DNA of 64,000 nt from Candidozyma auris (Eukaryota; Ascomycota; Pichiomycetes; Serinales; Metschnikowiaceae): assembly GCF_003013715.1 (NCBI RefSeq), contig NC_072812.1, positions 248,001 to 312,000 on the forward strand, read 5' to 3'. Positions 1 through 64,000 of this stretch are shown here, in pieces (position 1 is the first letter of the stretch; each line of letters begins with the position of its first letter). Below the pieces are notes generated by a model. The model was not told the DNA's origin. It did not search any database and saw nothing but the letters and a program-made list of their open reading frames with translations. The position numbers and the translations under genes were made by a program.

Positions 1-221
1 GTTTGTTTGGTTTTCGCATCCACGAGTCCAGTGCAAGCGGGCCTCGTATGAAGTGGTTACGACAGTTTCCAGTTGGTGCAGAAGAGAAGAAGGAGTTTGA
101 CGAATGCGAGCTCACTATACCAGCTGATAATGACAGTGACTGCGACATCACTGCTTCTGAAGAGGGTCAAGTCGATGTCGATGTTGATGACGACAAAACG
201 ATGGCCAGTGATGGAATGTAA
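1..221 (+). CDS. 3' end of an unidentified gene (partial)
   Basis: An open frame enters from the left edge and ends at TAA 219-221, giving about 72 residues. The first part is basic and hydrophobic (around FGFRIHESS and MKWLRQFPVG). The end is an acidic tail rich in D, E and V. I do not recognise the family. The frame is open to base 3, so this is most easily read as the C-terminus of a gene that starts outside the window. A chance ORF of this length cannot be excluded. The 262 bases between it and JAC1 hold nothing I can identify. Confidence 0.4.
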   Translation, partial: LFGFRIHESSASGPRMKWLRQFPVGAEEKKEFDECELTIPADNDSDCDITASEEGQVDVDVDDDKTMASDGM

Positions 222-483
222 GATAATGCTGGTGACCCATTCCGATCCCTTTCTTAGTTTGATTATATTCTGTGGAACACAGTTCCTGACTACTGTACTA
301 TACACCTGATGAAGCTGACAAGCAAGGTGGCTATCCTTCATATTTCATCAGGACCACGGTGCTCCTTCGGCATACGCTACATAGGCCATATAGGCGCTGG
401 CTGCAACTGGCTTGGCCAGTTTCCAAATACATAAGAAACTCGTTTGGCTGAATTAATTAGTCTGCTATACGTAGAATGAGAAA

Positions 484-1203
484 TCAGTGCGTCAATAGAA
501 CAGGCTTACCTGGCTCCCACTCTTTGATGCCATTTGCGATGTTCATCCAGTACTTCAATCTGATGGTCTCTATCAAAATGGCATTCCAATGAATCGGCTC
601 CGTCCTGAACAACTTGTCCAATTTTTCCTCGCTTTCTCTAATCCTCTCATCGTTCTCAGCAGATAATGGCTCCAAATCAGCCTCGGTAGCAGCCATCTCA
701 AGTGATTCGTGTGCTTCAAGCACTGTCATGAGAAGCATCTTATAGTCTAATGAGTACTCAGAAGACTGCTCCTGGAATTTAGCGATAAGCTCTTTCGAAA
801 CCTCATCTTGTGTGATATCAAGTTTTTCTGGATGTTGAGTTCTGACGAGATAAGCTGCTCTAGTATAAGGATTTCTGATGGTTGAGTAAGCACTATTTAG
901 AAGCGAGGAGATCTGATTGTCGCTTGTGGCCTTTTCACCATTGCTATTTTGTATTGATGCAGACCCTACAATGATGTCTGGATGGTTTTCACTCTGGAGG
1001 CCCCGATGCTCCCGTCTCAATTGTCTCTCGTTGATGATGAATGAGTCCTTCGGCGGTCCTCCATTTGGAAAAGTTCTTGGGTATAGCTCGAAGTAGTTTT
1101 TCACATGTGTGGCATACTGGCGTGCTCCACCCAACATGAGTCTCAGTTGCAATGCATGGGGCCATCTAGTGAAGCGCCACATAGCAAGAAGAGTGTGTTG
1201 CAT
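484..1203 (-). CDS. JAC1: Jac1, mitochondrial J-protein co-chaperone for Fe-S cluster transfer
   Basis: The product is 239 residues. Residues 1-30 are rich in Arg, Trp and Leu without acidic residues, fitting a mitochondrial presequence. A J-domain follows, with the HPD tripeptide at H74-D76 that stimulates Hsp70 ATPase. The C-terminal half is an HscB-type helical domain that binds the scaffold Isu1. In yeast, Jac1 recruits Ssq1 to Isu1 in the matrix to release the Fe-S cluster. The NYFELYPRTFP stretch before the J-domain is typical of Jac1/HscB. ATG 1203 is used; an in-frame Met at residue 8 is an alternative start. SEC23 lies divergently across a 1.2-kb gap. Confidence 0.9.
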   Translation of the reverse strand: MQHTLLAMWRFTRWPHALQLRLMLGGARQYATHVKNYFELYPRTFPNGGPPKDSFIINERQLRREHRGLQSENHPDIIVGSASIQNSNGEKATSDNQISSLLNSAYSTIRNPYTRAAYLVRTQHPEKLDITQDEVSKELIAKFQEQSSEYSLDYKMLLMTVLEAHESLEMAATEADLEPLSAENDERIRESEEKLDKLFRTEPIHWNAILIETIRLKYWMNIANGIKEWEPGKPVLLTH

Positions 1204-2424
1204 GCGGTTTCGGTGTGCCTTCGGAATATGTGGGGGGATATCGAAGCGGTCTAAGTACAGTACGGATGAAAGCTACCAAGGGTAGCAGAAGGTGATTATG
1301 AGCAAAGTTACGGACCTGGTGTACATGCTTTATGATATAATTGTCTCTGAGATGCATTTCGTAGTCCTTCAGATTTTTTTTTTTTTTCAGTTCACCTATT
1401 GGGCTTTAATGAGCTCAGCGTAAGCTGACTGGCAATGGCAACTAGTTATAATGCACTTGTGCTTTCAATTGGTGTAGAGAGGCACACTACCATTATTACC
1501 TATTCGAAAGTCACAACACCTCTAAAGGTAGCTACTTGAATTTCACTTCCTCTCTTAAGGTATCTGCTTGATTTGTTGCTCTCTTTAATTGTGCTGTTTC
1601 GTGAGTGGACCGTTGAAATTTGAGGACCGGCTGAACTTGTACGTTCTTTTTTTTCGCAGCCAGTGTTGACCACATGAAAACTCCTTAGTTGAAACGACGA
1701 GTACATCAATAAAGTATAATTCTTTTTTGAGTGTATAAGCAGGTATTGTAAGTGGAAGTGGAGAACAAACTCAATTTTCCTTACTTGGGGTACCAGGTGA
1801 TGACTTCCTTGTAGATCCTTCGAAGTCTACGAAGCTACCCTCACCTATTATGATAGTAAATGGTGAAGCTAATCGCCCAACAATATGGTCGCAACAGTGT
1901 AGTGGATACATATCTATTGTCTAGTCCTCACTTGAAGAATTTCATATTCCTAATACGAAACGACCCCAAAGATGGCTCCATTGCACTCATTTGAAGCGGC
2001 AAAACTGGTCTCGTAGAACAAAAAAGCAGGCTGAAAGTGTGTGAATCAATTTAGAAAATGCCTAAAGACTTCATTTACTTACTTGACATTTATTGCATTG
2101 TTTACGTGCCCTTGTAATAGACGTGTCCATATATTTTGCAACCATTTCCAGAGCATATAACATAGCACCGCGAATGGTCGTGCGGTGTACACACGACCGT
2201 GTGTTGTCCTCTCACAAACGACGAGTTTTTTTCAGATCAAAATATCAAAAGAAGCTTATCGACATCAGGGAACAACAACTCACCAAATATTCGTGGCCCA
2301 ATTACCTTGTTCTGCTGTTGATTAGTTTCACATTTGACATCCATTGTTTGCTTTTAGTTCTTTTCCCCCTATATTATATCGCGTTTTCTAGCTTGTTCAT
2401 ACTTCATCCAAATCTATATACCTA
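1204..2424. other. JAC1-SEC23 divergent intergenic region
   Basis: This 1.2-kb region separates two divergent genes. It contains a homopolymeric T tract near 1373-1387 and one exact copy of the recurrent 10-mer TTTCGCAGCC (1652-1661). The short ORFs inside it (minus 1500-1709, plus 2093-2425) lack family features and have non-coding-like composition. I see no tRNA, snRNA or mobile element. Confidence 0.6.
1652..1661 (-). promoter_or_regulatory. recurrent 10-mer GGCTGCGAAA, JAC1/SEC23 copy
   Basis: Exact copy on the minus strand (TTTCGCAGCC on plus), followed on the minus strand by an A run. It lies 450 bp upstream of the JAC1 ATG and 760 bp upstream of SEC23. It belongs to the window-wide set described in the findings. 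The binding factor is unknown. Confidence 0.45.
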
Positions 2425-4668
2425 ATGGAGTTTGAGGAACAGGAAGACATCAATGGAATTCGTTTGGCATGGAACACGTTCCCTTCGACAAAAGCTGAAC
2501 TGAACAAGATTGTCGTCCCCACTGGCGTCTTGTACACGCCTTTAAAGTACAGAGAGGACTTGCCAGTGGCAGCGTACGACCCCGTGGTTTGTCACCAAAC
2601 ATCGTGTCGAGGGTTCTTGAACCCATTTGCCAAGTATGATGTCAACGGAGTGTGGATATGTCCCCTTTGCGGCACTAGAAATCCCTTACCTCCACATTAC
2701 CAAGGAATCAGTGCCGAGCATATGCCTCTCGAACTAAACCCAGCTTCCACTACCATGGAGTACATCACCTCCAAGCCAGTACAACATCCACCAATCTTTT
2801 TGTATGTGGTCGACTTGTGCCAGGATGAAGACAACCTAAATGCCTTGAAGGAGACCTTGATCGCGTCTCTTTCTTATCTTCCACCTAACGCCCTCATAGG
2901 CTTGATCACTTATGGCCAAATGGTCCAAGTGTATGACTTGGGTACGGGCATCATCAATAAATCCTACATCTTCCAAGGTAACAAGGAGTACACTGAAAGA
3001 CAAGTGGCGGACATGTTGAATAAACCAGTGCTTGCTCAACCAGGACAGCCTTCCATGCAAAATTCATTGCAGCGATTCTTCTTGCCGGTCGAGGAAATTG
3101 AACCCCAGTTCTGCGATCTCATCGATAGATTGACCACCGATCCTTGGCCAGTGGCCCATGGTGAAAGGCCCACTCGTGCTACTGGGTCTGCAATCAACGT
3201 GGCCACCTGCTTGCTTGGTAATACGTTCTCCGGCTTCGGCGCAAGGATATTTTTGTTTTCTGCCGGTGCGTCTACAAGGAATCCAGGTATGATTGTCGGG
3301 AAGAAATTGAGCGAGAACATCAGATCTCATTCCGATATCGATAAGGATAACGCAAAGCACTACAAAAAGGCGGTCAAGTTTTATGAAGGGGTGGCCGCCA
3401 AAGCTGTTAAGCACGGCCATGTCATTGACTTGTTCGGTGGTTGTTTAGATCAAGTCGGATTCCTGGAGATGAAGTCGATGTGCTCCAAGACCGGAGGTGT
3501 CTTGTTATTGTCTGATGCATTCACCACATCCATTTTCAAGCAGTCATTCCTCAAGCTCTTCAATAAAGACCAAAATGACTTCCTACTTATGGGGTTTAAT
3601 GGGACGTTAGAGATCAAGTGTTCTAGAGAATTGAAAGTCAGTGGTTTGATTGGACACGCGTCATCATTGAAGGCAAAAACTCACTATGTCTCAGAGACCG
3701 AGTTGGGTATTGGTGGCACAAACAAGTACAAAATGTGCGCCATTTCTCCACAGACCACTCATGCAATTTTTTTCGATGTGGTCAACAATCTGCCATTGCC
3801 TAATGAAGCTCAAGCTTACATGCAATTCATCACCACATATCAGCATGCCTCAGGTACTTATAGGGTAAGGGTTACCACAGTGGCAACAATCTTAACACCA
3901 GATGAGCAGCTTTTGGCCCAATCGTTTGACCAGGATGCTGCTGCAGTGTTGATGTCTCGTATCACCTTGTTCAAGTCTGAGCAGGACGATGGAGCCGATG
4001 TTTTGAGGTGGATTGACCGAATGTTGATCAAGTTGTGTCAAAAGTTTGCCGACTACAGAAAGGATGATGAAACATCGTTTAGGTTGCATCCACAATTCTC
4101 ATTTTTTCCTGGTTTTATCTATTACTTGAGAAGATCTCAGTTTTTGCAGGTGTTCAACAACTCGCCTGATGAGACAGCCTTCTATAGACATGTTTTCTTG
4201 ACAGAAAACTGCGGTAATTCGTTGATCATGATCCAGCCAACATTAACATCGTTCGGCCTCGATATTGAAGAGCCCGAGCCTGTCTTGTTGGATTCTGTTT
4301 CACTTAGGAATGACAGAATCTTGCTCTTGGATACTTTCTTCCACATTTTGATTTACCATGGACGCACAATCATGCAGTGGCGAAAAGAGGGTTATCAGAA
4401 CTTAGAGGAACATGCCGATTTTAAAGCATTGTTGGAAGAGCCTAAGCTTGAAGCGGGAGATTTGTTGATTGATAGGTTTCCATTACCGAGATTCATTGAT
4501 ACTCAAGAAGGTGGATCGCAAGCTAGGTTCTTGATGTCTAAGTTGAATCCAAGTACGTCATATAATTCTGAGCAAATCAGTAACGGAGCAATTGTCTTGA
4601 CTGATGATGTTTCCTTACAGGTTTTCATGTCGCACTTGCAGAAGTTGGTTGTGTCTGGGTCCAATTGA
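2425..4668 (+). CDS. SEC23: Sec23, GTPase-activating subunit of the COPII coat
   Basis: The product is 747 residues, close to the 768 of S. cerevisiae Sec23, and aligns along its whole length. The N-terminus ([20 protein letters not shown]) is diagnostic. A zinc finger uses C56, C61, C79 and C82. Trunk, beta-sandwich, helical and gelsolin domains follow. The C-terminus holds the conserved block around [16 protein letters not shown]. With Sec24 it forms the inner COPII coat at ER exit sites and activates GTP hydrolysis by Sar1. CTG codon 347 lies where S. cerevisiae has Ser (GMSEMK), one of the clues that CTG means Ser here. ATG 2425 starts the protein at its conserved N-terminus. Confidence 0.97.
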
Positions 4669-4878
4669 TACATCCCATGAAGAAAAAAAGAAGATTAGAA
4701 AAAAAAAGAATAGTACTCTAGCCACGGACGTCGTCTACAGGAAAGAAATAGCATATAAAAGTTATAAGTAATAAGAAATCAATTATAGCATTCATTACTA
4801 AAATGTCCCAAGTGACTGTATGCATCCCACTTTTCGGCAGTACTCAATCGCACTCGTTGATATCTTAAGCATCATCTA

Positions 4879-5966
4879 ATGTCAAACGAGGGTCAGTTGA
4901 CTGCTGGTATGTTATTTACAGGACCAACTGAATCTTACTTATATTCTAACATCTAGATGAAATTGCTTTGTACGATAGGCAGATCCGCTTATGGGGTACG
5001 GACACACAGCTTCGATTGAGGTCTGCTAAAGTATTGGTAGTGAACCTTGGAGGTGTAGGGTCTGAGACAGTCAAGAACCTCGTGCTCGGGGGTCTCAACA
5101 CCATTGAAATACTTGATGGCTCTGTTGTTAAGGAAGAGGATTTTGCAGCACAGTTCTTCTTGCCCAACGACGATAGTGTCGTTGGCGATTTGAAACTTCC
5201 TCTTATTTTACCACGCATTCAAGAACTAAATCCGAGGGTCAATCTCCTGATCAACACAACTAAGTTGGAGGACGTCCCTCTATCATATTACAAGAATTTT
5301 GACTTAGTTGTTGCCACTGAGGTGACGAAGGAGCAGATACTAGCAATAAACAAGATAACTAGAGACCACAAAATCCCACTCTTCGTTGCAGGTGAACATG
5401 GTATGTTCGGCTACATCTTCACCGACTTAATAGAGCACTCATCAACAAAAGAGCACACTGTTGGCAATCATCCGCGTCAGCCGGGCACAAAGATCAACGA
5501 GGTCAAAGAGGTGGTTAAAGTTGATTTGAAGGGAGATGGTGAAACTGAACTCGTCACAATTGTTGATAAGTTTGTTCCTTTGAGTCTGATCTTCAGCTCA
5601 AGCAAGTTACCACTTCAGCTTAGCAAGAGACAACTTAAAAGGCTAACGGGTGCGTTGCCTCTTATTCTCGCACTTTTTGAGTTCAAACGTCCTACGAATC
5701 CAGAAGAAATTATAGACACAGCACAATTGCTAGAAAAAGCTGAGCAAGTATGTGATGTTTTGGGAGTTTCACGACATGTTATCACCGAGGAGGACTTAAG
5801 GAACTTCGCTACACAATGCTATACGGAGTTTTCACCGGTTGCAGCCATCTTGGGTGGATTCTTAGCACAGGATATTATCCAATTTTTTGGCAAGAAAGAT
5901 AGTCCAATCAACAACTGTCTTATTTTTGATGGTTTGCGGTCGGAAGCCCCTATATACTTCTTATAA
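4879..5966 (+). CDS. AOS1: Aos1, SUMO-activating enzyme E1 subunit (one intron)
   Basis: The gene is join(4879..4906, 4957..5966) and encodes 345 residues, near the 347 of S. cerevisiae Aos1. The intron is 50 bp: GTATGT at 4907, branch site TTCTAAC at 4944-4950 and acceptor TAG ending 4956. Splicing yields MSNEGQLTADEIALYDRQIR, the expected start, and no in-frame ATG otherwise precedes ALYDRQIRLWG. The ThiF/Rossmann nucleotide-binding motif GGVG is at about residues 41-44. Aos1 pairs with Uba2, which carries the catalytic Cys, to adenylate SUMO (Smt3). The stop is 2 bp from that of convergent HDA3. Confidence 0.95.
4907..4956 (+). other. AOS1 intron
   Basis: A 50-bp intron starting GTATGT and ending ATCTAG. 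The branch sequence TTCTAAC leaves only six bases from the end of the branch motif to the last base of the intron. The phase and the restored protein N-terminus support it. Confidence 0.92.
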
Positions 5967-5968
5967 TA

Positions 5969-7903
5969 TCAACGATTGATGGGTGTGAGGCCCCTTCCTT
6001 TTCGACTCTTCAAATGTGAGGTATCTCTTAAGAATTTCAAAGACTTCACAAATTTCGTTTTAAGTGCCGTATTATCTTCTTTAGCTTGAGCGATTTCTTC
6101 AGCGATCGCTAGCTTGCGCTTTTTGAAGGATTCGCCCGCTTCTAACTCCGTCGTACGGGCAGCCTCGAGCTGCTTTTGTAAATCAGCGATTTTCTCACGA
6201 ACATCCTTCAACTGTTCCTCAGACAGTCTAATAGAGTTCTCACAATTCTCAATTTCACGCTTGGTGTAGCTCAATTCGTCATTCTTTGCCAGTAGCTTTT
6301 TGGCATCCTCCTTGACTTCAGTTTGCAACTGCCATATCTTTAGTTGGTTCTCCACAAACGCTCTCTTAATATCGTCATCCGGAATGCCTTTTTCTTTCAC
6401 AAAATTGTTCAACTTCTCTTTGTCGGATTCAATTTCAGCCTTATGAGCCTCCATTTCTTCCTGTCGCCTCTGAAGTTTCTTTTCGCTTACTTGTATTCTT
6501 TGCTCCACATGATCGACATCTCCAACAATGTTCGATAATGCTTGCTTCATTTCATCTAATCTTCTTCCAACCAAGTTGAGCCGTTCTTCTTTGTTGAAGT
6601 CGATATGACACTGATACTCCTCCTCGATTCTAGCAAGGTCTAAGTAACCCGCATTCAACTCAAGGATAAGCTTATGAGTAAGTATGGTTCTATCCTTACC
6701 TGATCTCTTCGATACTGCTGCGTGATTGTGGATACCACTCAAGATGTTGTAGTCGTTTTTGAGCGGATTCGTAACGTAGTCCAGTTGAAGCCTTTTCGTT
6801 TGATAGTATGTCTTTGACTTCGACGTACCATCCATAGCTGTTTCGTTTGAATCATATGGTGTATAGTGATAAACAACCTCCGTTAGAAGAGATCTCTCGA
6901 CATCAGTGGGAGAGAACTTTGGTATTTTTGGAAGCTCAGGTAATGGCCACGATGGGAACGAGCGATTATCACGACGAAAAACGTAGTCAAAGAACGTGTG
7001 TGACAAGTATGTGAGACTTTGATTATAGATGGGAAATATATCAGGCTGTAGATTTCCAATTCTGTCTCTTAAGCAAACGATGGATGAAATTAGTTTGTAA
7101 AGATAGCTTGGGTCCTCGTCCATCCCCTTATAGTGAAGTAAGCAATGCTCAATGGAGTATATTGGTATTAGTCTCACCATTACACATTCTTCACCTCTTC
7201 TGTTTTGTTGTCTCAAATTCTTGAAAAACGTGCATTCCGTGTCGACATGACCGTCCATAACAATAATGCAATCAAATTTAACGGTTTCTAGATCAGCTTC
7301 ATTTCTTGTGAGTTTCCCATCTTGAGGAATCATGTGCAACGTGAGTTGTGATCCCTTCGTGTTACCTTTCTGTATCTTAGCATTTTCTCGTTTAATGCTG
7401 TTTCCCACATATCTTTGAACAGTCTTGGAGCCCCGGCATCCAAGTAAGAGAGCCTCTATTAGATCCATCTCTCGGACGTTATTATTCATGACTAAGCCCA
7501 CATGCTTTGGTAGCGGCAGCACATTATTGGAGACCATAACATTGATAAGATCCTTCACCACGTTAAACTTTCCGCTTGTCTCGGCTAACTTCGCAGGCAA
7601 GTCTCTCATGGATAAGTTTTTTGGCATATAGTGTTGTATAAGCAAGTATGGATGCGTCGCAACAAGCATACAGTTCTCAACACATATTTGTAGCGACTTT
7701 ATGATGAGTTCCGTGGTATCATTTGTTTCACAGTATTTCAAGATGTCTGAATAGTGCAACGAGACAATTTGGTCGGTGAGCTCTTTTTGAAACTCAAACA
7801 TGGGGGTCGGCAAATTGTACACTCCAGAAGTATTAATTTCATCCAAGTGCAAGTCCACAATGGGGGGCTCAGGCACGTCGTCCAAAATACTGTGAAGATC
7901 CAT
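5969..7903 (-). CDS. HDA3: Hda3, subunit of the Hda1 histone deacetylase complex
   Basis: ATG 7903 gives 644 residues (S. cerevisiae Hda3 has 655). The frame is open 28 codons further upstream but holds no earlier ATG. The N-terminus MDLHSILDDVPEPP matches Hda3, followed by strongly conserved stretches such as FQKELTDQIVSLHYSDIL and VATHPYLLI.HYMPK. This N-terminal half is the SNF2-helicase-like DNA-binding domain of the Hda2/3 family. A long coiled coil, rich in E, K, Q and R (about residues 445-620), mediates assembly with Hda2 and Hda1. The complex deacetylates H3 and H2B and represses transcription. Confidence 0.93.
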   Translation of the reverse strand: MDLHSILDDVPEPPIVDLHLDEINTSGVYNLPTPMFEFQKELTDQIVSLHYSDILKYCETNDTTELIIKSLQICVENCMLVATHPYLLIQHYMPKNLSMRDLPAKLAETSGKFNVVKDLINVMVSNNVLPLPKHVGLVMNNNVREMDLIEALLLGCRGSKTVQRYVGNSIKRENAKIQKGNTKGSQLTLHMIPQDGKLTRNEADLETVKFDCIIVMDGHVDTECTFFKNLRQQNRRGEECVMVRLIPIYSIEHCLLHYKGMDEDPSYLYKLISSIVCLRDRIGNLQPDIFPIYNQSLTYLSHTFFDYVFRRDNRSFPSWPLPELPKIPKFSPTDVERSLLTEVVYHYTPYDSNETAMDGTSKSKTYYQTKRLQLDYVTNPLKNDYNILSGIHNHAAVSKRSGKDRTILTHKLILELNAGYLDLARIEEEYQCHIDFNKEERLNLVGRRLDEMKQALSNIVGDVDHVEQRIQVSEKKLQRRQEEMEAHKAEIESDKEKLNNFVKEKGIPDDDIKRAFVENQLKIWQLQTEVKEDAKKLLAKNDELSYTKREIENCENSIRLSEEQLKDVREKIADLQKQLEAARTTELEAGESFKKRKLAIAEEIAQAKEDNTALKTKFVKSLKFLRDTSHLKSRKGRGLTPINR

Positions 7904-8288
7904 CTTGAATTTGCGTATACTCGGAGTGTTGAAATAGTTTAAACCGTTTTTTTCGCAAACATTGTGATAAGCCAGCCTGCTATGCAAGACATACTTAAAG
8001 CGGGTGCGAGTGCTTATCAGCTAAAGGGTCCATCATGAAAAGATACAAAATAAAAAATTCGTTGGAAAAGGTAAACTTATGTAATTTTTGTCTAAAACTT
8101 ACAATCACATGATGGATCTCACTTCATATTTGCATTCCATCATAGTCTATGGTAAGTTTAAGGTTGATGGCTGCGAAAAAACGCTTAACATGAAGACACA
8201 TCTTATCAATCGAAAATCGAAGGATCTGAGTTTGAGAATATGTTGCAAGTATGCTTACCGTTTTCATGAGACATCATATCGTCATCCT
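7904..8288. other. HDA3 upstream / PRP4 downstream spacer
   Basis: This 385-bp spacer lies between two minus-strand genes. It must hold the PRP4 3' end and the HDA3 promoter. It carries one GGCTGCGAAA copy at 8169-8178. The plus ORF at 8088-8432 overlaps PRP4 in antisense and looks non-coding. Confidence 0.5.
8169..8178 (+). promoter_or_regulatory. recurrent 10-mer GGCTGCGAAA, HDA3 upstream copy
   Basis: Exact copy in the context TTGAT-motif-AAAAC, 266 bp upstream of the HDA3 ATG and 110 bp past the PRP4 stop. Read along the HDA3 strand it is TTTCGCAGCC. Confidence 0.45.
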
Positions 8289-9731
8289 CTACAATTTACA
8301 CCAGGTCTTGACTGTGCGGTCCCATCCACAACTCACAATGTACGTTCCCTGTTTCCCAATATCACAGCTCATTACCTTATCATTATGACCTTTAAGTGTC
8401 AGCACGTTTATCCAGTTATCTGCCGACCATAGTTTTACCGTCCCGTCATAAGAGCTCGTGGCTAAGAACGTTCCCGCAACGTTTAGGGTCGAAGGGTTTT
8501 CGTCACTTTCGTCTGTCACTGCAATTGCCAATGGGCCCAGATTATTTTGAAAGAATCTAACCTCGCTTACTAGCTTAGTGTGCGCTGGGATCAGAAACAA
8601 CTGGGTATCTACGTTGACACTGGTGAGCTTCCGCATATCCCATATTTTGACTGAACAATCACCACTTGCTGATGCGAGATGCTGACCGTTTGGTGACCAG
8701 TCCATAGAATATAAGCCCTGAATGTGGCCATTGAGAACAGCAATAGATCTCCCTGATCTCAAATCCCATACTCTGCCAACACCATCAAGATCACCTGTTG
8801 CTATGAGGCTCCCGTCGGGATGAATGGCACACGCATAGACCTCCTTGGAATGACCTTCTTGCTCAACAAGTTCTAGTTCTTTCTCGATATCCCAAAACTT
8901 CCACGTTTGGTCAAACGATGTGCTCGCCAAATAGTGACCGCTGGGATGGAATGCAACCTTTGGTACCCTTCTTTCACTGGCTTTGAGTTTGAGTTGAGGT
9001 TTGACAATCTCATCTTCATTATACCTCCATAGATTAACATAACCTTCTGCACCACCAGTAGCGAGAATGGTAGAGTCGGTGGGGTGCCAATCTAGAGCAC
9101 TGACTTTCTCCGTATGGTATCCACTTCCCGACTTTCCCTTCTGAGAGAGTAAATTCTCCTCGTCCCTTTTGAGAAGGTAAACGTTCCCATCCCATGACCC
9201 GCATGCGATCACCGTGTCATCGCAGTTGGCTCTCACAACCGATATTGCACGGGTATTGCCTTTAAGAACATCTGTCCCGTTCAATTCATAATCGCCTAAT
9301 GTACTGTTGATGTAACGCCTGTGTTTGAGAACTTTAAACGAATCATACGTCTTTGCCTCCTCCTTCTCTTTGTTTACTCTGGCAATCGCACGGTCTACCG
9401 AGTACTTTAGAATCTTCTTGCGAGCATCTTCTAGCTCCTCGCTGCCCGGCGTGTAAAACTCCTCATCGTCATCTTCATCTTCTGATGCCATACTCTCATC
9501 TTCAGTCTGTTCTATTTCAGCGAATTCAATGTTTGTGTGGGGTCGCTCTTGCAAAAATCGTAGTAGACGCTCTCGTCTCTCAGATGGCCCTTCTCCAAAG
9601 AATGTGATGGGTTCCCCCAATTTCCTGAGAACAGTCCTCACTTCACTATCTATTGTGGGCACATCTGTAACCTCAATGTTTCTTTTTAAGGTCCGGGGAT
9701 CGTTCACGACCGGAATTTCGTCGTTTTGCAT
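8289..9731 (-). CDS. PRP4: Prp4, WD40 protein of the U4/U6 and U4/U6.U5 snRNPs
   Basis: The product is 480 residues (S. cerevisiae Prp4 has 465). An N-terminal PRP4-type SFM motif around residues 28-60 (EVRTVLRKLGEPITFFGE) is diagnostic. An acidic linker follows, then seven WD40 repeats from about residue 165 to the end, with clear GH..WD units such as ATGDLDGVGRVWDLRSG. Prp4 binds Prp3 and the U4 snRNA 5' stem-loop in the tri-snRNP. No intron is needed. The upstream gap toward the oxygenase gene (226 bp) holds one GGCTGCGAAA copy. Confidence 0.95.
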   Translation of the reverse strand: MQNDEIPVVNDPRTLKRNIEVTDVPTIDSEVRTVLRKLGEPITFFGEGPSERRERLLRFLQERPHTNIEFAEIEQTEDESMASEDEDDDEEFYTPGSEELEDARKKILKYSVDRAIARVNKEKEEAKTYDSFKVLKHRRYINSTLGDYELNGTDVLKGNTRAISVVRANCDDTVIACGSWDGNVYLLKRDEENLLSQKGKSGSGYHTEKVSALDWHPTDSTILATGGAEGYVNLWRYNEDEIVKPQLKLKASERRVPKVAFHPSGHYLASTSFDQTWKFWDIEKELELVEQEGHSKEVYACAIHPDGSLIATGDLDGVGRVWDLRSGRSIAVLNGHIQGLYSMDWSPNGQHLASASGDCSVKIWDMRKLTSVNVDTQLFLIPAHTKLVSEVRFFQNNLGPLAIAVTDESDENPSTLNVAGTFLATSSYDGTVKLWSADNWINVLTLKGHNDKVMSCDIGKQGTYIVSCGWDRTVKTWCKL

Positions 9732-9943
9732 GAAGAATGAGTAGGCGATGGAACCTTGAACTGTTCAACAGCGGGTCAGGTCATGTGACACCATTTTCAA
9801 ATACACAATCTATCAAACACAATGATAACTTGTTTTACATATTTGGACGAGGTCAGTGCTCACATTCCAATTTCAATACTACTTTCAATACATTTGGCGC
9901 TGGTTGTGGCTTCTTGGTGTACGCTGCTGATGTCTGTATATTT

Positions 9944-9953
9944 GGCTGCGAAA
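9944..9953 (+). promoter_or_regulatory. recurrent 10-mer GGCTGCGAAA, PRP4 upstream copy
   Basis: Exact copy 213 bp upstream of the PRP4 ATG and only 5 bp beyond the stop of the minus-strand oxygenase gene. Read along the PRP4 strand it is TTTCGCAGCC. Confidence 0.45.
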
Positions 9954-9957
9954 AGTC

Positions 9958-10974
9958 TCAGTGGTTCCCAGAAACGATCCTCTGAGCAAACTGGGCAAAG
10001 TTCTCTGTGTCGTTCACCATCTCGTCCAAATCTGGCTGACAGAAAACTGCCAAAGTGTTCCTGGCTATGCGTGGAAGTGATGTTCCTTGAACATAGTGGG
10101 GGACTGCTTTGAAAAAACCCTTAGAGATCTCCTGCAAAGCCTGTCCGCTTTGGAAAGCAAGGCAATCCTTGGGAATATTCACTTTTTGTACTTCCCCATG
10201 TCTGTTTTTAATGTACAAACCAGCTTCAGGGTCAGGCAGTTTGGGCAAAGCCGTGGTGGTACCATTGGACTCTTCAAGGAAGAGAGCAGAAGTCAACCCG
10301 GTGAGACAGGAATGATCGAGATGTTCACCACACCAATCGTCGTTATTACCCTTCGACTCACCGCTGTTAGGGAAATAGTGAAGCAAGCGGGCCTTTGTGC
10401 ACGTGGACTCCCTGATAATCCTCTGAAGAAAGTTCTTCTCGTACTTTTCAATGTGCATGCTGATGTAGTGATCGCAATTCTTCGCAACCTTTTCCGCTGT
10501 GCTGATGATGAGGTTTATCAACTGCTTGGCGTCAGCCTTGAACGTTTCTAACCCAGCTATTGTATCTGCCGGCCACACATTTGGCAGAACGTACGTCTTG
10601 AAGTCTTTGAACTTTTCCACTAAAGCGGCCTCTGGACCCTCAAGCTGGTCGTTCTTGTAGAACGCACAATTGACATAGTAAGAGCCCTTGTTGAAGTCAG
10701 GCTCTCCTGTTTTGCTCAAGACTTCCTTGCCACAGGACCAACCTGTGAGCCACATTGATTCTGGCAGCTCTAACTTCTTCAACTCATCCTGTGGTAGGTT
10801 GGCAAGAACAGAAATACTTTGAAGAACTTTGTGTCTCAACGCCTTGAAGTGCTCAGGTAAATCCTTTACTATGATTATACCAAGAGAATCGGGGCCGAAT
10901 GCCTTGTTCAACGTATCGAAATCAAGCCCCTTTGTGAGCTCCTCGAGTGTTACAGATACAGCTTCTGAAGACAT
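9958..10974 (-). CDS. 2-oxoglutarate/Fe(II) oxygenase-like protein (isopenicillin N synthase-like fold)
   Basis: ATG 10974 gives 338 residues; the open frame continues upstream but without an ATG. The core is a double-stranded beta-helix oxygenase domain. The metal triad is visible as H218-x-D220 (GEHLDHS) and H293 (AVPHYV). An Arg just downstream (around ARNTLAVF) could bind 2-oxoglutarate. An N-terminal segment of DIOX_N type precedes it. The family includes many yeast and fungal proteins of unknown substrate, so only the chemistry can be inferred. The upstream TA-rich stretch at 11020-11040 contains TATA-like sequence. It lies 93 bp downstream of AXL1 on the same strand. Confidence 0.75.
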   Translation of the reverse strand: MSSEAVSVTLEELTKGLDFDTLNKAFGPDSLGIIIVKDLPEHFKALRHKVLQSISVLANLPQDELKKLELPESMWLTGWSCGKEVLSKTGEPDFNKGSYYVNCAFYKNDQLEGPEAALVEKFKDFKTYVLPNVWPADTIAGLETFKADAKQLINLIISTAEKVAKNCDHYISMHIEKYEKNFLQRIIRESTCTKARLLHYFPNSGESKGNNDDWCGEHLDHSCLTGLTSALFLEESNGTTTALPKLPDPEAGLYIKNRHGEVQKVNIPKDCLAFQSGQALQEISKGFFKAVPHYVQGTSLPRIARNTLAVFCQPDLDEMVNDTENFAQFAQRIVSGNH

Positions 10975-11067
10975 GAGCGAAAGTTGGTGTAGAGAATAAC
11001 TCTCAGGGCGATGTGTACCCCATATATATATATAAATATACGGCAATAATTGTGCAGTGCTATGGCA

Positions 11068-14000
11068 CTAGCCCTGCGCTATGCTTTCTAAGCTGAGGAT
11101 TTTATCGTGCCAGCAAATCCGCTTCCCCACATAGCATAGGTTTTGTATATCTTTATAATTGGTGAATTCCGTCTTGTTGGATATTGGATGGGTGTCGAAC
11201 CTTGCAATTGGCCGAGCGGAAATTTTGGACGTTGCACCTCGCACTATGGAGGTAGCGAATCTTTTGAATGCCAATTTTACCAACTTGGAATTCTGTTTAC
11301 TCTCCTTGATATACTCCTTGAGAAGTACTGGTAAGTCAGTGAAGCCCTCTTGGTCTCTGCAAGCTTCGAGCAAGCTGGTCACTTTAGTGTGAGTGATGTT
11401 AACGTCCCCTTCTCGGAGTTGACGATGTATAATGGTTGCAAATTGCGACTTACAGGCTTCGTACAGCTGAGTCCCTGCAGCATTAGCGACAATGAGACAT
11501 GATCTTTGAGGGGATTTCACGGAAATAAATGTTCGGACATATTGTAAGAATGTTTCCAACGAGAGATTTTGAAGGAAATTCTTGTTGACCGGCTCTTCAC
11601 ATACCGTCCCTCCGAAGCGATATGTGCCGTTTATTATCTGATCGACCCTGCTCCAATGTGCCATGAATTCCGCAGTTTCTGGTTTATCTCCCGAGCCTTG
11701 CACAGGCTGTAGTGTCAGAAATAAGCCCGAGGGGGTATTGATGTGATTGGCATTCTGGTCGAGGGCTTGAATGAATGGTTCCAAAATTTCACTTTTAAAA
11801 CGCTCTTCGGTGAGTTGGTTTAGGTTTTGCTCCAAGCGCCACAAGTACCCTTCTATCTCGTCAGCTAGTCGGTGACAATCAAATTCTCCACTAGGAATCG
11901 TGATGTGAATTCCAAAGGATTGGCGAAAAAACTTCATCCCTGTAAAAGCCATGTAAGCTAAACGTCGCTTTGTTCGTAGCTCGTTTAATGCTGTATGTGA
12001 GAGATAATGTTCGAACAAACGGCCCCAAGCATATACTTCAAGATCATTCCTGGGCCCAAGCTGTAAATAGTAAAATACAGTGTTTGCCGTATCATCTGTG
12101 CCTCCTTGCAGTGAAAACATTAAATTTCGTCCATCGGGAAGAAAGTAGCTGGACGCATGACTTTGTTTGGCTAGTACGTTATATGAAGCAACTTGATTTT
12201 CCCCTAGGGAGACTGCGTCAATAATTTTTGTACGTTCTTCGTCGTCGATGTCTCCTTCAAATAAAAGCTGTGTAAATGGCTTTAATCTCAATAATTGTTC
12301 AGAAAGTGTTGTCAAGCTGTCCGTGTCATAAAGTTCCAATGCTTCAAGTTTTTGATTTGGAGTGATCAAATCCTTCTCAATAATAAGGTAGGCTGCAGAG
12401 AAAACCTTCCTCAAACCAGTTGCACTTTGCGTTTCTTCTATTCTTTTTCTTGTGTTCACTCTAGCCCGTTTGAACTGTTGATATGCAATCTTTTCCTTGC
12501 AGCCAATCCGCATTCGTAACTGATCAAGTATGATTTGCAACAACGTCACACTGCTGCTCTTTGGCCCTGAAACCGATACGAGTATTGAGGGTTCACCAGT
12601 TACATTGACGAAAAACCCCCATGTGTGACCCAAGAGCTCATAGTGATAAAGCTTGTATCGTAGCTCTTCTCCGACGATTTCTGCAACTAGCTCTATTCCC
12701 ACAATATTCTCGGGTGATTTTTCGATTTCACGAAGGTGAAAGGTCACAGTGATGTAAATCGACTCTTGATCCTCACCATCAGGGTCAATTTGCCATATCT
12801 CCGCAGCCTCATCAAACCAAACTAGGCATGGATGGTTTTCTTTGGCTCTCATACCTCTCACAAAACCAACATCATCGTTATCATCAGGATCGTTACTATT
12901 ACCCCTTTTTCTCGAGTTTTCAACCAGCTCTTTGAGATTTGAGGAGATAGTTGGTAGTTCAAGACCCAAGTCAAGGTCCAAATTAATGAAAGTCATTGGT
13001 GTTGATTCCGTTATCTTTACGAACTCATATTGATAGTACGAATCAGTGGCTATTTCGTAATCTTCCATATTTTTCTTGAAGTGGTTGAGTGGAGTGAGAT
13101 CCTTATGCGCCACGATTATACGTACGTTTTCTTCGGTGAAGCATTCTATGAACGCTTTTCGTAGTTGTTGCACGGTTTTGAGCCGACTCCCGTCTTCAAG
13201 CAAATCTCCGTACCCACGAACTATGTCTGGAAGTGCTAGGTCCCCTTTTTCAATTTTCTCACCATAGTCGCAAATTTCATCAACGAAGCATGCCTCGACA
13301 TTTCTTTGCAAAAATAGAGTTTCTTCAAGATCAAGCAAGTCACTAGCCACTTTTTCCAAATCGAATATGTTTGCCCTTACAACAGTATAGTTGACGAAGT
13401 AATGGAGTGTATCGATCACTTGAGGAAGGTTTTTCAAACCTAATGGTGTCAAGCCGATATCAACCACAAGCACATCATCATTCATGAACGTGTTTTGGCA
13501 GAATACCATGATGTCTGTGGCCCATCCCTTTTTGCGTTTTAAGTAATCGCAAACTGTGTTCATGGACTCGTCGCCAATTAGATTACAAATCAAGCTCTTG
13601 AGCCGCCCAATACCTGCTGTGTCAAAAATATGTTTCGATGGATAACATAGTCTTAGAAGTGTGTCCTTGGGAACCTTGAGAAAGATAGCCTTCGTCGTAG
13701 GCAGAAAAAGAGGAGTGTCGGAATATCCATAAAGCTGGGGGCTGAAGTATATGTCATGATCAGAAACGAAGGAGGAATTTGATCCCCTCCAGTGGTCAAG
13801 TGAGGTTATCACCAAGTCGGAGAAGTGAGCTACCAAAAGCTTCTTGAGGTGATTTATCGATTGGGGGCCTTTCAAAACAAGTACCATTTTCCGTGTAGTG
13901 TAGAAGCGTTGGAAGTATGCACGTAAATACCTCTGCAAGGTCTTCGTGCCGAGAGCACTTAACGTATCCTTGTTGCCTGTTCCAAAGCGATGGAAGGCAT

Positions 14001-14550
14001 GGTTTGGAGATGCAAGAAGACGAAGGGCGTGGAAAATTATTCTGTTCATGTCTTCCGTATTCCCTCGATGCTCTTCTTCCACAGCATTAATTTCTCCCTT
14101 GATGTATTTCTCCTTGAACAATGGGCATTTGAAAAATGACGAAAAAATATCAAGAACTTGGTCAATGATAAACACTGTTTCATCTGTTGACTTTGCAAAC
14201 GACGAGAGCTCGAAGTGGTAGCATGTATGCTCCATCGTAGTGTAAGCGTTGGTAAAGCCACCTGCCGAAGATACGATTTGATTAAGATGGTTAGGAATTG
14301 GATATGTTCGTGTTCCTAAAAACAACATGTGCTCACATAGATGAGCAAGGCCAAGAGATTCATCTGGGTCATTAGCAGAACCACTGCCGACTATCATGGC
14401 AGCGGAAAAGAGATCGCTGCTCCTATCATTTATCAAAAACGTTCGAAGTCCATTAGACAACTCCACGAGTTGATACTTGCGGTGGGAATGAGACCGTGGA
14501 ACATGTAACTTGACATCGATGTTTTTCACTTCGCTCACAAAAGTGTTCAT
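11068..14550 (-). CDS. AXL1: M16 metalloprotease, probable Axl1 (a-factor processing / bud-site protease)
   Basis: The product is 1160 residues. The inverted zinc motif HxxEH is at H70, E73, H74 (GLAHLCEHMLFLG). A third ligand Glu lies in the NAVEEEH segment near residues 158-160, so the protease looks active. The usual four M16 domains follow. Yeasts have two such insulysin-like enzymes: Ste23 (about 1030 residues) and Axl1 (about 1210). The length and divergent C-terminal half favour Axl1, which trims the a-factor precursor and directs axial budding in S. cerevisiae. Ste23 is the alternative. ATG 14550 begins the protein directly. A GGCTGCGAAA copy lies 266 bp upstream. Confidence 0.65.
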   Translation of the reverse strand: MNTFVSEVKNIDVKLHVPRSHSHRKYQLVELSNGLRTFLINDRSSDLFSAAMIVGSGSANDPDESLGLAHLCEHMLFLGTRTYPIPNHLNQIVSSAGGFTNAYTTMEHTCYHFELSSFAKSTDETVFIIDQVLDIFSSFFKCPLFKEKYIKGEINAVEEEHRGNTEDMNRIIFHALRLLASPNHAFHRFGTGNKDTLSALGTKTLQRYLRAYFQRFYTTRKMVLVLKGPQSINHLKKLLVAHFSDLVITSLDHWRGSNSSFVSDHDIYFSPQLYGYSDTPLFLPTTKAIFLKVPKDTLLRLCYPSKHIFDTAGIGRLKSLICNLIGDESMNTVCDYLKRKKGWATDIMVFCQNTFMNDDVLVVDIGLTPLGLKNLPQVIDTLHYFVNYTVVRANIFDLEKVASDLLDLEETLFLQRNVEACFVDEICDYGEKIEKGDLALPDIVRGYGDLLEDGSRLKTVQQLRKAFIECFTEENVRIIVAHKDLTPLNHFKKNMEDYEIATDSYYQYEFVKITESTPMTFINLDLDLGLELPTISSNLKELVENSRKRGNSNDPDDNDDVGFVRGMRAKENHPCLVWFDEAAEIWQIDPDGEDQESIYITVTFHLREIEKSPENIVGIELVAEIVGEELRYKLYHYELLGHTWGFFVNVTGEPSILVSVSGPKSSSVTLLQIILDQLRMRIGCKEKIAYQQFKRARVNTRKRIEETQSATGLRKVFSAAYLIIEKDLITPNQKLEALELYDTDSLTTLSEQLLRLKPFTQLLFEGDIDDEERTKIIDAVSLGENQVASYNVLAKQSHASSYFLPDGRNLMFSLQGGTDDTANTVFYYLQLGPRNDLEVYAWGRLFEHYLSHTALNELRTKRRLAYMAFTGMKFFRQSFGIHITIPSGEFDCHRLADEIEGYLWRLEQNLNQLTEERFKSEILEPFIQALDQNANHINTPSGLFLTLQPVQGSGDKPETAEFMAHWSRVDQIINGTYRFGGTVCEEPVNKNFLQNLSLETFLQYVRTFISVKSPQRSCLIVANAAGTQLYEACKSQFATIIHRQLREGDVNITHTKVTSLLEACRDQEGFTDLPVLLKEYIKESKQNSKLVKLAFKRFATSIVRGATSKISARPIARFDTHPISNKTEFTNYKDIQNLCYVGKRICWHDKILSLESIAQG

Positions 14551-14815
14551 AGTACCTCTTGCAAAGTTGTGTAGATGTGGACTTCATTTGGAGGTACTCA
14601 GTGGGTGCAAAACTTGCCCAAACGAGCCTCACAATGGGAGAACATGTTTCAGAATATGCAACATGAAACAGGATGGTGCCGGAGACAGATCCGAGAAAAT
14701 CCTGTTAAACAGAAGAAACATTTCGAAGTGGACTTTTCTTTCAGAATATGCGCAATATCTTGAACTTGACTTGTATGAGCATGTCAATTCCCGGCAGACT
14801 TGTTTCGTCACCACC

Positions 14816-14825
14816 GGCTGCGAAA
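14816..14825 (+). promoter_or_regulatory. recurrent 10-mer GGCTGCGAAA, AXL1 upstream copy
   Basis: Exact copy 266 bp upstream of the AXL1 ATG, the same distance as the copy upstream of HDA3. Along the AXL1 strand it reads TTTCGCAGCC. Confidence 0.45.
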
Positions 14826-15552
14826 AAGAGAGCGGACATGGAGAGGCACTACCTTAAAAAAGGAGACAAGATATTTTCTGACCATGATTTCCTACGGGAC
14901 TTGGCTTTTAAGGGAACAATGTGATGGGGTAGTTTTCAATTGATGTTATCAACTTTGCGTGGTGCCTGATAGACGTGAGAGGCACGCTCCGGTTTGTAGC
15001 AAAAACCACCTGACCTTTTTCCACTAACGACATGACTTTCTAACGATCCCGACCCAAGTGGCAAGTGCAACTGTGTCTTCGTCTCCTTTTTATACTATAC
15101 CGATGTCGACCATGCTTTGCATGAGTAAACAGTCAATTGCAACATGTAACCGCCAAGTACTCAGGCGTACAGCGTACGAACCATTGAACTCGATCCTAAA
15201 ACACATCGAATCGAACTCCTTGTTCAGCATTCATCTTACATTCTTCTCTCTTCCTTTTAATTATCATCTTGTTTTTCTTTTACATTTGAATTTTAAACAA
15301 GATGTTCTCAGGTTCTCAAAAGTTTTGTAAATATGCTACGCGATGGCGATACACCAAAACAAACAAGGAGCCGCAACTCCACAAACAAACAAAGGCAAAT
15401 ATTAAAAGAAAAGTAACCAAACTATCGCAAAATAGGGGGCGAAGAAAATGAAGTAAGTTGTAATGAACAGCTGAACCTCATGAATTGATAATATCAAGTC
15501 CTTCTCTTACCTCATATTCACCGCTCTGAATATCACGTTATCGCCCGTTCGG

Positions 15553-15562
15553 TTTCGCAGCC
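15553..15562 (-). promoter_or_regulatory. recurrent 10-mer GGCTGCGAAA, minus-strand copy at 15.55 kb
   Basis: Exact copy (TTTCGCAGCC on plus) in the middle of the AXL1 to 16101 intergenic region, 540 bp upstream of the small Ser-rich gene. Confidence 0.4.
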
Positions 15563-16100
15563 AGCTTTCCAAGGTCATGTTACCCAACGCAGTGACGCCT
15601 GCATTTAAGTGGTCATCAATCTTCCGTGCATTGACTGGTGCTCTGCTATTACGACAAAATCTACACAATTCTGCAACAGTATAAAGCAACTTTTCTGACC
15701 TTTTTTTGTAGGTCTCCTTAACCGACGATCAGCCTTAACCATGATTTACCTTGACGTTTGTAGAGAAGCCTGGGTGCGAAAAAGAAACGAGATAGACCTG
15801 CACACATACCGCCTTCGCAGGCTATCATGGGGAGCCACTGGCAAGCCCCTACTTTCATGCAGTACACCAATTGCGCAAGTCCAACTCCAAATTGTAAAAG
15901 AAACGTTTTCTTCCTTCTCGTCACTCATTCATCTTAAATAGCTTTCACATATCCATCAAATTGCTTTCACGAAATATTTTCATCAAATCAATAACAGACA
16001 CTTTGGTAACATCTTCTTGCTTACCAGAACTCATTACTCTTGAACCTTTTATGATCAGTCATTAGTCACTCTTGAGGATTCCCATCAGAAAACCAACATC

Positions 16101-16574
16101 ATGTCCAACCCTTACATATTTAACAACTATCAGCAATACTCCCCTCAAATGAATAATGCCCAAATGAACGCTTCGCCCACGTTTGCCAATTTGCAATACC
16201 TTGGCGGTCTGGCCAACTCAACAACTAGCTCCTCCTTGTCATCGTCCTCGTCGGCCACTTCCTCCCTCACCTCCAACTATTCCTTACACAACTCAAGATT
16301 GAGATACTACTTGTCGAAGTCTTTTGACGCTGAGGATGACATGGAGTTTTGTCCCGACATTCCTGAGTCCTTCACCGCTGGCCACTCCAAGAAATTCAAT
16401 CCTTACACGGCCAGTGTGTTTGCTCCGACTGCCTATCATGGTGAAGTACCTAGTCTGCCCAACAATCAGTCATCAGACTCTCCTAGAGCCACTACTTCTA
16501 GAATCAGAAAGCCTGTGGAAATCGTCAACCCCCACACGAAGGTGAGGATCACTTCTCCTGCTACTCACAAGTGA
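16101..16574 (+). CDS. small serine-rich protein of unknown function
   Basis: The product is 157 residues and I do not recognise it. It starts Asn/Gln/Met-rich, has a Ser/Thr tract at about residues 41-58, then an acidic patch (AEDDMEFCPDIPE). The segment KKFNPYTASVFAP resembles the poly(A)-binding-protein ligand motif PAM2, but with one extra residue. It ends basic (RKPVEIVNPHTKVRI), a style seen in low-complexity RNA-related yeast proteins. No membrane segment or signal peptide is visible. The stop TGA sits inside a GTGAGT sequence (16571-16576), so a 5' splice site at the end is conceivable, but I find no convincing branch site downstream. Codon use looks coding. Confidence 0.7.
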   Translation: MSNPYIFNNYQQYSPQMNNAQMNASPTFANLQYLGGLANSTTSSSLSSSSSATSSLTSNYSLHNSRLRYYLSKSFDAEDDMEFCPDIPESFTAGHSKKFNPYTASVFAPTAYHGEVPSLPNNQSSDSPRATTSRIRKPVEIVNPHTKVRITSPATHK

Positions 16575-17710
16575 GTGAGGAAGTGGACGAGCGTATCCTT
16601 GCGGCGCGGGGGATGCTTTGCCAGGCTAGCATTGCATCACATCATCTGTGTCATTTTCATTCTTTCAACAACATCTTGCCTGATTTTGCACGTCTCGTTG
16701 TTCATTTGAGGCTGGCCTCACTAAGAGCGGATGGGCCTCTATCGCGCACGGTCTTGTTTGTATATTACGAAAGATGGTGTAGTTTATAATATTAGAATTT
16801 ACCGATACTACTGTAGCAAGGCGTTGGACCAAAGACATGGTATATAGCGATCGTCGTGTGGTGGCTCCTCCAATATAGCAGTTGGCGCTTATCGCAACGA
16901 TCAAACGGTATTAAGCGATGTGATTTTAGTAAAGATTGGTCTAATCATACCCGAGCCACTTGGAACCAAAGGTTTTGTGTATTTGTGTGAGTGACATCAC
17001 TAGTGCTGAAGTATGCAAAGTAGTGGCAGATTTCGATAAGCAAGCGAGCTCGACTAACGAATACTGTCGTGTAATTGTCGCTAAACTCCTAGAATGGCTA
17101 ATCAACGATCATTACAAGCAAAATGTTTTTTGGTAATTTTGCATTGTTAAACAACAACCCCTTATCAATACCAAAGAGATTGTGTCCGTCCAATGTTCTT
17201 TGCCGGAGGGACTTGCCTATTCTGTGCGCACTAGTCGAGACTGCTTCGGGCCCCCCAATTTGGATTGCGAAATGTTTCCTACCCCTTCCCAGCAAACAGA
17301 ACACCAAAGACTACGACGATATTATTAAACGATGATCGTCCCTCTCGTAGTATAGGACCTTCCGAAGTTGGCACGGAAAACGGGCCTCTCAGAAACGAAC
17401 GGAACGGAAATCAGTCGTGGCCCATTTTTTGTGGGCCCCGCAGCCTCGAGTGCCCTATCGGTGCAAGCGCTGTGGACTATCGAGGGAGAAGCTTCATCAC
17501 GTGATCTATTTACGACCTAACTGGCGCTTAAAGACGAATGGGGCAGGCTGAGCCGTCCCACGAAGTATGGGCTAAACCGATAAGGCATCTGGATGCGGCA
17601 ATCAATAGGACCCCCATCTTTCCCAGTTGAAGAATATATAAAGACGGTGAAATGCTCCAGATTTGGTTGTTTTAGTCTTCATATTTGCTCAGACCATCAG
17701 TTTTCTTCAA
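16575..17710. promoter_or_regulatory. amine oxidase upstream region with four GATAAG sites
   Basis: This 1.1-kb non-coding region precedes the copper amine oxidase. GATAAG cores, the binding site of GATA factors (Gln3/Gat1), occur at 16888-16893 (reverse), 17035-17040, 17161-17166 (reverse) and 17579-17584. A CACGTG lies at 17498-17503. This fits nitrogen catabolite control, because amines serve as nitrogen sources. No gene is evident inside it. Confidence 0.55.
17635..17642 (+). promoter_or_regulatory. TATA box of the amine oxidase gene
   Basis: TATATAAA lies 69-76 bp upstream of ATG 17711, a normal spacing for a short-leader, strongly regulated yeast gene. Confidence 0.6.
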
Positions 17711-19699
17711 ATGCCTTCCGTGCACCCATTTGACTCCGCCAGGGACTACGAGATCAGATTGGCCACCAAGTTGGTCAAAGATGCCCACCCAGCCTCTGAC
17801 AACGTTCACTTTGTCCAGTGTGACAGATGTGACCCTCCAAAGAAGGACATGATCAAATACTTGGACGCTGAGAGACACGGTGGTGAGCTCCCAAGAATCC
17901 CTAGAGTGTTTTACTGCTACTACTACACCAACACTTTGACATTCAACAAGGCCTTGGTCAATGTCACTGCGGGCCACATTATCACCAAGACACAGTTGCC
18001 AGAAGGTGTGGTCGGCCCTTTTATGGCTGAGGACATGGCTGAGTGGGAAGCCCACTGTCTTAAGCACCCTGCTGTTCTTGCCGAAGTTGAGAAGTTGAAG
18101 TTGCCAAGCGACTGCTCTGTGATTACTGACCCATGGATCTACGCAACGGATGATCCAAACGAGAAGAGACCATTGGTGCAATTTTTCATGTACATTCAGG
18201 CCAACAACGGCCACTCTGAGTCCAACCACTACTCGTTACCATTGAAGTTCTCCCCAGTATTCGAGGCTTACTCCAAGAAGTTTGTCAGAATGGACTTCTT
18301 GCCCTCCGGTTATGACGATACCGTGACGCCCACCCAGCCTTGGAAGAGAGCAAAGCCTTCTGAGTACCACCCAGAGTTAAACGGTGAGCAGTTGAGAGAG
18401 GTGAAGCCATTGTTAGTTCAGCAACCAGAGGGCCCATCATTCACTATGGAGGGCTCTAAAGTTAAATGGCTCTCTTGGGAATTCAGAGTTGCCACTACTG
18501 CCAGAGAAGGTTTCGTACTCTACGACGGTTGGTTCAAGGGCAGACAAGTGTTCTACAGAATTTCTTTGTCTGAGATGACCGTTCCATACGCCGACCCTAG
18601 ACCTCCATACCACAGAAAGCAGGCTTTCGACTTGGGTGATGCTGGTTTCGGAGTGACTGGTAACTCTTTGAAGCTTGGATGCGACTGTCTCGGTGTTATC
18701 AAGTATTTGGATGGTATGTTCACAGGTGGTAACGGTGAGCCATCCGTTATGCCTTCCACCGTTTGCATGCACGAGCAGGATGATGGTATCTTGTACAAGC
18801 ACATGAACTACAGAAACGGTAACGCTGTAGTTGCCAGAAGAAGAGAGTTCGTCGTCCAGACCATCGCAACCGTGGCTAACTACGAGTACGCCCTCAACTT
18901 CAAGTTCGTTAACGATGGTTCCATCGACTTGGAGGTCAGAGCTACCGGTATCTTGTCCACCATGCCAATTGACGACAACATGACCGTTCCATGGGGTACC
19001 GTTGTCGCTGAAAATTGTATGGCCGCTTATCACCAGCACATTTTGTCTTTCAGAATCGACCCAGCTGTCGATGGCCACAAGAACTCTGTTGTTTACGATG
19101 ACGTTGTGAAGATGCCAAGGGACAAGCACAACCAGTGGGGTAACGGTTTTGTCACTCAAAGAACTTTCGTTGAAAAAGCTGGTGCTGTGAAGCAGTCTCC
19201 ATTCACCAACAGAGCCTACAAGGTAATCAATGAGAACGTGGTTAACCCAATCTCCAGAGATAACGTTGGATACAAGATCGAGATGCCAGCCAGACAGATG
19301 ATCATCTCTGACTCAGACACTTACAATGTCACCAGAGCCAAGTTCGCTACCGAGCAGCTCTGGGTTACTAAGTATGGTGACAACCAGTTGTTCGCTGCGG
19401 GTGAGTTCACCAACCAGTCTCAGATTGACACTGGTCTCGGTGTTTGGGCCAACGGTACTGACGATGTCAGAAACGAGGACTGCGTCATCTGGCCAACCCT
19501 CAGTTTCACCCACATTCCCAGAGTTGAGGATTTCCCCGTCATGCCAGTCGAAATCCACAACATCCACATGGTTCCATTCAACTTCTTTGACAAGAATCCT
19601 GGCTTGGACCTTCCACAGGCCAACAACAACTTTAACAAGTCTACTTTGGCCAATGTTGGTGTCGAAGAGAACAAGGCTTGCTGCAAGAGCACTCTTTGA
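17711..19699 (+). CDS. AMO1: copper amine oxidase (methylamine/primary amine oxidase type)
   Basis: ATG 17711 gives 662 residues; the frame is open further upstream but has no ATG. It is a copper- and topaquinone-dependent amine oxidase that converts primary amines to aldehyde, ammonia and H2O2. The cofactor-forming Tyr is Y391 in NYEY. Copper ligands are H441 and H443 (HQH) and H601 (FTHIP). The catalytic-base region is around FDLGDAGFG. The three N-terminal and core domains are complete. I see no canonical PTS1 (it ends in STL) or PTS2, although yeast homologues are often peroxisomal. Codon use is strongly biased (TTG, CTC, AGA, GGT), indicating high expression when induced. Confidence 0.92.
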   Translation: MPSVHPFDSARDYEIRLATKLVKDAHPASDNVHFVQCDRCDPPKKDMIKYLDAERHGGELPRIPRVFYCYYYTNTLTFNKALVNVTAGHIITKTQLPEGVVGPFMAEDMAEWEAHCLKHPAVLAEVEKLKLPSDCSVITDPWIYATDDPNEKRPLVQFFMYIQANNGHSESNHYSLPLKFSPVFEAYSKKFVRMDFLPSGYDDTVTPTQPWKRAKPSEYHPELNGEQLREVKPLLVQQPEGPSFTMEGSKVKWLSWEFRVATTAREGFVLYDGWFKGRQVFYRISLSEMTVPYADPRPPYHRKQAFDLGDAGFGVTGNSLKLGCDCLGVIKYLDGMFTGGNGEPSVMPSTVCMHEQDDGILYKHMNYRNGNAVVARRREFVVQTIATVANYEYALNFKFVNDGSIDLEVRATGILSTMPIDDNMTVPWGTVVAENCMAAYHQHILSFRIDPAVDGHKNSVVYDDVVKMPRDKHNQWGNGFVTQRTFVEKAGAVKQSPFTNRAYKVINENVVNPISRDNVGYKIEMPARQMIISDSDTYNVTRAKFATEQLWVTKYGDNQLFAAGEFTNQSQIDTGLGVWANGTDDVRNEDCVIWPTLSFTHIPRVEDFPVMPVEIHNIHMVPFNFFDKNPGLDLPQANNNFNKSTLANVGVEENKACCKSTL

Positions 19700-19874
19700 G
19701 CGCAAAATTGATTATTTGAGTCTTTTGAGTCCCCTTTGGTGTAAATATAGAGAATAATAGGCTTTGAACGTCAAAAAATGCTGTAAGGACACGAAAATTG
19801 TTTCTTTTTGAGCAAAATTAGGCACAATAGCGAACCGTACTTCACTACGGGTGCTACAAATTTTTTCAGTGAAA

Positions 19875-19946
19875 TCCGAGATAGTTTAGTGGCTAGAATT
19901 ACCGCTTGTCGCGTGGTAGACCGGGGTTCAATTCCCCGTCTCGGAG
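19875..19946 (+). tRNA. tRNA-Asp (GUC)
   Basis: A 72-nt cloverleaf. The acceptor stem TCCGAGA pairs with TCTCGGA, followed by a G discriminator. The anticodon GTC is at 19908-19910. The T-arm contains GGTTCAATTCC. It closely matches S. cerevisiae tRNA-Asp. No intron. Confidence 0.97.
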
Positions 19947-19958
19947 AACTTACTCACG

Positions 19959-20029
19959 GCGCAAGTGGTTTAGTGGTAAAATCCAACGTTGCCATCGTTG
20001 GGCCCCCGGTTCGATTCCGGGCTTGCGCA
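19959..20029 (+). tRNA. tRNA-Gly (GCC)
   Basis: A 71-nt cloverleaf, seemingly identical to the yeast tRNA-Gly(GCC) sequence as I know it. The acceptor stem GCGCAAG pairs with CTTGCGC, followed by an A discriminator. The anticodon GCC is at 19991-19993. It starts 12 bp after the tRNA-Asp gene, with no T run between them. Confidence 0.98.
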
Positions 20030-20034
20030 GCTTC

Positions 20035-20040
20035 TTTTTT
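20035..20040 (+). terminator. RNA polymerase III terminator
   Basis: A run of six T residues begins six bases after the tRNA-Gly 3' end. It is the only T run that could end transcription of the tRNA pair. Confidence 0.8.
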
Positions 20041-20278
20041 GAATTTTCTTAACCTTCATTCTTTTTCCTCTGCTTCAATAAATAGACCCCGTCACAAGCA
20101 AAGCCCGAACCTAGCCCTATGGAAAGCATACCGCTTGTACACAGACAGGCTCCTCGCGCGAATACTGGATAATATGCGTACACACTTTTGAGGGTGCAGC
20201 CCCATCAACTATACAGAAAGTCCAGAAAAAGTAAACTACAAGTAGCATCAAGCTATCAGCTCCTTTTCTCCAATTATC

Positions 20279-21096
20279 ATGTCACAAGTCACAGAACCAC
20301 GTATGTAAAGAAACATATTAGTGACTCCCCATATTTACCGCGAGGACCTCATTTACTAACGTATACAGCCTACCTCCACGAGAAAAGACCCAGTCGTAGC
20401 AACACCAGGGGAAGATTTAGCTGGGTCAAAAGACTCGTGCAAGGACAGAATCTGCATCCCTCACAACACAACCACCACCACCATCAAAACCACCAACGCA
20501 CCCAGAGGGTGCTGTCACAATCCAGCTCCCAGCCAGCAGTACCTAGAGGTGCAGCGCTTGAACGACCCAGCGAAGTGAGGTTCACTGTAAAGGGGCCCCC
20601 GGCAATTCCAGGTACGCCAGGATTGCCTCTGGACGACAATAGCACAAGAAAGTCTCTAAAGAGCATGGATATCGGCAGCGACGTGGACTCGCAGGTGTCA
20701 GCCCACTCGGATAACATTTCCACCATCCCGCTCAAGCTGATTGTCTCACACACGTCTACGACAAATTCACCTTCGATTATCAGTAGCGAGAACAACCAAG
20801 GAAGTGCTTCGGGTGTGCCATCCACAGCAGAAACATCACTATTGCCCAGCCCCCACGCCTCGGTGTCGCCCAGCTACTATACGGGGCTGATGTCCACGAG
20901 GATGGGTGGAGAGCGAGAGCGTGATAGCGAGTCGATCGTCACACTTGCAAGTTCCTCGAGGAGGGTCAGGCGAAGGAGCATTGACACCAATTGTAGTATG
21001 GCAGGGATTCCGCCTGCGAGTATCATGGAGCGTTTGACGGTGAACCCGACCGCGAGAGACCAGCCAGGGGACGAGGAACAATCAATAGGCAGGTAA
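20279..21096 (+). CDS. 249-residue basic Ser/Thr-rich protein, unknown function (one intron)
   Basis: The gene is join(20279..20300, 20369..21096). The 68-bp intron has GTATGT at 20301, branch site TTTACTAAC ending 20360 and acceptor CAG ending 20368. Splicing gives MSQVTEPPYLHEKRPSR. The middle is low-complexity with a His/Gln cluster (HNHHHHQNHQ). The C-terminal third carries a likely conserved module: SESIVTLASSSRR, a basic RVRRRS stretch and IPPASIMERL. The basic-Ser pattern suggests kinase sites (RRRS). I cannot name the family. A mature protein starting elsewhere is unlikely because the canonical intron fits the frame. Confidence 0.75.
20301..20368 (+). other. intron in the gene at 20279
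   Basis: A 68-bp intron with canonical GTATGT, ACTAAC and CAG. The distance from the branch motif to the acceptor is eight bases. Confidence 0.9.
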
Positions 21097-21755
21097 TGGG
21101 ATATATGAATGGACGGATTTTGAAAAGAAATTAGAGAATTGGATGGGTGAATTTGAAGGTATCCAATGTAGGCACCTCATGAGATAAATGTGGGAACATT
21201 TCTTGACGGCTAAGTGAATAGAGATGAATGGCTGCGAAATCGTCAACAACAACCCAAGATAGATGAGTTTGGACTATTTCACCGACGCATTTAATTCGAT
21301 CTGAGTGGTTTTCACATATTAACTGTAAATTTTATTACTTGGTTAGAAAGCCTCCATTGATGCACATCTGCGGCTCTTTACAGGGAGAAGCTTTAGTTAG
21401 AGTTTAGCGTTCAGTTGGTGCGATAAGAGCATAGTTTCTAGAAACAAGGAGGGAGTGCACCTGTTGAAGTCCAAATAAAGACGTATCAAAGGGATTAGAT
21501 TCCCTTTTTAGAACAATGACTTCTTCATCAACAATCTCTTTTTTGTATTTGTCGTGACACATTGAAGAGGGGGAAAGTGTCAATTTGTGGACCTTGGGAG
21601 TGCACCCTGAAGACGGTTGACCAAAACAAACAACTGTGAGGCGATCGCATTTTAGTCACAGATATCACCATAGGAAAAAAAAAAAAAGTCAACATCAGAC
21701 AAGGGCCAACCGACCTCCAAAAGAATTTGAAAATATTAAAGTTTATAGCTAAGTT
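21097..21755. other. upstream region of the LRR gene
   Basis: This 659-bp region contains a GGCTGCGAAA copy (21230-21239) and an A tract at about 21676-21687. I see no gene or RNA. Confidence 0.5.
21230..21239 (+). promoter_or_regulatory. recurrent 10-mer GGCTGCGAAA, LRR gene upstream copy
   Basis: Exact copy in the context GATGAAT-motif-TCG, 526 bp upstream of the LRR gene start and 134 bp past the preceding stop. Confidence 0.45.
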
Positions 21756-23819
21756 ATGGGCACCTTTGGAAACGACTCCTCAATAGAGGGAGACGTCTAC
21801 GTCCAACGGTTGGCCACTTATATACGAAAGAATGAGGAGGCGCTCGCCAACGGTCTTCTTTGTTTCCTGAAAAGCAGAGGCTCTTCAAAAGTGAAGCCTC
21901 TTCGGATGACCTTCACCATCCACCATTTGTACTATGTGACCGAGAGAATCGATAATTCTTCTCTCGGTATTGATGTGGGGCCCTTGAACATCAAGCTCGA
22001 CACTCCGAACCATGAACCTACGTTTATATCGTTTATGGCAAATAATGCAAGAAACCAGAGACAGTTCGAAAGTGATGCCAGATCCATCACGTCCATGAAT
22101 TCAGTCAAGTCAATTGTATCCAGTGCTTCTGTCTACTGGAGGTCCTTTTCCTTCAGCAAGGATCCTAAAATCATCCACAGAGACATTAAGTACTTGTACT
22201 CCTCATTTACAAAAATCCCATGCCTCATCTTATCTCCTAAAACAAAGATAAACAGCATATCGGGCTACGAAGAATACCCGTGCGATACTCTGGTGCCGTT
22301 GAAGATGTTCAAGAACCTTCAGGTGCTAGAGTTGGTGGAGTACGAACCGAATGAATTGTTTGGATGGCACGCCCTCAGTGAGCAGTTAAGAATCCTTATT
22401 ATCAGGAACTCAAAAGTCTCTGATCTTGCTCAAGTACTCTTCTCTTTGGTCATAGATGATGAAAGTGGGCGCTCTTCCTTCAGCAACCCCCGTCAATCGA
22501 AACGTCATGAATCTCCATTTTTGCATGAAGCCACCGAGGTGGGTTTAGCGAAACACATCCATCATCGAAGAGAACGGGCGTTCACCACCGGTGGGTCTCA
22601 TTCACGCGATCACTTCGTTGTGGACTACACATTCCAATCTTCAACCGACGTGGCTTTCGCTTCAACACCTGCCACACATCCCCTTGAAAGAGACTACTCA
22701 GCATTACCTGACTCAAAGTGGTTCTACTTGAGACAGCTCACTGTCTCCGAAGGATCCATCACCTCGATCCCGGCATTTGTTTTCAAGCCCCTCTCAAACT
22801 TGGTAAAGTTGAATCTTTCAAGTAATCTTCTCGAGGAAATTCCAGATGGATTGTGCCACTTGAGTAATCTCAAGTACCTCAACTTTGCCGACAATTATAT
22901 CACATCATTGCGTAATCTACCGCATAGTCTAAAGAATCTCACTACGCTTAATTTGAATAACAACCAAGTCACGGATATATCTGGTATAGAGCATTTGGAG
23001 AGTATTGAAAAGATCGATTTGAGAAGAAACAAACTTGATAGCATCACGCTATTGCGTCCCCTCATTCTTCATTTCAAAAAGAAAGGTTCGAAGCTCAGTA
23101 ATGTGTTCGTTTCAGGTAATCCCTTACCAAAAACTTATCGTGCTGATCTCTTTAATCTCTTCAATGGTGTGAGACCTTCAAATCACATGAAGATTGACGA
23201 CTCGAGACCAGGCTATTTTGAGAATGCTTTATTACTTGACCATGAAGAGGCTGTCAAAAGGCTACGCAAGTTCCTTGACCATGATAAACAAGATGCAAAG
23301 GTCACCAATTCCAATAATACAGTAGCAGCCAACTCTGCGAACGGCACGATCACTCCAGAAACGATGGAGCCTCTTCCGAAGCATCGTCATACTCACTCCC
23401 TTGGGAATGCCAACGACTTGGCCAACGCAGTCGGTCAGCTTAATATCAAGTACCCCGATCCCAACACATCTCAGCTGAAACACAATAGTCTGATGAGTGC
23501 AGCATCGACAACTACTCCAATGACTCCACCAACTGCACATGCTGAAATGGAGAGCACACCAGCTGCTGTGGCACTTTCAACGAAAAGTCCTCTTCAAGCG
23601 AATCAGAATCTCAATAATCAGTCTCATTTCTCAACGAGCAAGTTTTCTAGCATGACAAGACACTCCTTCACTCCCCCAATGCTACATCAGAATGGATCAG
23701 CTACAACCCTCAAAAGCTCAACTACGCTTAGCAGAATTGATTTAGAGGCGACGGGAGTGAACAATCCTGCTCCGAATGTCATCACGCCTGTTCAAGTACA
23801 AGTCGAAGGATTTCAATAA
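21756..23819 (+). CDS. leucine-rich-repeat protein, possibly STK11IP-like
   Basis: The product is 687 residues. The N-terminal third (start GDVYVQRLATYIRKNEEAL) is a conserved-looking non-repeat domain. At least four leucine-rich repeats occupy about residues 326-435, with units such as LNLSSNLLEEIPDGL and LNLNNNQVTDISGI. A capping block NPLPKTYRADLFNLF follows. The last 170 residues are Ser/Thr/Asn-rich and look disordered. The order (N-domain, LRRs, cap with NP) recalls fungal relatives of the LKB1-interacting protein STK11IP. This is a tentative family call. The RAM-network protein Sog2 was considered, but its repeats are N-terminal. Confidence 0.7.
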   Translation: MGTFGNDSSIEGDVYVQRLATYIRKNEEALANGLLCFLKSRGSSKVKPLRMTFTIHHLYYVTERIDNSSLGIDVGPLNIKLDTPNHEPTFISFMANNARNQRQFESDARSITSMNSVKSIVSSASVYWRSFSFSKDPKIIHRDIKYLYSSFTKIPCLILSPKTKINSISGYEEYPCDTLVPLKMFKNLQVLELVEYEPNELFGWHALSEQLRILIIRNSKVSDLAQVLFSLVIDDESGRSSFSNPRQSKRHESPFLHEATEVGLAKHIHHRRERAFTTGGSHSRDHFVVDYTFQSSTDVAFASTPATHPLERDYSALPDSKWFYLRQLTVSEGSITSIPAFVFKPLSNLVKLNLSSNLLEEIPDGLCHLSNLKYLNFADNYITSLRNLPHSLKNLTTLNLNNNQVTDISGIEHLESIEKIDLRRNKLDSITLLRPLILHFKKKGSKLSNVFVSGNPLPKTYRADLFNLFNGVRPSNHMKIDDSRPGYFENALLLDHEEAVKRLRKFLDHDKQDAKVTNSNNTVAANSANGTITPETMEPLPKHRHTHSLGNANDLANAVGQLNIKYPDPNTSQLKHNSLMSAASTTTPMTPPTAHAEMESTPAAVALSTKSPLQANQNLNNQSHFSTSKFSSMTRHSFTPPMLHQNGSATTLKSSTTLSRIDLEATGVNNPAPNVITPVQVQVEGFQ

Positions 23820-23959
23820 TGGCTGACGATTTTAAATTTGTTTTGTAAGAAAAAGGCCGCATTAGGATTTATGTATATACTCGAGCGGGACCTCGCGAAT
23901 CACAATACATAAGTATCTACACCCTGTAGGTGCAAAAAATCCATAACACTTTCTTCCTT

Positions 23960-26744
23960 ATGACGTGTTTCCTTCAACACTTCGTAACGTTCCTCTTTTT
24001 AGTTTCTTTGGGGACATGTGATGATCGCCGTCAGTCCCCGAAACATATTCGGTCAACGTTCAAAGATTTTGGCGTTGAGTTAGACAAACGTGGTAAACAC
24101 TATGAGACGCCCTTGATTTACCTTGCTGATGACCATCCTCTGGATCACTACTATACCACACCTTACTTTCCAAGCCGTTCGTAATTCACCCTCTCTACCA
24201 AAACCTCAAATCTCTCTCTAACATCTTTTAGCTGTTGGTGGCAGGGTGGAAAGCCACTGGCAATACGCTTTCGACAAAGCTCGCAAGCTTGTCGACCGCA
24301 TGTCCATTCCCGAAAAGGTAAACTTGACTACCGGCACCGGTTGGGGTTCAGGTCCATGTGTGGGTAACACTGGTTCCGTCCCTCGCCTCGGTATTCCTTC
24401 GTTGTGCTTACAAGATGGACCGAATGGAGTGAGGTTCACAGACTTCGTAACCCACTTTCCCTCTGGTTTGGCCGCTGCAAGTACCTTCAACAAGGAGCTC
24501 GTGTACAAGCGTGGGAAGGCCATTGGACGCGAGCATCGTTCTAAAGGAGTTCACATCGCTCTTGGACCCTCGATTGGGCCTATCGGCCTCAAAGCTAAAG
24601 GTGGCCGAAACTGGGAAAGTTTTGGCGCAGACCCTTACTTGCAAGGAATCATGGGGGCCCAAACAGTCAAGGGAATTCAGGAAGAGGGTGTTGTTGCCGT
24701 TGCAAAGCACTTGATAGGTAATGAACAAGAGCATTTCAGACAAGTTGGCGAGTGGGACCACGGTGACTATGACAGACTTGATCTGTCGATCAGTTCCAAC
24801 ATTGGCGACAGAGCAATGCACGAAGTCTATTTGTGGCCATTTGCTGACGTTATCAAGGCCGGTGTTGGCGGGATAATGTGTGCTTACAATATGGTCAACA
24901 ACACCTATGCCTGTGAAAATTCTCAGCTCCTCAACTACTTACTCAAGGAAGAACTTGCCTTCCAGGGATTTGTTGTGTCAGACTGGGGTGCTCAGCATAC
25001 CGGAGTAACGTCGGCATTGTCTGGACTTGACATGACTATGCCTGGCGAAGTGTTTGATGACTGGCTCGGAGGAAAGTCTTACTGGGGACCACTTCTCACT
25101 AGAGCAGTTTACAATAAGACGATACCTCAGGATCGGCTCAACGACATGGCTGCCAGAATCCTAGCTCCTTTCTTCTCATCAGAGCATCTCTCTCTTCCCT
25201 CTTGTGAAGAAGTCCCGAACTTTAGTTCCTGGACTCACCATACCTATGGCCAGCAGTATCCTTATCAGCACTTTGGAGCAATCGTGCAATAGAATTTTCA
25301 TGCTGAAGCTAGGTCTGTTATGAACGACAAGGTCGCTCTTGAGACAGCTCGACAGGGAATAGTACTCCTAAAAAATAAGAACAGGAATCTTCCAATTCAC
25401 AAGGATGATGGAGTAAGGAGACTTTTGATAGCCGGAATAGCTGGTGGAGTGGATCCCAATGGTTTCAATTGCAGGGATCAAAAGTGTACTGATGGAACAC
25501 TTACTTCTGGGTGGGGATCAGCTTCCGTCAACAATCCTTGGGTTGTAACAGCTCAGGAGGCGATTTCAAGAAAGGCAAGGGAAAGAGGAATGCTTGTTGA
25601 TCTCTCTGAGGACAACTGGGATCTAGAGTGTACTGAAGAGCTTTCTGATTTTGCAGACATGACTATTGTTATAGTTAACTCTGTATCAGGAGAGGGTTAC
25701 ATTGAAGTCGATTACAACTACGGTGACAGGAACAACGTTTCCTTGTGGCATAACGGTGACGAACTCATCAAGAGGGTCACCGAGGGTTGCAAAAAAACTG
25801 TTGTGGTCATCAATGCTGTCGGTCCTGTCAATATGGAGAAATGGATTGAAAACGACAATGTAGTTGCAGTCCTCTTTGTTCCCCCATTGGGCCAATTCGT
25901 GGGAGTTGCGATTGCTGAAGTACTCTTCGGAGAAGTCAATCCGTCTGGAAAGTTGCCATTTACAATAGCCAAAAAGAATCTGCATTATGCCGATATTCGA
26001 TACGAGTTGGGTGACTGTTGTGATCCTCAAGATACATTCGAGAGAGGGGTGTACCTCGATTATCGATTCTTCGACAAGCATAATATCAAACCTCGTTTTG
26101 AATTCGGATACGGCTTGTCGTATTCGAAATTTCTGGTGACGGACCTAGAGATCTACGAGATCAATCCTCCTTCTGAATATCTTCCTTGTCCCTCTGACTA
26201 CATGCCCAGGTTTCATACTATCGACGATGACATATGTGATCCGGAGGATGCACTTTTCCCACATGACGAGATGGACCCTGTTCCTGGATTTATCTACCCT
26301 TACTTGTACAACGAAGACGTCAGGTCACTTGACGAAGATGATTGTTACGATTATCCTAAGGGCTATACTCCCGATCAGAAGTGCGAAGCTCCGTTAGCGG
26401 GAGGAGGGCCAGGAGGTAATCCAGCATTATGGGAAACCCTCTACAGAGTTTCTGCCAAGGTCTCGAACGACGGATCAATTGGAGGTAACTACGTTGCACA
26501 GCTCTACATTGAGTTCCCAAGTACCATAGTCGCCTCTCCGCCGAGGATACTCAGAGGCTTCGAGAAGATTTACTTGGAGCCTAAAGAATGTGGGGAAGTT
26601 GAGTTTGAGATCAAGCACCGTGATTTAAGCATCTGGGAGAAAGAGTCTCAGCAGTGGATTATCCAAACAGGAACGTATAAATTGTACGTAAGCACCTCCA
26701 GTCGGAAGGTAGAACTTTGTGGGGAAATAGAAATCGGGTGTTAA
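23960..26744 (+). pseudogene. GH3 beta-glucosidase with one in-frame TAG and an atypical intron
   Basis: Read as join(23960..24176, 24232..26744), the frame encodes a secreted GH3 beta-glucosidase of about 908 positions. ATG 23960 is followed by a hydrophobic signal peptide and a dibasic KR site. The catalytic TIM barrel has the nucleophile D323 in VVSDWG. Then codon 426 is TAG (25290-25292). The same frame resumes at once with NFHAEARSVMNDKVALETA and continues through the alpha/beta sandwich and fibronectin-III-like domain to TAA 26742-26744. No frameshift or other stop is present, so the loss is recent, or the TAG is read through, or it is a sequencing error. The intron's 5' site (GTTCGT) is also abnormal. 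An intact copy would hydrolyse beta-glucosides outside the cell. Confidence 0.8.
24177..24231 (+). other. putative beta-glucosidase intron with non-canonical 5' site
   Basis: The branch motif TCTAAC (ending 24222) and acceptor TTTTAG are normal. Joining in phase to give the family's YFPSP..GG motif needs the donor GTTCGT at 24177. An alternative pair (GTAATT at 24181 with CAG ending 24244) also restores the frame but puts the acceptor 22 bases past the branch, unlike the other introns here. Confidence 0.55.
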
Positions 26745-26747
26745 TTT

Positions 26748-26757
26748 GGCTGCGAAA
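26748..26757 (+). promoter_or_regulatory. recurrent 10-mer GGCTGCGAAA, coiled-coil gene upstream copy
   Basis: Exact copy in the context AATTT-motif-TAAA, 4 bp after the beta-glucosidase stop and 106 bp upstream of the next ATG. Confidence 0.45.
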
Positions 26758-26862
26758 TAAATAGGATGCGTTCTGCATCAGTGTTGATTATTTTGGTAGC
26801 GAGCGTATTAAATCTAATACAAGAACAGCTCACAACAGCTCTTGCAATTGCAAAAAAGTCAG

Positions 26863-28476
26863 ATGTCAACGAGAAACCTATTGGGCGAGAAGTATGCCCG
26901 ACATAGGGCTATGAATCCAAGTACCACCAGACCACGCAGTCCCTTAAAACAGAAAAGCCCTATCAGAGCCACAAGATCCCTTTCCAATAAGTACGACGAG
27001 TATCTCACGAAAAGACCCTTGGCACCAAGAAGACTTAACAATGACACGAATTCTAATGGGAGGAAACTAAATTCGCCAATAAAAATTTTAAGGGAAAATG
27101 AACTCCATCGACAAAAACTCCCTAGGTTATTTCGAGGACTCTCTCCACCAAAGCTCAGCGAGACTCAGCATAGTGTGATGAAAAGTAGATCGTGGCAAGG
27201 AGCCAATAATCACCTTTCCAAGCAGAATACGCGAAACAAAGAGACCGTGTTCCTGAAACTACGATCTTTTTTGTCTAAAATCAGTACGAGTGAAGACTCA
27301 GAGTACAAGCAGCTTAAGGACTCCGCAGGACTAACTGCTCCTCATGAGACACCAACGACTCGATTGACACCAGCTAGAATTGACGGTCGCAGAACTCTTG
27401 GACGTCAATGGAATATGTTGAATGAAAGAGATGAGGTTGACGAGGAAGTGAGGAGAGCCAAAGCTCGTGAAGAAGCGAAACGCCTTAATGACAGGATCAA
27501 TGAACTTGAGAGAACACTAGATCTGGAACGAAAAAGCGCTCAGGAGACCAAGGAAGATCTTGAGAGGCAGCTATATCTACTTAAACGTGATAACGAAGCC
27601 ACAACTCACAGTTTGAAGGAGGAGATAAGAGAACTTGAGTTTCGTGCTAGCAGAAGAAACAAGGAGATTGAAAGGCAGAGACTTTCACAACTTCGAGAAG
27701 AGGTTTTGCGGGAGAATGAGTCATTTTTGATTCAACAAAATACCAGAGAGCAGAACTTGAGAAGACGTGAGCAACAACTCGAAGAGTGGAATAAGAAGCT
27801 CAATCAGACAAGAATCGAAGTGGAGAAGCGTGAGATTGACGTAAAGCTGAAGGAGGAGTACCTTAGGGTGTTGGAAAATCGTCTCAAGACGAGACAAAAT
27901 GAAGTAGAGGCCATTGTTGAGAAGAACCCTCTAGAGGAGGTAGAACAAATGATAACAGAGCATGAAAGTGATCTCAAAACATTTAGGGAGACGGTTCATT
28001 TGGTGATCGAGGATACCAGAAGAGAAAATGACCAAAATCTTCTGGTTCGGCTTCATGGCCTTCTAAAGTCTACCGGAGCTCAGAATAAGAAGGATGGGTA
28101 TAACAAATGGAAGACCCTCTTCGCAGACTATAATAACTATCTTGATGAATATCATCGGGTGACTAACAAGGAAGCTCTCGCAGACAATTACAATCAAAAA
28201 ACTCTCGAAAAAATTAAGGAAAACTTTCGCCAGCTACATGACGAGTTTCAGAGTAAGGTTTCAAGAAGAGCATACAGAATCAATCAGCTAAATAATCAGA
28301 TAAAGAAGAGCTGGGTCAAGCGTTTCGACTTTGACATTGTGAAAGCCGAAAGGATTGCTCAATATCTCACTATTCGCTCAGAGCTTCATCACAAGCAAAA
28401 GTGTACATTAAAGATTCTTCAAGAGCTCAATGTGCTCATCCAAAAACTAGAAGCGGTAGAGGCTGATATCGCGTAA
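26863..28476 (+). CDS. coiled-coil protein of unknown function
   Basis: ATG 26863 gives 537 residues; the open frame begins seven codons earlier at a TTG. The N-terminal 150 residues are basic and Pro/Ser/Arg-rich with several SP sites (RPRSPLKQ, RGLSPPK), typical of CDK-regulated disordered regions. Residues of about 195-375 form a long coiled coil very rich in E, R, K and L. A more globular, helical C-terminal part follows (VERFDFD-like segment WVKRFDFDIVKAERIAQYL). The layout suits a spindle-pole, cytoskeletal or septin-associated protein. I cannot assign an orthologue. Confidence 0.75.
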   Translation: MSTRNLLGEKYARHRAMNPSTTRPRSPLKQKSPIRATRSLSNKYDEYLTKRPLAPRRLNNDTNSNGRKLNSPIKILRENELHRQKLPRLFRGLSPPKLSETQHSVMKSRSWQGANNHLSKQNTRNKETVFLKLRSFLSKISTSEDSEYKQLKDSAGLTAPHETPTTRLTPARIDGRRTLGRQWNMLNERDEVDEEVRRAKAREEAKRLNDRINELERTLDLERKSAQETKEDLERQLYLLKRDNEATTHSLKEEIRELEFRASRRNKEIERQRLSQLREEVLRENESFLIQQNTREQNLRRREQQLEEWNKKLNQTRIEVEKREIDVKLKEEYLRVLENRLKTRQNEVEAIVEKNPLEEVEQMITEHESDLKTFRETVHLVIEDTRRENDQNLLVRLHGLLKSTGAQNKKDGYNKWKTLFADYNNYLDEYHRVTNKEALADNYNQKTLEKIKENFRQLHDEFQSKVSRRAYRINQLNNQIKKSWVKRFDFDIVKAERIAQYLTIRSELHHKQKCTLKILQELNVLIQKLEAVEADIA

Positions 28477-28507
28477 AATGTCTCCCGCCTTGATATGTTG
28501 ATGTGAT

Positions 28508-28534
28508 ACGCGGGTCTCACGTCGCAGCGCGCGT
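28508..28534. promoter_or_regulatory. two ACGCG (MBF-type) cores upstream of DPB2
   Basis: ACGCG at 28508-28512 and its reverse CGCGT at 28530-28534 lie 56-82 bp upstream of the DPB2 ATG. ACGCG is the core of the MluI cell-cycle box that drives G1/S transcription of replication genes in yeasts. Confidence 0.5.
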
Positions 28535-28589
28535 CTCATCTACCACCATCAATAGAAACCAATTTTATAGAACGCATCATATAATAATA

Positions 28590-30581
28590 ATGTCCGGCCC
28601 AGCGTCTCTTCCAGTCAAATTGACGCCTGCCAATATAAGACCCATAGCATATCGAATCTTGTCAAAAAAACATGGTCTCAATATTCAAACAGATGCCCTC
28701 AGTGTTCTTACAGACGTGATCGGTCTTCGCTTCGGTGCCGAATGGAAGGGCCCAAGAACCCAGCACTTTATTGAAGAAATTGCAAAAGCATGGAAGCTTC
28801 AAGATAGAGGAATCTTTATCGATGGACCAAATCTAGAGCAAGTTGTGAACGAGTTAAGCAAGGACAAGAGCCTCGGCAAGGAGGGCCCTCAGAAGGCTCT
28901 GCGTTCTGATACTCTAATGGATATCGACTCAGAATCTCATGAGAACAACGGCGAGGTTCTCATCAAGTGGACCGACTACTTTGCCTTCATAACACCTGAT
29001 AACCAGCCAAATTTTGTATTTGACAGGGTCAGGAAACAGTTCAATTCTAAGCCTGCTGTGGGCTCCAAGTTGAATAGCACGCTCCAGGCATCCATAGACT
29101 ATTTTAACTCAAGATACCACCTTATCGTTGATCGTCTTTCAAGGCATGAAAACTTTCAAAAGCAGTCTTTCTCAAGTCTAGCTGCTGTCAATAGCACCTT
29201 GAACAGAGACGAATTGAAGTATGAGATCACTCTCATAAAGAATGTGTTGGGTCGTGATGGTGGAAAGTTCATCTTGTTTGGTCTTCTATCTACAAACATA
29301 AACGGTAATTACATCCTTGAAGATGCTACAGATCACATTGAGCTTGATTTCATGCACACTCTACCCACGGAAGGCTCATTCTATACAACAGGAATGTTTC
29401 TCATTGTAGAGGGTATTTATTCCGCTTCTGGAGGATCTATGAATAATGACGCTAATGTCATAAGTGGTCGTTTTCACGTGTCTAATATAAGTCACCCTCC
29501 TGCTGAAAGACGAGATGTTGGTCTCAAGACCTATGGTTACTTAGACTTCATGGGAATCCATGGTCAGGTATCTTCTACCTTGAGTGGAGGCGGGAAACTT
29601 GATAAACCTCTTAGAAAGAAACTAAGTGCATTAGAAAAAGCACTAGGAAATCACAAACTAATATACCTCGGAGCAAATTGCTTCCTTGATGATAGAAAAA
29701 TCATGACCGGATTAAAAAAGTTCTTCGGACAGCTAGAAAACAGCCTCATCGAACAACAAGGTACTGAGGATCAAGACTCTCCCTTGGCTATCGTCATGAC
29801 GGGATCTTTCTGTTCCACGCCGCTTACGGCAGTAAATGGATCAAACACTCAAGTGTCGAACTCAGAAAACTACAAGAGCAATTTCGACGAGTTAGCGGCT
29901 CTTTTAACGAACTTTCCAGTTGTCATCAAGACCTGTAAGTTAGTCTTGATGCCGGGGCCCAACGATCCGTGGCAATCGTCATACTCACTAGGCAGGGAAA
30001 GCTTAACTAACTTGCCTCAGAAGCCCATTCCAAAGGTTTTTTTGACTCGTTTGGAGCGTCTCCTTCCGAAAGGAAACCTTATTTACGGAGGAAACCCTAT
30101 GCGGATAAATTATATCTCTCAAGAAATTGTGCTTTACAGAGACGACCTCATGAATAAACTCAAGAGAAATGACATATTGTTTCAAGAGCAGCTTGACGCG
30201 ATGGCTGAGGCAGATAAAGAGAACCAAGAGGAGGGCTTGAATGTCAAAGATATGGTGGGAAATCAAACAGGCTTCTTAAGTCCGAAGATTAGACAAGCCC
30301 GTCAATTGGTCAAAACTATTCTTGATCAAGGAAACTTGCAGCCTTTTTTGAAAGATTTGAAAGTAATTGATCCAAATTACCATCACGTCCTACGTATTGA
30401 ACCTTTACCCACGTCACTAGTGCTTTTTGATTCACGGTTTGAATCCTTCGAGGTGACATACAATGGGTGCAAGGTTGCAAATATCGGTAATTTGATCAGC
30501 AACAAGAACACAAAAAAATTGAATTTTGCTGAGTATTATCCAAGCAATAAGAGTTACATATTCAGGGAACAATATTTCTAG
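28590..30581 (+). CDS. DPB2: Dpb2, second subunit of DNA polymerase epsilon
   Basis: ATG 28590 (MSGPASLPVKL) gives 663 residues (S. cerevisiae Dpb2 has 689); the open frame reaches back to 28503 without an ATG. The N-terminal helical domain (ANIRPIAYRILSKKHGL) is the part known to contact GINS/CMG. An OB fold and an inactive calcineurin-like phosphatase domain follow, as in all B-subunits, with landmarks such as IFIDGPNLE and LVLMPGPNDPW. Dpb2 is essential for leading-strand synthesis and CMG loading. It lies 114 bp from the preceding gene and 94 bp from BET2, all on the same strand. Confidence 0.94.
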   Translation: MSGPASLPVKLTPANIRPIAYRILSKKHGLNIQTDALSVLTDVIGLRFGAEWKGPRTQHFIEEIAKAWKLQDRGIFIDGPNLEQVVNELSKDKSLGKEGPQKALRSDTLMDIDSESHENNGEVLIKWTDYFAFITPDNQPNFVFDRVRKQFNSKPAVGSKLNSTLQASIDYFNSRYHLIVDRLSRHENFQKQSFSSLAAVNSTLNRDELKYEITLIKNVLGRDGGKFILFGLLSTNINGNYILEDATDHIELDFMHTLPTEGSFYTTGMFLIVEGIYSASGGSMNNDANVISGRFHVSNISHPPAERRDVGLKTYGYLDFMGIHGQVSSTLSGGGKLDKPLRKKLSALEKALGNHKLIYLGANCFLDDRKIMTGLKKFFGQLENSLIEQQGTEDQDSPLAIVMTGSFCSTPLTAVNGSNTQVSNSENYKSNFDELAALLTNFPVVIKTCKLVLMPGPNDPWQSSYSLGRESLTNLPQKPIPKVFLTRLERLLPKGNLIYGGNPMRINYISQEIVLYRDDLMNKLKRNDILFQEQLDAMAEADKENQEEGLNVKDMVGNQTGFLSPKIRQARQLVKTILDQGNLQPFLKDLKVIDPNYHHVLRIEPLPTSLVLFDSRFESFEVTYNGCKVANIGNLISNKNTKKLNFAEYYPSNKSYIFREQYF

Positions 30582-30674
30582 GCGCTGCTTTGGTGCTCAC
30601 AATGCGGGATCTTTGCATAGAGTGCGACTTTCTATCAATGCTTTAGCCTGCGCACCAACTCACACTTCTATCCA

Positions 30675-31643
30675 ATGTCACCGCTCCCTTTTCAACGGGG
30701 GAAGCATATCAAATATATCCAAGATCTCGACTCAAAGGCCACTAAGCAAACGTATGAGTATTGGCTTCTGGAACATCTTCGCCTCAATGGCTTGTACTGG
30801 GGTATCATGGCTTTGGATACGATGAACGCGTTAGATGCCTTGCCCCAAGATGAAGTGCTCCAATTTGTTGTAGGCTGTTACGACAAAGAGAAAGGAGGGT
30901 TTGCTCCATTTCCAGGCCATGACGCTCATATGCTTACGACTCTATCTGGTTTGCAGATCTTATTTATATATCGTCGCCTTGACTTGATTGAGGGAGAGAA
31001 GAGAGATAAGATCATCGACTTCGTCATGCAACAACGCTGCGCTGATGGCTCTTTTAAAGGTGATGCTTTTGGTGAAATAGATACAAGATTTGTATTCGCT
31101 GCCGTTTACATTCTTAAGATGTTGGGCAGACTAACACACGAAGTTGCAGAGGGAGCTACAGAATTTATCATGCGTTGCCGAAACTTCGATGGAGGTTTTG
31201 GACTACTACCAGGATCTGAATCACACGCTGCACAAGTATACACGAGTCTTGGAACATTAGCTATTTGCAAGAATTTGGATAGAATTGACAGCAAGACACC
31301 CAGCTGGCTCAGTGAAAGACAGGTTTTGCCATCGGGTGGTTTTAATGGAAGACCGGAGAAGCTTCCTGATGCCTGCTACAGCTGGTGGGTTCTACTGTCA
31401 CTCGAAATGTTGCAAAAATCACATTGGATTAATTTTGAGCTTCTTGAGAAATTCATATTAGAATGTCAAGATCTCGACGATGGTGGATTTGGCGATAGAC
31501 CCGATAATCAAACTGACGTTTATCACACCTGTTTTGCCATTTGTGGCTTGAGTTTGATGTACAGTGATAAGTATGGATTGAAACCGGTGGATCCAGTGTA
31601 TTGTATGCCCACAGAAATTACAAAATTATTACCGGATAATTAA
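30675..31643 (+). CDS. BET2: Bet2, beta subunit of Rab geranylgeranyltransferase (GGTase II)
   Basis: The product is 322 residues (S. cerevisiae Bet2 has 325). Prenyltransferase alpha-alpha barrel repeats run through it (GGFG, DGSF and GGFNGRP units). Zinc ligands are D232 and C234 (LPDACYSWW) and H284 (DVYHT). With Bet4 and the Rab escort protein it adds geranylgeranyl groups to Rab GTPases such as Ypt1 and Sec4. CTG codons 32 and 241 align with Thr/Ser and Ser in S. cerevisiae and human, supporting CTG = Ser. No earlier in-frame ATG fits. Confidence 0.96.
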   Translation: MSPLPFQRGKHIKYIQDLDSKATKQTYEYWLLEHLRLNGLYWGIMALDTMNALDALPQDEVLQFVVGCYDKEKGGFAPFPGHDAHMLTTLSGLQILFIYRRLDLIEGEKRDKIIDFVMQQRCADGSFKGDAFGEIDTRFVFAAVYILKMLGRLTHEVAEGATEFIMRCRNFDGGFGLLPGSESHAAQVYTSLGTLAICKNLDRIDSKTPSWLSERQVLPSGGFNGRPEKLPDACYSWWVLLSLEMLQKSHWINFELLEKFILECQDLDDGGFGDRPDNQTDVYHTCFAICGLSLMYSDKYGLKPVDPVYCMPTEITKLLPDN

Positions 31644-31708
31644 TAATCAGGTTTCTATATGGTACACAATACAAAAAGAGGAAAATGCTATATGCCTAAA
31701 ATGCTAGC

Positions 31709-33859
31709 TTATGCAGCTACCATCAACCCTGTATCCATCATCCAAATGTCACCGATTTTGTCAATTTCTTCGATTTGCTTATCCGTAAACTTGATGATTC
31801 TGCCCTCTATAACATTGCTCTTGGTCTCGCCATCTTCCTTATAGTAGCCGCCAAGGGATGAGTAGGCACACCAAAGATAGTTTTTACAATAGTTCATCAT
31901 GTGCCAAGCAGCCTCAGGCTCATGTTCAACGTTTACCGCTTTCTTACGGTTTCTATCAAACGGAGGAATGATGGCATGGGTAATCCTCATCTTTGATCTG
32001 AAAAATGTCTCAAATGCCTCGAGTGTCTTTAGATGACTGAAACGCTTCTTGCTCTCAAACTCGTCCTTTAGATTGGCGCCTTTGTCAACGTTACCACAAA
32101 ATCGGAATCCAGAGTTGAACCAGACAAGCGTCTGATTGTCTGTGTCACTGATGTGGCTTGGATGACAGGAGCAGAGTTCCTTAGATCGGAAGCTTTTGAC
32201 TTGGTTCACGTCCTTATGACGCTCTGTCTCTGGAGTGATCTCACCAACTGCAGCAGCAAAGTTGTCGTCAAACTCATAGTTTTCATCGCCCGCAAGCACG
32301 AGAGAAAGCCAAAATAATTCCTTGTCACCATAAAGACGCGCAGTGATTGGGTGATAGAAATTCAAGACTGACATCATAAACGGCTGAATGAAATGCTTCT
32401 TCCTGTTTATGACAACGAGGCCACTCTCCATGTAGTTCTCAAAACCAAGAAAAAACTCGTTATTCAAGGTTTTGTTCTGAATTTGATTGATGTTGAACAC
32501 GACAGCGTCATCGAGCGACGGCATTAGCTTGTGAAACAACACAGAGTTCTCTCTTTCCCGAAAATTAAATGTAGAGCGATCCTTGTAAAACATCGTTCCC
32601 GAATTGATGTACTTTTGGAGCGTGAATAAATAATCTGGCGACTGCAAAAGAATTGTGTCCGCGTCCAAGAAAATCATCTCCGCAAATGAGTTAAACAAAG
32701 TCGCCAAAATCTTGTTGGCAAAGCCATTGAACCTATTCAAAAACTCTGGTTCAACTGCTGGGCTTGCATCCACGAACCAAACATCCTGTGTTGGGTACCT
32801 CTCGAACTTGATTTTTGCAGCTTTCACAATATGCTGTCTGGACAAGTCACTAAGGTTGGAGTGATAAACAATTTGGATAGGATACTTATTTCCCAAGTAA
32901 CGAAGCACCTTTATAAGACGAATTGCATCGTCGACTTGGTCATTGTTGAAAGTCATCACAATGCCTTTACCATTAAGTCTTTTTTTGAACTCATTGAGAA
33001 AACACCCACGACTTTCATGGATTCTATAATCATTCCCAGGGAAGTAAGACTTTTCGCCGTTGGCACGAGTAAAGGTTGGATACTGCATCGTCAACCATGG
33101 AAACACTTTTGTCTCAACCTGGGAACACAGAAGCTTATTACGGTAAACAGAGCCATCCACCACTTCGTCTGGGTCTGCCAAGTAATCGACGTTGTGTTTC
33201 AAGAAATAGCGCTGTCTCTTGACATATGCTGTGTCATTACGCAGTATGGTTGCATCCTGTGACTGAATGTAGCACTTATCAAAGATTCTGACATGGGCCA
33301 AAAAGTCATGCAATATCTGTTCGGAGCTCTCCACCTCCTTCCAGAGTTTATTGTACTGGATACGCATGTCACTCTCTGTTGGAGGGTCAGGAGGGTCTCT
33401 TCCATCTGATTCGGCGGCTTTGACGTCCTTATTGTGCTCATCCATCTTCGACTTTTCGAACGACTCGAACAGCTGAAACGCCGTCTTGTCGTAGGAGATC
33501 TGCTCGTGAGGGTTGATCAACCAGTCAGGATTGCTCTTCTCCAAGTGATTGAAGTAAATCAGACAGCGATCGTCGAACAGGTGCTTCTTCAAGAAGTCGT
33601 ACATGCTGATGGAGTTGAGCACCTCGTCATAGGCAGATGATCTGGTGGTGATGTGGGACATGGTGGGATGCCTTTTGTGATACATGGAAAACACCTTGAA
33701 GAGCTCCTTGTGGGTGAGAGATTCCTTGCTTGTCGAGGGAATGTAGCCAGTGTCATGGGGCCTGATTGAAAACCACCACACACTCATGCACAAGAGCCAG
33801 GCAAGCACAAGGTATTTCCAGTAATAGGACCTGGCGTACAAGAGTCGCTGGATGGACAT
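31709..33859 (-). CDS. MNN1-family alpha-1,3-mannosyltransferase
   Basis: The product is 716 residues. A short cytoplasmic tail is followed by one signal anchor at about residues 16-32 (YLVLAWLLCMSVWWF), giving a type II Golgi protein. The glycosyltransferase domain has the metal-binding DAD motif at D399-D401 (FLDADTILL) and other MNN1-family landmarks (YMESGLVVINR, GDKELFW). Family members add terminal alpha-1,3-mannose to N- or O-linked glycans on the outside of the cell wall. Which paralogue (MNN1, MNT2, MNT3 or an MNN1x of CTG yeasts) cannot be decided. The stop is 66 bp from convergent BET2. Confidence 0.92.
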   Translation of the reverse strand: MSIQRLLYARSYYWKYLVLAWLLCMSVWWFSIRPHDTGYIPSTSKESLTHKELFKVFSMYHKRHPTMSHITTRSSAYDEVLNSISMYDFLKKHLFDDRCLIYFNHLEKSNPDWLINPHEQISYDKTAFQLFESFEKSKMDEHNKDVKAAESDGRDPPDPPTESDMRIQYNKLWKEVESSEQILHDFLAHVRIFDKCYIQSQDATILRNDTAYVKRQRYFLKHNVDYLADPDEVVDGSVYRNKLLCSQVETKVFPWLTMQYPTFTRANGEKSYFPGNDYRIHESRGCFLNEFKKRLNGKGIVMTFNNDQVDDAIRLIKVLRYLGNKYPIQIVYHSNLSDLSRQHIVKAAKIKFERYPTQDVWFVDASPAVEPEFLNRFNGFANKILATLFNSFAEMIFLDADTILLQSPDYLFTLQKYINSGTMFYKDRSTFNFRERENSVLFHKLMPSLDDAVVFNINQIQNKTLNNEFFLGFENYMESGLVVINRKKHFIQPFMMSVLNFYHPITARLYGDKELFWLSLVLAGDENYEFDDNFAAAVGEITPETERHKDVNQVKSFRSKELCSCHPSHISDTDNQTLVWFNSGFRFCGNVDKGANLKDEFESKKRFSHLKTLEAFETFFRSKMRITHAIIPPFDRNRKKAVNVEHEPEAAWHMMNYCKNYLWCAYSSLGGYYKEDGETKSNVIEGRIIKFTDKQIEEIDKIGDIWMMDTGLMVAA

Positions 33860-35480
33860 GCTAGCATATGAGGGAATGTATGGGCAATGGGGACTTGGAT
33901 TTGGATATGGACAGTATGACTAGGATGCCTCGACCTAATTGAGGTGAAGAGATGAACAGGAATCAGGCAAAGGTTGCGAGATGAAGAAGATGAAGAAAAA
34001 CGCCCTGTGACGAAGTAGTGAGGTGGAGGTTTAGGAAAATGCCAGGCTCGGGAGCAAGATCGTCAGGAGGCAAGAAGGACGAAAGTATAATAATAAAAAA
34101 ATCGCAGACTATCTTTGACGCAGCCCAGGTACGGGAGAACATTACCGGTGCGATAGTGCTTCGTTGGGCGCGATCAGCAAAAGAAAACAGCCAAGCACAC
34201 AAAACAAAGGAAGCAATGAAGAGAACTTCCAGCACAGGAAGCAAGAAAATAGATTTCAGATACAGGGGCCAAGGAGAATGACCCCTTGTGGGATATCTTG
34301 CCAACTTCTTGAAAAAACCGGCCAATCCTTTCAGTATACCTTTAGACCACTTATTGGTTCGGATTAATACTTATCTGAGTTTGCATATCCATTCTTAGCA
34401 AATGCCGTCGCAGGCAACAATGACGCCAGCGAACGGCTCCTCAGGGGGGTGGGTACTCGCGAGGGTAGGAGATGAGCGATTGTAAGCCTCCCGCGCAGCA
34501 GTTGGCTGGTTCCCCTACTCAGTCTGTCTGAATTCTCTCAAGTCTTCACTATCGGTCGTTCATACTTTATTTTGGCCTGTTCAAAGTTAAAGATGCAAGG
34601 GGCGGCGGGGTCTTGACTGAAGTGGTCCATGGTTGCGATATGCTTGTTACAGCGTATTGGGTGCGCATAGGAGAAAACGCCTACATTATCCCTTTTGCCA
34701 GACGGGGCGTCACTGAATGTAGGAAGAGGCATTGGGGACAGCGATCAAATGGGCAGTGGACCAGCCCAATTCAGATAAAATTTACGACCCTGAGATGCAA
34801 ATTTGCGGTCGTCTTCAAACCGTTTTGTGAGACACCAGTGTGCTTATGATTGTATAAAGCTGTGCGTAGGGGGGAGGGAGGGGCGTTCTTCTCTGGTCTT
34901 GTTGTCGTGAATGCATCAGCACCATGCTTTTAAAAATTGAATCTTGAGTTGGCAGAATACACGGCAATCAGTGATACCAGCTTTTCCCTTGTTCGTTGTT
35001 CTCTCGTAACTGAGGCTTATTTTGCAACCATTGTAGTTCAACAATGTCCGCATTGTCATGACGAGTAACACGTAGATACCGGCTTCGGCGTCACAATTGG
35101 TGATGATCTGAGAAGAGACCAGAAAAAAAAAGACGAAGAGCTGTATTAGAAACCTGAGATACTTTCAGGGGTTGTTCTTGCTTGTTTGGTTTTACGGTTT
35201 TACCATAATCGACTTGCAGGCGATAGCGAGAATGAGAGCATTGCGGCCAATGATGTTATTGAAGCGACTAAACAAATTGAATTCACGTAACTACGCTTTC
35301 AACTCTGCATGTTGACAGTTTTGAGAATCCAGCAGTTGTTTATCGGAATAAGCTTGGGTTTGTGGTAAAGCACAGCGAAATATCCCACGTGCTAGGATGC
35401 ACGTGCCATGAGTTGACCAAACTGAGGCTCTTTGGGATAGTTATTAGATCGGAGACATTGGAGCAAAATCTTCAACGCCA
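33860..35480. other. 1.6-kb divergent region between the mannosyltransferase and MDE1
   Basis: No gene is evident. The small ORFs (to 120 codons) have no family features. A G-rich stretch lies at about 34867-34886. A TTTTGCAACC element at 35020-35029 is a variant of the recurrent 10-mer. The last 100 bases carry two CACGTG boxes. Confidence 0.5.
35386..35405 (+). promoter_or_regulatory. two CACGTG boxes upstream of MDE1
   Basis: CACGTG at 35386-35391 and 35400-35405, 14 bp apart start to start, 76-95 bp upstream of the MDE1 ATG. CACGTG is the Cbf1 site that recruits Met4 to sulfur amino acid genes, which suits a methionine-salvage enzyme. Confidence 0.6.
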
Positions 35481-36233
35481 ATGTCCGAGTACTTCAACGA
35501 CTCTCCACAGCATCCTGCAAAACTTATTTGCGAGTTGTGTCGTTTGTTCTACGACAACAACTGGGTTACCGGCACGGGAGGTGGTATCTCCATTAGAGAT
35601 GTCGATGGACCAAACCCAAATATTGTATACATCGCTCCCTCAGGTATCCAGAAAGAGCGATTGAAGCCAAAGGAGATGTTTGTGGCTGAATTGCCTGGAA
35701 AGATCTTGCATACGCCGAACGACGAGTGCAACGGTCAACCATTGTCGGAAGATTTGGCGAAGGGCTTCCGCTACAAGCCATCAGCTTGTACGCCCCTTTT
35801 CTTAAGTTGCTACAACATGAGAGATGCTGGTGCTTGTATCCATACGCACTCGCAAAACGCTGTGATGGCCACTCTCATTTTCGAGGATAAGGTTGAGTTC
35901 AGTATGAGCCATATTGAACAAATCAAAGCTCTCCCCCAACTAGCGGCAAACCCTGAGACAGGTAAGATTGAGAAGGTTGGCAGCATGCAATACTATGATA
36001 CAATGGTTCTTCCCATTATTGAGAATACACCACACGAGGAGGATTTGACCGACACTTTGCAGAAAGCCATCAGGGACTATCCACAAGCCACTGCAGTTTT
36101 GGTGCGTCGCCATGGTATATATGTGTGGGGTGAGAACGTTTGGAAGGCCAAGGTGTATAACGAGGCAATCGACTATTTGCTTGAGTTGGCGATTAAAATG
36201 CACCAATTTGGCATCCCGCTAGTCAAAAAATAG
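35481..36233 (+). CDS. MDE1: Mde1, methylthioribulose-1-phosphate dehydratase
   Basis: The product is 250 residues (S. cerevisiae Mde1 has 244). It is a class II aldolase/adducin-fold enzyme. Zinc ligands are H121 and H123 (IHTHSQ) and H211 (RRHGIYVWG). Another landmark is the [11 protein letters not shown] loop near the N-terminus. It dehydrates methylthioribulose-1-phosphate to the diketo compound in cytosolic methionine salvage, recycling the methylthioadenosine left by polyamine synthesis. ATG 35481 precedes the conserved start [15 protein letters not shown] closely. Confidence 0.95.
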
Positions 36234-36297
36234 CTTTTATAGACAATGATAGATAGGATATGACAGGAAAATGAAAAACTCGAGATTATTGGACCGG

Positions 36298-36637
36298 TCA
36301 AAGTGGATTTCTTGTATTTTTTAGGTCGTCGCCTTTGACACTATTCCAGTTGATGTCTACCGACTCGTCGATTTCACCCACACAAACAACGCTACCGCCT
36401 CGTAGAAGGTAGACGCCCAATTGAAGTTCGTCATTTTCATCGTCTGGATAAATGACGCGTTCAATTGTCTGCGATATCACAAGATTGGTGGAATGGTCGA
36501 AGCTTTCTAGCTTGCCCTCGAAAAGACGGGCATCTGTAGTGATAATGCGAACTTTCTCTAGACTGTTAGTGAATTGTTAAGGTGCCAATTGTAAGGAACG
36601 TGTACATACTTCCTAGGAAATCTTTTAGGGATGACAT
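36298..36637 (-). CDS. LSM8: Lsm8, U6 snRNA-binding Lsm2-8 subunit (one intron)
   Basis: The gene is complement(join(36298..36557, 36610..36637)) and encodes 95 residues. The 52-bp intron has GTATGT, branch CACTAAC and acceptor TCTAG. Splicing gives MSSLKDFLGKKVRIITTDAR, the expected LSM8 start. The Sm1 motif (RLFEGKLESFDHSTNLVIS) and Sm2 motif (YLLRGGSVVCVGEID) are complete. Lsm8 defines the nuclear Lsm2-8 ring that binds the U6 3' end and promotes splicing. It is convergent with MDE1 (64 bp between stops). Confidence 0.95.
36558..36609 (-). other. LSM8 intron
   Basis: A 52-bp intron, GTATGT to TCTAG, branch motif ACTAAC. The acceptor G is seven bases past the branch motif. A nearer CAG is not used because it would leave an in-frame TAG. 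Confidence 0.92.
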
Positions 36638-37841
36638 TGTACGGGGTGGTTGAGATGTTGATACACTAAGAAAATGCCTACAGCTACAGTGCGCACGTGA
36701 CTGAGAGGCCACTAGTAGGCACCTCAGAACGACGTCTCTGCAAAAAAAAATGGACTCACATCGAAACGTGATTTGAACTAAGTGTGAATGTAGACCGAAA
36801 ATTTGGCATGTGAGTGACAGGATAAGTGATCCACAGTGGAACGTCTATTGACGATCGCTCGACTAAGGTAGTATCGCGAAATTATCTTGAAGTAGAGTGA
36901 GTACTTATTTCCAAAGCGCCAATATACCGTTGGAAATAGACGATGTTGACATATCAATCGAAATTTCCATTATAAAAGGACAAGAAGATCACTGAATCTG
37001 TGACAACATAAATACCACAAATTTGCATAAATAGATTATATATAGTGCAGACTTGTAGAGTTCGTTACACCGAGTAGCTACGACTCTAACTACGCTCCCA
37101 ATAAAGCGTGCTATAATAGAAACACTGTCTCGGCATCGTTCGACCATAAGAGTCCCTTGTTGCCATAAACATAGGTGTAACTCCTATATATTAATTTGCT
37201 TCATGGAATGTATATTCTTTATAATGAATGGCTGCAAAATAGCCGAGATTTTCTAAAAAACCAGCTTAAAAAACGTTGCTCAGTTCAATGGCCACAAAAG
37301 TGATAATTATGGCCCATTAGACAAGGTTACCTCTACTACCCTTGGACACCTTGCACAAGGCTCGTCTCACTGATTGCCAGCTTCCGTTAACGACTTCAGT
37401 CTTCTACGCTTTACTCAACTTGGGCTCTTCAACCTGGCCTCGGAATAACCAGTGTGTCCGTGAACGGCAGCAACACGCGATACACGTGACCATTCTTAGA
37501 CGTTCTCTTGCGTCGCCCTTACAAAATCGCACCTGCCTCTACGTTTTTCCGAGAATCGCACGTTTCTTTTTCGCTTTCTGTTTCCACATCCGCGGCGACC
37601 ACTGGCACTGTCAAGCAGTGAGTCACAAAAACTCGTTTTATAGCGATTTTCGCCCCATTTATATGACCAAATCTCACCTCATTTGCCTCAAATGCATCGC
37701 ACCTTCGGTGCGATCTCGCTGCAGAGTGGATGCAAAATTCTTGACTAACTGTAGCTGAAGTCTTTGCATGCTAAACTTATAAAAGATTTTCGTCAACCTC
37801 TTTCTTCTTCTTCTTCTGTACAATTTCACCATTTTTAATAC
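36638..37841. promoter_or_regulatory. 1.2-kb upstream region of the plus-strand permease
   Basis: AT-rich DNA with no gene. It contains GATAAG at 36821-36826, a CACGTG at about 37481-37486, the variant element GGCTGCAAAA at 37230-37239 and a possible LTR remnant at about 36932-37170. A CTT-repeat pyrimidine tract (37799-37818) precedes the ATG. Confidence 0.45.
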
Positions 37842-39569
37842 ATGACTCTTTCAAACAAGGAGTCTGGCGATTCAGCTAGCACTTATGCATATGAGGCACA
37901 GGAGACCTCTTCGAGATGGCGGTCCTTCAAGGATTCCTTCAAGGCTGCTGACACCGTCACCGCCGATGATTTTTCAGACAACGAATTGGACGTTGTGCAA
38001 AGAGCAAACCAGAACGCTAAGAACTCTCAGCTCTCCAGAAGATTAAAGAATAGACACCTACAAATGATAGCCATTGGTGGATCCATTGGCACCGGTTTGT
38101 TCGTCGGGTCTGGGTCCGCTTTGGCCACAGGTGGTCCAGGCGGTATAGTATTGGCTTGGGTGATCACTGCTACTTCTATCTACACCACGATGCAAGGTTT
38201 AGGTGAGCTCAGTACCGCATTTCCGATCAGTGGAGGCTTCAACATATACGCTACAAGGTTTCTTGAGCCTGCAATAGGCTTCGCAGTAGGTTGGAATTAC
38301 TTCATGCAATTCTTTGTCTTGCTTCCGTTGGAATTGGTGGCTGCTTCCATCTCCATTAAGTACTGGAACTCCGAGCTAAACCCTGATATATTTGTTGCCA
38401 TTTTCTGGGTCGTGGTATTCCTTATCACGATGATGGGTGTTCGCTGGTATGGAGAAGCCGAGTTTATTTTCTGCTTGATCAAGGTTGTTACCGTCATTGG
38501 ATTCATCATTTTGGGAGTTGTGCTTATTTGTGGCGGTGGGCCTACCAAGGACTTTGTTGGTGGAAGATACTGGAGGCATCCAGGTGCCTTCGCTCACGGC
38601 TTCAAAGGTGTCTGTTCCGTGTTCGTCACTGCCGCATTCTCCTTCGGTGGAACTGAAATGATCAGTTTGGGAGCTGCTGAGGCCGCCAATCCAAGTAAGG
38701 CTATCCCGCAGGCTATCAAGCAGGTTTTTTACAGAATCATTATTTTTTACTTCGGGACCATTATCGTTATCGCTACCCTCGTTCCATACAACGATCATCG
38801 ACTTTTGAATGCTGAATCTAGTGTTGATGCAACAGCTTCTCCATTTGTCATAGCTATCGTCAACGGAGGCATCAAAGGGTTGCCTTCTGTGATTAATGCA
38901 GTCATTTTGATTGCTGTGTTGTCTGTTGGTAATGCATCCGTTTACGCATGCTCTCGTTCGCTTAATTCGCTCGCCGAACAAGGCATGGCTCCGAAGTGGA
39001 CTGGATATGTTGACAGAGCCGGTCGTCCTCTCGTTGCAATCATCGTAACTAACATTTTCGGACTTTTCGCTTTCATTGCTGCTTCCGACAAACAGACGGA
39101 GGCTTTTAACTGGTTGCTTGCTTTGAGTGGTCTTTCCTCCATCTTCACTTGGATGTCCATCAATATGGCCCATATTCGTTTCAGATACGCCATGAAGGCA
39201 CAAGGCAGATCCTTGGACGAATTGGCCTTTAAGTCTTCCATTGGAGAGCTTGGATCGTGGTACGGATTTCTCATCAACTTTCTTGTGCTTATTGCTCAGT
39301 TCTGGTTGTCCTTATTTCCCATTGGGGCTGCTCCGAATGCCTCCGATTTCTTCCAAGGCTACTTGGGTTTTCCGGTCGTTCTCATCAGTTGGATCGGGTA
39401 CAAGATTTATTCAAAGAACATGAGAATGTACATTCCTGCTGATGAGATTGACGTGGACTCTGGTCGCAGTGTTGTTGACACTGATCTAATCAAGCAAGAG
39501 GAAGAGGAAGAACAGGCCAGACGTGCCCAAATGCCGTGGTACAAATGGATCATTGGATTCATCTTTTAG
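37842..39569 (+). CDS. amino-acid permease (AAP/YAT family, GAP1-AGP type)
   Basis: The product is 575 residues with 12 predicted membrane segments. The signature start of TM1 is clear ([20 protein letters not shown]), as are [24 protein letters not shown] and the [21 protein letters not shown] block of TM8. The N-terminal cytoplasmic tail is Ser/Lys/Glu-rich. The C-terminal tail ends in an acidic run and [10 protein letters not shown] rather than the Cys of Gap1. It imports amino acids with protons across the plasma membrane; specificity cannot be read from the sequence. It is convergent with a paralogue whose stop lies 190 bp away. Confidence 0.93.
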
Positions 39570-39759
39570 GTTGAGCACCTTGTATATTATATCATAAAAC
39601 TGGACACGACTTTCACGAACTTTATAGATCTACATAATCTGATCAATAATATCTTTTATTTTGAAGGTATTTTACAAGTCGGTTTGAGAACTGAATGGAC
39701 GAAAACAATTAATTGAAAGCATCCCGGCTTTCAAAGGCGCTGAGGCATTTATAATTCGT

Positions 39760-41520
39760 CTAACAGAAAGTCTTATAGACTTTATAGTAGAAAGGTTTGC
39801 TGCGGATGTAAGCTTTCTCTTCGGCAATTTCCTGTTTTAAAAGATCCAAGTCCAACTCTCTTCTACCAGTGTCAATGTCGATCTCATTCACAGGAATCCA
39901 CATTCTCCAGTTTTTCTTCCAAATTTTGTGGAATACGTAGAAAACAATAATAATTGGGAAGGATAAGTATGACTTAAAGAAGGACTCAGCTTCTGGCTTA
40001 CCTCCGATAGGGAACAAAGCAATCCAGAATTGAGCGATGAGCACCAAGAAATTCAAGGTAATACCAAAAATGGAGCCCACAATTCCTGCCTGCGATGTGT
40101 AAGCCAATTCGTCAGTAGTTCTTCCTTGTGACTTCAATGCCCATCTGAATCTGAGATGACTTCCACAAATAGAGCCCCAGGTGAAAAGCGAGGACAAACC
40201 TGAGAGAGCCATCATCCAGTCGAAAGCTTCACCTTGTTTGTCAGATGCTGATATGAAGCAAAGAAGACCAAAAACACCCGCTAAGAGAATACCAAAGATT
40301 GGCCTACCTCTCTTGTCGATGTAGTTAAAAATTTTAGGAGCGAAACCAGCAGCAGCGAGAGCAGCCAATGTTCTAGAGGAGCCAAAGACTGAAGAGTTCG
40401 CAACAGACAAGACCGCAATCATGATAACAGCATTCATGACGGATGGCAATCCGCCAATACCAGCGTTTCGGATACCGATAACAAATGGTGAGTATCTGGC
40501 AGTACCATCAGACTTCTCGAGTTCTTCGTTGTTGTAAGGAACCATACAGCCAACAACGATCAAAGACACAAGGTAAAAAAGAGTGATTCTCCAAAACACT
40601 TGTTTGGTAGCCTTAGGAAGAGACTTTCTTGGGTTGGCAGTCTCCGCAGAAGCCAAACCAGCCAACTCGGTACCAGAAAAAGCAAAAGCTGCAGTAACGA
40701 AGACAGAGCAAAGACCTTTGAAGCCGTGATTGAAGGCGCCAGGATCATGCCAATATTTTCCACCAATGTATCCACCCTTTGGACCACCGCCACAAACAAT
40801 CACGATACCAAGAATAATGAATCCAATAACAGCGATAACCTTGACAGCAGAGAAAACGAACTCAGCTTCACCGTAACCCTTCACACCAAAAAGGTTGATA
40901 CCCATGATAAAAACGTAAAAAGCAACACAGTAAGCAGCAGAATTCGTTTTGTCATCCCAAAACTGGACTGTGATAGCAGCTGCAACTAATTCCAAGGGTA
41001 GAACAACTAACCATTGCATGGCATAGTTCCAAGCCATGGCAAAAGACCAAGAGGGATCGATGAAACGAGTATTGTAAGTGACGAAAGCACCGGACACAGG
41101 GAAAGTGACAGCCAACTCACCCAAAGCATGAACAGTACAGAAAATCATGCAACCGATCAAGAAGTAGGCAATCACCACAGATGCTGGACCACCGTTAGCC
41201 AAAACTTTACCAGAACCAATGAATAAACCAGTACCAATGGCACCACCAATAGCAATCATCTGCAAGTGTCTGTCCTTGAGAGATCTAGACAAGGGAGAGT
41301 TTGCAGTGATGATGGCCGTTTTTTCGATATCAGACAAGCCAGGGTCTAAGCCCAAATCCTTCTCATCAAATCTTCTGAAGCCATCCACGAAGCTCTCCCA
41401 TCTGCCCATAGGCTCCTTGTGGTCCTGTTCATCGAAAGCATTGATGTACACGCCACCGTCCTTTTCGTCGGAAGACACTTGTTCTCTGGACGTAATGTAA
41501 ACAAGTTCTTTCTCAGGCAT
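39760..41520 (-). CDS. general amino-acid permease, GAP1/GAP2-like
   Basis: The product is 586 residues with 12 predicted membrane segments and the same family motifs as its neighbour ([55 protein letters not shown]). It ends KPFYYKVYKTFC; a C-terminal Cys after a KPxxYK segment is like S. cerevisiae Gap1. The N-terminal tail has Lys residues and acidic patches of the kind used for ubiquitin-dependent down-regulation. Codon use is biased, suggesting strong expression. Its upstream region is unusually long and carries GATA sites. A role as general amino-acid permease or transceptor is an inference. Confidence 0.93.
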   Translation of the reverse strand: MPEKELVYITSREQVSSDEKDGGVYINAFDEQDHKEPMGRWESFVDGFRRFDEKDLGLDPGLSDIEKTAIITANSPLSRSLKDRHLQMIAIGGAIGTGLFIGSGKVLANGGPASVVIAYFLIGCMIFCTVHALGELAVTFPVSGAFVTYNTRFIDPSWSFAMAWNYAMQWLVVLPLELVAAAITVQFWDDKTNSAAYCVAFYVFIMGINLFGVKGYGEAEFVFSAVKVIAVIGFIILGIVIVCGGGPKGGYIGGKYWHDPGAFNHGFKGLCSVFVTAAFAFSGTELAGLASAETANPRKSLPKATKQVFWRITLFYLVSLIVVGCMVPYNNEELEKSDGTARYSPFVIGIRNAGIGGLPSVMNAVIMIAVLSVANSSVFGSSRTLAALAAAGFAPKIFNYIDKRGRPIFGILLAGVFGLLCFISASDKQGEAFDWMMALSGLSSLFTWGSICGSHLRFRWALKSQGRTTDELAYTSQAGIVGSIFGITLNFLVLIAQFWIALFPIGGKPEAESFFKSYLSFPIIIVFYVFHKIWKKNWRMWIPVNEIDIDTGRRELDLDLLKQEIAEEKAYIRSKPFYYKVYKTFC

Positions 41521-43124
41521 TACGACAGTTACTAAGTTGCACTAAAAAAGCTACGTTTCCAGGGCTTTAGTGCCACCTTATATAATGGTTGCAAAATGTG
41601 GTGATAAGAGAGGGCACATGCGAGCCGGTACATTGGCGGCGATTGTTATCAATGAGCAGACATTTGGGGAAACATGTCTGTCTGCGCTATCTGGCAAAAT
41701 GCCGCGTTCCGGCAGCGCCTACCAAATGATGGTGCCAGTACGAGGCGGCCAGGGACCCGGGCGACAATTGCAGCAAATGATGTAAAAGAGAAAACGGACA
41801 ATAATTACCTTTGATATAATCCACCTTGCGCATTGTGGGGAAAACTACTGGACGAAATAAACTCAGAGGAAGGGGCAATCCTTTCTTTTTTTTTATTTTT
41901 TTCGTTTGTTAGCTCGGGGTGTGGCGTCCGTCACCGATACAATCCCTAGCATGAGCAGGAATCAAGCCAGATAACAAGGGAGAGTTTAGCCCCAGCGCGA
42001 AAGCGTCGGTGCGATTCTTCAGCGAGCAATTGGGCGGCAGAGGAGGCAGGCAGGCAGGCAAACGGCAGGACAAACGGCAGGGCGGCGAGTGCATCCTCAG
42101 TTGGAAACATAAGCCTGTTAGCCCCAATAACAGTAGAATTGAAGATCCAAAAGACTGCCCAGCAACTTGTGTTCTTCGCTGGCATTGATGAAAGGTTTGA
42201 CAGCTTTCTTTTTTCTTATTTGCTGTGCCAAGTAGGGGTAGCCGAGGAGTTCGCTTGTGAGCAGGGGTGGGTGCGAAAACTTCCCCCCTCGCCGCGAACA
42301 AGAATTTGAGAACAAAAGGGCTTGTTCAAAGATGAAGGCAGGCTTGAGCGGAGGCGTTTGGCACGGCGTTTTTTATGTCTTGTGCTATATCGCTCCGAAA
42401 AGCACAATAACCTAGATCAGGCAAAATGTGGGTTTTCTGCCGGCGTCGTGCTTTCGACATCTTGAAGATCTGGACTGAAGCCTGAGGTAGATTTCATGCA
42501 TGTGGTCAGGGAGCCTTATCTCTGGCGAGCGGCACAAAGATTGGGCGAAAAGTCAAGCAGCAGAAGCCATTTTTACATTCGCCACTTTAGATAGTCAATA
42601 TCGTTCGATCTGTAGCTTTGCTCTATGAGACATTACTTTTCTTAAGATGCATGATTATCCGTCTGCCTCGGTGTTAGAAGCTCTTTTTCGTACCTCTAAG
42701 CTCGCTCGCTTATCTCTGCCCGGGATGGCTTTTCGCAACTACTAGCGCGATACTAGTAAAACGCTATGTCTAGGATACCTATTGTGTTACAACACTAGCA
42801 AAAGGTCAATATTCCAATCTCCGCTGTGGTCCTCGGACCTGGCTACCATCAAGAGAGGCCCAATGTGGGGATTTTTGGAGTGAGTTTAAGGTTTCTGTTT
42901 ATCGCATACTTCCGTGAATGAGACTTTCTTTTTGCTGATTTACCATCTCTATCGTTCCTGGGCATTAAGCTACTATGCGACCACGCGGCCGCTACTCCGA
43001 TAAGCTTAAAGGGTCCCTTTCCTTTTGCTCCTCCTTGTCTAGTTTGCGATCTACGCAAAACGTCTATCTTTTAATATATTTTTAAACTTTACAAATTATA
43101 TGATGCAATGAAACAGGGCGGGAA
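41521..43124. promoter_or_regulatory. 1.6-kb upstream region of the GAP-like permease
   Basis: No gene is evident. GATAAG cores occur at 41603-41608, 42515-42520 (reverse), 42709-42714 (reverse) and 42998-43003. The variant element GGTTGCAAAA is at 41587-41596, 67-76 bp from the ATG and just after a TATATAAT sequence. A GGCA tetranucleotide repeat lies at 42045-42060. The GATA sites fit nitrogen catabolite repression. Confidence 0.5.
42045..42082. repeat. GGCA microsatellite plus a 12-bp tandem duplication
   Basis: Four GGCA units (42045-42060) run into two near-identical copies of CAAACGGCAGG separated by GA. It is non-coding and may vary in copy number between strains. Confidence 0.75.
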
Positions 43125-43284
43125 TTATTTTTTTTCTTTCTTCTCCTTCTTGTCTTTCTTCTCTTTCTTCTCCTTCTTCTCTTTCTTCTCTTTCTTCTCT
43201 TTCTTCTCCTTCTTCTCTTTCTTCTCCTTCTTCTCCTTCTTGTCCTTCTTCTCTCTCTTCTCTTTCTTCTCCTTCTTCAGTTTT
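43125..43284 (-). repeat. NOP58: triplet-based minisatellite encoding the Nop58 KEKK tail
   Basis: About 160 bp built almost only of CTT, TTC and CTC/TTT units on plus, coding for repeated [10 protein letters not shown] on minus. Charged KKE/D tails are normal for Nop58/Nop56. The near-pure repeat is a hotspot for length change. The plus-strand frame it opens (SFFSFFSF repeats) is a shadow. Confidence 0.85.
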
Positions 43285-44702
43285 TTGCTTGGCTTGGCAG
43301 TCTCTTTTTCCTCCTCATCGTCGGAGTCATCTCTCTTTCTCTTCTTAGGCGCCTCTTCCTCGTCGGATTCATCGTCTGAGTCAGCAGCAGCGGCAGGTGC
43401 GAGAGAGTCAGCGTCGGCATTGTATGCCTTGGACTCGGTGATATCGATCTTCTTAGCGTCTCTGGCGACCTTCGAGGTAGTTCTCAAGTCTCTTCCCTCC
43501 AATGCACTCAATCTCGACTCAACCTTGGCTCTCACCTCCATACCGAAATCACCAGAGTCGTCCCTGTCCTCTGAAAGAGAGTCGTACCTCAATGCAACCG
43601 CAGCTTTCGCAGCTAAAACTCTGGCAATTTTGCCCTTGTTTTTACCGGTAGCCTGACCGACCAATGATGCGTGGTATAACAAACCGTATTTAGGCGTGTC
43701 ATGCTTGGTTTTGAGAGCCCTGAAAAGCGCCTTTTCAGCACCCAAGATCTGGATTGTGGAAGCTGGAGCCTTGGCTAACGACGTGAGGGAGCCAGCATGA
43801 GCAATCAAACGAGCACCAACCAATTCACCGACAAGAGAAGTCAAGTTTGGAGCAATGGCCTTCATACGAGAAGACAAGTAGTTAGATAATTGTTCTCTGT
43901 AGGCGGCGAATTCGACGATCTGTTCGGCGAGAGACTTAATGTTGTCCAAATCGGTTTCGGTAATTTCAGTACCCATGGATACCTCGGCAGCACTCTTGAC
44001 TTGTTCCTCAACTTCCTCAGGCAAGATCTCAGATAAGTCAGTCTCAGAAGCGTTGGATCTGACGCCCATGGTCAAGATAATTCTGGCGTAAGCAACAGAG
44101 TCTGTTATAAGCTTTGCCAATTCAGGGAAATGCCAACCGTACCATTCTTTACATCTCATGGCGTATGTGTTCAATTCCTTGTCCAAGTCGTCTAAAAGTG
44201 CGATAGCTTGCACAATCATGGTGTCAACTTTGTCAGCAGAGAACTTCAATTTGTGTCTACCGATGGAATGAGCCAAACCAAGAGACATTTGCTTCAAGAC
44301 AGAGTCGTCTAAACCTGGCAAAAGCTCAGGCAAAAATTCCTTGATGGATCTGTGCAAGTCCAAAGAGGCAGCGTCCGACACTACCGAGTAGTTTAAGCCC
44401 AACTTGTTGATAGCATTACCCAACTTGGCCTCGCTGACTACCAAAGTCACTTTCTTTTCGAGTTTGACGTCCTCCAACATCTTCTTCAAAGTGTCCGAGA
44501 CTTTGCCCTCCATCACAGCATTAGCTTCTTCCAAAGCGTTGGCCGCAGATTGGAACTTCTCGAAGCGATGGATCTTCAACTGCTCAGCGACCTTTTCTGC
44601 CGAGTTCAAGTCCTCGAGCAAGGACAGCGACTTGTGAATTTTCTTGTCGGCCGCCTTTAAAAGGGCGTAACCGGCGGCAGTTTCCGTCAACACGTAAGCC
44701 AT
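43125..44702 (-). CDS. NOP58: Nop58, core box C/D snoRNP protein
   Basis: The product is 525 residues (S. cerevisiae Nop58 has 511). The order is NOP5 N-terminal domain, coiled coil, NOSIC and Nop domain ([25 protein letters not shown]), then a charged tail. The stretch [20 protein letters not shown] separates it from Nop56. With Nop56, Nop1 and Snu13 it forms the 2'-O-methylation snoRNP in the nucleolus. The tail is a long run of KEK/KKE units from about residue 470, encoded by a TTC/CTT repeat. Codon use is highly biased, as in abundant ribosome-biogenesis proteins. Confidence 0.97.
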
Positions 44703-44759
44703 GGCGTGGTTTGGAGTGTCGATCTGGAGTTGAGGTTTGAGATGGAACCGAGAAGCTCT

Positions 44760-44779
44760 TGAAAATTGTGTGAGATGAG
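44760..44779. promoter_or_regulatory. RRPE-like plus PAC-like element pair upstream of NOP58
   Basis: TGAAAATT at 44760-44767 and GAGATGAG at 44772-44779, 58-77 bp upstream of the NOP58 ATG. Close pairing of RRPE and PAC is the hallmark of yeast rRNA-processing genes. The copies are near-consensus, not perfect. Confidence 0.45.
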
Positions 44780-45838
44780 GTGGGAAAAAACTTCGACTCT
44801 ACCTGTGTGCAAGGCTGGCACCTTGGGGTGTATAGATGCAGGATCATATTAACATTACGTGAATTGCCCAAATTTCAAATATACTGTCAAGTTTTCTTGT
44901 ATTTTTTTTTCTGGAGTTGAGAATCATCGCATCTCAATCGATTAAACAATATCCCTCATTGATTTTGGGGGTGTTGTGCATCATGTGAAAAGACTCTACC
45001 AAGGAGCATACAATGAGTTTTCGCAGCGATTTTACTAGGGTGTCTCGTTGACGTAGATAATTTCAGGCAAACGGTGACATGGAGGAAACCTTGAGTTTTG
45101 ATGAAAACCAAACCTCCCTGTCTAATATACTCATGATTTGAGGTTGTTAAATCTTCCTTCTCGAGGATTGCAAAATCCCCTCTTTTGTGTTAAGACATGC
45201 CAGAATGTCAATTGCGAATAGAGCTGTGGATATCTCAAACAACTTAATATTCTCGTTCTAGTATTCAAGATGTTTACGAAGTGATCATAAGCCAAGTATT
45301 GACTATATTAAACGAGCAGGGACATCAAATGAGAAGCAAAATGCCTTTTAAGTACCGAATATCTCCGCATTTGACAAGTAGAGACTTCTTCATTTCAGGA
45401 CGTTTGACCACGTTGATGCGACTTGAGCTTTTATAACTAAGTAGAACGTTACTCCTCCCCTTCTCTCCTTTTGCCTCACCGTTGCCAAACTTGGTCTTAA
45501 TCTTCTTGTTCAACTATAATCGAAACGAATTTAGTTCACTGTCAACTTGATAAGATAGGACACAATATTTCGTATAATGAATCGTTAAGCTTGATTTTGA
45601 ATGCAACTCCTACTACGCCAACAAAATTGTTGGCTCGCTGATTCCTAGATCAAGTAGTGATAATGCAAGTACTCAGATTAGCCTCAACCTAGCAACATCC
45701 ATTGAATGCAGAAGTCGTCCTGTCAAAAAAAGTTTTCTTCTTCCAGCCCCTTCACTCTCGACACTGGTAATGATTATCGAACAACTTACTTCTCGAGTAA
45801 CTCGACATTAGTGAGAGGCCATTCATGGCAAAGCCGTT

Positions 45839-45848
45839 TTCGCAGCCA
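45839..45848 (-). promoter_or_regulatory. recurrent 10-mer GGCTGCGAAA, DNA2 upstream copy
   Basis: Exact copy (TTTCGCAGCC on plus), 323 bp upstream of the DNA2 ATG. In the minus-strand reading the context is AGAAT-motif-ACG. Confidence 0.45.
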
Positions 45849-46170
45849 TTCTAGATCACACTCCGATAAGTCTTCCCCTCACTGACTTTCATATGCCCCC
45901 AATTCATGCTAAAAAAAAAATGGGCTAGCATCCAATACTTGCAATATTAGTGATCAATAGTCAATTTAAAATTGAAAAAGACATGTAAGTATTACTTTCG
46001 TATCCCTCATCTCGTTTTCTCACCTTCACGCGCACTATTTACCCTTGGTTTCGCAGGAAAACACGGAGCCTATATAGATGCATTACACGCATAAGACACT
46101 TCCACTCATTTTGCTTCATCATCCAGCGTAAATTCAGCCGACTATCATTTGATTTTTTCTTTTCTAGACA

Positions 46171-49100
46171 ATGGAAAAGCGTCACAATCAACCACTACGG
46201 CCCCAAGAAAACGACCTCAAGCGATCAAAGCCCCGCAAGACAACATACTTTTTCCAGCCTCAGAACACTTTATCTTATAAGTCCAATAAGAGTAAGAATA
46301 ATCATGAAAGTGATCCTTCCACAACCAAAACACCACAAAGCCCTCTAACGTTTCCCAATGCATGTTTGGGGTCGCTGGCTGTTCTGACGGTTAAAGTTTT
46401 GCCAGAGCAAAGCTCGGACGATAGCTTTGAAGGTGTCCGATGGCAAGGTGGTGCCAGCCCGAGACGCAAGGTAGACACCAGAAGCATTCTCTCGTCCCCT
46501 TTGAAGAATGGGGATCGCTCCAACTCTCGACCTGCTGCATCAGCATCTCTAACATCTTTCAACAATGAAGTTACAGACTCTGTTCTTTCCAAATACGGTC
46601 TTGGGATGGAATCCATCCTCTCGCAAACGCCCAAATCTAAACCGTTGACATCAAAGTCTCACATTGAAAGGAGCCCCTCCTTGACCAGATCTAAGCTGTT
46701 TGATGTAAAATGCATAGCGAAAAGGACCCCGCTGCTAAATGAGTCTATCCCTGCCTCCTTCTCAAGGCTTAATACTTGGATTGATCGGTTCGCTACGAGT
46801 CCTCAGGGTCATGACTTGCCGCTTCCTCAGCATCCACACCAATCTAAGCATTTACTACGTCTGTCATCACATGATTTACAAGTGCCTTCTAATGCCAATC
46901 AAGAACCCAATAATATAGATGATGATGAAGACCTCTTTTCCGATGATGATTCCTTATTAGCCACCTTAGATGTTGAGCAGTTTACTAAGAACTCTAAATC
47001 TCGGCAATCTAGTAATGATGTCCTTAGTGAAGCTCCAAACAATCAAATACAAACAGCGGATGATACCGATCCCTTCTCGGATGATTTGAATATTATTGAC
47101 TTGGAGAGTAAAGTTGGTTGTACCAACGTCCCATCAAAAGCAAACTCTACTGAGGACGAGCTCCTTGAGCGATTACTACAATCTGGTCATGTTGCAAACG
47201 ACGAGGATGTAGGTGCCAAAATATCATTCTCAAGATCAGACTTCGTACGTTATCAGATAATGTCAGTCCTCAAGAGCCAGTTCGTAATCCAGAATTTGAA
47301 GAGGAAGCAGCTCATCCTCACGGTCAGGAATAAGGAAAGCGTCGAAAGCAGACTCATAGTAAGGGGCGATGCCGCAGAGTTGAGTCTTGAAAAGGGTGAC
47401 ATTATACATGTCATTTTGACAGCTCCAGAGACCCCGAAATTAGTGGACAACACTCATAATCTTCTCATATGGAATCCAGATGTCTTAGTGTCCTCTACGG
47501 TAGTCGCTGACCAGCTATTCTGCCCAAGAAAGACTGTCATAATGAGACGCTATAATTTTCCGGGTGAGCCATCAATTCCCTTGATTGTCGGAACAACAGT
47601 ACATGAAATATTTCAGACATGTTTTGTTAGCGAGAAATTTGATAATGACTATTTGGAAATGCTTCTTGAGAATACTATTAGCACTCGAAAAGCTGAAATA
47701 TTTTCATTGGGGGACATAGCGGAGGAAGTTGAAAACAAAGTTCGAGAACACCTACCATTCATCAAGCATTGGTTCGAGACATTCTACAGGAAGGTTCCGT
47801 CGACGATACCCACTAATCAAAGAAACCAGAAGATAAATTTCTCTGTTGCTGACGGTCTCGACCTTGAAGAGAGTATCTGGTCACCAATGTTTGGCATAAA
47901 AGGTAATGTGGATGTAACCCTTCGAGCAATTTTTAGAACTGAGCACACGAGTTCCGAGGTACTTCTTCCGATGGAAATCAAAACGAGCCGGCCCTTTCTT
48001 AGCCATCAGGCTCAGGCAGCCCTTTACTCCCTTCTATTCAAGGACCGATATAACGTCGATATTTCATCTTTTCTATTAGTTTACACCCTGGAAGAGGGCC
48101 TGACCAGAAAGTATGACATATCTGTGGCCGACTTGAAATCACTTGTTCATTTACGAAATCAAATCTCTCTCTTTTTAAAGAGCGGTCAGAATGATCTACC
48201 GGACTTGATGCGCCAACAGAAATGCGACAGATGCTCGATACAAGAGGCTTGCATGACAATGAATTACATGGTTGAAGGAGGTACAGCTGACGAAAGTGGC
48301 CTAAATGATGGGGTCTACGAAGATATCACTATGCATCTTGAAAACAAGCCGCATTATGCAACATACTTCAAGTATTGGGACGAACTTTTGACCAGAGAGG
48401 AACACTTCATGACTAAATTTAATCGTGATCTTTGGGTTTACACATCCAAAGAACGAGAGGCCGAACAAGGAAATGCAATAGCAAGCCTAGTCATCAGTAC
48501 TTGTAAAGAAGCAGATGACGGTCTCTTCTACTACACCTTTGTAAGGAAACCAGGTGCAACATATACATCCATGCAAATCACTCAAATAGCTAGATTTGAT
48601 CGAGTTGTTATCAGCGATGATGACGGCCATTTTGCACTTTGCCAAGGTTCTGTGTATGATATTCGACCTGACGCCATTACAGTTGGGACGAGACGCCGCA
48701 TCATTCCTACCACACTGAAGACAGACAAGTTTCATAGAGCAAAGGTTTTGAAAAAGAGTCAATCTACTTCGCAAAGTCAGGGTTCCCAAGTCATCTTCCG
48801 AATTGACAAGGATGAAATGTTTTACGGCATGGGAGTGGCTAGATTCAACTTGCTCAACTTGTTTTCGAAATCCGGTGATAGTAAGAGAAGAAGCCTCATA
48901 GTTGATTCGAATCCACCTCAATTTCTGGAATGTGCCGAGCGTCCGGATTTCAATGGTATCTCAATCAATCCAGATCAAGAGAATGCAATTATGAAAGTTT
49001 TGCAAAGTAAAGATTACTCCTTGATACTAGGTATGCCGGGAACTGGAAAGACCACCGTTATCGCTTATCTAATTAAAATCCTTGTTGGTCAAAACAAGAC

Positions 49101-50367
49101 TGTCTTACTCTCATCTTATACAAATTCGGCAGTTGACAATATTCTATTAAAGTTGAAAGACCTTGACATTAAATTTGCTAGATTCGGAAACCCATCCAGA
49201 ATGCATCATGAGATCAGAAAGTTTGTTCCTGGATCAGCGGAGTGTCCTCTTGAAACATATCAAGACTTTGAGCGTCTTTATAAAGCTCCTGCAGTTTTCG
49301 CAGCCACGGCTTTGGGAATACGAGATCTTGCCTTCAACATACGTGATCAGTTTGATTACTGCATTATTGACGAGTCCTCGCAAGTTTCGATGCCTCTTTC
49401 TCTTGGGCCATTGGCTCTCTGTGACAAGTTTGTTTTGGTGGGTGATCACTATCAATTACCACCGCTCGTGAAACATCCCGACCCAGAGGTAAAACGAGGA
49501 CTCTCAAGATCACTCTTCCAAATATTAGCTGAAAAGCATCCAGAAAGCGTGTGTGAGCTCACATATCAGTATAGGATGTGCGAGGAGATTATGTTTCTCT
49601 CGAATTCTTTGGTATATGGTGGTCGACTCAAATGCGGCTCCGAGACTGTGGCTAATCAGACTTTGAAAATTCCTCGAATTGATGAGTTACTGAAAGTTGT
49701 CAGAAATACAAAGTGCGAAGAGCATTGGTTACATAGGATCTTTGAGGAGAAGACGAGGTGTCTCTTTCTCAATCACGATGCTTCAGGTGAATTTGAAATG
49801 GTCACGGGCGAAAGCGTGACCAACCTCCTCGAAGTTGAGTTGATAAAAGATACTGTCGAGGGATTGTGTGCATGCGGAGTCGATGAAAACGATATTGGTA
49901 TCATGACATTGTACAGATCTCAATTGAGATTACTCAATCATGCCTTTAAGCATCGACCGGCGCTCGAGATCTTGACAGCTGATAGATTCCAAGGACGTGA
50001 CAAGCAATGCATAATTATATCACTTGTCCGCTCTAATAAGGATCGCAAAGCGGGAGAGTTGGTGAAAGACTTGAGGAGAATTAATGTTGCGCTTACCAGA
50101 GCTCGTTCAAAGCTCCTCATCTTTGGGTCCCTTTCAACACTCTCAAACACATCTGCTATCAAAGATTTCATCAAGTTGTTTAGAGCAAGAAACTGGATCT
50201 ACAACCTTCCCGTGAATGCTAGGAGCGTGTACGACTTTGGAGAGAAGGAGTTCACCGGATCTGATGAGAATGTGTCCCAAGTTAAAAAGCTTAGCGAGAA
50301 GCTAATCATGAAGCACCCAATTTCGAGGGACATTTTGCATGACATGGACGTGAATATATTTGGATAG
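46171..50367 (+). CDS. DNA2: Dna2, helicase-nuclease of Okazaki-fragment and break-end processing
   Basis: The product is 1398 residues (S. cerevisiae Dna2 has 1522). A disordered N-terminus is followed by a RecB-type nuclease domain with the E602-x-K604 motif (MEIKTSR) and an iron-sulfur cluster formed by C451, C685, C688 and C694. The superfamily 1B helicase domain has Walker A with K960 (GMPGTGKTT), DESSQ, ELTYQYRM and the motif V/VI blocks (TADRFQGRDK, NVALTRARSK). All catalytic residues are present. It cleaves long RPA-coated flaps and resects DNA ends with Sgs1. One ACGCG core lies 140 bp upstream. It is convergent with HRD3. Confidence 0.96.
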   Translation: MEKRHNQPLRPQENDLKRSKPRKTTYFFQPQNTLSYKSNKSKNNHESDPSTTKTPQSPLTFPNACLGSLAVLTVKVLPEQSSDDSFEGVRWQGGASPRRKVDTRSILSSPLKNGDRSNSRPAASASLTSFNNEVTDSVLSKYGLGMESILSQTPKSKPLTSKSHIERSPSLTRSKLFDVKCIAKRTPLLNESIPASFSRLNTWIDRFATSPQGHDLPLPQHPHQSKHLLRLSSHDLQVPSNANQEPNNIDDDEDLFSDDDSLLATLDVEQFTKNSKSRQSSNDVLSEAPNNQIQTADDTDPFSDDLNIIDLESKVGCTNVPSKANSTEDELLERLLQSGHVANDEDVGAKISFSRSDFVRYQIMSVLKSQFVIQNLKRKQLILTVRNKESVESRLIVRGDAAELSLEKGDIIHVILTAPETPKLVDNTHNLLIWNPDVLVSSTVVADQLFCPRKTVIMRRYNFPGEPSIPLIVGTTVHEIFQTCFVSEKFDNDYLEMLLENTISTRKAEIFSLGDIAEEVENKVREHLPFIKHWFETFYRKVPSTIPTNQRNQKINFSVADGLDLEESIWSPMFGIKGNVDVTLRAIFRTEHTSSEVLLPMEIKTSRPFLSHQAQAALYSLLFKDRYNVDISSFLLVYTLEEGLTRKYDISVADLKSLVHLRNQISLFLKSGQNDLPDLMRQQKCDRCSIQEACMTMNYMVEGGTADESGLNDGVYEDITMHLENKPHYATYFKYWDELLTREEHFMTKFNRDLWVYTSKEREAEQGNAIASLVISTCKEADDGLFYYTFVRKPGATYTSMQITQIARFDRVVISDDDGHFALCQGSVYDIRPDAITVGTRRRIIPTTLKTDKFHRAKVLKKSQSTSQSQGSQVIFRIDKDEMFYGMGVARFNLLNLFSKSGDSKRRSLIVDSNPPQFLECAERPDFNGISINPDQENAIMKVLQSKDYSLILGMPGTGKTTVIAYLIKILVGQNKTVLLSSYTNSAVDNILLKLKDLDIKFARFGNPSRMHHEIRKFVPGSAECPLETYQDFERLYKAPAVFAATALGIRDLAFNIRDQFDYCIIDESSQVSMPLSLGPLALCDKFVLVGDHYQLPPLVKHPDPEVKRGLSRSLFQILAEKHPESVCELTYQYRMCEEIMFLSNSLVYGGRLKCGSETVANQTLKIPRIDELLKVVRNTKCEEHWLHRIFEEKTRCLFLNHDASGEFEMVTGESVTNLLEVELIKDTVEGLCACGVDENDIGIMTLYRSQLRLLNHAFKHRPALEILTADRFQGRDKQCIIISLVRSNKDRKAGELVKDLRRINVALTRARSKLLIFGSLSTLSNTSAIKDFIKLFRARNWIYNLPVNARSVYDFGEKEFTGSDENVSQVKKLSEKLIMKHPISRDILHDMDVNIFG

Positions 50368-50784
50368 AAGAACTCGGGTAAATACTTTATAGGGCTAATA
50401 TCGGTTCATAAAGTAGAAGGTCAACTTGTACTGATGATTGTGTCCTCAAGACTAATACACATGTCCTAGATCTCCTATATTGCGTCATGGATTTGCTATT
50501 GTCTCAAAATCGTCAAGGTTTTGATGGGCGTGAAGCAGTGTGTGATTATTCTATATTACAGATTTTTATTCAAGCGAAGTTTGATAGCATTATATGAACA
50601 CTATGAACAGCATTTTTTTATCTCTAGACTTATAAAGCGAGAAAATAATGGAAAAAAGATGCCTGGAAGCTTAACCCCTAAACCGACTCATGACGGCCAC
50701 AACATCCATACGTGCTTACGGTTTAATAAACACAATGTTTACAATGCCAAATACCACGTTATATGAATGCAAGTTATACACAGC
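50368..50784. other. DNA2-HRD3 convergent spacer
   Basis: This 417-bp AT-rich spacer between two stop codons holds only 3' untranslated and terminator-type sequence. The ORFs within have no coding character. Confidence 0.6.
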
Positions 50785-53178
50785 TTATAAAGCCAAAAAA
50801 TGGAACTCGAAGTTCCCACGACGAAATCCGAAGGCATTCTGCTCGAATGCATTTCTCCCTGGATTTTGCTCGTTAGGACCATTTGCTGCACGCCGTATTT
50901 GTCCCCTCATGTTCAGGATGAAGACAAATACGAAGAAGACAATTGTGAGGAAAAGAACCACGTAATCAAAAATTTCATACTCGTCCTCTCCTTCATAGTC
51001 CCCTCCTTCAAACTGAGCTGTGGACTTTTGAACTGCTCTATTATCATCCGATTCGTTATCATCCGCACTGTCTTGAGACCTTCCAAGCTGCTTGAAAGTG
51101 CTGAACCAGCCAGCCTTGTCGACCTCTTTTTTGTCACGACTAAACAATAGCTTAATCCTCAAACGAAGTAAAGCGAGGCTCATTGGGTATGTATTTAGCC
51201 TCGAATCCTTGAAATACATCGACTCCAGTACGTAATCCAGACTTAAGTCGTAATACCGCTTCGCCATGTGGTAATCCACTGTTGCATTTGCTGAGCCAAG
51301 ACCATATTCATACATGTGGCCTAGCTTGAAGCATCCATGTGCGGAAGCTTCAGAAGCAGCTCGATTGTAGTAGTCAAATGACTTTCCATAATCTCTGGAT
51401 ATGTTTGCGGATTTGATACCATCATAAAATATATCTCCAAGTAGCATAGTCGAGTCAACATCGCCTTGAAGAGATGCCAATTCAAGATAAGTCATGGCAC
51501 TTTGGAGTCTATCTTTGTCAAATGTTTTACGTTGCAAAGTGAAGATAGGATCAGCCTGGTATAGCAAGTACGCTGCACTCACCTGCGAAAACTGGAGGCC
51601 CTGCTCTGCAGCTATCAGATAGCCGAGAAGGGCATTTTTATAGTATCCATAGGAGAACTCCGTAAAAGCGTATTTTAAATGCGGGAAAAGGACCGGTTCT
51701 GAGAGCTCGACAAACTGTTTGTAGGTATCAACAATATTCGAACAGAAAAATACGTCCAAGGGAGGAGCCCCGTCACCAGATTCCATGGCATCTGCATAAT
51801 AGAAATGGGCGTTATAGAACTTCCTGTTGCTGAGCTCCCTCCATAACTGAAATGTCTTTTCAGTGTTCTCGATGACGAAAGGCGAATTAGGGTCAGGAGT
51901 GGAACGCCATGAAACTAAGTAATATTTGGAAACCAAATTATCTACCCCAGCGGCAGCTTGGAAATGCTTTGTACAATTATCACTTAGCTGTCCATGGGTC
52001 ATTGGATCGAGGGTATGGAATTTTCCTAGCTGTGACCTTGTGTAACCACTATCGAAGATTTCCACTGCTCTAGTGAATAGTTCCCATGCTTTGGGTATAT
52101 CACGTTCCACATACCTGCCGTCGAGATACATATTACCTTGTAAGCTTGTGCATCGACTCCAAAAGTTTCTATCTTTGTTACTGACGTAGCTTCTTGGAGT
52201 ATTGCTGAATTTGGCTTTGGCATGGGCATTGCACTTCGAGAGAAGCGAGAAAGCCAAAGAATGATTCATAGGTTGGAACCTAGTTCCGGTGTAGGCAGCA
52301 ATCGCATCGTAGTAGAAATCTCGCAACTCAGGATCGTGATTGTAATCCATTTCATCAAGGTAGTTTTTCGTTGCATCGTCAGAGTCCTCCAAAGAAAGAA
52401 AAGAACTTCGTGGATCGCTTACCTTCGAGCCATATAGTCCTCCATTAAAATCGGAGAGGCGTATGTTATGAAGAGGATTACCTGTATCCGGGGAATAGCC
52501 ATGTTCATGTTGATGTTGTTTGACAGCACGAGCGGCTCTCGAATAGTAGAATTTTGCCAAATCGCAATTTGGAGGTCTGTCGATGCCATGGTAGTGCTTA
52601 TTCGCAAGTACAAGAGTTGCATTTAGATTGCCATTCTTGCTGGCAAAATGGTAGTATAAGTTAGACTTGGCCTTATCCTTAGGGACCTCTCCAAATAATC
52701 CTGTGGAGTAGATGAAGCCAAGCATGAAGTAGGCATGACCATGTGGGGCCAGCGCTACGGCCCTTTTGTAGTATTCCAATGCCCTTGTATAGTTTGGTTT
52801 AATATCAGACTGTCCAAACATATATAGATCTGCTAGATAGACTAGTGTTTCTTGATCATCGGTGGCTGCGGCCTCAGTGATGTACGGTAGACTCAACTCC
52901 TCGAATTCATCGAAATACGGATGTAGATAGGGTGACCCCTCGTAATCTTTGCGATCAAGATCATATTGAGGAATCGATACTCTGTTCTTGATGTTGTCCT
53001 TTGTGTATATTTGTTTCCTGTAGTGGCGTCTATGAGAGTTGGTGTCGATAAACTGTTGGAGTTTCTCGAGAGGCAGTAGATTGTTTGACAGATCCACTGC
53101 CAGTAGCTGAGAAGTGTGTTGCGCTACCGCTGCCAGGAAGGTCCAAATGAAGGCATTTATTAGGAAGACCAACCGCAT
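50785..53178 (-). CDS. HRD3: Hrd3 (SEL1L), ER membrane subunit of the Hrd1 ubiquitin ligase
   Basis: ATG 53178 (MRLVFLINAFIWTFLAAVAQ) gives 797 residues (S. cerevisiae Hrd3 has 833) and begins with a signal peptide; the open frame reaches 17 codons further without an ATG. The lumenal part is a chain of Sel1-type repeats, for example ALEYYKRAVALAPHGHAYFMLGFIYSTG and YGKSFDYYNRAASEASAHGCFKLGHMYEYGLG. Several N-glycosylation sequons are present. One C-terminal membrane span (VVLFLTIVFFVFVFIL) is followed by a basic tail. Hrd3 selects misfolded lumenal proteins, with Yos9, and stabilises Hrd1 in ERAD-L/M. Confidence 0.93.
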   Translation of the reverse strand: MRLVFLINAFIWTFLAAVAQHTSQLLAVDLSNNLLPLEKLQQFIDTNSHRRHYRKQIYTKDNIKNRVSIPQYDLDRKDYEGSPYLHPYFDEFEELSLPYITEAAATDDQETLVYLADLYMFGQSDIKPNYTRALEYYKRAVALAPHGHAYFMLGFIYSTGLFGEVPKDKAKSNLYYHFASKNGNLNATLVLANKHYHGIDRPPNCDLAKFYYSRAARAVKQHQHEHGYSPDTGNPLHNIRLSDFNGGLYGSKVSDPRSSFLSLEDSDDATKNYLDEMDYNHDPELRDFYYDAIAAYTGTRFQPMNHSLAFSLLSKCNAHAKAKFSNTPRSYVSNKDRNFWSRCTSLQGNMYLDGRYVERDIPKAWELFTRAVEIFDSGYTRSQLGKFHTLDPMTHGQLSDNCTKHFQAAAGVDNLVSKYYLVSWRSTPDPNSPFVIENTEKTFQLWRELSNRKFYNAHFYYADAMESGDGAPPLDVFFCSNIVDTYKQFVELSEPVLFPHLKYAFTEFSYGYYKNALLGYLIAAEQGLQFSQVSAAYLLYQADPIFTLQRKTFDKDRLQSAMTYLELASLQGDVDSTMLLGDIFYDGIKSANISRDYGKSFDYYNRAASEASAHGCFKLGHMYEYGLGSANATVDYHMAKRYYDLSLDYVLESMYFKDSRLNTYPMSLALLRLRIKLLFSRDKKEVDKAGWFSTFKQLGRSQDSADDNESDDNRAVQKSTAQFEGGDYEGEDEYEIFDYVVLFLTIVFFVFVFILNMRGQIRRAANGPNEQNPGRNAFEQNAFGFRRGNFEFHFLAL

Positions 53179-55113
53179 AGAATATCGATGGCTTTGCTGG
53201 TTGTACTCAGTGGGAAGCAGATTTGTCAAAGTATGCTAGGTGTCTGAAATATACTAGTCGTGTGCAGGTTGATAAGTTGGTAATCAAACATCGATGCCGA
53301 AAGCCTCCACCAAAAATTCAAGAAATTCAAGAAAGAAGGGCGAATTCAAAATTTAAAGATTTATTCAGAAGCCCTGGCTAAAGTGATTTAAAAGAAAACT
53401 TGAACACGGTCTTATTTAGCGTGTTGAAGTAGAGTGAGGGAGACTACTAGCGGGCGCAAAATAGACATCTAAGACCAATATATGGACATATGATGAGCAC
53501 AAAGAAAGCAAGAAAGTTTTACAATAGAATCGAAGAAAATAATCCCAATTTTTTAGAATTTAGGTGATTTTGCGCTTTTGGTTTTGTCACGTGTGCGTAG
53601 CTTCTATAGTCTGCAAGTGATTGTTGAGAGATTACAACTGATGCAAACATAGGGAGGCTTGTTTACGTATCAGTTGTGCAACAGACAACGAGACAACTGA
53701 AGAACCTAAAATATGGTCAGTTATTAGAATAGCTTACCACAAGACTATATGCCAGGCTTGACAGTTTTAGAAGTATCTAATAGTCTAAGGTCGAATTCAG
53801 TGTCGTCTTGTGAAGCATTTACATTTTTCGCATCGTTTCTCGGAGTTGACAAAAGTTGTGAAGTAGATCTCGACGTCAATACAAATTAAAACACCAACAT
53901 AAGAAACATGTAAAAAACAATCTCGATGCAAAAGTTAATAATTGACACATATACCGGCAAGATTTTTTATTATACGTGACTAATAGAATCGTGGAGGAAG
54001 TGGTCCTGTTCATGCAATGCAGGACACTCGGCTGCTCGTCCACCGGATTAGATCTGACAGGATCATGTAGTACCAATGATTTTTAGTTGCATCACCGGAC
54101 GTGTAGGATAACATAATGACTTAATTGAGAGCTCACAGTAGAAGCGCCCAAGTAATACAATCTTATTACACATTGAATTCCTCAGTACTGCCTCAATGAT
54201 TCGATGAATGATTTGCCGTCATGCGAATTTAATGTGTTGCAGAAAGAAGGAGAGAGTGACTTTTACAGCAACACCGTCACCTACATACTCCGATGGGGAT
54301 TCTTCATAAAAGCGATTTTGACAATAGTCTGAGAAGTGCCCGTGAAAATTTACGACATTGCTCCTAACGAAACTAGACGTTGGACGATTTGAAAATGACA
54401 AATGCCTACACTGCGGGCTCATGAATTTCATTAGCCTCGATGCTTAACTGGTGCGTTAAGACATTGCGAATCGTTCGCACTGTCAGATGCCCTCAATAGT
54501 TTCAAGCGAGTAAACCTTGAACAGCCGTTGAATGGCATTTTGCCGTTATGCCAACAATACAGCCTAGTATCCTGAAAAGCTGCCAGATGATCAGCTCCAC
54601 AGGTAAGTGATTAGAGTTGTTCAATCATCCTAGGAACTGAGAAGTGCTTTTTCAGCATACATCTTTATTGGATTTCTTGTTTCACCATGTATATAGTAAG
54701 CAGTGTGAATATGTGATTCTCCCGATAATGAAGAAGAGAAGCAAGAAGAAACCCTCGAGCCTATTCGGCTCTTTTATCAAAAATTCATTTTAAAACAAGC
54801 GATGGCCATCCTGCTTGACCTTGACGCATTACCATCTCGGCTTTCTCGCGTGTTTGTAGTGGTTGTAATTGGGTGCGCTATACATGGACAAGAAAATCGA
54901 ACCCCGGATCGATGTGCAGGTCCTGGACTAGATCCTTCCTACAAACTCTCACTCTTTCAAACTATATGCATTTGCTGTTAACAAGGTGTATATTTGAACA
55001 ACCGAGTGGCCATAGATTTCAGCGAAATAACAACCGCATTTTTACCTGTCTGAGGTATACTTCCACTTATAACTGAGCGCATTGTTTGTTTATAGAAGTG
55101 CTCATTCCCGACC
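53179..55113. other. 1.9-kb gene-free divergent region between HRD3 and STV1
   Basis: I see no gene, tRNA or mobile element. ORFs are at most 70 codons. It is AT-rich with a central stretch (53870-54440) of frame-poor sequence. It is longer than most promoter gaps in this compact window. It may hold a non-coding RNA or a decayed gene, but nothing in the sequence shows which. Confidence 0.4.
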
Positions 55114-57981
55114 ATGCAGTTGTTCAGTTCTAAAAAGCCAGCGTACCAGTCCACGGAAGCCATCTTCAGGTCAGCGCCCATGTCCTTGGTGCAATTCTAT
55201 GTTACCATGGAATTGGCCCGAGACTTAGTGTTTACCCTAGGCAATTTAGGACAGGTTCATTTCCGTGATCTCAATTCGAAGTTGACGCCTTTTCAGAGAA
55301 CGTTTGTCACAGAGCTACGGAATATTGACGTTGTCGAAATGAATTTGACCTTCTTGTTCAGTATGATGGTTAAATACTCAACTTTCAAAGGCGACCCTTT
55401 TGCCAACTTGGTTGCTGATGAGAGCCCTTTGCCCACAGCTTCTGAAATGGAGGAGATCAGGGAAAAAGTGACCGCGTTTCATGACAAGATCAAGCACCTT
55501 GACGACTCGCACTCGTCCTTGGATCTCAAAAAGTACAAGTACCTTGAGAACCGCCATGTCATTAACACGGTACACAACTTTCACAAGTCATCTTTGGTGC
55601 CTTCTCAACGAGATACTAATGAGGAATTTCGTCAGTTTGAAATAGAGGACGACGAGGAGGCTTTGCTCAATGAAGGGAGACATTCGGACTCCTTTGACCT
55701 CGATCGTCCAGCAATGCATGAATCGTCCATAGAGGGTGCATCAATGTTCAATTCAATATGTGGCGTCATAGCGAGAGAGAAAGTGCCTATTCTCAGAAAG
55801 ATCCTCTGGAGAACTTTGAGAGGGAACTTGTACTTCAATGATATCCCAATCGACGAGCCGCTTCCCGCTTCTCTTGACAGGCCTTCAGATCTTACACAAA
55901 AGAACGTGTTCATCATTTACATTCATGGCGATTATCTTAGGGATCGCGTTCGCAGAATTATCACCTCCCTTGAGGGCCATATATACGACAACACAGGAGG
56001 AGGAGCTGGCGGTCGTCTAGAGACTATTAATGAGCTCAATGCAAAAATCGAGGACTTATCTAATGTCTTGGAGTCTACAAGAAATCATTTAATTACGGAG
56101 TTACTTATCTTTCAGGAGAAGTACACAGACTGGTACTATCTTGTCAAGAGAGAACGTGCAATCTTTGAAATTCTCAACAAGTTCGATGAAGATAGCACCA
56201 GACGTTGTTTAGTAGGCGAGGGCTGGATTCCTCGCTCGGAAATTGACAACATCCGGAAGGCATTGAAAAATCTAGTTCGGGCTAAGACGGCATCCACAGG
56301 TAATTCGCTTGCTATGAATCAAGAGATCACCTTGTCAACTGACACCTTGAATAATAGTGGGGGCCCTGCTCCTTTGAGTTCGAACACCCTCTTCGCAGTG
56401 GGCAATGAAGATGGCCACGCAGATATCGGAAGTGATGACGACAATGAAAATGATGACCAGGATTTCAACTTTGTTGCAGTTCTCAACGAGCTCGCAACTT
56501 CGAGAACTCCACCAACGTACCACAAAACTAACAAATTCACTCAGGGTTTCCAGTCTATTGTCGATACATATGGTATCGCAACCTATCAAGAAGTCAACCC
56601 TGGTTTGGCGACGATCATTACTTTCCCTTTTATGTTCGCTATCATGTTTGGCGATTTGGGACACGGATTCATCGTTCTTCTCATGTCTTTGTACTTTGTG
56701 AAGAACGAGAGGCATTTTGACTCCATGAGAAGAATGGACGAGATACTTTCGATGGCTTACAGCGGTAGATATATCATCCTTCTAATGGGTGCCTTTTCCA
56801 TTTTCACTGGCTTGCTTTACAATGACATCTTCTCGAAGTCCATGACAATTTTTAACTCCACATGGAAGTGGGAATTTCCCGAAGATTTTGAGCCCTCTCT
56901 CAATACGAGCGTTGCTTTGGTTGCCACAAGAAAAGGACAAGGCACATACCCAATTGGTATTGATTGGGCATGGCATGGCGCAGAAAATGGCTTATTATTC
57001 ACCAACTCCTACAAGATGAAGATGTCAGTCCTCATGGGCTACATTCACATGACATACTCGTATATGTTCAGCTTGGTGAACTACCGCTTCTTTAACTCCC
57101 GTGTCGATATCATTGGAAATTTCATTCCAGGTTTGATTTTCATGCAAAGCATTTTTGGATACCTTGCCTTGACGATCATATATAAGTGGTGTGTCGATTG
57201 GTTCGGAACAGGACGTCAACCCCCAGGATTACTCAACACACTCATCAACATGTTCTTGGCTCCAGGTAAAATCGAAGAACCGCTTTATTCAGGTCAGAAA
57301 TTTGTGCAAGTCGTGCTTGTGCTTCTTGCATTAGCATGCGTTCCTTGGTTATTGTTGTACAAGCCTATGGCGCTTCGGAAGGAAAACCTTCGAGCGAAGG
57401 AGCTAGGCTATAGCGACGTGCATTCTCAACTTAATCATACTCTTCAGCTCCAAGAAGAGGAAGAAGCCTTGATGCAAAATGGTGAAGTCAATGCCGAAAC
57501 TCCAGGCTTGCATCCTGATGACGAGGTCGATCTTTTAAACCAAAATTTCTCCTTTCCTAATGATATCGAGCCTATGGTGGGTAACTCTGCGCACGGCGGA
57601 GATGAAGAAGGCTTCAATTTGATGGATGTTGTAATTCACCAAGTCATCCACACAATTGAGTTCTGCCTTAATTGCGTTTCTCATACCGCATCATACCTCA
57701 GATTATGGGCGTTGTCTTTGGCGCATGCCCAGTTGTCGAGTGTTTTGTGGACCATGACGCTCCAAAATGCGTTTGGCGCTACTGGAACTACTGGCATTAT
57801 CATGACATTCTTTTTGTTCGCCATGTGGTTTACGTTGACATTGTGCATTTTGGTAATGATGGAAGGCACGTCTGCGATGTTGCACTCCTTGCGTTTGCAT
57901 TGGGTCGAAGCCATGTCGAAGTTCTTCGAGGGTGAAGGGTACGCGTTCGAACCTTTTACCTTCAAAGATATTGAGCTTTAG
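55114..57981 (+). CDS. STV1: V-ATPase Vo subunit a, STV1-like isoform
   Basis: The product is 955 residues. A long cytosolic N-terminal domain (start EAIFRSAPMSLVQFY) is followed by eight C-terminal membrane segments. The essential proton-channel Arg is R863 in SYLRLWALSLAHAQL. Yeasts carry two isoforms: vacuolar Vph1 (840 residues) and Golgi Stv1 (890). The length and phrases shared with Stv1 (FMQSIFGYL, NMFLAPG, LYSGQ, WLLLYKP) favour Stv1. An acidic Asp/Asn insertion near residues 435-452 (SDDDNENDDQDF) adds to the length. It couples ATP-driven rotation to proton transport into Golgi/endosomal compartments. Confidence 0.9.
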   Translation: MQLFSSKKPAYQSTEAIFRSAPMSLVQFYVTMELARDLVFTLGNLGQVHFRDLNSKLTPFQRTFVTELRNIDVVEMNLTFLFSMMVKYSTFKGDPFANLVADESPLPTASEMEEIREKVTAFHDKIKHLDDSHSSLDLKKYKYLENRHVINTVHNFHKSSLVPSQRDTNEEFRQFEIEDDEEALLNEGRHSDSFDLDRPAMHESSIEGASMFNSICGVIAREKVPILRKILWRTLRGNLYFNDIPIDEPLPASLDRPSDLTQKNVFIIYIHGDYLRDRVRRIITSLEGHIYDNTGGGAGGRLETINELNAKIEDLSNVLESTRNHLITELLIFQEKYTDWYYLVKRERAIFEILNKFDEDSTRRCLVGEGWIPRSEIDNIRKALKNLVRAKTASTGNSLAMNQEITLSTDTLNNSGGPAPLSSNTLFAVGNEDGHADIGSDDDNENDDQDFNFVAVLNELATSRTPPTYHKTNKFTQGFQSIVDTYGIATYQEVNPGLATIITFPFMFAIMFGDLGHGFIVLLMSLYFVKNERHFDSMRRMDEILSMAYSGRYIILLMGAFSIFTGLLYNDIFSKSMTIFNSTWKWEFPEDFEPSLNTSVALVATRKGQGTYPIGIDWAWHGAENGLLFTNSYKMKMSVLMGYIHMTYSYMFSLVNYRFFNSRVDIIGNFIPGLIFMQSIFGYLALTIIYKWCVDWFGTGRQPPGLLNTLINMFLAPGKIEEPLYSGQKFVQVVLVLLALACVPWLLLYKPMALRKENLRAKELGYSDVHSQLNHTLQLQEEEEALMQNGEVNAETPGLHPDDEVDLLNQNFSFPNDIEPMVGNSAHGGDEEGFNLMDVVIHQVIHTIEFCLNCVSHTASYLRLWALSLAHAQLSSVLWTMTLQNAFGATGTTGIIMTFFLFAMWFTLTLCILVMMEGTSAMLHSLRLHWVEAMSKFFEGEGYAFEPFTFKDIEL

Positions 57982-58809
57982 GTTGACTGCGTCTGCAAGT
58001 ACTGTTGATGCATCTTCGAGATTCTTTTTCATTGGGTCCCTGTTTGCAGCTTTTTCCAATTGTTTGATTGCAGTGTTCACTAGCGGCTCACACTTTTCAT
58101 TGCAGCCCGTCTTTGTACTTTCATGTAGTCGGTGCTAAAGTTGAATTGGGAAATATGGAGAAACGCCCGAACGAAATGTATGCATGCAAGCTGCAGCGAG
58201 TAGTGCAGAGGTCTGTCTGCTACAGCCTCCGCGCACTATACGCGCATTGCTGAAGCAAGGGTCCCAAAATGGGACAGAGACGAGTCGTCGAATCTTATAG
58301 AATAGATGCTCACCAAATACGGTGGCTCACACTTTTAATGCCTGAAGTTGTAAGTTGCTAATGATGTGTTGGTGTGCTCGCTACATTGAATTGTTGAATA
58401 GGTTCTCTGGAGAACGCGGGCTTTCTCCGATAAATTGATCCACCACAGTTATATCCATTCAAAGTTGATGGCTCCTCTCGGTAGAACTCTTTCGTCTAGA
58501 ACATCCCGTTTCATCCCTTAGCTTCTGGTTTGTAACCCAAATGCCCGAAGATGCCCCATAGTGCTCGTGTACTCACTCCCTAAATGTATTGGCTCGAAAC
58601 CAACCACAAAGGATGTCTTCTCAAAATCATGTTGTTCTCTCCAACAAAATGCTAGGAATTGTACTGAAATGACACATACATGGGAATTATATGTTAAATA
58701 ATTATTATAGCAGGTGCTATTGAGCTATACTGCCCGTAAACAGTAGACTAAATAATCTCAGTATCCCCAGAAACCTCTATAGCCGGTTTGCATGGGTATC
58801 TGCATAGAA
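57982..58809. other. spacer between STV1 and the Ndc10-like gene, with an antisense open frame
   Basis: This convergent 3' region is 828 bp long. On the minus strand a frame open from about 58137 (after a TAG) to 57703 overlaps the end of STV1. Its first 45 codons read as a plausible helical peptide (NTAIKQLEKAANRDPMKKN), but the later part mirrors STV1 codons and looks like a shadow. No ATG lies upstream in frame. Otherwise I see nothing. Confidence 0.3.
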
Positions 58810-60690
58810 TCAATCAAGAATTACTGTATTTCCTGAGAGAATCTGTTTTGCGAGGTCAGGTAACACCACAGACAAGTTCTGATCACGTAATTTCGATTGG
58901 AGTTTGCCGATTGTAACATGAATAGGGGCTTGGCTTCGTGCCGTCTCATTTTCCAAAAACCTTACTATTGCAGACCTCATCTCCACCAATGTCCTGTCAT
59001 CAGGCTTGTGGGCCGCATTCCACTCATCCAATGTAATATGATGATCAGTAAGTGCCAGACTCCAGGCGGCAAAGTCATCGTAAAGTTCTTTGATTGAGTC
59101 CACAGTAGGAGCTGGTGTTAACATTAACGCTCTTGCACGAGCTTCTTCGACTTTATCCTTATATTGCTTCGATTGGTTACCCACTTGTTGCATCCTGGAA
59201 CTCCACGACTGCAGAATTGCAACTCCATCACTGCTAGCTTGAGAAATCTTTCGCTGCAATTGATCAAAGGTGACACTATTCTGATCGTAAACTTGTTTGG
59301 AATACATGCCGGCGTTTGGGTTTCTGGTAGCCAAGAGTATTGAAAGCCCATCAGTGCTATTCATAAGCCTCCTGAGCATATTTCCCTGTTCGGCTAGCTG
59401 AGCATGTTGCTTCTCTATGAACAGACTCATCTCTCGAGCCATTGCCGTTTGCTGTTTTCTCATCAGCTCTACCAATTTTTCGAGATCTCTCAAGCGTTTT
59501 CTGCTCCCATCTTGCGACGTCAGCATATACGGGCGTTTACGTGAGTTAGAACGAAACTCGTCATCCTCTTTGAAAGCATTGCCATCTTCCCCATTGAGGT
59601 CAACTGACGATGAGTAGGGTGACGTTGGACTAGAATCAGGATCATTGCGATTAGAGCTCACGGACAGCTCCTTCGGAACTCCAGCAAAATCACAAAACTC
59701 TTGTGAAGAAAATATGGGATGCTCGCACACTAAGTTTTCCGGAAACCGCTTTTTCACTTCAACCATATCTTGTACAAGCGTTATACGGATGAAGTTGAGG
59801 AGTCTGAAGAACTCATCGAGCTCAGTATTCTGCCCATACCTGTGAGTATTAAGGAAAGGAAAAATTTGTTCCACAATGAATGGTGGAGGTATGCGTTTGG
59901 CTCTGTCGATTCTATACGCCAGCTCGTTTTCAAACCCGGCGAACTTGCAAAGTGCCTCCAATTGAATACCTGTCACCGTATGACTAGAGCATTTATAGTT
60001 TTGAGGACTCTCGGAGACTAGGCCCAAGTCAGGATTTGTATTGTATTGTGTAGTGAGAATTTTCCCCAAATGAATGGGCTTATACTTATCACTGATTTTG
60101 AGGATTCTTGTGGAAGCCTTATATTGCTGGGAATACGATAAGGGACGTAGCTTATTGCCTCCGTTGAGTAGCTTATAGTCCAAAAATTGTTCGTTTGTGA
60201 GGGATTCTTCGGTGAGATCGTACTCGCCATAAGTGTCGGGGATATGGAAACGTGCAAAAAGGTACATGGAGAAAATAAATATCGGGCACAACTCAACAAG
60301 CTTGTGCCGAAGACGAGCTGTGTATTGTATCTGAGTGGTTTTGGGGAGGACAGACCGGATAAGAAGAGCTTGGAAATCTTCATTAAACTCATATAGGGTA
60401 AGGTCCGCAAGCTTGATTTCACGCTTTTGAAGAGCTTTGAGCTGAAAGGAATGTAGAAGCAGGAAGTCCAACAAAGTTCGAAGAAATGAGTGAATGTTCA
60501 GGGATTGAAGGCACTTTCCATTTATTAGTGGAATTGTTAGGTCATAGTAGTCCAGAAGGGAGTAATGATGGCCATCAGCTTTGATGCTTGAGGATGGCAG
60601 CCTCACTGAGTCAGAAGTGCCAGTAAATTGTTTCGTGTCGTTTTCGTATCTGTCCACTGCTTCAGTGTCAGAACCGGAGTAATCTGACAT
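58810..60690 (-). CDS. Ndc10 domain II / Crypton recombinase-like DNA-binding protein
   Basis: The product is 626 residues. Residues of about 60-340 follow the order of the fungal Ndc10 domain II / Crypton tyrosine-recombinase family: a CPIFIFSMYLFARFHI helix, a KLLNGG..LRPLSYSQQYKAS block, IHLGK at 206-210 where active recombinases have HxxR, then an IPPPFIVEQIFPFL block, an FFRLLNFIRITLVQDM helix and HPIFSSQEFCDF. The R-to-K change and lack of a clear catalytic Tyr suggest a non-catalytic, domesticated DNA-binding protein. A basic stretch (SRKRPYML, SRKRLRDLEK) and a Met/Gln-rich coiled coil (about 375-430) follow. The C-terminal part has no recognisable domain. ATG 60690 is followed directly by an acidic, Ser-rich start. 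Confidence 0.6.
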   Translation of the reverse strand: MSDYSGSDTEAVDRYENDTKQFTGTSDSVRLPSSSIKADGHHYSLLDYYDLTIPLINGKCLQSLNIHSFLRTLLDFLLLHSFQLKALQKREIKLADLTLYEFNEDFQALLIRSVLPKTTQIQYTARLRHKLVELCPIFIFSMYLFARFHIPDTYGEYDLTEESLTNEQFLDYKLLNGGNKLRPLSYSQQYKASTRILKISDKYKPIHLGKILTTQYNTNPDLGLVSESPQNYKCSSHTVTGIQLEALCKFAGFENELAYRIDRAKRIPPPFIVEQIFPFLNTHRYGQNTELDEFFRLLNFIRITLVQDMVEVKKRFPENLVCEHPIFSSQEFCDFAGVPKELSVSSNRNDPDSSPTSPYSSSVDLNGEDGNAFKEDDEFRSNSRKRPYMLTSQDGSRKRLRDLEKLVELMRKQQTAMAREMSLFIEKQHAQLAEQGNMLRRLMNSTDGLSILLATRNPNAGMYSKQVYDQNSVTFDQLQRKISQASSDGVAILQSWSSRMQQVGNQSKQYKDKVEEARARALMLTPAPTVDSIKELYDDFAAWSLALTDHHITLDEWNAAHKPDDRTLVEMRSAIVRFLENETARSQAPIHVTIGKLQSKLRDQNLSVVLPDLAKQILSGNTVILD

Positions 60691-63212
60691 TCCAGGAAAA
60701 CATAAATGACTTTGAGTAAATATTGAAGAAGCTAAAGTGAAACTTTGATGTCTCTCTTGGCAGTTACGTGATACAATGCCAAGGATATTCGATGGTTGAA
60801 CGGGAAAGGGGACTTTTCGAACTAGAGAACGGTCTTTGCATGGAAGAGACCGAAACTTGGGTTATGAAACAAGCGGAGGAAGGGATGGGGTGAAAAGTCA
60901 AAGGCCTTCTCAAGGACACTTTGCAGTTTCAAAAACGGAATTGTACCAAAAGGAACAAAACAAAAAAAAATAGGGTGAAAAAAGCGGTGTTAGTGGGCCC
61001 TGATCAGTGTGAAATATATAGTGAGGTGAGAAGGCACGTCGGAGTAACAAGCGAAAAAAAAATGCAAATGCACAATCAAAGAAGACCGGGGATTATTCTC
61101 AAATGGTCTTATAGGCAATAGGACCGGCACGGGGAAAGTGACGAATGGAGCAGGCCATTAAGGTACGAAAGGGAAGAACAAGGTTTGATCTGAGCGTAGT
61201 TCGAGAGGAAGAAGGCACCATCGATCCGTGCGTTCATTGTGTGAGAACCCCAAGCATGGAGGAAACAAACGTAACTGGGCCTAAAGCTATATGTGCATGA
61301 AAGGGGAGGCAGGCAGCTACCTTGCACAAAGGATGCAACAATCTACACAACAAAACCTTGAGGATTAAGCTTTTGCCCCACACAGGTGAATGTTTTTTTT
61401 TTCTTTATTTTGTGTCCTGGGCGGAGGAAACCGTATGTTATCACAAGTACAAGGGAGAGCAGAATCGGGAGAAGAATGTTCGAACAAGAACGCAACAAAG
61501 CGGCAAAATGTAGCTTGTTAGTAGCTGCGTGGGATGGTCATAAGAGGGGAGACAAGAGGATGAGGCGACGGCTGAGGAAATGTTTAAAATTGGGGGCAAG
61601 GCTGGAAAGGCACTTTGACAAGTGGATAGGGTTACAGTGGGGGCATGAAACCGAGCGACAGAGGTGACCGCGAACCACAGCACAGACCCTGGCATGAGCC
61701 ACGAGAGGGGGAGGAAAGCATGGCTAGTCCCGCCATTTTTGGTAAAAAAGAAATCGCCTGGAAATCAATTGCATTTGGGTTAGACGACGCCTCTCTCCAT
61801 CTGAGTCGCTGTGCCGCTAGGAAAAATGCAACCGATGCTGAGTCCTGCAACAGGTGCTGTTTTCCCATTTCCCGCTGTGAGACTCAGGGTCCTCCAGTGC
61901 ACCGCACCCTACAGCAGCAAGAGTGCCCGCCGGGAGCCCTTGGCCGCATCGACGTCCCCAGTAACTTTGGGGACCCAGCACAATACGAGCAAGAAAGAAA
62001 AAAAAAAATCTTACTGCGATCGAATGTCTTTCTCGCAAATCGACCATCAGAAGCCGCCTTCCGTGACGTGAGTGCTAGCGGCCCGCTGCATGGGTCATGA
62101 CAGCAGCGCTGGAGGTCGCACTCCCTACAAGGCATGGTTGTTAACGGTGCGCCTGCAGCGCCGATGCGAGAGTGCGTCGTGCCGCTAGAGGGCTCTGAGG
62201 GAGGGCCTCAAGGCTGGGCCGTGCGTGGAGCGCTTGACGTGCCACTGCGCACTGGGGAGGCGCTCTGAGCGCTGCAAAACAAGCCAAGGTGGGCTTGACC
62301 GCCCGAGGTTGCTGCAAATTTCACCACCCACCCGCTCCAGCGCCCGATTCCGTTTTCCCACGGCGCCACCGAGGCTACCGAGGTTGCGTAGGCTACTCAG
62401 GCTGCCTTTTAACCTTAAAGCTTGCTCCTGTTGCTAGTTGGCTATGGGCTCATGCTTCTTCATCGCTTCATTTTTGGTTGGTTGTACCACTTCTTCGCTG
62501 CTTCGCATGCTGCCATTTCTGTCTTCCTAGCTCACTTTATCCAACCCTGAACTAATTCCTTGCCCTGATGAGCGACTTTGCACCTCAATATTTCACTTTG
62601 TGCTCTTTTTCACTTCGTGAATCGTCTTCACACTATTTCTTCTCCTTCTTGCACTCTGCCCTGCCTCAGGTGACTCAGACGCTTGAAGCACACTACGGAC
62701 AGCTTCAAGCATGAAATTTCCTTCCTCTTGTCATTGTCAAGCGACTGGTGCTTCAGATTGAGGAAATCGAAAAACCAACTCCTTTTTTGGGCAAGTTTCC
62801 CTACTTTCGTTGCTCTACAATAGGTTCTTTGTAGACATTAGCCCGTCGCCGTGTCCGCTTCCCGATCTGTAAGTTGTACACCAAAGAGACCAGGCAGCGG
62901 CATGAAAAAGGCTTGTTGTTCGCTACAATGGCGCTACTCTTCGTGCTGAAGAACTATCAAGTTTCTGGGGACAAAGAACGACGCAGGGCACAGGAATTGT
63001 CGTTAATTATTTTCAACATCCCCTCATATACGCACGATGAACATATTCTAAAGAGTGCATTTTGGTGCAAATCAATTCCCCAAAGAGCCCAAAGATTTTC
63101 CTTCATCCCGAAATGCATCTTTACACCCTGGCTGTCCAGTCTTAGCTCCGAATCCCTTAATAAAACATAGATTCATAATATACAATGAGAATTAATTGAG
63201 TGTCTCTCCTCC
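60691..63212. promoter_or_regulatory. 2.5-kb gene-free region upstream of the Ndc10-like gene
   Basis: This is the longest non-coding stretch in the window. It lies between the Ndc10-like start and the 3' end of the right-edge gene. Its composition shifts: A-rich with G runs at 60.9-61.6 kb, GC-rich at 61.6-62.45 kb (with imperfect GAGGCTAC / AGGCTACTCAGGCTGC repeats near 62370-62405), then CT-rich to 62.8 kb. ORFs up to 151 codons are present but have arginine/cysteine/proline-rich, non-coding-like composition. Long upstream regions in CTG yeasts often mark regulator genes with long leaders. Confidence 0.45.
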
Positions 63213-64000
63213 TTATATGCTGTGAAGGAGCATGCCCTTTGTGACCACCGAGTTCGCAAGCTCGCTTCTAAATGAGTGACTAAGAAACTGGCTCTTCTTA
63301 TCATCGTTGAGCCATTCTCTCATTACTTTCACCACACTTTCTAGGATCTCAAAATTTTCCTCACTCAACTTAAACCTCTGTTCGCTCTCTGCCGTTTCGA
63401 CTATATGGCAGATAACCTTCACGAGACATGTGAAGGAAAGCGTTGACAATGGGAACTTCTTTGTGATTTGCCTCAAATGTTTCAACAAGTGTTGCACATT
63501 TTCGTGATCTTCTTTTTGCAAGTAGAAGAGTATCGACGAAGCAGTCAAAACAATGAACTTTTCTTCATCGACCAAGTTGAGGGAGTATAAAAGCGATTTC
63601 TCCTCCTTGAGAGCCTCAATCGCGTCGACTCTGCCCTTTCCTATCGAATCTACTTCAGTGTCGTCCGATGATTCTTCCGCTTCTTCACTGTCTGAGAAAT
63701 CCTCATCATCCGTTAGTTCCTGACCGTCGAAATAGGAATTAAGACTTGAAACGGTTTGTACAATGGCTTGCTTCATGTTTTGAATCATTTCGGGTGTTGA
63801 TTCGGGACACATAAGACTTCTTACCAGCAAATAGTATTGTTTAAGACCTGGATCCGCGAAGTCTTCCACAAGTTTACCGATTGTAATGAGATCAGTATTC
63901 AAAGAATCCTTGAGCTCCTCTGCTTCTTCATCTTCGCTCTTGCTTGTCAATGATTTGAGGTATCTGAGGTTCACCTCATATAACAAATCGAGAATTCTCC
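63213..64000 (-). CDS. C-terminal part of an unidentified helical protein (partial)
   Basis: The frame is open to the right edge and ends at TAA 63213-63215, giving at least 262 residues. The sequence is helical and leucine-rich, like HEAT/ARM-type proteins (KQYYLLVRSLMCPES, VQHLLKHLRQITKKFPLSTLSFTCLVKVICHIV). It contains an acidic Ser/Asp/Glu segment (DDEDFSDSEEAEESSDDTE) typical of nucleolar or chromatin proteins. I cannot name the family. The start lies outside the window. Confidence 0.8.
   Translation of the reverse strand, partial: RILDLLYEVNLRYLKSLTSKSEDEEAEELKDSLNTDLITIGKLVEDFADPGLKQYYLLVRSLMCPESTPEMIQNMKQAIVQTVSSLNSYFDGQELTDDEDFSDSEEAEESSDDTEVDSIGKGRVDAIEALKEEKSLLYSLNLVDEEKFIVLTASSILFYLQKEDHENVQHLLKHLRQITKKFPLSTLSFTCLVKVICHIVETAESEQRFKLSEENFEILESVVKVMREWLNDDKKSQFLSHSFRSELANSVVTKGMLLHSI

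Follow-up and report, generated by a model that had tools for sequence, protein, structure and literature searches.

The 12-bp motif TGGNTGCRAAAW is probably a binding site for a general regulatory factor at promoters of Candida auris, a reading drawn from sequence. The stretch analysed is from Candidozyma (Candida) auris, its SEC23 being 100 % identical. The motif shows strong over-representation, with its sites mainly in intergenic DNA of promoter type; it occurs in either orientation, is not part of a repeat and neighbours unrelated genes. Its core GGCTGCGAAA was present in nine exact copies in the analysed stretch of 64 kb (the window), against 0.13 copies expected (mean of 100 dinucleotide shuffles, maximum 2), and was the commonest 10-mer once low-complexity words had been removed. 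The nine copies and the chance level of about 0.1 given in the initial annotation were thereby reproduced, the copy placed at 45839 beginning at 45838. The near variants named there exist as well (37229, 41586, 35020 and 45019), and six TGGNTGCRAAA sites were added to them (12, 2134, 14602, 15771, 37727 and 42268; Table 1). Genome-wide, the commonest form of the motif, TGGCTGCGAAAW, had 792 occurrences, divided evenly between the strands (410 and 382), while the reversed word had 2; a frequency no higher than that of control words, which would have spoken against the motif, is thus excluded by an excess of approximately 400-fold. For TGGNTGCNAAA the counts were 2345 and 93 (approximately 25-fold). 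The excess over an order-3 Markov expectation amounted to about 2,170 sites in 12.25 Mb, i.e., one per 5.6 kb. In a sample of 264 kb, TGGCTGCG was the top over-represented promoter 8-mer after poly(A), with 22 occurrences versus 1.05 expected. An apparent strand bias along C1, where among the matches listed only forward sites appeared beyond about 1.14 Mb, was rejected: C1:1500001-1700000 has sites on both strands, and the totals are balanced.

Table 1 Motif sites and near variants in the 64-kb window, with neighbouring genes
Sequence	Position	Strand	Context
TGGATGCGAAA (variant)	12..22	-	window edge, neighbours uncalled
TGGCTGCGAAA	1652..1662	-	divergent promoter, JAC1-like / SEC23
TGGTTGCAAAA	2134..2144	-	divergent promoter, JAC1-like / SEC23; SEC23 ATG 286 bp away
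TGGCTGCGAAA	8168..8178	+	HDA2/3-like gene 269 bp downstream
TGGCTGCGAAA	9943..9953	+	WD40 (PRP4-like) gene 216 bp downstream
TGGGTGCAAAA	14602..14612	+	in probably spurious 113-aa ORF; ~50 bp upstream of M16 peptidase (AXL1-like) ATG
CGGCTGCGAAA (first base different)	14815..14825	+	266 bp upstream of M16 peptidase (AXL1-like) ATG
TGGCTGCGAAA	15553..15563	-	ORF at 16101, 543 bp downstream
TGGGTGCGAAA	15771..15781	+	ORF at 16101, 325 bp downstream
TGGCTGCGAAA	21229..21239	+	leucine-rich-repeat gene 522 bp downstream
TGGCTGCGAAA	26747..26757	+	111 bp upstream of 537-aa ORF without Pfam family
TGGTTGCAAAA	35020..35030	-	divergent promoter; aldolase/adducin-domain gene 456 bp away
TGGCTGCAAAA	37229..37239	+	ORF at 37842, 608 bp downstream
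TGGATGCAAAA	37727..37737	+	ORF at 37842, 110 bp downstream
TGGTTGCAAAA	41586..41596	+	70 bp upstream of ORF with end at 41520 (-)
TGGGTGCGAAA	42268..42278	+	752 bp upstream of ORF with end at 41520 (-)
TCGCTGCGAAA (near variant)	45019..45029	-	
TGGCTGCGAAA	45838..45848	-	divergent promoter; DNA2 328 bp downstream
TGGCTGCGAAA	49296..49306	-	within DNA2 coding sequence

The motif is sharp. Among 40 aligned sites, motif position 12 was A or T in 37, a mild preference was seen at each of the two positions directly before motif position 1 (A or T in 29 sites each), and beyond the 12 bp the information dropped to background. The A/T-rich flanks described in the initial annotation therefore hold for position 12 and mildly for the two bases that precede motif position 1, but not out to 100 bp, where the A+T content was 0.56-0.62 compared with 0.574 in promoter-type intergenic DNA. 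The lack of information outside the motif also bears on the idea that the copies are remnants or ends of a dispersed repeat family. Flanks of 80 bp had a mean identity of 0.26 (top pair 0.44), close to the 0.25 (top 0.41) of random intergenic pieces. Without shared homology in the flanks a common repeat origin, for which no supporting point was found, is refuted for the 40 aligned sites and has a negligible probability overall.

Placement relative to genes was determined for 39 TGGNTGCRAAA sites in the 264 kb: 34 were in promoter-type intergenic DNA, four in called ORFs, and one at the window edge was not classified. Promoter-type DNA, comprising 21 % of the bases, thus holds 34 of the 38 classified sites (p = 2e-19), convergent intergenic DNA in the same sample holds none (p = 0.013), and 29 of the 98 promoter-type regions sampled have a site. 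A second sample of 19 sites had 12 outside ORFs of at least 80 aa, four in short ORFs (91-142 aa) and three in ORFs longer than 200 aa. The 34 promoter sites were oriented without preference (15 same, 19 opposite). Several copies had been placed 210-330 bp from the ATG; this applies to four of the eight intergenic exact copies, but the 34 promoter sites range from 18 to 752 bp and, measured from the ATG, their positions gave no support for a fixed distance against uniform placement (KS p = 0.33). The neighbouring genes look unrelated, as had been claimed: 16 of 20 adjacent proteins had a Pfam family, and the families were diverse. Likewise, the copy at 49296 was confirmed within the DNA2 coding sequence. 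The copy at 14816 is inside an automatically called ORF of 113 aa; this ORF runs across the beginning of the AXL1-like gene, 11068-14550(-), and is probably spurious. A tract of A7 or T7 was present within 100 bp of 26 % of the promoter sites and of 18 % of random promoter positions.

Restriction to promoters, absence from convergent regions, indifference to orientation and unrelated neighbours fit a general regulatory factor site, so this part of the initial annotation is partly supported. The sites of Reb1, Abf1, Rap1 and Cbf1 in budding yeasts are likewise very many, promoter-confined, present in either orientation and located at unrelated genes; the word found here differs from all of them. 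The asymmetric, single-unit motif TGGNTGCRAAAW would be the site for an abundant sequence-specific DNA-binding protein. Bound at promoters, this putative protein may keep them nucleosome-free, directly or via a remodeller, and its role would be a general one rather than the switching of one pathway. The loose spacing from the ATG, the ORF-located sites of the second sample and the absence of the motif from proteasome-subunit promoters (see below) count against this reading. Confinement to promoters and a strict sequence, with high information from motif position 12 to position 1, suit any transcription factor, and the motif may instead serve an ordinary activator or repressor that controls a very large regulon, e.g., growth- or stress-responsive and not nucleosome-organising. 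However, about 2,170 excess sites next to unrelated genes are broad for one pathway, judging informally by Pfam diversity, and we regard this explanation as unlikely. A replication-origin element was the other suggestion made earlier. Such an ORC-binding element would agree with the intergenic place of the motif, as origins in four studied yeasts are described in part of PMC4333867 as favouring intergenic, nucleosome-free DNA. Its number and spacing are not origin-like: one excess site per 5.6 kb was calculated, and spacing on C1 is irregular, with a CV of 0.89 for 92 TGGTTGCAAAA and of 1.20 for 43 TGGCTGCGAAAW sites. The surroundings are not A/T-rich and the convergent regions sampled are without sites. 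An origin element is very improbable. For the C. albicans origins tested, a section of PMC6403455 reports no obvious primary motif in common.

The motif word is unlike the consensus words of Reb1, Cbf1, Tbf1, Rap1 and Rpn4. C. albicans Nsi1/Reb1 reads TTACCCGG, according to part of PMC7565893. This word was counted 116 times in the C. auris genome and its reverse 360 times, and the TTACCCG(G) core of Reb1/Nsi1 sites differs from the motif. The Reb1-type word TTACCCG had five promoter and six coding occurrences; this is some promoter preference, at few counts, and speaks against a general regulatory factor reading the motif, so that a replacement of Reb1 stays putative. The Cbf1 E-box CACGTG is also promoter-enriched here (CACGTGAC, eight promoter, none coding), whereas its excess (GTCACGTG, 533 versus 255 reversed) is far below that of the motif; the Cbf1 site is a palindromic bHLH site, and the motif, with a different core, is unrelated to it. 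The Rpn4 site PACE, GGTGGCAAA, resembles the motif in part: GGTTGCAAAA differs by one base from GGTGGCAAAA, although T5 is fixed in the motif and PACE has G there. TGGNTGCRAAA was absent from all eight proteasome-subunit promoters examined (of 14 matches), whereas eight average promoters should include about 2.4 with a site; an Rpn4 site is therefore disfavoured, and the motif is not universal. As a tentative lead, the minority form TGGGTGCA fits the core read by Aft, one of the WRKY-GCM1-type factors (Aft; Rbf1 of Candida), but in the majority forms C or T replaces the G that Aft needs. A 1997 paper cited in PMC13123710 reportedly describes an RPG-box-binding protein from C. albicans, presumably Rbf1. 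Other members of the CTG clade have Rbf1, as mentioned in part of PMC11221756. The Mrr1 motif of C. lusitaniae, given in part of PMC12607694 as CGGAGWTAR, is a different word.

The bases at motif positions 4 and 8 depend on each other: for 100 sites among the matches listed Fisher p was 6e-5, and whole-genome counts gave an odds ratio of 5.3. This coupling points either to two modes of binding or to a pair of related factors. Two factors sharing the motif, one reading TGGCTGCGAAAW and the other AATGGYTGCAAAAW, would also agree with the base just before the motif, which in raw counts was A in 16 of 23 C4A8/T4A8 sites and in 12 of 35 C4G8 sites. Yet C4A8 is common (528) and bridges the forms, promoters harbour both of them, and non-additive binding by a single protein suffices as an explanation; two proteins are thus rather doubtful.

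General regulatory factors turn over between yeasts, and a C. albicans-specific site, CACGAC, is known (both from part of PMC2897762). With some reservation we propose that C. auris, perhaps with its close relatives, might run about one third of its promoters by a factor not known from other yeasts that would have taken over much of the Reb1-type work, perhaps a lineage-specific zinc-finger or transposase-derived protein reading two linked versions of the site. If true, this would be a concrete case of a lineage replacing its promoter-opening protein, and the motif would rank first among the elements that organise promoters in an important human pathogen. The defined 12-bp site and its genome-wide count allow a direct search for the protein. 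Were the word occupied in vivo, one would also expect it to turn up as background when C. auris is studied by ATAC-seq or CUT&RUN. Topic searches of open-licence papers showed, among the matches listed, no description of the motif, which is no proof that it is unpublished; searches with the motif letters gave, again among the matches listed, what looked like unrelated sequences or primers. A site for a telomere-repeat factor of the Rap1/Tbf1 type was rejected, as the telomere repeat unit of C. auris, about AGGTGGTGTCTGGGTTTCTT, does not contain the motif word. A search for 5S sequences yielded two dispersed matches.

By count, GGCTGCGAAA was the top 10-mer of the window, low-complexity words excluded. 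The excess reported in the initial annotation was upheld, with nine exact copies present and an average of 0.13 in shuffles; all of these copies were real, only one coordinate was shifted by one. Words were counted in the full genome, while sites were read at sequence level in the window (C1:248001-312000 of the 12.25-Mb genome of seven contigs), in a 200-kb block (C1:1500001-1700000) and in small loci. The SEC23 protein encoded in the window matched that of Candidozyma (Candida) auris at 100% identity, against about 80% for the next relatives. In the 264-kb sample of window and block, the two top 10-mers were TGGCTGCGAA (21 copies) and GGCTGCGAAA (20 copies); words of the same composition reached in 5000 shuffles a mean of 0.38 and at most 4 copies. 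Among the 8-mers found 8 or more times in promoter-type intergenic DNA, TGGCTGCG ranked second after poly(A), with 22 copies versus 1.05 expected. Genome-wide counts on both strands were compared with the reversed word and with an order-3 Markov expectation from the 264-kb sample: 792 versus 2 (expected 4.8) for TGGCTGCGAAAW, 528 versus 1 (16.8) for TGGCTGCAAAA, 330 versus 5 (16.7) for TGGTTGCAAAA, 94 versus 10 (8.4) for TGGTTGCGAAA and 2345 versus 93 (178) for TGGNTGCNAAA. The last count therefore places about 2,170 sites above expectation. A dispersed repeat family as source of the copies was rejected on the flanks of the 40 aligned sites.

Placement was judged on plain ORF calls of at least 100 aa (window, 28; block, 101), with start codons rather than transcript starts as reference. 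The search pattern TGGNTGCRAAA, variable at positions 4 and 8, matched 39 sites in 264 kb: 34 in intergenic DNA with a start codon on one flank or both, 4 within called ORFs and 1 unclassified at the window edge. Promoter-type DNA makes up 21% of the bases, yet it held 34 of 38 sites (p = 2e-19), and the 113-aa ORF around one of the four ORF sites, at 14602, is probably spurious. Sites occurred in 13 of the 25 divergent regions, in 16 of the 73 tandem ones and in none of the 25 convergent ones (7.0 kb; p = 0.013), at similar density in divergent (14 in 21.3 kb) and tandem DNA (20 in 33.6 kb). A fixed spacing to the nearest ATG was not found in this sample, the distances of 18-752 bp being indistinguishable from uniform (KS p = 0.33). 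Twenty additional loci (L001-L008, L043-L054) served as a second sample; 19 of them had a centred site, and L044 was mis-centred. Twelve of the 19 lay outside ORFs of at least 80 aa, each bordered by a start codon on one side or both, four in ORFs of 91-142 aa, two of which (L003 and L004) adjoin each other in one region, and three in ORFs above 200 aa. Promoter confinement comes out weaker here than in the contiguous sequence, in part owing to the lower ORF length limit. The initial annotation had also considered a replication-origin element. Origins of four yeasts favour intergenic DNA too, according to an excerpt of PMC4333867, so placement alone cannot settle this question; the number of sites is too high and their spacing too irregular for origins.

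Yeast general regulatory factors (GRFs) open chromatin at the promoters of many unrelated genes. Pfam families were assigned to 16 of 20 proteins adjoining sites: SEC23, a JAC1-like co-chaperone, HDA2-3, two WD40 proteins, M16 peptidase, leucine-rich-repeat, DNA2, aldolase/adducin, PUF, MFS, RAV1, cytidylyltransferase, base-excision glycosylase, a Zn2Cys6 factor and ABC1 kinase. Inspection of these 16 families revealed no shared pathway. The motif is GRF-like in behaviour and a candidate for the class of GRF sites. It differs from the GRF words compared, CACGAC and TTACCCGG. The former is, in an excerpt of PMC2897762 covering C. albicans and D. hansenii, among the new candidate words yielded by nucleosome depletion and specific to C. 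albicans; the latter is the C. albicans Nsi1/Reb1 motif in an excerpt of PMC7565893, where C. auris Nsi1 was also tagged. In the C. auris genome TTACCCGG occurred 116 times versus 360 reversed, a depletion that is a rough guide only because the reversed control differs in dinucleotides, and GTCACGTG 533 times versus 255. The density of TTACCCG in promoter DNA was about 3 times that in coding DNA, on small counts (5 promoter, 6 coding). Like the motif, CACGTGAC was promoter-confined (8 promoter, 0 coding in 264 kb).

Forty aligned sites, the 34 promoter sites and 6 from the 8 loci of the genome-wide TGGCTGCGAAAW count, gave the consensus TGG[C>T>G>A]TGC[G>A]AAA[A/T], nine letters of which were preset by the search pattern, with information at background on either side. 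One-mismatch counts around TGGCTGCGAAA indicated equal strictness, each single-base variant occurring at most once in promoter DNA, positions 4 and 8 excepted. Since the site is non-palindromic, the simplest reading of the sequence would be a single asymmetric DNA-binding unit. Positions 4 and 8 were coupled: among the first 100 TGGNTGCNAAA sites listed, C4 was paired with G8 in 33 and with A8 in 21, T4 with A8 in 19 and with G8 in just 2 (Fisher p = 6e-5). Whole-genome counts gave an odds ratio of 5.3, in which the C4G8 count is slightly low, as W was demanded at position 12. An A just 5' of the motif was present in 16 of 23 C4A8/T4A8 sites versus 12 of 35 C4G8 sites (66 sites examined). The coupling would be accounted for by non-additive binding of a single factor or by a pair of related factors. 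Putative leads for the binding protein are factors of the WRKY-GCM1 type (Aft, Rbf1) and C2H2 zinc-finger proteins.

An Rpn4 site was disfavoured, as TGGNTGCRAAA was found in none of 8 promoters of proteasome subunits, taken from 14 matches; one of the 8 had GGTTGCGAAA, which lacks the leading T. In the 1 kb preceding the domain match, GGTGGCAAA occurred at only 1 of these 8 loci (L029-L036); CACGTG occurred at 3. Rpn4-type control of proteasome genes may be different in C. auris. A telomere-factor site was dismissed, the motif being absent from the telomere repeat; at the right-hand end of C1, one TGGTTGCAAAA lies about 1.1 kb inward of the repeat. The repeat, of about 20-21 bp with a unit near AGGTGGTGTCTGGGTTTCTT, was seen at either end of C1 and at the beginning of C2, and not in the examined ends of the locus at the start of C3 (L040).

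Three TGGCTGCGAAAW sites on one strand of C1 are separated by gaps of about 409 and 427 bp. In the window, tRNA-Asp(gtc) and tRNA-Gly(gcc) lie on one strand, separated by 12 bp. Among the best candidates, to which scoring was confined, just two 5S rRNA matches (81 and 49.6 bits) were reported for the assembly, on different contigs.

Coordinates of features in the window, the assembly and the small loci
Feature	Locus	Coordinates
SEC23		window 2425-4668
tRNA-Asp(gtc) and tRNA-Gly(gcc)		window 19875-20029
Three TGGCTGCGAAAW sites		G000 (genome assembly) C1:1121954-1122801
TGGTTGCAAAA near the right end of C1	L038	L038:178
Telomere repeat	L037	L037:1-371
Telomere repeat	L038	L038:1287-1500
Telomere repeat	L039	start of L039
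5S rRNA match	L041	C1:2105474-2105594
5S rRNA match	L042	C2:1750750-1750858
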